Source: Seonamhaeicola aphaedonensis (GTDB taxonomy: Bacteria > Bacteroidota > Bacteroidia > Flavobacteriales > Flavobacteriaceae). From it: a DNA stretch of 36,817 nucleotides. The position numbers and the translations under genes were made by a program. Shown here piece after piece: positions 1-36,817 of the stretch (its first letter is position 1; the number at the start of each line of letters is the position of its first letter). The stretch spans positions 1 to 36,817 of the forward strand of contig NZ_QRDX01000005.1 in the NCBI RefSeq assembly GCF_003386195.1, in the 5' to 3' direction. The notes under the pieces are model-generated. The model was not told the origin of the DNA and did no database searches. It saw only the letters and a program-made list of their open reading frames with translations.

Positions 1-147
1 GGGTTATATTTTGATAAAGATTGGACCTTCTTTGAAGAGTTCCTTATTGTAGAGCGCATTTGTGAGTATCCTAAACACTATTGGTTGCCTTTTGAAGCAA
101 ACCAAACACAGTTCTATGAAGGATTCCCACAAAACCCAGGGTGGTAA
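1..147 (+). CDS. SusD/RagB-like lipoprotein, C-terminal fragment
   Basis: An open frame runs from the first base to a TAA at 145-147 and encodes 48 residues. The peptide ends in NPGW, preceded by a YWLPF segment, which is the usual ending of SusD/RagB glycan-binding lipoproteins; the complete SusD downstream ends similarly in NAGW. The start, signal peptide and TPR core lie outside the window. A new SusC begins about 50 bases later with no terminator between, so this is probably the SusD of a preceding SusCD pair in the same operon. The family assignment rests only on the C-terminus and context. Confidence 0.7.
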   Translation, partial: GLYFDKDWTFFEEFLIVERICEYPKHYWLPFEANQTQFYEGFPQNPGW

Positions 148-196
148 AACTTGATTAAATTTGTTTTAACTAATGCAAAATACTAAAGAAATAAAA

Positions 197-3100
197 ATGA
201 AGATAAATAAATTATATAGGTTGTACACCCTTGTATGTTTCGCCATGTTGTGCTTTTCTAGCATGGTGACTGCACAATCTGCAGGTACAGAGTTGTCGGC
301 AACCGTGGTTGATGAACAAGGAAACCCTTTAACCGGAGTTAATATTTACGGTCCTGGAGGTTCTCGAGCATCTACTAACGACAATGGACTTTTCAATATA
401 ACATTACCTAACGATGAAATCGTAGTTGTTGAGAAAAAAGGTTACGAATCGCAATTTGTTAGTTTGTCTACAATTGCAGGTAATATTACGCTAGTAAAGT
501 CAGACTTTCTGGCTTCAGAAGATGACGAAATAAACATGGGTGTTGCCACTAGAAATAGACGTGATATGGTTGGTTCTGTGTCATCGGTAAACACTAAAGA
601 TCGTTTAACGTATGATAATACCCAGTTTGTTAGAGATTATATTGCAGGTTTAACGGTAGGGGTAAGAGGAACTGCTAATGTTAGAGGTATAGGCAATGCA
701 CTTTTTGTAATTGACGGTGTTTTTGGTCGTGACCCTAATGTGTTGAACATGGAAGAAGTGGAGCAAATAACCGTACTGAAAGATGCCAATGCTGTGGCCC
801 TATATGGTAGCCAAGGACAAAATGGTGTTATTGTTATTAATACAAAGCGAGGTAAGATAAACAAGAAAGAGGTTAATGTGAATGTGCGTTCTGGTATTAG
901 AACACCTTTAGCGTTACCTAATTACTTAGATGCTGCTACGTTTATGGAATTGCGTAATGAAGCTTTTCTTAATGATGGGTTAGACCTAGATGTGGTTGGG
1001 TTTCCTCAAGAACAAATCCAAAATACAAGAAGTGGTTTAAATCCTATAGAATACCCAGATGCTGATTTGTATGATTTTATTCAACCATTTATAACTACCC
1101 ATAATGTTATTTCTGAATTTTCAGGTGGTAATGACAAATCACAATATTATGTGAATGTTGGGTGGCTTTATAATGAAGACTGGATTAATATAAACGAAGA
1201 TATCAATGCAGGAACCAATCGTTTTAACGTGAGAGGTAATATAGATTTTAAGGTTAATGATTGGATTACCAGTAGTATTGATGGTGTAGCTATTTTAAGT
1301 TCTGATAAAAGTTCTAGATCAAACTTATTAAATGCTAACACAACATTTTTACCGTTTGATTATGCGCCTTTAATTCCTGTAAGTCTTCTCGATACAGAAA
1401 ATAATCCAGACCTTGCAACGTTATTAGCTGGTGCAAACGTTTTTGATGGTAATTTATTGGGTACAGCTCAACAAATTCAAGAAAATGCTCCTGTTGCACG
1501 AGCTATAGCTGGTGGTTATCAAAACAGAGTATTTCGTGTAACACAATTCAATAATGCTATCAATTTTGATCTTTCCAGAATTACGGAAGGACTGTCTGCA
1601 AAAACCTATATAAGTTTTGATTTCTTCGATACTTATACCACATCTATAGCAAATCAATACCGTGCCTATGCAATTACGGGTTGGGAAGATGGTAAAATAA
1701 CAGGGTTACAAGATTTTGGTCAAGATAGAAGAGACCTTTCTGAAAATGTAGCCTCTAATGGATTTGTAACCAGAATTGGTATGTATGCATTGGTAAATTA
1801 TGACAAAACCTTTGCTAAAAATCACTCTATAAATACAACGTTTTTAGGGTATTATAATTCTGAAAAAAGAGACGGCACTGTTCAAACAGATAGAGATTCT
1901 CATTTAGGGTTTCAATTGACCTATGACTTCAAGAAAAAATTATTTGTTGATTTTTCTGGAGCTTATGCACACTCGCTTAAATTACCTGAAGGCAACAGAG
2001 GCGGTTTTTCACCAACAGTTGGATTAGGTTATATTTTAAGTGAGGAATCATTTTTAAAAGATAGTAATTTTGTAAACTACCTAAAGTTAAAGGCTTCTGG
2101 AGGAATTATTAGTTCTGATAGAGGAATTGGAGGTTATTATCTTTACGAAGAAAATTATAGAGACGGTGCTTCTTTTGGTTGGGCAGATGGTTTATACTCT
2201 AACAGAAGACAAGATATAACCCAAGGAGGTAATCCTAATTTGGGATTTGAAGAGCGTATAGACCTAAATGTAGGTTTTGAAAGTTATTTAATGAACTCAC
2301 TTTGGTTAGAAGCTAATTATTTTAGAACAGAATTGGATAAACAATTAGTGTTTTTAGCCGATCAATATCCGTCTTACTACAATACATTTAGACCAAGAGA
2401 TAATTTTAATGCCGATTTGTATACTGGTTTTGAATTAGGGTTGAATTTTAATAAAACATTTAATGACTTTTCAATTGGTCTGGGAGCAAACGTTTTGTAT
2501 AGTCAAACGGAAGCTACAAAAAGATCAGAAACCAATGAGTTTGCTTATCAAAATAGACAAGGACTTGAATTATCTTCAATATTTGGATATGAAGATCTAG
2601 GGTTCTACACACCGTCTGATTTTACAACGGATACAGAAGGAAATCTTGTTTTAAATAGTGGATTACCTGTACCAAACTTTGCAACGGTTCAACCTGGAGA
2701 CATTAGGTATGCCGATCAAAATGGTGATGACATTATAGACCAAGATGATCAAATTGCTATAGGTCAGTCAGCTAGTCCATGGACCTATGGTGTTAATCTT
2801 AATTTAAAATATAAAAGATTTAATTTGTTTGTCTTAGGGACTGGGCAAACTGGAGGAGATGCTAACAAGTTAACTGGTTTTAGCAATTACTTTAGCCCAA
2901 ATGGAACCGATAAATACTCTGAAGAGGTATTAGGACGTTGGACTCCACAAACAGCTAATACAGCAACATTCCCAAGATTATCATCTGGAGATAATCAAAA
3001 TAACTTTAGAACATCAACGTTCTGGTTATACGATAACAGTTTTTTCAGAATTAATCGTGCACAGTTAACGTATGAGTTTACCGATGCGCTATGTGATAAA

Positions 3101-3241
3101 ATTGGTGTTCAAGATTTTAGTTTGAATTTACAAGGAACTAACTTAATTGAAGTAGCTGAAAACAGAAGAATCCGTCAGTTAAACGTTGGTAGTGGGCCTC
3201 AGGCTAGATCATATACGCTTGGTATAAGAATGTCATTTTAA
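197..3241 (+). CDS. SusC/RagA-like TonB-dependent outer-membrane transporter
   Basis: SusC-type importer that moves oligosaccharides across the outer membrane using TonB energy, with SusD acting as a lid. From the N-terminus there is a signal peptide ending near VTAQ, a carboxypeptidase-regulatory-like beta domain (about residues 30-100, with VVDEQGNPLTGVNIY), a plug domain (about 120-235, containing FVIDGVFGRDP, ITVLKDANAVALYGSQG and GVIVINTKRG) and a long beta-barrel. The barrel ends in a terminal phenylalanine, the usual outer-membrane assembly signal. The length of about 1014 residues is normal. An in-frame ATG exists at 173, but the ATG at 197 gives a cleaner signal peptide (MKINKLYRLYTL...) and is preferred. 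The SusD follows 25 bases downstream. Substrate specificity is not readable; ulvan oligosaccharides are inferred from the neighbours. Confidence 0.95.
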   Translation: MKINKLYRLYTLVCFAMLCFSSMVTAQSAGTELSATVVDEQGNPLTGVNIYGPGGSRASTNDNGLFNITLPNDEIVVVEKKGYESQFVSLSTIAGNITLVKSDFLASEDDEINMGVATRNRRDMVGSVSSVNTKDRLTYDNTQFVRDYIAGLTVGVRGTANVRGIGNALFVIDGVFGRDPNVLNMEEVEQITVLKDANAVALYGSQGQNGVIVINTKRGKINKKEVNVNVRSGIRTPLALPNYLDAATFMELRNEAFLNDGLDLDVVGFPQEQIQNTRSGLNPIEYPDADLYDFIQPFITTHNVISEFSGGNDKSQYYVNVGWLYNEDWININEDINAGTNRFNVRGNIDFKVNDWITSSIDGVAILSSDKSSRSNLLNANTTFLPFDYAPLIPVSLLDTENNPDLATLLAGANVFDGNLLGTAQQIQENAPVARAIAGGYQNRVFRVTQFNNAINFDLSRITEGLSAKTYISFDFFDTYTTSIANQYRAYAITGWEDGKITGLQDFGQDRRDLSENVASNGFVTRIGMYALVNYDKTFAKNHSINTTFLGYYNSEKRDGTVQTDRDSHLGFQLTYDFKKKLFVDFSGAYAHSLKLPEGNRGGFSPTVGLGYILSEESFLKDSNFVNYLKLKASGGIISSDRGIGGYYLYEENYRDGASFGWADGLYSNRRQDITQGGNPNLGFEERIDLNVGFESYLMNSLWLEANYFRTELDKQLVFLADQYPSYYNTFRPRDNFNADLYTGFELGLNFNKTFNDFSIGLGANVLYSQTEATKRSETNEFAYQNRQGLELSSIFGYEDLGFYTPSDFTTDTEGNLVLNSGLPVPNFATVQPGDIRYADQNGDDIIDQDDQIAIGQSASPWTYGVNLNLKYKRFNLFVLGTGQTGGDANKLTGFSNYFSPNGTDKYSEEVLGRWTPQTANTATFPRLSSGDNQNNFRTSTFWLYDNSFFRINRAQLTYEFTDALCDKIGVQDFSLNLQGTNLIEVAENRRIRQLNVGSGPQARSYTLGIRMSF

Positions 3242-3266
3242 TAAAATAAAAAATTAGATATATAAA

Positions 3267-4982
3267 ATGAAAAATTTAATAAAATATATAGTAATTATAT
3301 CGGTCTTTGCGGGCATAGTTAGCTGTGATACCATCTTAGAGCCTATTGATGAAAACAGATTGGACTATGACTTTGTGAGTTCTGATCCGGCATCTGCTGA
3401 AGGTATACTATTGAATGGCTATTCTCGTTTGGTAGATCAGTTTACATTTATTGAAGCTGCAACAGATGATGCTGTAAGTAACCAAAATTCTGATAATTTT
3501 AAGCGTATGGCGACAGAGCTAAATGCTCAGTTTAACCCTGCTTCACGTTGGAATAATTTTGAAAGTGTATTATGGGTAAACAAATTTTTGGAAATTATCA
3601 ATGCTGGTGAGATTGTATGGTCTCCAAACGAAGAGATAAATGAAATGTTTTATATGCGTATGGAAGGTGAGGCACTTGCTTTGAGAGGGTTACATCATTT
3701 TTACGCTTTACAGGCACATGCAGGTTTTGGTACTTCTGGGCAATTGTTAGGAGTCCCTTATTTTACTGAGTTTATAGAGTCTGATGGTAATTTTAACACA
3801 CCGCGTTTGTCTTTTGAGGCAACGGTTCAAGCTATCATGGCCGATTTTGATGCGGCGCTTGCCTTATTGCCTACAGATTATTCAGATGATCCAGGGGCTG
3901 TAGATCCAATATATCAACAATATGATTTTAATAATTACCAAGTTGTTAATGGTTCTTTCTACAACTTGAGAATTTCCGGTAGAATTGTGAAAGCACTAAA
4001 AGCACGCTTAGCTCTTTTTGCAGCAAGTCCATCATTCTTGAATGATCAGTCATATTACTCTATGGCGGCCTCATTCGCAAGTGAATTGTTAAATACAATT
4101 GGAGGTGTTTCTGGTTTAGCGGCAAATGGTCTTGATTATTACAAGGCCTATGATGAAGATAATGATGCCGAAATGATTTGGAGAGGTAATATACAAGGTA
4201 GTCCAAGTGCAGGCATAGAGAGACGTATGTTTCCACCTTCTGTAAATGGTAGTGGAGAAATCAATCCTACGCAAAATTTTGTAGATGCGTTCCCTATGCA
4301 AAGCGGATTCCCAGCAACAGCAGCTAATGGTTATGACCCACAAGATCCTTATGCTGATAGAGATCCAAGATTAGCTGAGTTTGTGGTGCTTAATGGAAGC
4401 TCTTTTGGAGGAGGTAATATTAATACTGGTGTTGGAGGAGGCATTGATAGATTAGATTCTATTCCTGAGTTCTCAACTAAAACAGGTTATTATCTTAAAA
4501 AAACATTACATCCTGGAGTAAGATTGAATGATGATGGTACAGCTGTTGGTCAAAGACACTATGATGTTTATTTCAGATATACAGAATTATTCCTAATATT
4601 TGCTGAAGCGGCTAACGAAGTTGGTGGACCAGACCAGCAAATAAATGGTATGTCTGCTCGAGATGTTATTGCAGCTATAAGAGAAAGAGCTGGACTTGAC
4701 CAGCCAGATAATTACCTAGCCTCTATTACATCAAAAGAAGCTATGCGTAATCTTATTAGAAATGAGCGTCGTATAGAGCTTAGTTTTGAGGGACATAGAT
4801 TTTGGGATTTAAGACGATGGGGCTTATCTTTAAATGAACCAGCTGCTGGTTATTTCTTTAATGGAAGTGATTATATTAGCATTCCCTCTGTAGAGGATAG
4901 AGATTATCCTTCATTATACATGCCAATCCCTAATGATGAAGTTTTGAAGTTTCCAGAAATAGAGCAAAATGCTGGATGGTAA
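3267..4982 (+). CDS. SusD/RagB-like glycan-binding lipoprotein
   Basis: Surface lipoprotein that captures glycan and closes over the SusC barrel. The N-terminus is a lipoprotein signal with a lipobox ending at Cys20 (FAGIVSC). The 571-residue length, the central alpha-helical region containing ALRGLHHFYALQAH and the C-terminal RNERRIELSFEGHRFWDLRRWG block are classic for the SusD family. The protein ends in NAGW. It sits 25 bases after SusC and 34 bases before the next lipoprotein, in the usual susC-susD-accessory order. The family is certain; the bound glycan is inferred. Confidence 0.95.
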   Translation: MKNLIKYIVIISVFAGIVSCDTILEPIDENRLDYDFVSSDPASAEGILLNGYSRLVDQFTFIEAATDDAVSNQNSDNFKRMATELNAQFNPASRWNNFESVLWVNKFLEIINAGEIVWSPNEEINEMFYMRMEGEALALRGLHHFYALQAHAGFGTSGQLLGVPYFTEFIESDGNFNTPRLSFEATVQAIMADFDAALALLPTDYSDDPGAVDPIYQQYDFNNYQVVNGSFYNLRISGRIVKALKARLALFAASPSFLNDQSYYSMAASFASELLNTIGGVSGLAANGLDYYKAYDEDNDAEMIWRGNIQGSPSAGIERRMFPPSVNGSGEINPTQNFVDAFPMQSGFPATAANGYDPQDPYADRDPRLAEFVVLNGSSFGGGNINTGVGGGIDRLDSIPEFSTKTGYYLKKTLHPGVRLNDDGTAVGQRHYDVYFRYTELFLIFAEAANEVGGPDQQINGMSARDVIAAIRERAGLDQPDNYLASITSKEAMRNLIRNERRIELSFEGHRFWDLRRWGLSLNEPAAGYFFNGSDYISIPSVEDRDYPSLYMPIPNDEVLKFPEIEQNAGW

Positions 4983-5016
4983 AAGCATAATTTAAAAGAA
5001 TTAAAACATATTTAAC

Positions 5017-6066
5017 ATGAAAATAAAATTAGTTATAGTTTTCGCAATGCTTTTAAGTATTCTGGCTTGTGAAAATCAAGAATTTGCAGTTAGAGATTTT
5101 GACTCTACCTCAGTCTATTTTCCATATCAAAGACCTGCTAGAACATTAGTTCAGGGTAACTACGACTTGGGATTTAACGATAACGACAACAATGGTAGAT
5201 TTGAAATTGGTGTTGTGATGTCTGGAGTTTTTGAGAATAAGAGAGATAGAAGGGTGTTTTTTGAATTAGCACCAGAATTGATAGATGCCAATTTGTTAGG
5301 TGTCGATTCTGTAAATGTTCAAGCTTTACCGTCTTCTTATTATACTATAGAACAAACAAGTCCTGTGACCATTCCTGCAGGTTCTGTAAACGGACGCATT
5401 CCTATTCAGTTAGAAGATGCCTTTTTTGATGATCCTTTAGCTTTTGCTGAAGAAGGTGAAACACATTACGTGATTCCTTTAAGAATAACAGATTATGAAG
5501 AATTAGATTCTCTATTAACAGGTGTGCCTATTGTAAGTAATCCTATTAAAATATTAGATGATAATTGGAATCCACCTCCTAAGGATTACACACTTTTTGG
5601 TATAAAATTTATGAATAAATATCAAGGAATATATTTACGCCGAGGAGCAGATGTTATGACAAATGGTTCTGGTGAGGTGACTACTTCAGAGTATAGAGCA
5701 GAATTTGTGGTAGACGATGAGTTGACTGAGTTAATGACAACTGGGAGATCTAATGTAAGCTACTCAAATCGTGTACGTAGAGGAGAACTTAATAGCCCAG
5801 GAGATGTTAATATAGAATTACAATTTAATGGTGATGATACATGTATAGTAACTAGCGCTGATGGCGACTTATATAATGTTTCTGGATCAGGTCAATTTGT
5901 TGAAGATGGTGATGCTTTTGGCGGTGAGCCACGTGATGTAATCTATTTAGATTATTCTTATACTGATGCGGCAAATAATGAAACACATGCAGTTAAAGAT
6001 ACGTTAGTAATTAGAAATAGAAATGTGAAGTTTGAGCAGTTTGTCATAGAACTTACTACGAATTAA
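5017..6066 (+). CDS. DUF1735-type surface lipoprotein (SusE-position glycan-binding protein)
   Basis: A 349-residue lipoprotein with a lipobox ending at Cys18 (LSILAC). The N-terminal half has the beta-sandwich features of the DUF1735/DUF4973 family found after susD genes, including a stretch around SSYYTIEQTSPVTIPAG followed by a PIQLED segment. The C-terminal half is beta-rich and resembles the domains that pair with DUF1735. No catalytic signature is visible. Its position as third gene of the SusCD operon, directly before a strong terminator, suggests an extracellular auxiliary glycan-binding protein. The exact Pfam name was assigned from memory of the family pattern and is less certain than the general role. 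Confidence 0.75.
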   Translation: MKIKLVIVFAMLLSILACENQEFAVRDFDSTSVYFPYQRPARTLVQGNYDLGFNDNDNNGRFEIGVVMSGVFENKRDRRVFFELAPELIDANLLGVDSVNVQALPSSYYTIEQTSPVTIPAGSVNGRIPIQLEDAFFDDPLAFAEEGETHYVIPLRITDYEELDSLLTGVPIVSNPIKILDDNWNPPPKDYTLFGIKFMNKYQGIYLRRGADVMTNGSGEVTTSEYRAEFVVDDELTELMTTGRSNVSYSNRVRRGELNSPGDVNIELQFNGDDTCIVTSADGDLYNVSGSGQFVEDGDAFGGEPRDVIYLDYSYTDAANNETHAVKDTLVIRNRNVKFEQFVIELTTN

Positions 6067-6098
6067 TGATTTATCATCAAATTATACTTAGTTTATAA

Positions 6099-6140
6099 CT
6101 AAACCAAAAAGCGAGGCATTAGCCTCGCTTTTTGGTTTAG
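6099..6140. terminator. Intrinsic terminator of the SusCD operon
   Basis: A perfect 19-bp inverted repeat (6099-6117 against 6122-6140) with a 4-base loop. Its GCGAGGC core is flanked by an A-tract on the left and a T-tract on the right, so it could act in both directions. It lies 32 bases after the stop of the DUF1735-type lipoprotein. Confidence 0.9.
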
Positions 6141-6220
6141 TAGAATTTGAATAAAGTTAACTAAAAGTAGTGTGTCAAATTCTTGAATATATTAAGATTT
6201 TTTGCTATTTTTTTCATATT

Positions 6221-6265
6221 CAGGATACTACAGGATAGATTAAACTCTATAGTGCTTTATTTTTG
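6221..6265 (+). promoter_or_regulatory. PUL promoter element, copy 1 (no ORF downstream)
   Basis: Two identical CAGGATA 7-mers start at 6221 and 6231, exactly 10 bp apart. The octamer TATTTTTG, a perfect match to the Bacteroidota -7 consensus TAnnTTTG, starts at 6258, 27 bp after the start of the second 7-mer. The second repeat therefore sits where the -33 element would be. The predicted start of transcription is near 6272. No coding sequence follows before the terminator at 6322-6363. Confidence 0.7.
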
Positions 6266-6271
6266 TATTGT

Positions 6272-6363
6272 ATTCGAGTTTAAATTTTTAGAGTAAGTAA
6301 TATTATTTGAGTTAGTCACTGCTCTCCATGATAGGAATATTTCATCATGGAGAGTTTTTTTTG
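6272..6363 (+). ncRNA. Candidate PUL-encoded small RNA (or prematurely terminated leader)
   Basis: This is an inference from flanking signals. A promoter element identical in design to those driving the PUL operons ends at 6265, and a hairpin followed by a run of eight Ts ends near 6362. A transcript of about 90 nt with a 3' terminator stem is therefore expected. No open frame of useful size is present. It could instead be an attenuated leader of the sulfatase-GH78 operon, but that operon has its own copy of the element further down. Confidence 0.4.
6322..6363 (+). terminator. Intrinsic terminator upstream of the sulfatase-GH78 operon
   Basis: An 11-bp perfect stem (CTCTCCATGAT at 6322-6332 against ATCATGGAGAG at 6344-6354) with an 11-base loop is followed by a run of eight Ts. 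It lies between the two promoter copies, so it would end any transcript started at the first and insulate the second. Confidence 0.8.
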
Positions 6364-6382
6364 TTTAAATACCTATCTTATT

Positions 6383-6427
6383 CAGGATAGTGCAGGATAA
6401 AGCAAGCTTAGAAATAAATTAGTTTTA
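6383..6427 (+). promoter_or_regulatory. PUL promoter element, copy 2 (sulfatase-GH78 operon)
   Basis: Identical CAGGATA 7-mers start at 6383 and 6393. TAGTTTTA (7 of 8 to TAnnTTTG) starts at 6420, again 27 bp after the start of the second 7-mer. The predicted transcription start near 6434 gives a leader of about 30 bases to the ATG at 6465. Confidence 0.75.
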
Positions 6428-6464
6428 TACACTATTAAAATTTTTAACCGTTAATAATAATTTA

Positions 6465-9400
6465 ATGTCTAAAACCAATTTATTCTTCGGACTAATATTA
6501 GCAATTGTTAGCTTAAATGTTGGAATTGCTCAAGAAAAACCAAATATTATTTTTATTCTTACAGACGATCAGCGTTTTGATGCCATTGGCTATGCAGGTA
6601 ACCAATTTGTTGAGACTCCTGAAATGGATAATTTAGCAAAATCAGGAACCTATTTTCATACGGCCATTGTTACTACACCAATTTGTGCAGCTAGTAGAGC
6701 GAGTATTTTTACGGGATTACATGAACGTACACATAACTACAATTTCCAAACGGGTAACATTAGGGAGGAATATATGGCAAATTCATATCCAACCTTGCTA
6801 AAGAATAATGGCTATTACACAGGTTTTTTTGGTAAGTATGGTGTGCGCTATAACGGTTTAGAGAAACAATTTGATGAATATGATGAGTATGATAGAAACA
6901 ATCGTTTTAAAGACCGAAGAGGGTATTATTACAAAACTATAGACAATGACACGGTACATTTAACAAGATATACAGGGCAACAAGCATTAGATTTTATAGA
7001 TAAAAATGCTACCAATGAAAAACCGTTTTGTTTATCCCTAAGTTTTAGTGCTCCACATGCCCATGATGGTGCCCCAGAGCAGTACTTTTGGCAAAATACC
7101 ACTAATGGGCTTCTTCAAGATACTACCATTCCAGAACCAGCACTAGGCGATGATAAATATTTCCTAGCGCAACCTAAAATGGTAAGAGATGGTTTTAATA
7201 GATTACGTTGGACTTGGCGGTATGACACTCCAGAAAAATATCAGCATAGTTTAAAAGGGTATTATAGAATGATTTCTGGAATTGATTTAGAAATCAAAAA
7301 AATTCGAGAAAAACTTAAATCAAAGGGTATAGATAAAAATACGGTGATTATCTTAATGGGAGATAATGGTTATTTCTTGGGAGAGCGCCAATTTGCTGGG
7401 AAATGGTTAATGTACGATAATTCCGTTCGTGTACCATTAATTGTTTTTGATCCTAGAGTAGATAAACATCAAGATATTAAAGACATGGTACTCAACATTG
7501 ATGTGCCACAAACCATTGCTGATATAGCTGGAGTAAAAGCGCCTGATACTTGGCAAGGAAAAAGTTTAATGCCTATAGTTAAACAAGAAACTAATAGTAT
7601 TGATAGAGATACTATACTCATTGAGCATCTTTGGGATTTTGAACCTATTCCACCAAGTGAAGGGGTGCGTACAAAAAAATGGAAGTATTTCAGATATGTA
7701 AACGATAAATCTTTAGAAGAGTTATACGATTTAGAGAAAGACCCACAAGAGGTTAAAAATTTAATAGGTAAGAAAAAATACAAAGCTGTAGCCGATAAGT
7801 TAAGAGCTAAACTTGATAAACTTATTAAGAAAAACAGTGATGAATACCGTGCTGCACCAACAGATTTAACAGTTGAATTAATTAGAGAACCACAGTCTGA
7901 TGTAGAAATTTTCGATTTAAAGCCTGAGTTTGGATGGACGGTACCTTTAGGTTCTAAATTCCAAGGGGCTTACCAAATATTGGTGGCATCAAGCCTAAAG
8001 AATATTAATAACAATAATGGCGATGTTTGGGATAGTGGAAGAGTAGCCTCCACAAAATCAACAGATGTTGAGTATGAAGGTAGTCCTCTAGAAATTGGTA
8101 AAAGCTACTATTGGAAAGTTAGAATTTGGGAGCAAGAAAACAGAGTAGTAGATTATTCTGAAGCTCAAAAATTCACCACAGGTAAAAGCGATAGTTATAT
8201 CATTTCAACAGAGAATAAATATAACATTGAAAAGATAAAACCAGCCAAGTTTGAGAAACGCGGTGATGTGTATTTTATGGATTTTGGAAAAGCAGCCTTT
8301 GCAACGATTAATTACACTTATAATGCCAAAACAGCACATACGCTTAAAATAAGAATTGGTGAAATGCTGGATAATAATGGTAATATAAACAGAACCCCAC
8401 CAGCCAAAAGCCATATTCGATATCAAGAAGTACTCGTTAACGTTGTGCCTGGTAAGACCGAATATCAAATTCAAATTTTGCCCGATACACGAAATACACT
8501 TCCTAATAAAGCTATTGCATTGCCTAAAGGTTTTCCTGTATTAATGCCGTTTAGATATGCTGAAGTAGAAGGGGCGCAAGAGCCTTTAAATTCAGATGAT
8601 TTTGAGCAACTAGCACATTTTAGCTATTGGAACGAAGATGCTAGTAGTTTTGAAAGTGATAACGATATTTTAAATCAGGTTTGGGATTTATGTAAATACT
8701 CGATTAAAGCTACAACTTTCAACGGTTTGTACGTTGATGGCGATAGAGAACGTATTCCTTATGAAGCAGATGCTTACTTAAACCAATTAAGTCATTATAC
8801 TACAGACAGAGAATACGCTATGGCAAGACGTACTATCGAGTATTTTATGGAGCATCCCACATGGCCAACAGAGTGGCAGCAACATGTAGCATTATTATTA
8901 TATGCAGACTATATGTATACTGGTAATACCGAGCTTATAGAGCGTTATTATGAGCCATTAAAGCATAAAACACTTTATGAGTTATCAAATGAAGATGGAT
9001 TGATTACCTCTACAAAAGTAGACGAGGCTTTTATGTATAAACTTGGTTTTAAACCTGGTTATCATAAACCTTTAACTGATATTGTAGATTGGCCATCCGC
9101 AGGTTGGGGAGGAGACCCAAATAACAAAGGTGAACGTGATGGATTTGTGTTTAAGCCATATAGCACGGTTATAAACGCATTTTTCTACGAAAACATGAAA
9201 ATTATGGCGGATTTTGCTAAAATTTTAGGTAAAACGCAAGAAGCTTTAGATTTTGAATATAGAGCCGCTAAAGCTAAAAAGGCGGTTAACGAACAAATGT
9301 TTGATAAAGAACGCGGTGTTTATGTAGATGGGATTGGTACCGACCATTCATCACTACACGCCAATATGATGCCTTTAGCATTTGGATTAGTTCCTGAAGA

Positions 9401-9980
9401 ATATTTTGATTCTGTAGTAGCGTTTGTGAAATCTAGAGGTATGGCTTGTAGTGTCTATGGCTCTCAATTCTTGATGGATGGCTTATATAATGCAGGTGAA
9501 GCAGATTATGCTTTAAAATTATTAGCAAGTACAGAAGAAAGAAGTTGGTACAACATGATTCGTGGAGGATCAACAATTACTTGGGAAGCATGGGCGTTAA
9601 GATTTAAAAATAATCAGGATTGGAATCACGCTTGGGGCGCAGTACCTGCAAACGCGATACCTAGAGGATTATGGGGTATAAAACCAAAAACAGCTGGTTT
9701 TGGTATAGCGACTATTAAACCACAAATGAGTAAATTGAAATCTAGTGAGATAACAGTCCCAACAGTTAGAGGACCCATAAAAGCGAGTTACAAGTACAAC
9801 GGTGCCAGATTACAAACTTATGAAATTGAAATTCCAGGTAATATGGTGGCTGAATTTACGTTGAATGATTTAAATGGAAAAGATTTAATTCACAATGGAG
9901 AGAAAGTGCCTTCTGCTTTTGAATATATTAGATTGTCACCAGGTAAACATACGATTCAGCTTAAAATCAATTCGTTTTAA
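6465..9980 (+). CDS. Bifunctional S1 sulfatase / GH78 alpha-L-rhamnosidase
   Basis: A 1171-residue secreted fusion with a signal peptide ending near GIAQ. Residues about 25-460 are a type I sulfatase. The metal ligands begin at TDD (Asp34-Asp35), the formylglycine-forming cysteine is Cys74 in CAASR (an allowed Ala variant of the usual CxPSR), and [13 protein letters not shown] supplies further ligands. Residues about 470-720 are beta-sandwich domains of GH78. Residues about 730-1100 are the (alpha/alpha)6 catalytic domain with [12 protein letters not shown] (Asp760 to Arg763, acid region around Glu762) and the [10 protein letters not shown] base motif (Glu1041). The two halves would remove a sulfate and then the freed rhamnose. 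A comparable sulfatase-GH78 fusion is known from the Formosa agariphila ulvan PUL. The gene heads an operon with the DUF5060 gene 7 bases downstream. Confidence 0.93.
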
Positions 9981-9987
9981 TTAAGTA

Positions 9988-11841
9988 ATGGCAAAACGTT
10001 TTTTCATAATTGTATGTGCTGTTTTAGTCTTATTTTCTTGTGAAAATTATAAAGAAGTAAACATTGATGGGGAATTAAAAAAATGGCATAGAGTTACCCT
10101 AAATTTTGAAGGTCCTCAAACTAGTGAGATGGATGAGAACAATCCATTTTTAAACTACCGTTTGGATGTTACTTTCAACAATGGGGAAGAAACTTTCGTA
10201 ATTCCCGGATTTTATGCTACCGATGGCAATGCAGCTGATACCAGTAGCGATACTGGTAATATCTGGCAAGTTAGATTTATACCAAATATTACAGGAGAAT
10301 GGACGTATGCAGTTTCTTTCAAAGAAGGCGAAAATGTTGCCATAACTGAAGATATTACTAATGCCTCCAGCGCTGGTTTTATGGATGGGCAAACAGGAAG
10401 TTTTGTGATTGCAGAATCTGATAAAACTGGTATAGATAATAGAGCAAAGGGTAAACTGGAATATGTTGGGGAATCCTATTTAAAATTTGCAGACAGCCAA
10501 AAGTATTTTATTAAATTAGGCGTGGATGCGCCTGAGAATTTATTGGCTTACACAGATTTTGATGTATCTACAAATGCACTCGGATTTCAAAAGGCTTGGG
10601 AACCACATGCCAAAGATTTTGAAGAAAGTGCAACACCTTATATATGGCAAGAAACTAAAGGTAAAAACCTACTAGGCGCTATTAATTATTTGGCAAGTGA
10701 AGAGTTAAATGTGTTTTCATTTTTAACCTTTAATGTAGATGGTGATGATAGAAATATCTTTCCGCACCTTTTGAAAGTGCCTATTGAAGACTATGAAAGG
10801 TATGCCAGTGTAAAGAAAAATAAAGAAGCCTGGGAAACCATGTTTCATAAAACCCGTTTCGATGTGTCGAAATTGGATCAATGGGAGCGTGTTTTTGAAT
10901 ATGCCGAAACTAAAGGCATGTTTTTACATTTTAAAACCCACGAAACCGAAACAGATCATTTAATGGACAAAGGTGTGTTTGGTACAGAGGGTAAATTATA
11001 TTATCGTGAACTTATTGCACGTTTCGGGCATCATTTGTCCATGAACTGGAATTTAGGTGAAGAGAATAATCAACCTACAGAGGAAGTATTGAAAGTAGCT
11101 AATTATGTTTCAAAATTAGATGCGTATAAGAGTCATTTAGTGTTGCATACGTTCCCTAATAAAGACGATAGATACCATGATTTTGTTGGCGATAAATCCC
11201 CATTAACAGGAGCATCTCTCCAGTTAAGTCATCCAGAATTTATTGATGTTCATCCAAGAGTTTTAAAATGGCGAAACAAATCAAACGCCACAGGGAGAAA
11301 ATGGGCGTTAGCAGTTGATGAACCAGGGAAAGCTAATATTGCACTGTTACCAGACGATGAAGACCCAGAGCACAATTATGCGAGAGGCAGAGCCATGTAC
11401 GGAACACTGATGGCTGGTGGATATGGTGTTGAGTGGTATTTTGGCTATGCCAGTCCAAATTCTGATTTAACGTGTCAAGATTTTAGAAGCCGTGATTTAT
11501 TTTGGGATCAAAATAAACATGCTTTAGATTTTTTCAACAACTATATCCCATTTTGGGATATGGAACCTAAAGATGATTTGATTACAAGTGAAGCCATAGC
11601 TTATTGTTTTGCAAAAATGGATGAAGTTTACGCAATTTATGTTGAAGCTAATGCAGATAAGGCAACATTAGATTTAGGGAATTCAGGAAAAACGTTCGAT
11701 ATAAAATGGTTTGACCCCAGAAATGGAGGCTCGCTTCAAGAAGGTTCGAATACTTCAGTAATTGCAACGGGTAATGCAGAATTAGGAGCTCCGCCATCTT
11801 CACCCGAAAAGGATTGGATTATTCTGATTCAAAAGATTTAG
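9988..11841 (+). CDS. DUF5060-containing TIM-barrel glycosidase-like lipoprotein
   Basis: A 617-residue lipoprotein with a lipobox ending at Cys18 (LVLFSC). An N-terminal beta-sandwich of the DUF5060 type (about residues 25-130, with FIPNITGEWTYAVSF) precedes a probable (beta/alpha)8 barrel. The barrel has two glycoside-hydrolase-like acidic sites: NWNLGEENN (Glu358/Glu359), a likely acid/base, and WALAVDEPG (Glu445), a likely nucleophile. The C-terminus is a small beta domain like the putative collagen-binding domains that follow such barrels, with KWFDPRNGG. It starts 7 bases after the sulfatase-GH78 stop and is the last gene of that operon. The linkage cleaved cannot be told; a periplasmic or surface exo-glycosidase acting on an ulvan oligosaccharide is inferred. 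Confidence 0.75.
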   Translation: MAKRFFIIVCAVLVLFSCENYKEVNIDGELKKWHRVTLNFEGPQTSEMDENNPFLNYRLDVTFNNGEETFVIPGFYATDGNAADTSSDTGNIWQVRFIPNITGEWTYAVSFKEGENVAITEDITNASSAGFMDGQTGSFVIAESDKTGIDNRAKGKLEYVGESYLKFADSQKYFIKLGVDAPENLLAYTDFDVSTNALGFQKAWEPHAKDFEESATPYIWQETKGKNLLGAINYLASEELNVFSFLTFNVDGDDRNIFPHLLKVPIEDYERYASVKKNKEAWETMFHKTRFDVSKLDQWERVFEYAETKGMFLHFKTHETETDHLMDKGVFGTEGKLYYRELIARFGHHLSMNWNLGEENNQPTEEVLKVANYVSKLDAYKSHLVLHTFPNKDDRYHDFVGDKSPLTGASLQLSHPEFIDVHPRVLKWRNKSNATGRKWALAVDEPGKANIALLPDDEDPEHNYARGRAMYGTLMAGGYGVEWYFGYASPNSDLTCQDFRSRDLFWDQNKHALDFFNNYIPFWDMEPKDDLITSEAIAYCFAKMDEVYAIYVEANADKATLDLGNSGKTFDIKWFDPRNGGSLQEGSNTSVIATGNAELGAPPSSPEKDWIILIQKI

Positions 11842-11950
11842 ATAAGAAGTGTTTACTTCATTCGCAATGAACCAATATTGATGAATGAAGCTTAAAAAAG
11901 AAAACGCTTTATAGGTATGGCTTTATTTAGTCAGTTTTCTTTGGTAATAA

Positions 11951-11995
11951 CATAACAGTACAGGACGGGTTTTGGTGTGCCCTAAATTATCTTTA
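11951..11995 (+). promoter_or_regulatory. PUL promoter element, copy 3 (Idh-GH43-GH3-GH105 operon)
   Basis: The downstream 7-mer CAGGACG starts at 11961. The upstream half at 11951 (CATAACA) is degenerate. TATCTTTA (7 of 8 to TAnnTTTG) starts at 11988, keeping the 27-bp spacing seen in the other copies, and is identical to the -7 octamer of the copy at 35205. The predicted transcription start is near 12002, giving a leader of about 22 bases. The weak upstream half makes this the least certain copy. Confidence 0.6.
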
Positions 11996-12023
11996 GCTTT
12001 TAAATTTCATCTAGATAAAATAC

Positions 12024-12995
12024 ATGAATTCGAGCATTATCAATTGGGGAATTATTGGTTGTGGCGATGTTGCCGAAGTTAAAAGTGGTCCTGCTTTTCA
12101 GAAGCTAAAAGGTTCTTCCTTAGTCGCCGTTATGAGAAGGAATGAAGAAAAGGTAAAAGACTTTGCGAAAAGACATCAGGTGCCAAATTATACAACCAGT
12201 GCTTTAGAATTAATTAATGATAAAAGAGTAAATGCAGTTTACATTGCAACGCCACCTGCTTCACATTTAAGCTATACAAAACAAGCTATTCAAGCAGGTA
12301 AAAATGTCTATTTAGAAAAACCTATGGTACTCAATAGTAAAGAAGCTGATGAGCTTTTGAAGGTTTTAAAAGATAGTAATGTAAAAGTTACGGTGGCGCA
12401 TTATCGTAGAAATTTACCTTTATTTATTAAAGTTAAAGAATTGTTAGATGCCAATGTAATTGGTAAAATATCTTCGGTAGAAATTGATATTGCACAATCT
12501 CAAAACGCCAATTTAATAGCTAAAACTGATGAAAATTGGAGACTTAATCCAGAAATTTCGGGTGGTGGTTATTTTCATGATATAGCACCACATCAAATAG
12601 ATTTAATGTATCATTATTTTGGAGCTGTTTCTAAGATTACTAAGGGGAGTGTTCCCGAAGATACGAATCCGATGGACTGGGTTATTGGTGAAGTTCAATT
12701 TGAAAATGGTGTACATTTTAAAGGAAGTTGGAATTTTGCAGCTGAGGCAGATAGCGACAGGTGTGTAATAAAAGGGGAAAAGGGTGCCATAACATTTTCT
12801 TTTTATAGCGATGAAATAAGAGTTGAAACCGATAATAAAACGGAAACTTTCAATTTTGAAAATCCAAAACATGTGCAACAACCTATGATAGAACAAGTGG
12901 TAGGTTATTTTCTAGGACAAAATGAAAACCCATGTTCGGTAGAAGAAGCGGCAGTGGTGACTAAAATTATGGATACCTTTTGCGGAATTGAATAA
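12024..12995 (+). CDS. Gfo/Idh/MocA family NAD(P)-dependent oxidoreductase
   Basis: A 323-residue cytoplasmic protein with no signal peptide. The N-terminal Rossmann fold shows WGIIGCGDVAE (GxGxxA type nucleotide loop) and NVYLEKPM (the EKP motif of the family). The C-terminal half is the alpha/beta substrate domain, with GGGYFHDIAPHQIDLMYHYFG carrying the conserved active-site histidine region. Members oxidise or reduce sugars and sugar derivatives. It is the only clearly cytoplasmic enzyme of the window and heads the operon of GH43, GH3 and GH105, so it may process a monosaccharide released from the polymer, such as a uronate-derived keto sugar, rhamnose or xylose. The substrate is unknown. 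Confidence 0.9.
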   Translation: MNSSIINWGIIGCGDVAEVKSGPAFQKLKGSSLVAVMRRNEEKVKDFAKRHQVPNYTTSALELINDKRVNAVYIATPPASHLSYTKQAIQAGKNVYLEKPMVLNSKEADELLKVLKDSNVKVTVAHYRRNLPLFIKVKELLDANVIGKISSVEIDIAQSQNANLIAKTDENWRLNPEISGGGYFHDIAPHQIDLMYHYFGAVSKITKGSVPEDTNPMDWVIGEVQFENGVHFKGSWNFAAEADSDRCVIKGEKGAITFSFYSDEIRVETDNKTETFNFENPKHVQQPMIEQVVGYFLGQNENPCSVEEAAVVTKIMDTFCGIE

Positions 12996-12999
12996 GATC

Positions 13000-14349
13000 A
13001 TGACTAGAGTTTTTAAAATAACAAATGGAATTATAGGTGCAATGTTATTGGTTGTAACATCCGTATGCTCGCAAAATCCAATAGTCCCAAACGTCGGGTT
13101 AAACGATCCGCATATTCATATTTTCAACGATACCGCTTACGTGTATGCTTCACATGACAAATCCATTAAAAACGATAAGTTTATCATGGAAGATTGGTGG
13201 GTGTGGTCCTCACCGGATTTGGTGAATTGGACCAAACGCAGTATTTTAAGTCCTAAAGATACCTATATTGGAAAAGAATTTTCAAGATGTTGGGCTACAG
13301 ATGCGGCCTATAGAAATGGGAACTATTATTTTTATTTTTCCGAAGGGAACGAACAAACAGGGGTGGTAGTTGGAGAAACACCAGTAGGCCCTTGGAAGGA
13401 TGTTTTAGGTAAACCACTATTGTCCTCAGATTTAACACCTACTCATGAATACGATATGGCCATTTTTGAAGACAATGGTGAACATTATATCATATTTGGT
13501 GTATGGGATTATTATATAGCTAAACTTAATGATGACATGATAAGTTTAGCAGAATCACCAAAGAAAATTGAAATTAAAAATCCACGAGGACCCTATAATC
13601 CATACGGCGAAAACAAAAAAATGCCAACAGACGATAAGCCTTTTGTGCATAAATATAACGGAAAGTATTACTTGTCTTGGGGTTGTTTCTATGCCATGGC
13701 AGATAATGTATATGGGCCTTATGATTACAAAGACACAGTTATAAAAGAAGAGAGTTTTGCCGTAGGCTTTGATACTCCAACATGGCCAAATGGTTTTTTA
13801 CAAGGGCGTCATGGGTCCTTTTTTGAGTGGCACAACCAATGGTATTTTATATATTGTGATGTTAGCCAAACAGGAAATCGTTATTTTCGAGATAGCTTTA
13901 TAAGTTATGTGCATTACAAAGACAACGGAGAAATGGCAATTATAAGAGTTGATGGCGTTGGTGTGGGAAATTATAATGCCAATAATAGTATTGAAGCCGA
14001 AGATTATTTTAAAGCCGAAGGCATCAAAAAAGTGGAAAATACATTAGGAGGATTTTCTATTCAACCATTAAAAGATAACAGTTATGTGATTTACCCTAAT
14101 GTGAAAGGGTTGGATGATAAAACAGTGTTGGAGTTAGAAGTTTTATCAAGCGAGGCTAGTAAAATTGAATTAAGAGATTCTAATGCGGATGGTAAATTAT
14201 TAGCAATCCTAGAAATACCTAAAAATGATATTTATACCTTTCAAAAAAGACAATTTGCTGTAAATGGTTTGCAGGATAAAACATCATTATGTTTTGTGTT
14301 TAAGGCAGATGCTTCTTTATCACTTAATAGATTCAAATTCAAAAATTAA
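13000..14349 (+). CDS. GH43-like beta-propeller glycosidase with C-terminal CBM6-type domain
   Basis: Secreted, about 449 residues. A TTG at 12988 would overlap the previous gene; the ATG at 13000 begins a good signal peptide and sits 4 bases after the preceding stop, so it is preferred. Residues about 26-330 are a five-bladed propeller. LNDPHIHIF gives the general-base Asp36, SSPDLVNWT is the usual blade motif, and HEYDMAIFEDNG gives the probable pKa-modulating Asp152. Where GH43 enzymes normally carry the acid Glu in an EGP motif, this protein reads TDDKPFVHKYNGKYYL (Asp211/Asp212). GRHGSFFEWHNQWYF carries the conserved histidine. Residues about 330-449 begin IEAEDYF, the hallmark of a CBM6 domain. 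A xylosidase or arabinofuranosidase-like role is plausible. Confidence 0.82.
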   Translation: MTRVFKITNGIIGAMLLVVTSVCSQNPIVPNVGLNDPHIHIFNDTAYVYASHDKSIKNDKFIMEDWWVWSSPDLVNWTKRSILSPKDTYIGKEFSRCWATDAAYRNGNYYFYFSEGNEQTGVVVGETPVGPWKDVLGKPLLSSDLTPTHEYDMAIFEDNGEHYIIFGVWDYYIAKLNDDMISLAESPKKIEIKNPRGPYNPYGENKKMPTDDKPFVHKYNGKYYLSWGCFYAMADNVYGPYDYKDTVIKEESFAVGFDTPTWPNGFLQGRHGSFFEWHNQWYFIYCDVSQTGNRYFRDSFISYVHYKDNGEMAIIRVDGVGVGNYNANNSIEAEDYFKAEGIKKVENTLGGFSIQPLKDNSYVIYPNVKGLDDKTVLELEVLSSEASKIELRDSNADGKLLAILEIPKNDIYTFQKRQFAVNGLQDKTSLCFVFKADASLSLNRFKFKN

Positions 14350-14372
14350 AACTATACAAACATTCAATACTA

Positions 14373-16634
14373 ATGAGAAAATTATTTTTTGTAGCACTAC
14401 TATCAATTTTTGCTTCTTGTGATAAGGGAGATTCTAATCCCAAAGATTACAAAGATGCTTCATTATCTATAGACGAAAGAGTGGAAGCTCTTCTTCCAAA
14501 GTTATCACTTGAGGAAAAAGTGGCTCAAATGCGAATTTTTCACGCCAATATTGGCGCTAAGCATAATGAAGATGGGAGTCTTAAACTTTCCGATAAAGTC
14601 GTTGAAAAATTAAAACTAGGCATTGCAGGGATTAAAAATCCAGGCGAACATATTGATGCGGTTTCTGCGGCAAAGTTCAATAATAAACTACAAAAGTACA
14701 TTATAGAAAATAACCGATGGGGTATTCCTGCGTTATTTGTAACCGAATCGTATAATGGTGTAGATGCTGAAGGTTGCACTAAATTTGGGAGGCCAATGAC
14801 ATCGGCGGCATCTTTCAATCCAGAGCTTGTTCAAAGACAATGGGATGTGGTAGGAAGAGAAGCACGTTTACGAGGCATGCACATGTGCCATTCACCTGAA
14901 GCGGATTTAGTGCGCGATCCAAGATTTGGACGTATGAGTGAGGCTTTTGGTGAAGACACCTATCTAACCACCCAAATGGTTAAAAATGCCATTATTGGAG
15001 TGCAAGGTAATTACGAAGGGTTGGGTAACGGTACCCATATTGGTGCGGTGGCAAAACACTTTGCTGCTTATGGGCAAGTACTTGGGGGGTCTAACTTTGC
15101 TGCTATCGAAATTTCGCCAAGAACGTTAATTGATGAAATATATCCGCCGTTTGAAGCGGCTGTTAAAGAAGCTAACACTCTGGGGATTATGGCATCTCAT
15201 GGTGATATCAACGGTGTGGCCTCTCACGGTAATCCAGAGTTGCTCACAGGTGTTTTAAGAGACCAATGGGGCTTTGAAGGTTATGTGGTTTCAGACTCTA
15301 ATGACATTGCTCGTCTTCATTATTTTATGAATGTAGCAGAAACTCCAGAAGATGCTGCGAGAATGGGCTTAGAAGCAGGTATTGATATCGATTTATATGC
15401 TGAGGATTCGTATGCCTATCTTCCAGAAATGGTTAAGAAAAACCCGGAATTGGAAAAGTTAATTGATAGATCTGTAAGACGTGTTTTAAGAACAAAATTT
15501 ATTCTAGGCTTGTTCGATAATCCTTATATAGATATTGAGGCAGTTAAAAAAGGTAATAGAGCAGAAGCGTCTTTAGAATTAGCAAAAGAATCAGATTTAG
15601 AGTCGATAATACTTCTTAAAAACGAAAACAATACATTACCACTTAACCCAAACAAATCCACCAAAGTTGCACTGTTAGGGCCACTTGTTAAAGAGAATAC
15701 TCAAGAGATGTTTGAATCTGTAGTAGATGATAATATTAAATTTATTACAGAAAAGGGATTCCATTTAACAGATGAAAAAGGTGGAGAACCTAAATTGTTG
15801 GAAAGAGATGGTAAAGCTTTAGATAAATTGATAAACATTGCTAGAAGTTCCGACGTTGTTGTTTTATTTTTAGGAGGTGATGAGTTTACATCAAAAGAAG
15901 CCTTCTTTAATCATGCTTTAGGTGATAGAGCAACTATAGATCCTGTAGGTCCACAGGATGAATTAGTAGAGCGTGTAAAAGCATTAGGTAAACCTGTTAT
16001 TGTAGTACTAAAACATAGAAGAACGTTGTCTATTAATACCATTGCAAAACAAGCTGATGCTATTTTAGACACTTGGGATTTAAGTGAATTTGGTGATGAA
16101 TCAACCGCCAGAATTATTTTTGGAGAAGTGTCGCCTTCGGGTAAATCGCCTGTAACCATTCCAAGATCTATAGGGCAATTGCCTTTTCATTATAGTATGA
16201 AGGAAATCAATTATAAGAAGGAATACTTATTCCTTGGTAAAGGACCATTATATCCGTTTGGTCATGGTTTAAGCTATGCCAATTTTAAATATTCTGATAT
16301 TAAAATTTCAAATTCTGAAATGACACCAGATACTGAATTAGAAGTGAGCGTAACAGTTACAAATACAAGCGATGTTAAAGCCAAGGAAGTAGTTCAAATG
16401 TATATTAAAGATGAGATAGGTTCGGTTACTCGTCCAGATAAAGAGTTAAAAGGCTTTGAGAAAATAGAACTCGACGCAGGAGAAAGTAAAACCGTTTCAT
16501 TCACGATAACACCAAAAATGTTAGAATTTACAGGCATTTCAATGGAAAAAGTTTTAGAAGCAGGAGATTATACGGTTATGGTAGGAACTTCTTCGAAAGA
16601 TTATTTAGAAACTACATTTAAACTAAAAAAATAA
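14373..16634 (+). CDS. GH3 family beta-glycosidase lipoprotein (possible beta-xylosidase)
   Basis: A 753-residue lipoprotein with a lipobox ending at Cys16 (SIFASC). The N-terminal TIM barrel carries [17 protein letters not shown], the KHFAAYG substrate-binding motif and YVVSDSND with the nucleophile Asp308. The second alpha/beta domain includes [28 protein letters not shown] and [10 protein letters not shown]-terminal fibronectin-III-like domain begins near [12 protein letters not shown] and includes EVVQMYIKD. The order and length are typical of GH3. In ulvan systems GH3 enzymes release xylose from desulfated or lyase-cut oligomers, which fits its place 5 bases before the GH105 gene, but the sugar is an inference. 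Confidence 0.92.
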
Positions 16635-16639
16635 ATATC

Positions 16640-17785
16640 ATGAATAAAACCATTTTAACATTAGTAGCGGTAGTGTTATTATTCAACTGCTCTACGGCTC
16701 AGAAAGTAACACCAGTAGAAGCTCCAAAAGTAGTTTCAACAATTGATAAGTCCGATATAAAAGCATCAATGATTAAAGCTTTAGAGTGGCAAGAAGCACA
16801 CCCAATTTTTGCTATATCACCAACCGATTGGACGGCAGGAGCTTATTATGTTGGTGTTGCTAGAGCGCATAAGTCCACCAATGATATGATATACATGGCA
16901 GCCTTAAAAAATCAAGGGTATTGGAACAATTGGCAAACATATAAACGTTTACATCATGCTGATGATGTGGCCATTTCATACAGTTATATTTATATAGATA
17001 TGAAGGGCGGAAGAAGAAATTTTGTGGACTTAGAACCAACCAAAAAATTCTTGGATGCACATCTATATGATGACGATAATTGGAAAGCAGGTACTGATAA
17101 AAGCAATATGGGTAAAACCATTTTGTGGTGGTGGTGTGACGCCTTATTTATGGCGCCTCCGGTTTTAAACTTGTATGCAAAACATACTAAGCAACCCAAG
17201 TATCTAGATGAGATGCATAAGTTTTATATGGAAACTTATAATCAGCTTTATGATAAAGAAGAACGTTTATTTGCAAGAGATATGCGTTTTGTTTGGCAGG
17301 GCAACGATAAAGATACTAAAGAACCAAACGGTAAAAAAGTATTTTGGTCTAGAGGTAATGGTTGGGTATTTGCTGGTTTAGCCTTAATTTTAGATGATAT
17401 GCCAACAGATTATGAACACCGTCCGTTTTATGAGAATCTGTATAAAGAAATGGCTGATAAAATACTAGAAATACAACCAGAAGACGGTTTATGGCGAACT
17501 AGTTTGTTGTGTCCGGAGTCTTACGATCACGGTGAAGTAAGTGGTAGTGGCTTCCATACCTTTGCTTTAGCTTGGGGTATAAATAATGGTTTATTGGATA
17601 AGAAGCATACGCCGGCAGTTAAAAAAGCGTGGAAAGCACTTAAGGCCTGCCAACATGAAGATGGTCGCGTAGGCTGGGTACAGAATATTGGTGCCTTCCC
17701 AGAGCCAGCATCGGCAGATAGTTGGCAAAACTTTGGTACCGGAGCCTTTTTAATGGCAGGTAGCGAAGTTTTAAATTTGGATTAA
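16640..17785 (+). CDS. GH105 unsaturated glucuronyl/rhamnoglycuronyl hydrolase
   Basis: A 381-residue (alpha/alpha)6-barrel enzyme that hydrates and removes the 4,5-unsaturated uronic acid left at the non-reducing end by polysaccharide lyases. It shows the GH105 signature [12 protein letters not shown] with the catalytic Asp167, plus [14 protein letters not shown] and [18 protein letters not shown]. The N-terminus is a signal; Cys17 in LLFNC could be a lipidation site, though the lipobox is not ideal. Its presence means lyase products are handled by this locus, in agreement with the two lyase genes downstream. It is the last gene of the oxidoreductase operon, followed by a strong terminator. 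Confidence 0.94.
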
Positions 17786-17807
17786 AACTATAATTTTCAT
17801 AATATAG

Positions 17808-17834
17808 AACGGGAACATGTTGTTCCCGTTTTTT
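17808..17834 (+). terminator. Intrinsic terminator between GH105 and the HTCS gene
   Basis: A 10-bp perfect stem (AACGGGAACA at 17808-17817 against TGTTCCCGTT at 17821-17830) with a 3-base loop runs into a T-tract. It ends only 14 bases before the TTG start of the regulator gene, so it may also act as an attenuator for that gene. Confidence 0.9.
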
Positions 17835-17848
17835 GGCTATAAACAGTT

Positions 17849-20800
17849 TTGAAACTATTTAAACTTAGAAATATTTGTTTTTTGTTCGCTCTTGTTTTGT
17901 TGCATTTAGGGCAAGCACAACATACAGATTATAATTTCAGTCATATTACTGATGCAGATGGATTGTCTCAAAACTCCATTATGGCTGTTCATCAAGATAA
18001 TTTGGGTCAGATTTGGATTGGTACAAAAGACGGGTTGAACAAGTACAATGGTACTGAGTTTACGGTGTACCGTCACGAAAAGGATAACCCTACTTCAATT
18101 AGTAACAATGGTATTGAGTACATAGAGCAAGATAGCTCTGGTTTTATATGGGTTGGTACGGCTTTCGGTTTAAATAAATTTGATCCAAAAAAGAATATTT
18201 TTAAATCCTATTTTTTAAATAATAATCAATCTGTATTAGGTAATAATATGATTATAGCCATTAGGCAACTATCTAATCAAGAAATATGGGTGTGTCATTT
18301 TGGTGGGGTTTCAATCTATGATGCTTCAAAAGATAATTTTTTTAGAATATCAAACTTACAATTACCTTCATGCATTGTCGAAACAAAAGATGGAGCTATA
18401 TATATTGGTACGAATAAAGGATTGTATCAGTTTTTTAGAAAAGATAATGGTACATTTCAAATGGAGTTAATACCGGACTCTAAAGGCTTTAATATAAACG
18501 ATTTACTAGAATCTAAAAATGGCAATATTCTGCTCGCAACAAAAACCAAAAGTGTTCTAGAATATAATATTCATAACAAGAAAATTCAACCCTACTTTAA
18601 AGAATCTGAAATAGATAAAAAAAGTAAAAACGCCAGAAAACTTATTTATGATGATAACGGTCTTTTATGGGTTGCTACTTTTAACGGGCTTCATATTGTT
18701 GATGAGGATAGAAATATAAATGCGCTATATCATGATGGGAACAATAACAAATCTTTAAATGATAATTTTATAAAAACAGTATTTAAAGATAATATTGGAA
18801 CCATTTGGGTGGGCACCTACTATGGAGGCTTAAATATTTATAATAGATTTAATAATAACTTTGTTAATATAACACAGAATTCCTACGAAAAGGGCTTAAG
18901 TTTTAGGGTTGTAAGCTCCATAGAAAATTATAAAAATTTAATGCTATTTGGTACAGAAGGAGGTGGAGTTTCCATATTAAATAAAGATACAAATACAACG
19001 GTTCATTTAACATCCAAAAACAATTCAGAATTAAAAAGCGATAACATAAAATCGTTATGCGTAACTACCAATGATTTTCTTTGGATTGGTACTTTTGATA
19101 AAGGAGCTTTTGTATACAATTTAAAAACACAACAATTTATAAGTAATGCTTTTCCTGATAATTTAAAGGACTTTATTAGTGAAGCAGGGGTATTAAAACT
19201 TGTGCAATATTCTGATGATACTATTTTGATGGGAACCAATGGTAAAGGGCTGCTTAAATACAACTTTAAAAAGAAAAACTTTTTCCTTTTTAACGCCAAA
19301 TCTCAACCTGTTGGTCTTACCAATAGTAATATCAAGACTATAATGGTAGATAGCGCTAAAAATATTTGGTTAGGAACAGTACGCGGTTTAAACTGTATTA
19401 CTCCTAATAATAAAGTAAAAAATTTTGTTTATGAGAATGATTCTAAAATTAAGTTTGAAATAAACACCATTTATGAAGATGTTAATAAAGACCTATGGAT
19501 TGGTACTGTTGAAGACGGTTTATTTAAATTTACAAACAACCAGTTTGAATATATAGATCTAAAAGTAGGTAACGAAAAAATTGATGGTATAAGAAGCATT
19601 GTTAGAGCTGATGATAACAGCTTTTGGATGAGTACCTTTACACAAGGTATTGTGAAATATAATTTTACGAGTAAGACCGTAGTAGCGCATTATACCATAA
19701 AAGAAGGTTTACCAAGTAACGAGTTTAATAGAGATGCCGGTTTGAGATTGGGTGATGACTTTTATTTTGGAGGGACATCAGGGGTAACTGTATTTAATGA
19801 AGGTAAAATTGTGAAAAACCATTATGCACCACAAGTGATACTTACTGATTTCAAAATTAATAATCAGTCGGTTTTGGTGAATGATACACATAAGGTGCTT
19901 CAAAATACAATAAGTTATACCAAAAGTATAGAATTGCAACACCATCAAGGAAATTTTAGTCTGTCGTTCTCTATACCAAGTTTTGTGAATTCAAAAAGTA
20001 ATAGTTATAAATACCGTCTTAAGGGTTTAGAAACCAATTGGAATGAAACACGCAATAATGAAGCATCTTATACCATACAAAAGCCGGGAGACTATGTTTT
20101 TGAAGTTAAAGGTGTTAATAGCAATGGTGTTATAAATGAAACACCAACAACATTAAATATTTATGTTAGGCCTGCGCCTTGGTTTACTTGGTGGGCATAT
20201 GCTATATATATATTAATAGTTATTTCAATAATTTATTACTTATATAGTATTTCAAAATCTCGAACCAAATTAAAACACGAATTAGAATTAGAGCATTTAG
20301 AAGCAGAACAAATAAAAAAGATAAACCAAGCTAAACTTGAGTTTTTTACCAATATATCTCACGAGTTTAGAACACCTTTAACGTTAATCTTAGGGCCATT
20401 ACAACAAATTTTAGATAACTATCAGGGGAGTAGTAGTATATATAAAAAGCTTCAGGTTATTAAAAGAAATAGTAATCATCTGTATCAACTTATCAATAGG
20501 TTAATGGATTTTAGAAAATACGAAAGCAATCAAATGGCATTGCAAGTAGCAGAGCATAATATAGTAGATGTCTTAAAGAAGGTTTTCGAATCTTTTTCAG
20601 ATTATGCTATTAGTGAAGGCTATCAATATAATTTTGAAACTCCTTCAAATGAAATTCGGCTTTACATAGATGAAAATAAGTTAGAACGCGTGTTCTTTAA
20701 TTTAATTTCTAATGCTTTTAAGTATACAGATAGTCAAGGTCAAATAACCGTTAAAATAAAGGAGGAAGGAGAAATGGTATTGCTTCTGGTTGAAGATGAT

Positions 20801-21910
20801 GGTATTGGTATTCCTGAAGCGTATTGGGGAAAAATATTTGACCGCTTTTTTGAGTTAGTTGATAATAATGCTGCCGATAGAACCCTTAAAAAAGGGACAG
20901 GAATAGGTTTGGCTATTGTAAAAAATATAGTAGAGTTACATAAAGGTAAAATTAGCGTAGCGTCAAATTCTGAAGGAAAGGGTTCGGTTTTTAAAGTTGA
21001 ATTATTTAAAGGGGCATCACATTTCAAACCCCATGAAATTACTGAGACTAAACATATTAAAGAAGAAATTGATTTTTATCAAAATCAGTTAGAAAGCACA
21101 GATGTCCCTTTTGAAGGAAACTTTTCTTCAAAAATTCGTTCCGATAAAAAAATGTCAATTCTATTGGTAGAAGATAATGAGGAACTCAGAATGTTTATGC
21201 ATAATATTTTGATAGACGACTATAACGTATTTGAGGCTGAAAACGGTAAGATAGCCTTTAAAATGGCCGTTAAAGAACCTATAGATTTAATTGTAAGCGA
21301 TGTAGTCATGCCAATAACTACAGGTTTAGAGTTGTGTAAATTAATTAAGGAAGATATTCGCACCAGCCATATTCCGGTTATATTATTAACTGCAAAATCA
21401 GATATAACACATAAAATAGAGGGTCTACAAAGTGGTGCTGATGATTATATTAGCAAGCCTTTTAACGTTCAAGAATTAAAGTTGCGTATTAATAATAGTT
21501 TAAAATCCATTCAAAACATTAAATCTAATCTAAATACACATGATGTGTTTAAGGTAGAAGATATACGAATGTCGTCTTTAGATGAAACTTTGTACAATAA
21601 GGCACTAGATATCATTGAGCAAAACATAAGTGATTACAATTTTGATATCCCCTTCTTTTGCGAAGCATTAGGGGTTAGCAAATCTGTATTATTTACCAAA
21701 TTTAAAGCTTGGGCAGATTATACCCCTAAACAATTTATACAACATATAAGGCTTATCCGTGCAGCCCAACTTTTAGAAAAGGGTAAAGCCAACATTAACC
21801 AAGTTTGTGCTAAAGTAGGTTTTAAAGACCAAAAATACTTCAGCAAAAGTTTTAAAGCTAAGTTTGGAAAAACGCCAAGTGAGTATGCGCAGTCCTTTTT
21901 AGAGAATTAA
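17849..21910 (+). CDS. Hybrid two-component system regulator (HTCS), AraC-type output
   Basis: A 1353-residue single-protein sensor and transcription factor. After a signal peptide (to about LGQAQ) come about 14 Reg_prop repeats of the form IWIGTxxGLNKYN, enough for two seven-bladed propellers (to about residue 700). Then follow a Y_Y_Y domain, one membrane span (about Trp778 to residue 801), a histidine kinase with the phospho-acceptor His838 in ISHEFRTP and an ATPase with GTGIGLAIVKNIVELH, a receiver with Asp1151 in LIVSDVVMP, and a C-terminal AraC HTH ending PSEYAQSFLEN. The start is TTG: an in-frame TAA lies 9 bases upstream, and the next in-frame ATG would remove the signal peptide. It probably senses a periplasmic ulvan oligosaccharide and activates the PUL. 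None of the six CAGGAT elements lies before it. Confidence 0.95.
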   Translation: MKLFKLRNICFLFALVLLHLGQAQHTDYNFSHITDADGLSQNSIMAVHQDNLGQIWIGTKDGLNKYNGTEFTVYRHEKDNPTSISNNGIEYIEQDSSGFIWVGTAFGLNKFDPKKNIFKSYFLNNNQSVLGNNMIIAIRQLSNQEIWVCHFGGVSIYDASKDNFFRISNLQLPSCIVETKDGAIYIGTNKGLYQFFRKDNGTFQMELIPDSKGFNINDLLESKNGNILLATKTKSVLEYNIHNKKIQPYFKESEIDKKSKNARKLIYDDNGLLWVATFNGLHIVDEDRNINALYHDGNNNKSLNDNFIKTVFKDNIGTIWVGTYYGGLNIYNRFNNNFVNITQNSYEKGLSFRVVSSIENYKNLMLFGTEGGGVSILNKDTNTTVHLTSKNNSELKSDNIKSLCVTTNDFLWIGTFDKGAFVYNLKTQQFISNAFPDNLKDFISEAGVLKLVQYSDDTILMGTNGKGLLKYNFKKKNFFLFNAKSQPVGLTNSNIKTIMVDSAKNIWLGTVRGLNCITPNNKVKNFVYENDSKIKFEINTIYEDVNKDLWIGTVEDGLFKFTNNQFEYIDLKVGNEKIDGIRSIVRADDNSFWMSTFTQGIVKYNFTSKTVVAHYTIKEGLPSNEFNRDAGLRLGDDFYFGGTSGVTVFNEGKIVKNHYAPQVILTDFKINNQSVLVNDTHKVLQNTISYTKSIELQHHQGNFSLSFSIPSFVNSKSNSYKYRLKGLETNWNETRNNEASYTIQKPGDYVFEVKGVNSNGVINETPTTLNIYVRPAPWFTWWAYAIYILIVISIIYYLYSISKSRTKLKHELELEHLEAEQIKKINQAKLEFFTNISHEFRTPLTLILGPLQQILDNYQGSSSIYKKLQVIKRNSNHLYQLINRLMDFRKYESNQMALQVAEHNIVDVLKKVFESFSDYAISEGYQYNFETPSNEIRLYIDENKLERVFFNLISNAFKYTDSQGQITVKIKEEGEMVLLLVEDDGIGIPEAYWGKIFDRFFELVDNNAADRTLKKGTGIGLAIVKNIVELHKGKISVASNSEGKGSVFKVELFKGASHFKPHEITETKHIKEEIDFYQNQLESTDVPFEGNFSSKIRSDKKMSILLVEDNEELRMFMHNILIDDYNVFEAENGKIAFKMAVKEPIDLIVSDVVMPITTGLELCKLIKEDIRTSHIPVILLTAKSDITHKIEGLQSGADDYISKPFNVQELKLRINNSLKSIQNIKSNLNTHDVFKVEDIRMSSLDETLYNKALDIIEQNISDYNFDIPFFCEALGVSKSVLFTKFKAWADYTPKQFIQHIRLIRAAQLLEKGKANINQVCAKVGFKDQKYFSKSFKAKFGKTPSEYAQSFLEN

Positions 21911-21912
21911 GT

Positions 21913-22007
21913 CTGGGGTTTTGGTCTAATGCATGTAATACAAGGGCTTTTAGAGGTTAAAAAGGAGTTTTTTCCACATCTTAAGGAATTTTGAACCCCG
22001 GTTTTTT
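21913..22007 (+). terminator. Possible terminator after the HTCS gene
   Basis: CTGGGGTT at 21913-21920 can pair with AACCCCGG at 21994-22001 (one G-T pair), followed by six Ts. The loop of 73 bases is long, so the structure is uncertain. Confidence 0.3.
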
Positions 22008-22017
22008 GCTATGTTTG
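21990..22017 (+). promoter_or_regulatory. Candidate house-keeping promoter for the trefoil/PL28 unit
   Basis: TATGTTTG at 22010-22017 matches the Bacteroidota -7 consensus TAnnTTTG exactly. TTTG at 21990-21993 could serve as the -33 element with a 16-base gap, a little short. No tandem CAGGAT element is present. The predicted leader is about 70 bases. Confidence 0.4.
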
Positions 22018-22094
22018 TTGTTGCTAGGACTTGACTAAATTAAGGTAAGGTCCAATTAACAATTAAAATTTATACTAACTAAAAAACGTATTTT

Positions 22095-22871
22095 ATGAAA
22101 AATTTTACTTTTAAATTTACAGTATTAATCCTTTTTGCAGCTGTTTTTCAGACACAAGCTCAGATTCAAAATGGTGATTATACCATAAAAAATAAAGAAA
22201 CTGGTAAATACCTCTCCACAGGAGGCGCTGAATTGGCAGCCCTTACGGGTACTCAGGAAGGTTGGCGGTATGAAACTAGTTCAAGTTTAAATGGGGCTAA
22301 GACTACATTTAATCTTACAGCTCTAGATGCTAATGGTACGTTCGAAGTATTAGGATCAAGAGGTTTAATGAAAATTTTTATATCGGGTCCTAATTATGGT
22401 GCTCTTGGACAAACTAATGGTTATTCTCCTGCCGCAGATAGAAGAGCAATTTTTGTTAATGTTAGCGGTAATGATTATCGATTTCATCTTGCTGACATTT
22501 ACGTTCGCGAGAATGAAACTAATCAAACTATAGATGGTGATAATGTAGGTACTATCACTGCTGTTCCACTTGATGCAAATGACAACAGACAAATTTGGAC
22601 TATAGAAGCTGCAGTGTTAAGTAATGATGACTTTAATTTAAGTTCTGTATTTATTTCTAATCCAATAAACGATTTTATCCAAATTAAAGGGTTGTCATCC
22701 AACATTAATAAAGTTGAAGTATTTAACTTGGTAGGAAAGTCTTTAATACAAAAATCAACAAGTGGTGCATCATCTTTGTCTTTAGATGCAACAGCCTTAT
22801 CAAGCGGTGTTTATGTCGTTAAATTTATTGGAACAAATACATTTGCAACAAGAAAAGTTGTGAAGAGATAA
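22095..22871 (+). CDS. Small secreted trefoil-like (ricin-type) protein with T9SS sorting domain
   Basis: A 258-residue protein with a signal peptide ending near TQAQ. Residues about 23-170 form a beta-rich domain starting NGDYTIKNKETGKYLSTGG and ending NRQIWTIEAA. Openings of the YxIKxxxTGKY type and closings of the xxWxIE type are what ricin-type beta-trefoil carbohydrate-binding domains show, although QxW repeats are not clearly threefold here. Residues about 180-258 are a T9SS type A sorting domain (VFISNPINDFIQIKG, VEVFNLVGKSL, ending KVVKR). No catalytic domain is present. The sorting domain is closely similar to that of the lyase encoded next. It is best viewed as a cell-surface or released glycan-binding accessory protein. 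Confidence 0.7.
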   Translation: MKNFTFKFTVLILFAAVFQTQAQIQNGDYTIKNKETGKYLSTGGAELAALTGTQEGWRYETSSSLNGAKTTFNLTALDANGTFEVLGSRGLMKIFISGPNYGALGQTNGYSPAADRRAIFVNVSGNDYRFHLADIYVRENETNQTIDGDNVGTITAVPLDANDNRQIWTIEAAVLSNDDFNLSSVFISNPINDFIQIKGLSSNINKVEVFNLVGKSLIQKSTSGASSLSLDATALSSGVYVVKFIGTNTFATRKVVKR

Positions 22872-22935
22872 AATACTAAAGTACTGAGGGTAGTTTTTGC
22901 TTAAGCAATTAGCACAACTCGGATTAATAATGATG

Positions 22936-22966
22936 AAAAGGCTTGGTTTAAAACCGAGCCTTTTTT
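22936..22966 (+). terminator. Intrinsic terminator after the trefoil-like gene
   Basis: A GGCTTGG / CCGAGCC stem with flanking A and T tracts (one G-T pair, AT-rich apex) is followed by six Ts at 22961-22966. It separates the small protein from the lyase gene, so the lyase may need its own promoter or read-through. Confidence 0.8.
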
Positions 22967-23076
22967 GAATCGAAGTGGGGCTAATAAAATTGATGTTTAA
23001 TATGCTCTTTGGAACGTTTAATAATTCCATATGAATATCTTCTTGTAACGTGCAATAATGGATTAAAAAAACAGCT

Positions 23077-24651
23077 ATGAAAACTAAAAACATTAAAACC
23101 TATTTGTTGTATTTAATTGTTATATTCTTATCAAATGCGCTTAATGCACAAGTATTATGGTACGGAGACCCTAATTTATCTGTAAATGATAATTTTAGAC
23201 GCCTAGACCCTAATGGTAATAGCAACCCAAGTGGTGATGATTGTGTTGATGATCCCAATAATCCACCATTTGTCACTACACCTATAGATTCTGAGTTTGG
23301 TAAATTTTGGCGTATAACTAAACCTGTTTCTAGAAAGAGAGCAGAATTTGCCAGAACTACGGGCGACGTAAATACATTTACCCCTCAAAAAGGCGGAACT
23401 TATTATTATGGTTGGCGTTGGAGATTTAATTCTGAACCAAATTTAAATGCTGGTATTGCTGTGTTTCAATGGAAAACTACTGATGGTGGAGATATTAACA
23501 CGAATAAACAAAATTATCCTTATACGATGTCTTACGATGGCACAACTTTAAGTTTAAATGCCTTCGGACCAGCAGAACCGAATTGGAACAGGCCAGGGTC
23601 TATAACCCAGCGAAGAACAACATTATGGCAACATGTAATTCCCGAAGATGAATGGGTGACTTTTGTTATAAAAGTCAAGGTTGATGATAATTTTGATGTG
23701 GTTAATAATAGATATGAAGGCTATTTGGAGTTCTGGTTTAATGGAGTACAGCAAACACTTTCAAATCTTAATTTTAATGAATATCAAGTGGTTTTGGCAG
23801 ATTCTGATAAAAGAGCCTATCATAAAACATTTGACGGTGTTGAAGTTTACCCAAAGTGGGGTTCTTATAATGAAAACGCATGTAATTTTGAGGTGATAAC
23901 AGATTTTGATGATATGCGCGTCACAACTACTTTAGAATCTGCTTTACCTGATGATTCTGCCGGTAATAATGGATCAGAAGGACTTGAAGGGCTTTATAAA
24001 ATAAAACATAGCGTAACTGGTAAGTACTGGACGGTAGCGGCATCTCCAAATCAAAATATAATCACCGCAGATGAGATTTTACCAGATAGTGACACACAAA
24101 TTTTTGAGATAAAATCTGTTGGAACCGCTGGTTATTACAATATTTCCTGTACAGTAACTAATTGGGATGCTGTAAGGTTTGAAGGGCAAAATGTGTATCC
24201 TACAACAACTTTAACACCAACTTCTGATACAAATAATACAAGAATTTTTGAATTTATTTCTAATGGTTCTGGCGCCTATGATATTCATACTCCGCAAACA
24301 ACCACTCCAAGAATTTCCTTTGATGATTCTGGTAATGTTAGGTATATAACTTCATTTGGAACTAATACAAAATGGTTTTTAGAAAGTGTTAATTCACTTA
24401 GTAGTTTGGAATTTGATAAAAGTTCAGTTTTTGTAGCCAACCCGGTTAATAATACAATTCAAATTAAAGGTTTATCAAGCAATATAAATAAAGTTGAGGT
24501 ATTTAATTTATTAGGTAAATCTCTCATAGTAAAACAAGCGGAAGGTGTTTCTTCATTAAACTTAGATGCTAGTGTATTATCAAGTGGTATTTACTTGGTT
24601 ATATTATCTGGGGAACGGTCTATTATAACTAAAAAAATTATTAAGAGATAG
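23077..24651 (+). CDS. Secreted jelly-roll polysaccharide lyase, PL28-like (candidate ulvan lyase)
   Basis: A 524-residue secreted protein. After a signal peptide (to about ALNAQ), residues about 22-290 form a beta-jelly-roll of the heparinase-I/PL28 type. Typical segments are YYYGWRWRFNSEPN, GIAVFQWKT, WQHVIPEDEWVTFVIKVKVD and LEFWFNGVQQ, the last being the strand pattern that ends such folds. Residues about 303-440 are a trefoil-like binding domain opening GLYKIKHSVTGKYW. Residues about 444-524 are a T9SS type A sorting domain. PL28 enzymes cut ulvan between sulfated rhamnose and uronate by beta-elimination, leaving the unsaturated end that GH105 removes. The fold and context support this; the precise PL family was judged by pattern, and catalytic residues were not assigned. 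Confidence 0.78.
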   Translation: MKTKNIKTYLLYLIVIFLSNALNAQVLWYGDPNLSVNDNFRRLDPNGNSNPSGDDCVDDPNNPPFVTTPIDSEFGKFWRITKPVSRKRAEFARTTGDVNTFTPQKGGTYYYGWRWRFNSEPNLNAGIAVFQWKTTDGGDINTNKQNYPYTMSYDGTTLSLNAFGPAEPNWNRPGSITQRRTTLWQHVIPEDEWVTFVIKVKVDDNFDVVNNRYEGYLEFWFNGVQQTLSNLNFNEYQVVLADSDKRAYHKTFDGVEVYPKWGSYNENACNFEVITDFDDMRVTTTLESALPDDSAGNNGSEGLEGLYKIKHSVTGKYWTVAASPNQNIITADEILPDSDTQIFEIKSVGTAGYYNISCTVTNWDAVRFEGQNVYPTTTLTPTSDTNNTRIFEFISNGSGAYDIHTPQTTTPRISFDDSGNVRYITSFGTNTKWFLESVNSLSSLEFDKSSVFVANPVNNTIQIKGLSSNINKVEVFNLLGKSLIVKQAEGVSSLNLDASVLSSGIYLVILSGERSIITKKIIKR

Positions 24652-24683
24652 GATTATAAAAGTTAAAGTAGTTTTTTATACCA

Positions 24684-24719
24684 AAACAGTCGGGTTTTTT
24701 TAAATCTGACTGTTTTTTT
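24684..24719 (+). terminator. Intrinsic terminator after the PL28-like gene
   Basis: A 14-bp stem (24684-24697 against 24102 bases further numbered 24702-24715), containing two G-T pairs around the ACAGTC / GACTGT core, is followed by a T-tract. It lies 32 bases after the lyase stop and just ahead of the next promoter element. Confidence 0.85.
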
Positions 24720-24731
24720 GTTTAGAAGTGT

Positions 24732-24776
24732 CAGGACAATGCAGGACAGTAATGCTACACTATATTATTAATTTTA
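24732..24776 (+). promoter_or_regulatory. PUL promoter element, copy 4 (S1 sulfatase-GH2-DUF4955 operon)
   Basis: Identical CAGGACA 7-mers start at 24732 and 24742. TAATTTTA (7 of 8 to TAnnTTTG) starts at 24769, 27 bp after the start of the second 7-mer. The predicted transcription start near 24783 leaves a leader of about 12 bases to the ATG at 24795. Confidence 0.75.
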
Positions 24777-24794
24777 ACTCGCTAAAACAAAGAG

Positions 24795-26525
24795 ATGAAA
24801 CCTGTTAAAATGTCTATTATTTTACTGTACTTGTTGGTGTTAAGTTGCGGTAATAAAACTAAAGTGGATGTCAATTCCAAAGCAAATAGTTCAATATTAA
24901 ATCTTCAAGAACGCCCAAACATACTTTGGTTAGTTACCGAGGATATGGGGGCTTATATTCCACCTTTTGGTGATTCAACCGTAGTAACACCCAATTTAAG
25001 TAAACTAGCAAGTGAAGGCGTTATTTATCCAAATGTATATTCCACCTCTGGGGTTTGCGCACCAAGTAGAGCAGCCATAGCCACAGGCATGTACCCATCC
25101 AGTATTGGCGCTAACCATATGCGTACCAATTCGTATACCGAAGTAACAGGTTTACCCAAATATGAAGCGGTGCCACCAGCAGATGTTAAAATGATAAGTG
25201 AGTGGATGCGCACACAAGGGTACTATTGTACCAATAATCTTAAAACAGATTATCAATTTAAACACCCTGTTACGGCATGGGACGAAAGTAGTCCCTACGC
25301 GCATTGGAGAAATCGTGAAAAAGATCAACCATTCTTCGCAGTCTTTAATTTTACCGACACCCACGAATCGGGTCTGTTTGAGCCCTATGGACATAGGTAT
25401 ATAGAAACACGACATTATAAAGCTGGCGATAGAAACTATCAATGGGGTAAAGGCAATAAAACGGAAGAAGAAACATCTGTATATCTTCCAAAAGACACCG
25501 AATTTAATATTCCACCATACCTTCCAGATACCGATGTTGTAAAGCGAGATATGTGGAAACTTTATAACAATATTGGAGAAATGGATCATCAAGTGGGAGC
25601 CATATTAAAACAGTTAGAAGCTGATGGTTTGCTTGAAAACACCATTATTTTTTTCTATGGAGACCATGGTGGCCCATTACCTAGAGAAAAACGTTTGATT
25701 TACGATTCCGGTTTAAATACCCCCATGATTATTCGGTTTCCAAATAAATTAAAAGCAGGTACGAAAGATGAGCAACTCATCAGTTTTGTAGATTTTGCAC
25801 CGACATTATTATCACTTATAAATGAAGAACCAAAACCATACATGCAAGGGCAAGCCTTTTTAGGCAAGTACAAGGCAGAAGAACGAACATATATTCATGC
25901 AGCAGCCGACAGGTTTGATGGCTTTACCGATGCCATAAGAGCCGTTCGTAATAGCAGATTTAAATATATTCGTAATTACAGACCAGAACAGGGCTATTAT
26001 TTGCCAGTAGAATACCGTGAGAGAATCCCGACAATGCAAGAGTTATTAAGACTAAAAGCAGAAGGGGAATTAAATGATATTCAAATGCAATGGTTTAGAG
26101 AACAAAAACCCAAGGAAGAATTGTTTGATTGTGAAGCTGACCCATATGAACTCAATAATCTTGCAGCAAACCCAGAAAATCAAGAAAAACTTAAAGAATT
26201 AAGTGCTGAAATGGATCGGTGGTTGGCAGATATTGGAGACCAACCAAACCTTGATGAAGCAAAACTCATTGAACAATTGTGGTCTGGTAAAAGTACACAA
26301 CCAGTAACATCACAACCCATTATTACCTCTGAAAACAGCTTTGTAAAAGTGACTTGTGAAACCGAGGGTGCTTCTATAGGCTACAAAATTGTTGGTATAG
26401 ATGGTAAAACTCCAAATTCATGGGAAGTATATCAAAATCCTATTCAATTACCTGAAGGTTCTAAACTCATAGTTCAAGCACATCGCATTGGTTTTATGCC
26501 AAGCGAAGTTGCAGAATTTAACTAA
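24795..26525 (+). CDS. S1 family sulfatase lipoprotein (S1_8-like)
   Basis: A 576-residue formylglycine-dependent sulfatase with a lipobox ending at Cys18 (LLVLSC). The activation site is Cys88 in CAPSRAAIATG. Metal ligands are expected at TEDMG (Glu49-Asp50, where most members have two Asp) and at FYGDHGG. GANHMRT after the active site is a pattern of the S1_8 branch. The C-terminal 70 residues form a small beta domain of the chitobiase-like type (ISENSF... to the end). A sulfatase of this subfamily belongs to the ulvan PUL described in Formosa agariphila. It probably removes sulfate from oligosaccharides in the periplasm or on the surface. It heads an operon with the GH2 gene 29 bases downstream. 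Confidence 0.92.
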   Translation: MKPVKMSIILLYLLVLSCGNKTKVDVNSKANSSILNLQERPNILWLVTEDMGAYIPPFGDSTVVTPNLSKLASEGVIYPNVYSTSGVCAPSRAAIATGMYPSSIGANHMRTNSYTEVTGLPKYEAVPPADVKMISEWMRTQGYYCTNNLKTDYQFKHPVTAWDESSPYAHWRNREKDQPFFAVFNFTDTHESGLFEPYGHRYIETRHYKAGDRNYQWGKGNKTEEETSVYLPKDTEFNIPPYLPDTDVVKRDMWKLYNNIGEMDHQVGAILKQLEADGLLENTIIFFYGDHGGPLPREKRLIYDSGLNTPMIIRFPNKLKAGTKDEQLISFVDFAPTLLSLINEEPKPYMQGQAFLGKYKAEERTYIHAAADRFDGFTDAIRAVRNSRFKYIRNYRPEQGYYLPVEYRERIPTMQELLRLKAEGELNDIQMQWFREQKPKEELFDCEADPYELNNLAANPENQEKLKELSAEMDRWLADIGDQPNLDEAKLIEQLWSGKSTQPVTSQPIITSENSFVKVTCETEGASIGYKIVGIDGKTPNSWEVYQNPIQLPEGSKLIVQAHRIGFMPSEVAEFN

Positions 26526-26554
26526 ATCATTTTTTAAAAAACAATTCAAAATAA

Positions 26555-29152
26555 ATGCAAAAACTTCTATCACTACTTGCACTAATCCTTACAGCATTCA
26601 GCTATGCGCAACAAGTAAGACATATAGAAACCGTTAATGAAGCGTGGTATTTTCACAAAGGAAGTTTAGAGACACCTTTTAATACAGATGAGACTGTTGT
26701 TTGGGAAAACGTAACTATTCCGCATTCATGGAATACCGAGGATATTTTAGATGATGAAGATGGCTATTACAGAGGTGAAGGTTGGTATAAAAAAACATTG
26801 CATGTTCCACAAGTTTATGAAAACCAACAAGTGTTTTTACTATTTGAAGCAGCAAATCAAGTCACCTCTCTTTACGTAAATGGTCAAACTGTGGGTGACG
26901 ATCACATTGGTGGCTACACCACATTTGCAAGAGACATCACCTCAGTTTTAAAAGCTGATAAAAATGAAATAGTTGTCAAGGTTGATAATTCACATAACGA
27001 TGAAATTATACCGCAAGCAGCCGATTTTTCATTTTATGGGGGTATTTACCGAGATGTACATTTAATCATCACTAAACCTGTACATTTTGAAGTGGCCAAT
27101 TTAGGTGCCAATGCCATTTTTGTAAGAACCCCTGAAGTTTCAGAAACTGAGGCAAAAGTATCTATACAATCAAAATTAGTGAGACCTAAAAAGGGTAATT
27201 ATTACGTACAGCAATCCTTATTTGATGCGAATAACAACTTGGTAAAGCATGTAAAATCTAAATCCACATTCGGAAAAGATACCTATAGTGAATTTTCAAT
27301 AGCCAATCCAAATTTATGGTCGCCTGAAAGCCCGTATTTGTATAAACTCGTTTCAGAAATTGTAGATAGAAAAGGAGTTGTTTATGATAAAATTGAAAAC
27401 CCAGTGGGCTTTAGATGGTTTAGTTTTGATGCCAACAAAGGTTTTTTTATTAACGGTAAGCAAACCAAGTTAATTGGGACGTGTCGTCATCAAGATTTTT
27501 ATGGTAAAGCCAATGCGGTGAGTGATGAAATTCACCGTAACGACATGAAGCTTTTAAAAGACATGGGATCTAATTTTTTACGGATTGCACATTACCCACA
27601 AGACCCTGCTATATTAGAAATGTGTAACAAATTGGGGTTTATTGCTACCTTAGAAATCCCTTTTGTAGATAAAGCGGCGGCTAATGAAGCAGGAAAACAA
27701 AATAGCATAAATATGCTAAAGGAGGCCATTCGTTTTAATTATAATAATCCCGCTATTGTAGCATGGAATTTAGGGAATGAAACCACTATGAAAGCACCTG
27801 AAAGTTTAGGAGAAGACTATGTGAAACATTTTAAAAATACGCACGAGGCCTTAGCAAAAACTATTAAGGAAGAGGATAAAACAAGATATTCCTATACGGT
27901 GTTCTTTAGAGAACCTGCCTACCAAGATAAATTAGGTATTAGAGTAACAGAAATAGTTGGTTATAACAAATATTACGGTTGGTATATTGAAGAATTAGAA
28001 GATATAGATAAAAACCTACGAGATTTAGTGAAACGCTCGCTAGAACTTGACCCTGATAAACCCTTTATTTTAAGTGAATATGGGGGTGGTGCAGACCCTA
28101 GATTAAGAACATATAACCCTACTCGTTTCGACTTTAGTGTAGAATATCAGTTTTTATTACACAAAGCTTATATGAAAGCCATTCTCAATATCCCAGAAAT
28201 AGTTGGCGCCAATGTATGGAACTATGCCGATTTTCAGGTAGAACACAGAAAGGATGCGGTGCCACACATTAATAATAAAGGTTTGGTGTCGGCAACTAGA
28301 GAGAAAAAAGATGCTTACTATTTGTACCAAGCACTCTTAAAGAAAACACCCTTTTTGGCTATTGCATCCAAAGGATGGACTAATCGATCTGGTATAGAAG
28401 ATAGTGAAGGTGCCAATATTGCTAACCAACCTATAACTGTAGTAGGTAACATTGAAGAAGTAGAATTATTTGCAAATGGTAAATCACTAGGAAAACAAAC
28501 CTTCGATTTTTCAACTGCAACATTCAACGTACCATTTCAGCAGGGTCAAAATCTAATTGAAGTAGTTTCAGAAAAAGATGGAGTAACTTTAAAAGATGTC
28601 GCATTTATAGATTTTACACTTCAGCCTAAAAACCTAAAAAGTGAAACCAATCCATTTAAAGAAATAGCCATTAATGTGGGTTCTTACTGTTATTTCATCG
28701 AAACCGATAATATGGATTATTTATGGATGCCTGATAAGCCTTATGAAAAAGGAAGTTTTGGTTATGTAGGGGGCGATTTTTTAAGATTCAAAAGCAGTCG
28801 AAGAAATAATATTGGTACCGACGTAAGTGTAAAAGGAACAGAAAATGACCCTATTTACCAAACGCAACGCATTGGCATAGAGGCTTACAAGTTTGATGTG
28901 CCCGATGGAACTTATGAGTTGTCGTTATTGATGGCTGAATTAAAATCCAAAGGTGAGAATGTGATGACTATTTCGGTGAATGGAAAACAGATTTGGAATG
29001 CTATTAATTTAAAACAAACCTACGGACCTGACCGCGGTGTTACCAAACGCTTTTTAATAACTGTTGAGGAGGATAAGGGTATTAATGTTGAATTCAACGC
29101 TAAAAAAGGAGACACTCGATTGAGTGGTATTAAATTAAGAAGAGTGAATTAA
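26555..29152 (+). CDS. GH2 family exo-glycosidase (beta-galactosidase/glucuronidase type)
   Basis: An 865-residue secreted enzyme with a signal peptide ending near SYAQ. The order is a sugar-binding jelly-roll (about 25-190, with LYVNGQTVGDDHIGGYTTF), an immunoglobulin-like domain (about 195-290), a TIM barrel (about 295-590) and further beta domains. The acid/base is Glu409 in WNLGNETT and the nucleophile Glu508 in ILSEYGGG, both diagnostic for GH2. After a second Ig-like domain, the last 150 residues resemble a malectin-like carbohydrate-binding domain (GTYELSLLMAELKS). The released sugar cannot be read from sequence; GH2 enzymes occur in ulvan PULs, where galactose or uronate side residues are candidates. 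Confidence 0.9.
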   Translation: MQKLLSLLALILTAFSYAQQVRHIETVNEAWYFHKGSLETPFNTDETVVWENVTIPHSWNTEDILDDEDGYYRGEGWYKKTLHVPQVYENQQVFLLFEAANQVTSLYVNGQTVGDDHIGGYTTFARDITSVLKADKNEIVVKVDNSHNDEIIPQAADFSFYGGIYRDVHLIITKPVHFEVANLGANAIFVRTPEVSETEAKVSIQSKLVRPKKGNYYVQQSLFDANNNLVKHVKSKSTFGKDTYSEFSIANPNLWSPESPYLYKLVSEIVDRKGVVYDKIENPVGFRWFSFDANKGFFINGKQTKLIGTCRHQDFYGKANAVSDEIHRNDMKLLKDMGSNFLRIAHYPQDPAILEMCNKLGFIATLEIPFVDKAAANEAGKQNSINMLKEAIRFNYNNPAIVAWNLGNETTMKAPESLGEDYVKHFKNTHEALAKTIKEEDKTRYSYTVFFREPAYQDKLGIRVTEIVGYNKYYGWYIEELEDIDKNLRDLVKRSLELDPDKPFILSEYGGGADPRLRTYNPTRFDFSVEYQFLLHKAYMKAILNIPEIVGANVWNYADFQVEHRKDAVPHINNKGLVSATREKKDAYYLYQALLKKTPFLAIASKGWTNRSGIEDSEGANIANQPITVVGNIEEVELFANGKSLGKQTFDFSTATFNVPFQQGQNLIEVVSEKDGVTLKDVAFIDFTLQPKNLKSETNPFKEIAINVGSYCYFIETDNMDYLWMPDKPYEKGSFGYVGGDFLRFKSSRRNNIGTDVSVKGTENDPIYQTQRIGIEAYKFDVPDGTYELSLLMAELKSKGENVMTISVNGKQIWNAINLKQTYGPDRGVTKRFLITVEEDKGINVEFNAKKGDTRLSGIKLRRVN

Positions 29153-29214
29153 TCATTAATTTTAAAATAATTTAGAAAGAAAACATTACCATCACAAAGT
29201 GATACTTTAAAACT

Positions 29215-31518
29215 ATGAAAAAGATATTTATTAATACCCGTTTAAGCAGCTTGCTTTTTATTTTTGGATGCGCCTTATTATCTCAGGGGCAAGTTAGGGA
29301 AAGTTCTTTATGGGGCCCTAATGGTATTAATTGGGATCCTGCAGGAAGATTACCCGATTTCTCATATGCTGGCTATAAGTCTTCAAATGAAAGTATACCA
29401 AACGTACCAGTAGTTGCTAATTTAACTACAACAGGTGCAATGCCAGATGATGAATTAGACGATACAGCTGCCTTACAGAGTTTAATTAATCAGCAAGCTA
29501 CGCTCTCGAGAAATCAGCGAGGAGCTATATTTATTCCTAAAGGAAGATGGGTAATTGATAATCAGTTAGAGTTAAATGTTTCAGGAGTAGTGCTCAGAGG
29601 TGAGGTGGACTCCAATGGTAGGCCACTAACCACATTTTATTTCCCTAATGGTACTCCATCATTAACTTCCTATCATATAAGGATGCTAGGAAAATTTGAA
29701 ACCACAAATATTGGAAATGTAAGTGCTAATGTTGCGCAGGGTGTTAATGAGTTTAACGTAGCGGGCGGAAGTTCTCTAAATGTAGGAGATTTTGTTCAAT
29801 TGGAACAACAGGATCCGGCAGATGATTCTTTCTCGTCTTACCTGCATGGAAATTTAGATGCAATAGGTCCTAGTACTAAAGATCTTTTTATTCATCCCAG
29901 AATTTTCTATTGGTATGCATATGTTACAGCAGTTAATGGAAATACGATAACGTTCGACAGACCCTTGCCAATAGAACTTAGAACAGAGTGGAGCCCTTTT
30001 ATTAGAAAAATGAATATGGATACGACTACCTCAGAAATGGGTATAGAAAATATTTCATTTGTGTGTAATAATAATGTGGCGTTTGTACATAATGATTACA
30101 TAGGTTTTAGAATTATGGAGCTAAATGAAGTTATTAACTGTTGGGTGAAAAATGTTGAATTGATAGATTTAGAGTACGGCATCCGCATACACAGAAAAAG
30201 TGCCCACAATACAGTAAGTGGCGTTCTAATACAGGATGTACAAAGAAGTGTGTCGCTACCACCAGTAGAGCCCAAAAGCACGTTTATTAACAGAATGAAA
30301 CAACAGGCTGGAGGTGGCCACCACCCTTTAGAGGTTTTTCAAGGATTTTACAATCTTTTTGAAGACTTTGAGTTTAAGGAAGTACATTGGCACGAATTAT
30401 CTGTAGAAGGGGTTGCTGCCTTTAATGTTTTTAGAAGTGGAAAAGGTGTTGCAATGGCTTTTGATAATCATAGAAATGCACCTTATGCTAATCTTTGGAC
30501 GAACATAGATATTGGAAGGCCAGAACGATTATGGTTTAATAGTGGTTCTAACCAACCAGGTGTAGCTGGAAGAGAGCGAGGACCTAATGCTGGATTTAGG
30601 ACCACCTATTGGAATATTACATACGAAAATGTTGTTCCCGATATTGAAATTGAACCAGCGAGTACTGATGGTTTTGCTTTTCTAAACTATATAGGTGTTG
30701 AGGGTGCACGTAAACAAAATGAACCAATTGATAAGGTTAATAGCCAATTAGTTGAAGTTGCTGGGGTTGGTGAAAGTATTGCGCAACCAGATTTGTTTTT
30801 GGCGCAGCTAGAAAGAAGAAGCTCACCCACAATACCAAATAACTTTACAATACAAATTGTTGGTGAAACATGCGTAGATAAGAAAAACGGTAGTATTACT
30901 ATAAATGCATTAATAGGTAGAAATTATGTAGTTACCATTAATGGTCAAACAATTAATTTTACAAAAACAGCAACCATAGAAAATTTAAATCCAGGGGTAT
31001 ATGATTTTTGCATTACTATTGAAGGAGATATTTATAATCGATGTTATCAAGCAACTATAGAAAGTGCACCTAATTTAACAGGTAAAATTAATGTAGATAA
31101 GAAAAGAGCAGCAATTACCATTACCAAAGGTACGGCACCTTACACTGTTTTAAAGAATGGAGTTGCCGTTTTAGAAACTAACAATAAAAGTTTTGCAATA
31201 GACATTCAACATGGTGATGACCTACAAATAACTGGTAAGGCAGCTTGTCAAGGAAAACTTGAAAAGCACATTAATTTATTAGAAAATCTTAAAGCTTATC
31301 CTAATCCGTCAAGTGGTGAATTTGAAATGTTTATGCCTGAAAATCTTAAATATATTCATTTAGAGGTTTATAATATTCAATCACAAGCCATTCTATCTAA
31401 AATATATCAAGTTAATAATGGTGTTGTTCGTCTTAATATAAGTGATAAGCCAAACGGAATTTATTTTATTAAAGTGAATGCAGAAAAACCTTCTTTTTTA
31501 AAGGTGATTAAAAAATAG
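29215..31518 (+). CDS. DUF4955-type right-handed beta-helix protein with T9SS sorting domain
   Basis: A 767-residue secreted protein. The signal peptide ends near SQGQ. Residues about 60-470 look like a pectate-lyase-like right-handed beta-helix: LDDTAALQSLINQQA and GAIFIPKGRWVI are the start motif of this fold, followed by many short beta turns and a His-rich stretch (GGGHHPLEVFQGFYNLFEDF, VHWHELSVEG). Residues about 470-540 resemble DUF4955. From about 541 a SprB-like module (VGETCVDKKNGSITI) and then a T9SS sorting domain (about 690-767) follow. Beta-helix proteins in PULs are often lyases or dehydratases. The chemistry is unknown, but the location in a lyase/sulfatase cluster suggests action on ulvan or its oligosaccharides. 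It closes its operon. Confidence 0.72.
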   Translation: MKKIFINTRLSSLLFIFGCALLSQGQVRESSLWGPNGINWDPAGRLPDFSYAGYKSSNESIPNVPVVANLTTTGAMPDDELDDTAALQSLINQQATLSRNQRGAIFIPKGRWVIDNQLELNVSGVVLRGEVDSNGRPLTTFYFPNGTPSLTSYHIRMLGKFETTNIGNVSANVAQGVNEFNVAGGSSLNVGDFVQLEQQDPADDSFSSYLHGNLDAIGPSTKDLFIHPRIFYWYAYVTAVNGNTITFDRPLPIELRTEWSPFIRKMNMDTTTSEMGIENISFVCNNNVAFVHNDYIGFRIMELNEVINCWVKNVELIDLEYGIRIHRKSAHNTVSGVLIQDVQRSVSLPPVEPKSTFINRMKQQAGGGHHPLEVFQGFYNLFEDFEFKEVHWHELSVEGVAAFNVFRSGKGVAMAFDNHRNAPYANLWTNIDIGRPERLWFNSGSNQPGVAGRERGPNAGFRTTYWNITYENVVPDIEIEPASTDGFAFLNYIGVEGARKQNEPIDKVNSQLVEVAGVGESIAQPDLFLAQLERRSSPTIPNNFTIQIVGETCVDKKNGSITINALIGRNYVVTINGQTINFTKTATIENLNPGVYDFCITIEGDIYNRCYQATIESAPNLTGKINVDKKRAAITITKGTAPYTVLKNGVAVLETNNKSFAIDIQHGDDLQITGKAACQGKLEKHINLLENLKAYPNPSSGEFEMFMPENLKYIHLEVYNIQSQAILSKIYQVNNGVVRLNISDKPNGIYFIKVNAEKPSFLKVIKK

Positions 31519-31541
31519 GAGGTTTAATATTTTAAAATATG

Positions 31542-31570
31542 AAAGGGTGTCTTAAAGAAGTTACCCTTTT
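31542..31570 (+). terminator. Intrinsic terminator after the DUF4955 gene
   Basis: A 7-bp stem (AAAGGGT at 31542-31548 against ACCCTTT at 31563-31569) with a 14-base loop is followed by a short T-tract. It is moderately strong, and the next promoter element follows immediately. Confidence 0.7.
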
Positions 31571-31576
31571 TATATT

Positions 31577-31621
31577 CAGGACTATACAGGATAGGTAATC
31601 GTTAAACATTATTTAATTTCA
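31577..31621 (+). promoter_or_regulatory. PUL promoter element, copy 5 (GH106 gene)
   Basis: CAGGACT starts at 31577 and CAGGATA at 31587, 10 bp apart. TAATTTCA (6 of 8 to TAnnTTTG) starts at 31614, 27 bp after the start of the second 7-mer. The predicted transcription start near 31628 gives a leader of about 19 bases. Confidence 0.7.
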
Positions 31622-31646
31622 AACTTTATTCAAATAAGATTATAAT

Positions 31647-34600
31647 ATGAGATTTTTAGCGGTAATTTTTAGTTTTTTTTTAGTAATAATTTTAAGTTGT
31701 AATTCCAGTAAAGATGAAGTCGTATCGTTAGTTGATACCTCTCCAACATTTCAAGAATTATCCAAAGGCTTTAAAACTCCAGATAAGCAATACCGCCCAG
31801 AAACTTGGTTTCACCTAATAGGTAATAATATAAGTAAAGAAGGATTAACCCTAGATTTAGAAGCCATAAAAGCCGCGGGTTTGCAAGGTATTCATTTATT
31901 CAACAAAGCAGGACAACCATATCCAAATGTTGAGCCTATAAAAATTTTATCACCAGAATGGGAAGACATGATTAGGCATGCTGCCGATGAATGTAAACGC
32001 TTAGGGCTAAAATTCACCATGCAAAATTGCCCAGGGTGGTCTATGACTGGCGGCCCTTGGGTGCCCGTTGAAGAAGCACAACGCGAAGTGGTAGAAACTA
32101 CGTATCACATTTCTGGTGGTAAGAATTTCAATGAAATTTTAGAAATCGATTCCTTGTATCACACAGCAGATTACAATTATCAAGATATTCAAGTATTGGC
32201 ATTCCCGACAGTCGAAGGTGATGATTTAAAACCTTTAAATCCTTCAAGCTTTGAAACCAATAATACAATTGTACCTTGGGGAGCTATTTTTAATCCTAAT
32301 TCAAAACTCACCATTACCCGCACCACAACCCGGTTAAACATGCCATTAGACGTATACAGAGCTAGTGGTATTTCAAAAGTAAATGATCAAGATACTTGGG
32401 TAAAACTAAATTATGAGGCACCTGTTACCTTAAGAACTATAACCTTCCCACAAATACGCCATATGACTATGGGTACAGAATATCCTGTTATAGATGTTAA
32501 TATTCAAGTTGAAGCATTAATCGATAACAAACGCGCAGAAATAACCACGCTAAATATTCCTGATGCCAACTGGAATGACCGCCGAAAACACCTTACACTA
32601 ACAATTCCTGAAACTACTGCAAAAGAGTTTATTTTTACCTTTAAAGGTAGTCATAATATCGCTCCAGAATTTATTCGTTTAAATTCACAACCAAGATTGC
32701 ATAATCACGAAGCCAAAGCAGCAAAAGTATTACGCCGTTTAGAAAAAGATGTAGAAATTGAATATGCCAAAAATACCGTTATTAAGGCCAATTCAATTAT
32801 TAACATAACCGATAAAATGACTGCCGATGGTAGACTCACTTGGGAGGTTCCAGAAGGGAATTGGACGGTGGTTCGTTTTGGACATATTAATATGCGATTA
32901 ACTAATAAACCTGCAGTTCCAGAAGCTACAGGTTGGGAATCGAGTAAATTAGATAAAATTACTATTGAAAACCATTTAAGAAAAGGTATGATTGGTAATT
33001 TAATAAAAGATGGTGGGCCTATTGGTGATGGGAAATTGCATGGTTTGTTGATTGATAGTTGGGAAAGTCATGTGCCAACATGGACTATGAATTCTGAAGA
33101 TTTATTTTCAGAATTTGAGACACGACGTGGCTACAGCATGAAAAATTACATGCCAGCAACCATGGGTTACATTGTTGAAAGCCCTAAAATAACTACTAAG
33201 TTTTTGAGGGATTTACGTCATACTATGGACGAAGTGTTTATTGATAATTTCTTTAAACATTTTGCAACGATAGCACACGAAATGGGAGCCGAGGTATATA
33301 CCGAAGGGGCAGGAGGAGAAGTGCTACCTATAGACCCCATGCGTTATTATGGTGTAAGTGATATCCCGATGACGGAGTTTTGGTATCCAAAAGCGCCTTC
33401 TGATCAAAATGAATATGCAAAACCAATATACAATGCAGCTTCTGCAACGCATTTGTACAACAAACCAAAATTAGCAGCAGAGGCTTGTACACAAGTAGGT
33501 GTAAAATGGAATGAACATCCGTTTTCTGTAAAATATTTAATTGATTATAATTTTGCTAAAGGTGTAAATCATTTGGTATTTCACACGTTTTCACATACGC
33601 CACAAACCGATGTTTACCCAGGTTCTAGTTTTGGGGGGCGAATTGGTTTTCCATTAGTTCGAGAGCAAACTTGGTGGCAATACATGCCAGATTGGGTAGA
33701 TTATTTGTCTAGAAATCAATATGTATTGCAACAAGGAGAATATGTTGCTGATGTGCTTTGGTATTATGGCGACCATTATGAACGTCCACCGTTTGATTTG
33801 GATGAGTTTCCTAAAGGTTATCGATTTGATTATTTAAATGCTGAAATTTTACAAGAAAAACTAAGCGTGAAAAACGGTAAAATTCATGTTGAAAATGGTG
33901 GTGATTACAAAGTTATCCAATTACGAGATTCTAAGAATATGTTGCTTTCAACCGCTCAAAAACTAAAGGAGTTGGTTGAAAATGGCGCGGTGATTTTAGG
34001 TGATAAACCCAAAGATTCACCAAGTTTAATGGATGATGAAAATGATGTAAAAGAATTACTTGCTATTTCTGATTTGCTTTGGGGAGATACTGAAAGTGGC
34101 ATAAAGCAAGTAGGTAAAGGCCGTGTGTATTGGGGGAAAACATTAGATGAGGTGCTTGAGACAGAACGTATTGCTCCAGATGTAATTGTACCTGAAGGTT
34201 TAGATATTAATTGGATTCACCGAAAAACTAATGATGCCGATATTTATTTTGTGGCTTCAAAAGAGAATAATCCGATTGACGTTGCTTTAAGTTTTAGAGT
34301 ATCAAATAGAACACCTCAAATTTGGGATGCTTTTACAGGGCATCAGCAAAATGTTAAAATTTGGCAAAAAGAAAACGATAGAATTAATATAGTTGTGTCA
34401 TTACCGTCAAATGGAAGTGCGATTATTGTGTTTTCAAAAGAAAATAATCCCCCTTTGGCTTCAAAAGTAACTCACAATAATAAGGTAATTTTAAATACCG
34501 AAACGGGTTGGTTTCAAAAGCATCTAGAAGATGAGCATATTCAAATTGACTTCAAAGAAGATGAATTTATGGCTTCAACATCAGGTGATTTTGTATTTTA

Positions 34601-35111
34601 TCAAAATGATAATACCTTCAAAAAATCTATTGTTTTAAAAGAAACTCCATACCAAACCAATTGGAAGTTAGCTTTTGAAGACGGCTGGGATACCCCAAAA
34701 TCAATAGAAGCTACAGAATTAAAATCGCTTACTGAGTTTGAAAACGATGCCGTAAGACATTACTCAGGAACAACAATCTATTCAAAAGTTATACATATTG
34801 AAAGCTTAGGTAAACATACTGTATTGGATTTGGGTGAAGTTGCGAACATAGCAGAACTTTGGTGCAATGGTAAAAAAGTAGGTGTAAAATGGGCGCCTCC
34901 TTTTGAGTTTGATATTAGCGAGTATGTTAAGAAAGGGGAAAACGAACTTGAGATTAAAGTGACTAATACATGGCGAAATCAATTAATTTTTGATAACTCC
35001 CGACCTAAAGGACAAAAGAAAACATGGACCACTGCAGGGCCTAAACCCAATGAAACTGAATTAGAAGCTTCTGGTTTAGTCGGTCCTGTAGTTATTAAAA
35101 GTTTACTCTAA
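31647..35111 (+). CDS. GH106-like alpha-L-rhamnosidase lipoprotein
   Basis: An 1154-residue lipoprotein with a lipobox ending at Cys18 (VIILSC). The N-terminal region has the GH106 pattern TWFHLIGNNISKEGLTLDLEAIKAAGLQG in a (beta/alpha)8 barrel interrupted by beta domains, with TMQNCPGWSMTGGPWV. Acidic candidates for catalysis are Glu473 in LIDSWESH and Glu553/Glu558 in YTEGAGGE, matching where GH106 enzymes keep their acid and base. The C-terminal 120 residues are a GH2-like sugar-binding jelly-roll (VLDLGEVANIAELWCNGKKVG, ELEIKVTNTWRNQLI). It would release rhamnose from ulvan oligosaccharides, complementing the GH78. It has its own promoter element and forms a single-gene unit. Confidence 0.9.
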   Translation: MRFLAVIFSFFLVIILSCNSSKDEVVSLVDTSPTFQELSKGFKTPDKQYRPETWFHLIGNNISKEGLTLDLEAIKAAGLQGIHLFNKAGQPYPNVEPIKILSPEWEDMIRHAADECKRLGLKFTMQNCPGWSMTGGPWVPVEEAQREVVETTYHISGGKNFNEILEIDSLYHTADYNYQDIQVLAFPTVEGDDLKPLNPSSFETNNTIVPWGAIFNPNSKLTITRTTTRLNMPLDVYRASGISKVNDQDTWVKLNYEAPVTLRTITFPQIRHMTMGTEYPVIDVNIQVEALIDNKRAEITTLNIPDANWNDRRKHLTLTIPETTAKEFIFTFKGSHNIAPEFIRLNSQPRLHNHEAKAAKVLRRLEKDVEIEYAKNTVIKANSIINITDKMTADGRLTWEVPEGNWTVVRFGHINMRLTNKPAVPEATGWESSKLDKITIENHLRKGMIGNLIKDGGPIGDGKLHGLLIDSWESHVPTWTMNSEDLFSEFETRRGYSMKNYMPATMGYIVESPKITTKFLRDLRHTMDEVFIDNFFKHFATIAHEMGAEVYTEGAGGEVLPIDPMRYYGVSDIPMTEFWYPKAPSDQNEYAKPIYNAASATHLYNKPKLAAEACTQVGVKWNEHPFSVKYLIDYNFAKGVNHLVFHTFSHTPQTDVYPGSSFGGRIGFPLVREQTWWQYMPDWVDYLSRNQYVLQQGEYVADVLWYYGDHYERPPFDLDEFPKGYRFDYLNAEILQEKLSVKNGKIHVENGGDYKVIQLRDSKNMLLSTAQKLKELVENGAVILGDKPKDSPSLMDDENDVKELLAISDLLWGDTESGIKQVGKGRVYWGKTLDEVLETERIAPDVIVPEGLDINWIHRKTNDADIYFVASKENNPIDVALSFRVSNRTPQIWDAFTGHQQNVKIWQKENDRINIVVSLPSNGSAIIVFSKENNPPLASKVTHNNKVILNTETGWFQKHLEDEHIQIDFKEDEFMASTSGDFVFYQNDNTFKKSIVLKETPYQTNWKLAFEDGWDTPKSIEATELKSLTEFENDAVRHYSGTTIYSKVIHIESLGKHTVLDLGEVANIAELWCNGKKVGVKWAPPFEFDISEYVKKGENELEIKVTNTWRNQLIFDNSRPKGQKKTWTTAGPKPNETELEASGLVGPVVIKSLL

Positions 35112-35204
35112 TTGATTATTTAGTAATTGTTTTTTGTTTACTTCATACTTAGTTTTATTTAAAATTTACATATTGTCGATTTCACTATGGATATGCCTGA
35201 TGTT

Positions 35205-35249
35205 CAGGAGGGTACAGGATACCATTTCATGCATGTTGAAATATCTTTA
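35205..35249 (+). promoter_or_regulatory. PUL promoter element, copy 6 (propeller lyase gene)
   Basis: CAGGAGG starts at 35205 and CAGGATA at 35215, 10 bp apart. TATCTTTA (7 of 8 to TAnnTTTG) starts at 35242, 27 bp after the start of the second 7-mer. The predicted transcription start near 35256 gives a leader of about 41 bases to the ATG at 35297. Confidence 0.72.
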
Positions 35250-35296
35250 CAAATCAAAAAAAGATTAAAATTTAATAATATATAACTAAGAAAATT

Positions 35297-36817
35297 ATGC
35301 TCAAGTCTATTTTTCTATCGTTTGCATTGATAGTGACTTTCGTTGCTTCTGCTCAAGTTAAACTAGAGAAGGAAATTCATATAACAGATTTAGCCATATA
35401 TTTTGATGGTATTAAAAATCAAAGTAGTACTAGACAAGGTGCCTCTGAACCCTATGATTATGCTTATGGTCGTACTTTATCACCTCATGGTGATTGTATA
35501 AAGACTTACAAGCAATATGTGTTTATGACGTGGTATAGAGGTGGGAAATTAGATAGACACATGATGCTAACACGGTATAACACTGAAACAGGAAGCATGA
35601 AAACTATTGAGTTTCCACACCAGCATACAGGTTTTAACGGTAAATGGTGGATTGGTGAAACGCATAATACCATTGCCATCGGAATCAGCCCAATAAATGG
35701 TACTATTCACATGGTTTTTGATATGCACGCTTATGGTAATAGTGGCCCTTTTGTAAATGATTATTTTAGATATACCTATTCAGTGAGTGGTGCTGCAGAG
35801 GTTTCTGATGAAGAGTTTACATTAAACAAATTTGTTAAAGACCCTATTGATAATGATTACCGCCATTGTACAATGGATGGTGTTCGAGACCCAGGGCATT
35901 ACAATAGGTTTACCTATCCGTCATTTTTCTTAAATGATGACAACGAGTTATTTTTAACCTTAAGAAAGGGTAGCTCACATGATGGCGCTCAAGCATTTAT
36001 TAAATACGATGCCGACGCACAAAAATGGGGGCGATTTAAATTTTTTAATGCACTAGGAGCTGGTAGTAAAGGAGAAACGCACAATTGGAGCATTTATGGC
36101 AATATTAAGTATGCCGATGGGAAAATACGAATCGGTTTTCAGCGTAGATTAAATAATGGGACTGATAAATACAGATATCAAAACGGTGTATATTATGCAT
36201 ACTCTGACGACCCTACAGGCGCATCCCAATGGAAAAACTACAAGGGAGAGCCAATCACATCTCCACTAGTAAAAGCAGAGGAAGTATTAGTGTACGAGCC
36301 TGGAGATTATGTGCAAACTACAAAACAGAATCAGGTATATATTGTAGGAGGTTTTGATTGGACGGTTACTGATAATGGTGATGTTCATATTATCAGTAAG
36401 GTTCGAGACGATGAAAATAATGTAACCAAAAATATTCACAGCTATCAACCCAATGGTTCTGGCAATTTTATTATCTCAGAAGATTTCAGCGGAGCATCAG
36501 AATTATACACCTCTGGAGATAAGGTTTTCGTAATTGGCTTAAATTCATCTGGACGCCCTTTTGTAGAGAGAGCAGAAGGAGGAACAAATCAATTTACTAG
36601 AATTTACGAGCAAACTTCTGGCAGACGATTCCAAAAAGGACAAGTTTATATATCTAACGGAAAATTATACTATTACTTGTTAGAGAATAATGCTTCAGAT
36701 ACTGATGATACACAGCCTACATACCTTCAAATCATAGATTTAGGCATTGTACCACAAGACCCCTTAGCAGCAAATAATTTTACCATAGAGTCTGTAGGAG
36801 AGACCTGTGCCGATAAA
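35297..36817 (+). CDS. BNR_4-type seven-bladed propeller lyase, PL24/PL25-like ulvan lyase candidate (3' end cut by window)
   Basis: An open frame of 507 codons runs without a stop to the last base of the window. The signal peptide ends near VASAQ. Residues about 21-490 are a BNR-type beta-propeller. In order it carries WIGETHNTI (His123), FDMHAYG (His144), RHCTMDGVRDPGHYNRFTYPSFF (Tyr207) and LTLRKGSSHDG (Arg223); a His, His, Tyr, Arg set in this order is what PL24/PL25 ulvan lyases use. From about residue 494 a SprB-like module begins (NFTIESVGETCADK), matching the module in the DUF4955 protein, so a T9SS sorting domain is expected past the window. This would be a second, structurally unrelated extracellular ulvan lyase. 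It has its own promoter element. Confidence 0.8.
   Translation, partial: MLKSIFLSFALIVTFVASAQVKLEKEIHITDLAIYFDGIKNQSSTRQGASEPYDYAYGRTLSPHGDCIKTYKQYVFMTWYRGGKLDRHMMLTRYNTETGSMKTIEFPHQHTGFNGKWWIGETHNTIAIGISPINGTIHMVFDMHAYGNSGPFVNDYFRYTYSVSGAAEVSDEEFTLNKFVKDPIDNDYRHCTMDGVRDPGHYNRFTYPSFFLNDDNELFLTLRKGSSHDGAQAFIKYDADAQKWGRFKFFNALGAGSKGETHNWSIYGNIKYADGKIRIGFQRRLNNGTDKYRYQNGVYYAYSDDPTGASQWKNYKGEPITSPLVKAEEVLVYEPGDYVQTTKQNQVYIVGGFDWTVTDNGDVHIISKVRDDENNVTKNIHSYQPNGSGNFIISEDFSGASELYTSGDKVFVIGLNSSGRPFVERAEGGTNQFTRIYEQTSGRRFQKGQVYISNGKLYYYLLENNASDTDDTQPTYLQIIDLGIVPQDPLAANNFTIESVGETCADK

Follow-up and report, generated by a model that had tools for sequence, protein, structure and literature searches.

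A tandem CAGGAYA element that recurs through a PUL of Seonamhaeicola aphaedonensis is probably the operator of RhaR, a GntR-family regulator that would activate sigma-A promoters from the -33 position and link ulvan and rhamnogalacturonan PULs to L-rhamnose. The window analyzed here is the stretch of 36,817 nucleotides at positions 1 to 36,817 of contig NZ_QRDX01000005.1. The sites, their fixed spacing, their targets, the co-occurrence with RhaR and the L-rhamnose isomerase RhaI, the site at rhaR-rhaEW, and the different word beside a cousin clade of regulators were all computed. PULs are usually modeled as being under HTCS control; for the use of ulvan and rhamnogalacturonan across flavobacteria, the proposal names a regulator, an operator, and an inducer that can each be tested. 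Any genome can be searched for its promoter grammar, two words one turn apart that replace the -33 element, as a way to predict operons for rhamnose glycans. The word seen beside the cousin clade, being different, offers an entry to the DNA-recognition code of a little-studied GntR group.

Tandem sites and promoter geometry

Six tandem sites, each with a downstream octamer, occur in the window at the coordinates given in an earlier note on this DNA (Table 1). Five are strict CAGGA-N5-CAGGA copies, a number reached by 0 of 100 dinucleotide shuffles (mean 0.01), and in all five a TAnnTT(T/C)(A/G) box begins exactly 27 nt downstream of where the second repeat starts. Scanning the window with a matrix whose training sites include the window copies returned exactly the six known sites, none of them upstream of the HTCS gene, and 5 mononucleotide shuffles returned none. 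The distance from the second 7-mer start to the start codon, put by the earlier note at 50-85 bases for five copies, measures 53-82 nt; at site 6221 the next ORF is 234 nt away, and a non-coding stretch directly follows the site. When compared with the sister species Seonamhaeicola sediminis (G374), the degenerate pair at 11951 and its octamer are identical amid diverged surrounding DNA, and site 24732 retains box and octamer across a diverged spacer. Neither 31577 nor 35205 had an orthologous promoter in the G374 stretches compared.

Table 1. Tandem sites, octamers, and genes of the window, with the proposed regulator gene
Feature	Position	Strand	Remark
Tandem box CAGGATACTACAGGATAG, proposed RhaR operator	6221..6238	+	heads short non-coding stretch, not directly an ORF; kept in G374
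Octamer (-7) of site 6221, TATTTTTG	6258-6265	+	
Candidate small RNA	6266..6360	+	putatively driven by 6221 promoter; conserved stretch with TTATTTGAGTTAGT, terminator-like hairpin and T-run
Tandem box CAGGATAGTGCAGGATAA	6383..6400	+	promoter of sulfatase-GH78 gene 6465-9980; kept in G374
Octamer of site 6383, TAGTTTTA	6420-6427	+	
Sulfatase + GH78 rhamnosidase fusion	6465..9980	+	first gene after two tandem promoters; Pfam
Degenerate tandem box CATAACAGTACAGGACGG	11951..11968	+	promoter of GFO/IDH/MocA gene 12024
Octamer of site 11951, TATCTTTA	11988-11995	+	
GFO/IDH/MocA oxidoreductase	12024..12995	+	first gene after degenerate site; Pfam
HTCS	17849..21910	+	Reg_prop, Y_Y_Y, HisKA, HATPase, receiver, AraC-type HTH; Pfam
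Tandem box CAGGACAATGCAGGACAG	24732..24749	+	promoter of sulfatase gene 24795
Octamer of site 24732, TAATTTTA	24769-24776	+	
Sulfatase	24795..26525	+	first gene after site 24732; Pfam
Tandem box CAGGACTATACAGGATAG	31577..31594	+	promoter of GH106 rhamnosidase gene 31647
Octamer of site 31577, TAATTTCA	31614-31621	+	
GH106 alpha-L-rhamnosidase	31647..35111	+	first gene after site 31577; Pfam
Tandem box CAGGAGGGTACAGGATAC	35205..35222	+	promoter of BNR_4 gene 35297
Octamer of site 35205, TATCTTTA	35242-35249	+	
BNR_4 protein	35297..36817	+	first gene after site 35205; runs off window end; Pfam
Own RhaR gene	near G000:C5:192504-193544		outside window; GntR winged helix N-terminal, LacI/periplasmic-binding-protein-like sensor C-terminal

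The candidate small RNA is 93% identical over 90 nt in G374, and an element resembling it sits between two sites in a further locus (L062). A terminator scan with a loop limit of 8 found none in it. An Rfam search over 6000-6600 left it unmatched; the twelve matches at E≤1 all fell in 6000-6212, below gathering scores.

Genome-wide, the strict repeat occurs 13 times, versus 3 for the reversed pattern. The fixed box spacing of the earlier note held in copies outside the window: six of these eight strict repeats are intergenic with a box at +37 from the first repeat, five being TAnnTT(T/C)(A/G) and one the off-consensus TAAAATTG, while the remaining two (C1:85876 and C3:348247) fall within an ORF or at an ORF start. 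Eleven of the 12 own sites carry the sigma-A -7 box of TAnnTTTG type, the twelfth being TAAAATTG. Sigma-A promoters of Bacteroidota also carry a -33 TTTG element; at the own sites these positions are occupied by the second repeat, GGAYAG. An information profile shows the 10-bp repeat and the -7 box alone, with the first repeat nearly as conserved as the second. Among eight further candidates in own stretches, TA is missing from the box in L014:5402 and L020:11352, and another two candidates are weak or overlapping. When sites were not selected for the box (32 unique sites in 30 loci listed of 47 matches), TAnnTT(T/C)(A/G) stood at +37 in 13, and no other single offset had it in more than 1; in 19 of the 32 the box was missing or off-consensus. 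The sites serve much of the PUL, but the PUL-wide scope that the earlier note proposed proved too narrow: in other parts of the genome, sites precede rhaM, the rha operon, and a set of hexuronate genes. The own rha operon has a variant site, CGGTATAGTACAGGATAC..TACTTTTG, before rhaEW. Here rhaEW was assigned by NCBIfam above cut-off and rhaM by Pfam, and the best match of RhaI, TIGR02629, is below cut-off (506 of 647 bits).

The GntR-family regulator and its operator

In RhaR of S. aphaedonensis, the GntR winged helix (PF00392) scores 41.3 bits against a cut-off of 27, and the LacI-like sensor (Peripla_BP_3) 28.6 bits against 26.5. The sensor reaches 37.6 bits in the ortholog of the distant class member G431 and remains below cut-off in a cousin-clade protein (L260, 23.5) and in the own paralog L017 (21.3). 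The strict pattern CAGGA-N5-CAGGA-N22-TAnnTTT was retrieved from 60 of 397 genomes of the family, with 139 matches versus 2 for the reversed pattern. RhaR-type proteins (E≤1e-100, a count that may include paralogs) are encoded in 79 of the 397 and accompany the motif in 59; the motif without RhaR was seen only in G020. This co-occurrence gives a Fisher p of ~1e-51, a value not corrected for phylogeny. In 20 tabulated genera of mixed presence, no RhaR-less species has the motif, including one of the window's own genus (G213). RhaI is present in all 60 motif genomes, and among the 92 RhaI genomes the motif occurs in 59 of 75 with RhaR versus 1 of 17 without. A relaxed pattern recovered 18 of 20 RhaR genomes lacking the strict motif and 0 of 20 RhaR-less genomes, with 0 of 40 for the reversed control.

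At the regulator loci themselves (best 80 of 500), 78 of 80 hold a site, compared with 0 of 1600 mononucleotide shuffles; this count is not fully independent, since about 10 of the 80 are strains already used for the matrix. Divergent rhaR/rhaEW pairs in the same best 80 of 500 loci have a site within 600 nt of rhaR in 39 of 43 cases. For the other four, the site lies at ~540-780 nt (L149, L155, and L178) or only ~8 kb away (L158). The gene rhaR is often divergent from rhaEW-rhaI-rhaK, with the site in between. Targets in relatives include SusC, sulfatase/GH78, GH106, PL28, PL22, GH28, and PL11. The analysis covered the 20-kb surroundings of 40 regions chosen from the 139 family matches, together with 18 regions from other genomes, including G213, that were chosen around the regulator.

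A cousin GntR (40-47% identity) occupies seven rha loci, in six of which (L260-L264 and L266) the second repeat is CAGAA, followed at +27 by a TA-octamer. L260, L261, L263, and L264 carry CAGAA in both repeats, and L266 has CGGAA/CAGAA; otherwise the first repeat is degenerate. The seventh locus, L265, displays only CAGAA/TGGAA. Genome-wide, CAGAAC-N4-CAGAAC does not discriminate (8 matches in 7 cousin-clade genomes versus 10 in 15 with RhaR, 6 in 15 with neither, and 2 in 10 other RhaI genomes; reversed, 12 in 47), so the cousin-clade evidence rests on location in rha loci. Outside the family, the relaxed pattern matches 82 of 295 class genomes, mostly once or twice each; it was rejected as a measure of spread because reversed controls also match, with G431 and G427 standing out. 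G431 (48% RhaR) is a convincing out-of-family case, in which a CAGGA pair lies before the run of rha genes, while a SusC and a gene adjoining another SusC are each preceded by 3-4 CAGGA units in a row, all with TAnnTT at +27. G427 encodes a 44% RhaR and has several sites with boxes near +27, G508 has a 37-39% match, and a search of G684 at 1e-15 gave no match to RhaR. In G020 and G064, relatives of 42-46% identity retain the SRDT(V/I)E helix, and some CAGGA words are kept as well, which blurs the edge of the RhaR group.

A survey of the recognition helix reduced 170 regulator matches to 140 distinct ones. For regulators with E59, the strict rule found a site in 59 of 117, many of the remaining sites probably lying beyond 900 nt or having an off-consensus box. 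The idea that one residue of the helix (E59 versus V) decides the word by itself was rejected as too simple, as Y/F/Q paralogs also occur near CAGGA sites.

Binding by RhaR, the inducer, the head-to-tail arrangement, and the choice of activation over repression are inferred as follows. Two RhaR winged helices would bind head to tail in neighboring major grooves on the same side of the DNA, with the second repeat replacing the sigma-A -33 element at one fixed distance from the -7 box TAnnTTTG. L-Rhamnose released from ulvan, or an early catabolite, would enter the cytoplasm as the signal for RhaR, which would recruit RNA polymerase to the rhaEW-rhaI-rhaK operon and rhaM as well as to the sulfatase, rhamnosidase, lyase, and SusCD operons that serve glycans containing rhamnose. 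A broader reading is offered tentatively, at somewhat less than even odds: GntR-LacI chimeric sugar sensors of Bacteroidota may read 2-4 head-to-tail words one helical turn apart, the last replacing -33, with the recognition helix setting a clade word (CAGGA for RhaR, CAGAA for the cousin RhaR, CAGAAC for XylR-like, and CTAGTAGG for GalR-like members), so that marine PULs would be coupled to monosaccharides in the cytosol and not to the sensing of oligosaccharides by HTCSs.

Other readers and modes of action

The earlier note's shared, activator-like element, held in constant phase with a -7 box and used across much of the PUL, is supported; neither of its candidate readers is. The HTCS of the window is very unlikely to bind the repeat. 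Its gene sits in the PUL and two other HTCSs lie near sites in the own genome, but the motif precedes rha operons and, across the 397 genomes, tracks a GntR protein and L-rhamnose isomerase, and an HTCS occurs in only 2 of the 40 20-kb motif loci of relatives. HTCS motifs in Bacteroides are direct repeats at a distance of ~21 bp in the available text of PMC3878776, unlike the profile here, and no 21-bp partner or other conserved element was found upstream of the own sites. A dedicated ECF sigma factor using CAGGA as its -35 element would explain the fixed spacing to the -10 region. However, the ECF-type motif described for a flavobacterium has CGT in that region (PMC9723704, available text), whereas the octamers here are TAnnTTTR. 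We consider this reading barely credible because the box is of sigma-A type, the repeats are near-equal (and number up to four in G431), and the word differs where the GntR clade differs. Equally little weight falls on a single-component AraC regulator (C5:40425-41300), which adjoins the C5:38443 site and has orthologs (E≤1e-100) in 15 of 397 genomes, all with the motif, but is absent from 45 of the 60 motif genomes; it was dropped as reader on this count over the 397 genomes.

The more substantial alternatives keep the GntR family. The PUL copies might be read mainly by a paralog (C5:162340, C1:127196, or c5b at C8:157480), leaving the rha operon to RhaR, so that several sensors would share one word; we give this minority reading about one chance in four. 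GntR paralogs are found in the own genome (L017, L020, and L094), and relatives have tandem pairs. C5:162340, which adjoins a second HTCS, and c5b lie near sites; C5:162340 and C1:127196 retain the SRDTVE helix; and relatives of c5b stand immediately upstream of hexuronate genes, separated from them by a site, the hexuronate-operon copies adjoining a more distant GntR of 35% identity. The presence of RhaR-type proteins in 59 of 60 motif genomes speaks for RhaR itself, weakly so against paralogs, which that count may include, and paralogs may read some copies. Rather less probable is that RhaR acts on the same operator as a repressor covering the -33 region until released by rhamnose. In related GntR proteins (L272, L274, L276, L277, and L280) the repeat follows the -7 box, as a repressor site might, and the PDB entry matching AraR, itself described as a repressor, is named "Arabinose metabolism transcriptional repressor". 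A blocker, however, has no need of the identical distance to the -7 box that the 12 own sites share with a distant genome, and sites that replace the -33 element leave no obvious sigma contact without the regulator. The site position thus argues for activation by RhaR over sugar-released repression.

Comparison with known regulators

Open-access literature searches found no description of this operator. The closest domain arrangement considered is that of the AraR subfamily (Bacillus subtilis AraR), which shares the order of GntR HTH and LacI-like sensor and acts on sugar operons; by phmmer, the RhaR HTH resembles the DNA-binding domain of AraR (1.1e-6). AraR represses from palindromes and is released by sugar, whereas the operator proposed for RhaR consists of direct repeats one turn apart, at a set distance from the -7 box, and probably serves activation. 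Such a 10-bp-period repeat also departs from the usual palindromic GT...AC operator. In the available text of PMC4494728, GntR operators are usually palindromes and direct repeats exceptional. NanR, NagQ, and FarR are GntR regulators with direct repeats instead of a palindrome, but they belong to the FadR/HutC subfamilies, have other repeat sequences, and are given no fixed promoter position in that text. A Zobellia GntR repressor of alginate catabolism, known from its title alone, likewise places a GntR protein in a flavobacterial glycan system. The Bacteroides RhaR (AraC family) and HTCS regulons share rhamnose catabolism or PUL control and direct-repeat motifs, and differ in DNA-binding family and in a 21-bp periodicity (PMC3878776 and PMC3870299, available text). 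The string "Flavobact" is absent from the available text of PMC3870299, which describes a DeoR-family RhaR that resembles the present system in its direct repeats, its 10-11 bp periodicity, and its rhamnose operons, and belongs to another protein family.

A tandem CAGGA promoter element

The six tandem pairs (CAGGAYA, degenerate in one) and their octamers, described in the earlier note, were all recovered at exactly the positions it gave. The strict form CAGGA-N5-CAGGA occurs five times in the 36.8-kb window versus a mean of 0.01 in 100 dinucleotide shuffles, none of which reached five, and 13 times in the whole 3.5-Mb genome versus three for the reversed pattern. Eight strict copies lie outside the window: six are intergenic with a box at +37 from the first repeat (off-consensus in one), and two are inside ORFs or at an ORF start. 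Alignment of 12 sites from this genome (11 strict intergenic copies plus the degenerate 11951) confines clear information to CAGGAYA-nnR-CAGGAYAG and TAnnTT(T/C)R and reveals no third conserved element. The sister species Seonamhaeicola sediminis retains the boxes of 6221, 6383, 11951, and 24732. The spacer has diverged at 24732, as have both spacer and flanks at 11951; this favours the latter, degenerate copy being real. As a promoter code, the tandem CAGGA element is both real and conserved. Scanning fetched stretches of this genome with a matrix yielded eight further candidates (see table).

Between two of the window's promoters, positions 6266-6360 contain a conserved TTATTTGAGTTAGT and, behind it, a hairpin resembling a terminator. 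This stretch, a candidate rhamnose-regulated small RNA, shares 93% identity with its S. sediminis counterpart across 90 nt; Rfam returned no match over it in the window.

Further candidate sites, the RhaR gene, and small RNA-like elements (C, contig of this genome; L, fetched locus)
Feature	Location	Remark
RhaR gene of this genome	near C5:192504-193544	
Matrix candidates with good box	L016:1598, L016:10732, L016:16522, L093:15965	own-genome matrix scan
Matrix candidates without TA at box	L014:5402, L020:11352	own-genome matrix scan
Matrix candidates, weak or overlapping	L014:19783, L017:7720	own-genome matrix scan
Candidate small RNA element	L225 about 6984-7073	
Candidate small RNA element	L062 about 9915-10000	hairpin differs
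Candidate small RNA element	L056:17312	no clear site before element

The candidate reader RhaR

The full pattern is found in 60 of 397 family genomes, with 139 matches versus 2 for the reversed pattern, and a GntR-family protein recurs beside the sites (11 of 48 clustered sources). RhaR-type proteins at E<=1e-100 are encoded in 79 of the 397 genomes, among them 59 of the 60 with the motif; in the sole exception (G020), a 44% relative adjoins the rha genes. Across 20 tabulated genera of mixed presence, the motif appears in no species without the regulator. L-Rhamnose isomerase (RhaI) is present in 92 of the 397 genomes, including all 60 motif genomes; these 92 comprise 75 carriers of the regulator, 59 of which have the motif, and 17 non-carriers, of which one has it. 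A relaxed pattern matches 18/20 regulator-positive, strict-negative genomes and 0/20 regulator-negative genomes. On sequence grounds, the reader of the motif is very probably the GntR-type RhaR. A single-component AraC regulator near one site of this genome was rejected as reader, being present in only 15 of 397 genomes and absent from 45 of the 60 with the motif.

RhaR combines GntR (PF00392) and Peripla_BP_3 domains, and an NCBIfam search with it returned no family above cut-off. Among the best 80 of 500 loci of RhaR relatives, 78 contain the site and 43 divergent rhaR/rhaEW pairs lie within 900 nt, the site being <=600 nt from rhaR in 39 of these. Most rha-operon copies seen fit C(A/G)G(T/C/G)A-N5-CAGGAYRS, which makes the downstream repeat stricter than the upstream one. 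A group of Flavobacterium loci has AAGGA as its first repeat and an off-consensus box (TTATTTTA) at +37. Two tandem RhaR-type genes adjoin the rha operon in L095, L096, L097, L098, and L099.

A cousin GntR (40-47% identity; helix ISRDT(V/I)V(K/R)AY) resides in the rha locus of 7 of the 17 RhaI genomes lacking RhaR. Six of these loci (L260-L264 and L266) display CAGAA as the second repeat and a TA-octamer at +27; the cousin-clade sites precede rhaEW, SusC, GH106, or other genes. The repeats read CAGAA/CAGAA at four sites, CGGAA/CAGAA at one, and CAGAA/TGGAA in the seventh locus (L265), with a degenerate first repeat (CTTAA, CATAA, or CAAAA) at others. That both repeats changed alike beside the cousin clade argues for equivalent domains reading both and for a GntR protein as reader. 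Two findings caution against pressing this argument too far: a genome-wide count of the cousin word found no enrichment in cousin-clade genomes, and CAGGA sites also lie next to paralogs whose residue at that position of the helix is different.

G431, from another family of the class, encodes a 48% RhaR ortholog within its rha locus. Its CAGGA units stand two to four in a row at 10-bp steps, the last starting 27 nt before the start of a TAnnTT box in 5/5 arrays seen. In the rest of the class, matches to the relaxed pattern look mostly like background.

Genes behind the sites

The window is an ulvan-type PUL encoding SusC, SusD, sulfatase-GH78, GFO/IDH, GH43, GH3, GH88, HTCS, sulfatase, GH2, GH106, and BNR_4 proteins, plus one whose match to the ulvan-lyase beta-trefoil is weak and falls below the Pfam cut-off. 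Further sites in this genome lie upstream of the rhaEW-rhaI-rhaK operon, L-rhamnose mutarotase (Pfam rhaM), a set of genes that includes those for mannonate dehydratase and glucuronate isomerase, a SusC-like gene, and GH2-type enzymes. Forty loci of relatives supplied 61 strict sites that have a TAnnTT box; clusters of the genes behind them were named from one member each. The first gene is SusC at 14, sulfatase/GH78 at 12, and GH106 at 4; PL28 ulvan lyase, PL22, GH28, and PL11 clusters follow 4, 3, 3, and 2 sites, respectively. Four of the 61 lack an ORF start within 450 nt, and one is inside a same-strand ORF.

Contig C8 ends within an ORF behind a SusC-like gene, and C5, at the window start, begins with the tail of a different reading frame. 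The distance between matching sites (52 kb in S. sediminis versus 51 kb here) suggests that C8 and C5 are neighbours, in which case the C8:158856 site may head an operon that includes the window SusC. Beside the rha locus of L097 (same strain as L150), a CAGGA site lies upstream of fructose-1,6-bisphosphatase (NCBIfam); in L144, a site beside the rha locus precedes a 335-aa ORF whose start is near-identical to that protein. Such placement would fit gluconeogenesis from rhamnose.

Proposed mechanism and known systems

RhaR would act as an activator touching polymerase from the tandem site, with an inducer that we infer from gene content. The usual promoter carries TTTG as its -33 element. Replacement of this element, the fixed phase to the -7 box, and at least two near-equal words one turn apart favour activation, and repression fits less well, since a repressor does not need fixed geometry. 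Activation is probable and the least certain step of the mechanism, because the repeat of a related GntR follows that regulator's -7 box instead of preceding it. Beside this GntR (L272, L274, L276, L277, and L280), CAGAACAGAACAGAAC comes immediately after a TATATTTG-like box, a repressor-like position; the adjacent kinase-like gene is presumably xylulokinase-like. Another GntR paralog, in L021 (C1 of this genome) and L100 (same genus), carries at its gene's own start CTAGTAGGGTCTAGTAGG or a close form, a direct repeat with a 10-bp period that precedes TATATTTG by about 36 nt; from the neighbour genes, we take this to be a galactose cluster. Sites in G172, G347, G189, G227, G382, and G011 display a CGAAA(A/T)CG-like stretch between repeat and -7 box, which in G172 and G189 is a palindrome, as though a regulator of the LacI type had been added.

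The -7 box is of the same type as the sigma-A element that has been mapped in Flavobacterium psychrophilum, according to excerpts of PMC9723704. Neither regulator nor motif is described in excerpts of PMC12125979, PMC9296495, PMC8511951, and PMC5306329, or in the titles and abstract openings listed by searches of an open-access library, which covers little of the subscription literature. An ulvan biosensor has been built on the E. coli rha promoter (PMC12858550). GntR operators are usually palindromes, with NanR, NagQ, and FarR as direct-repeat exceptions, and AraR-type proteins have the domain plan of RhaR (both from parts of PMC4494728). As excerpted, the repeats used by RhaR and HTCSs of Bacteroides have a 21-bp period, versus the 10-bp step here (PMC3878776, PMC3870299), and DeoR-type RhaRs use 10-11-bp repeats but belong to another protein family (PMC3870299).
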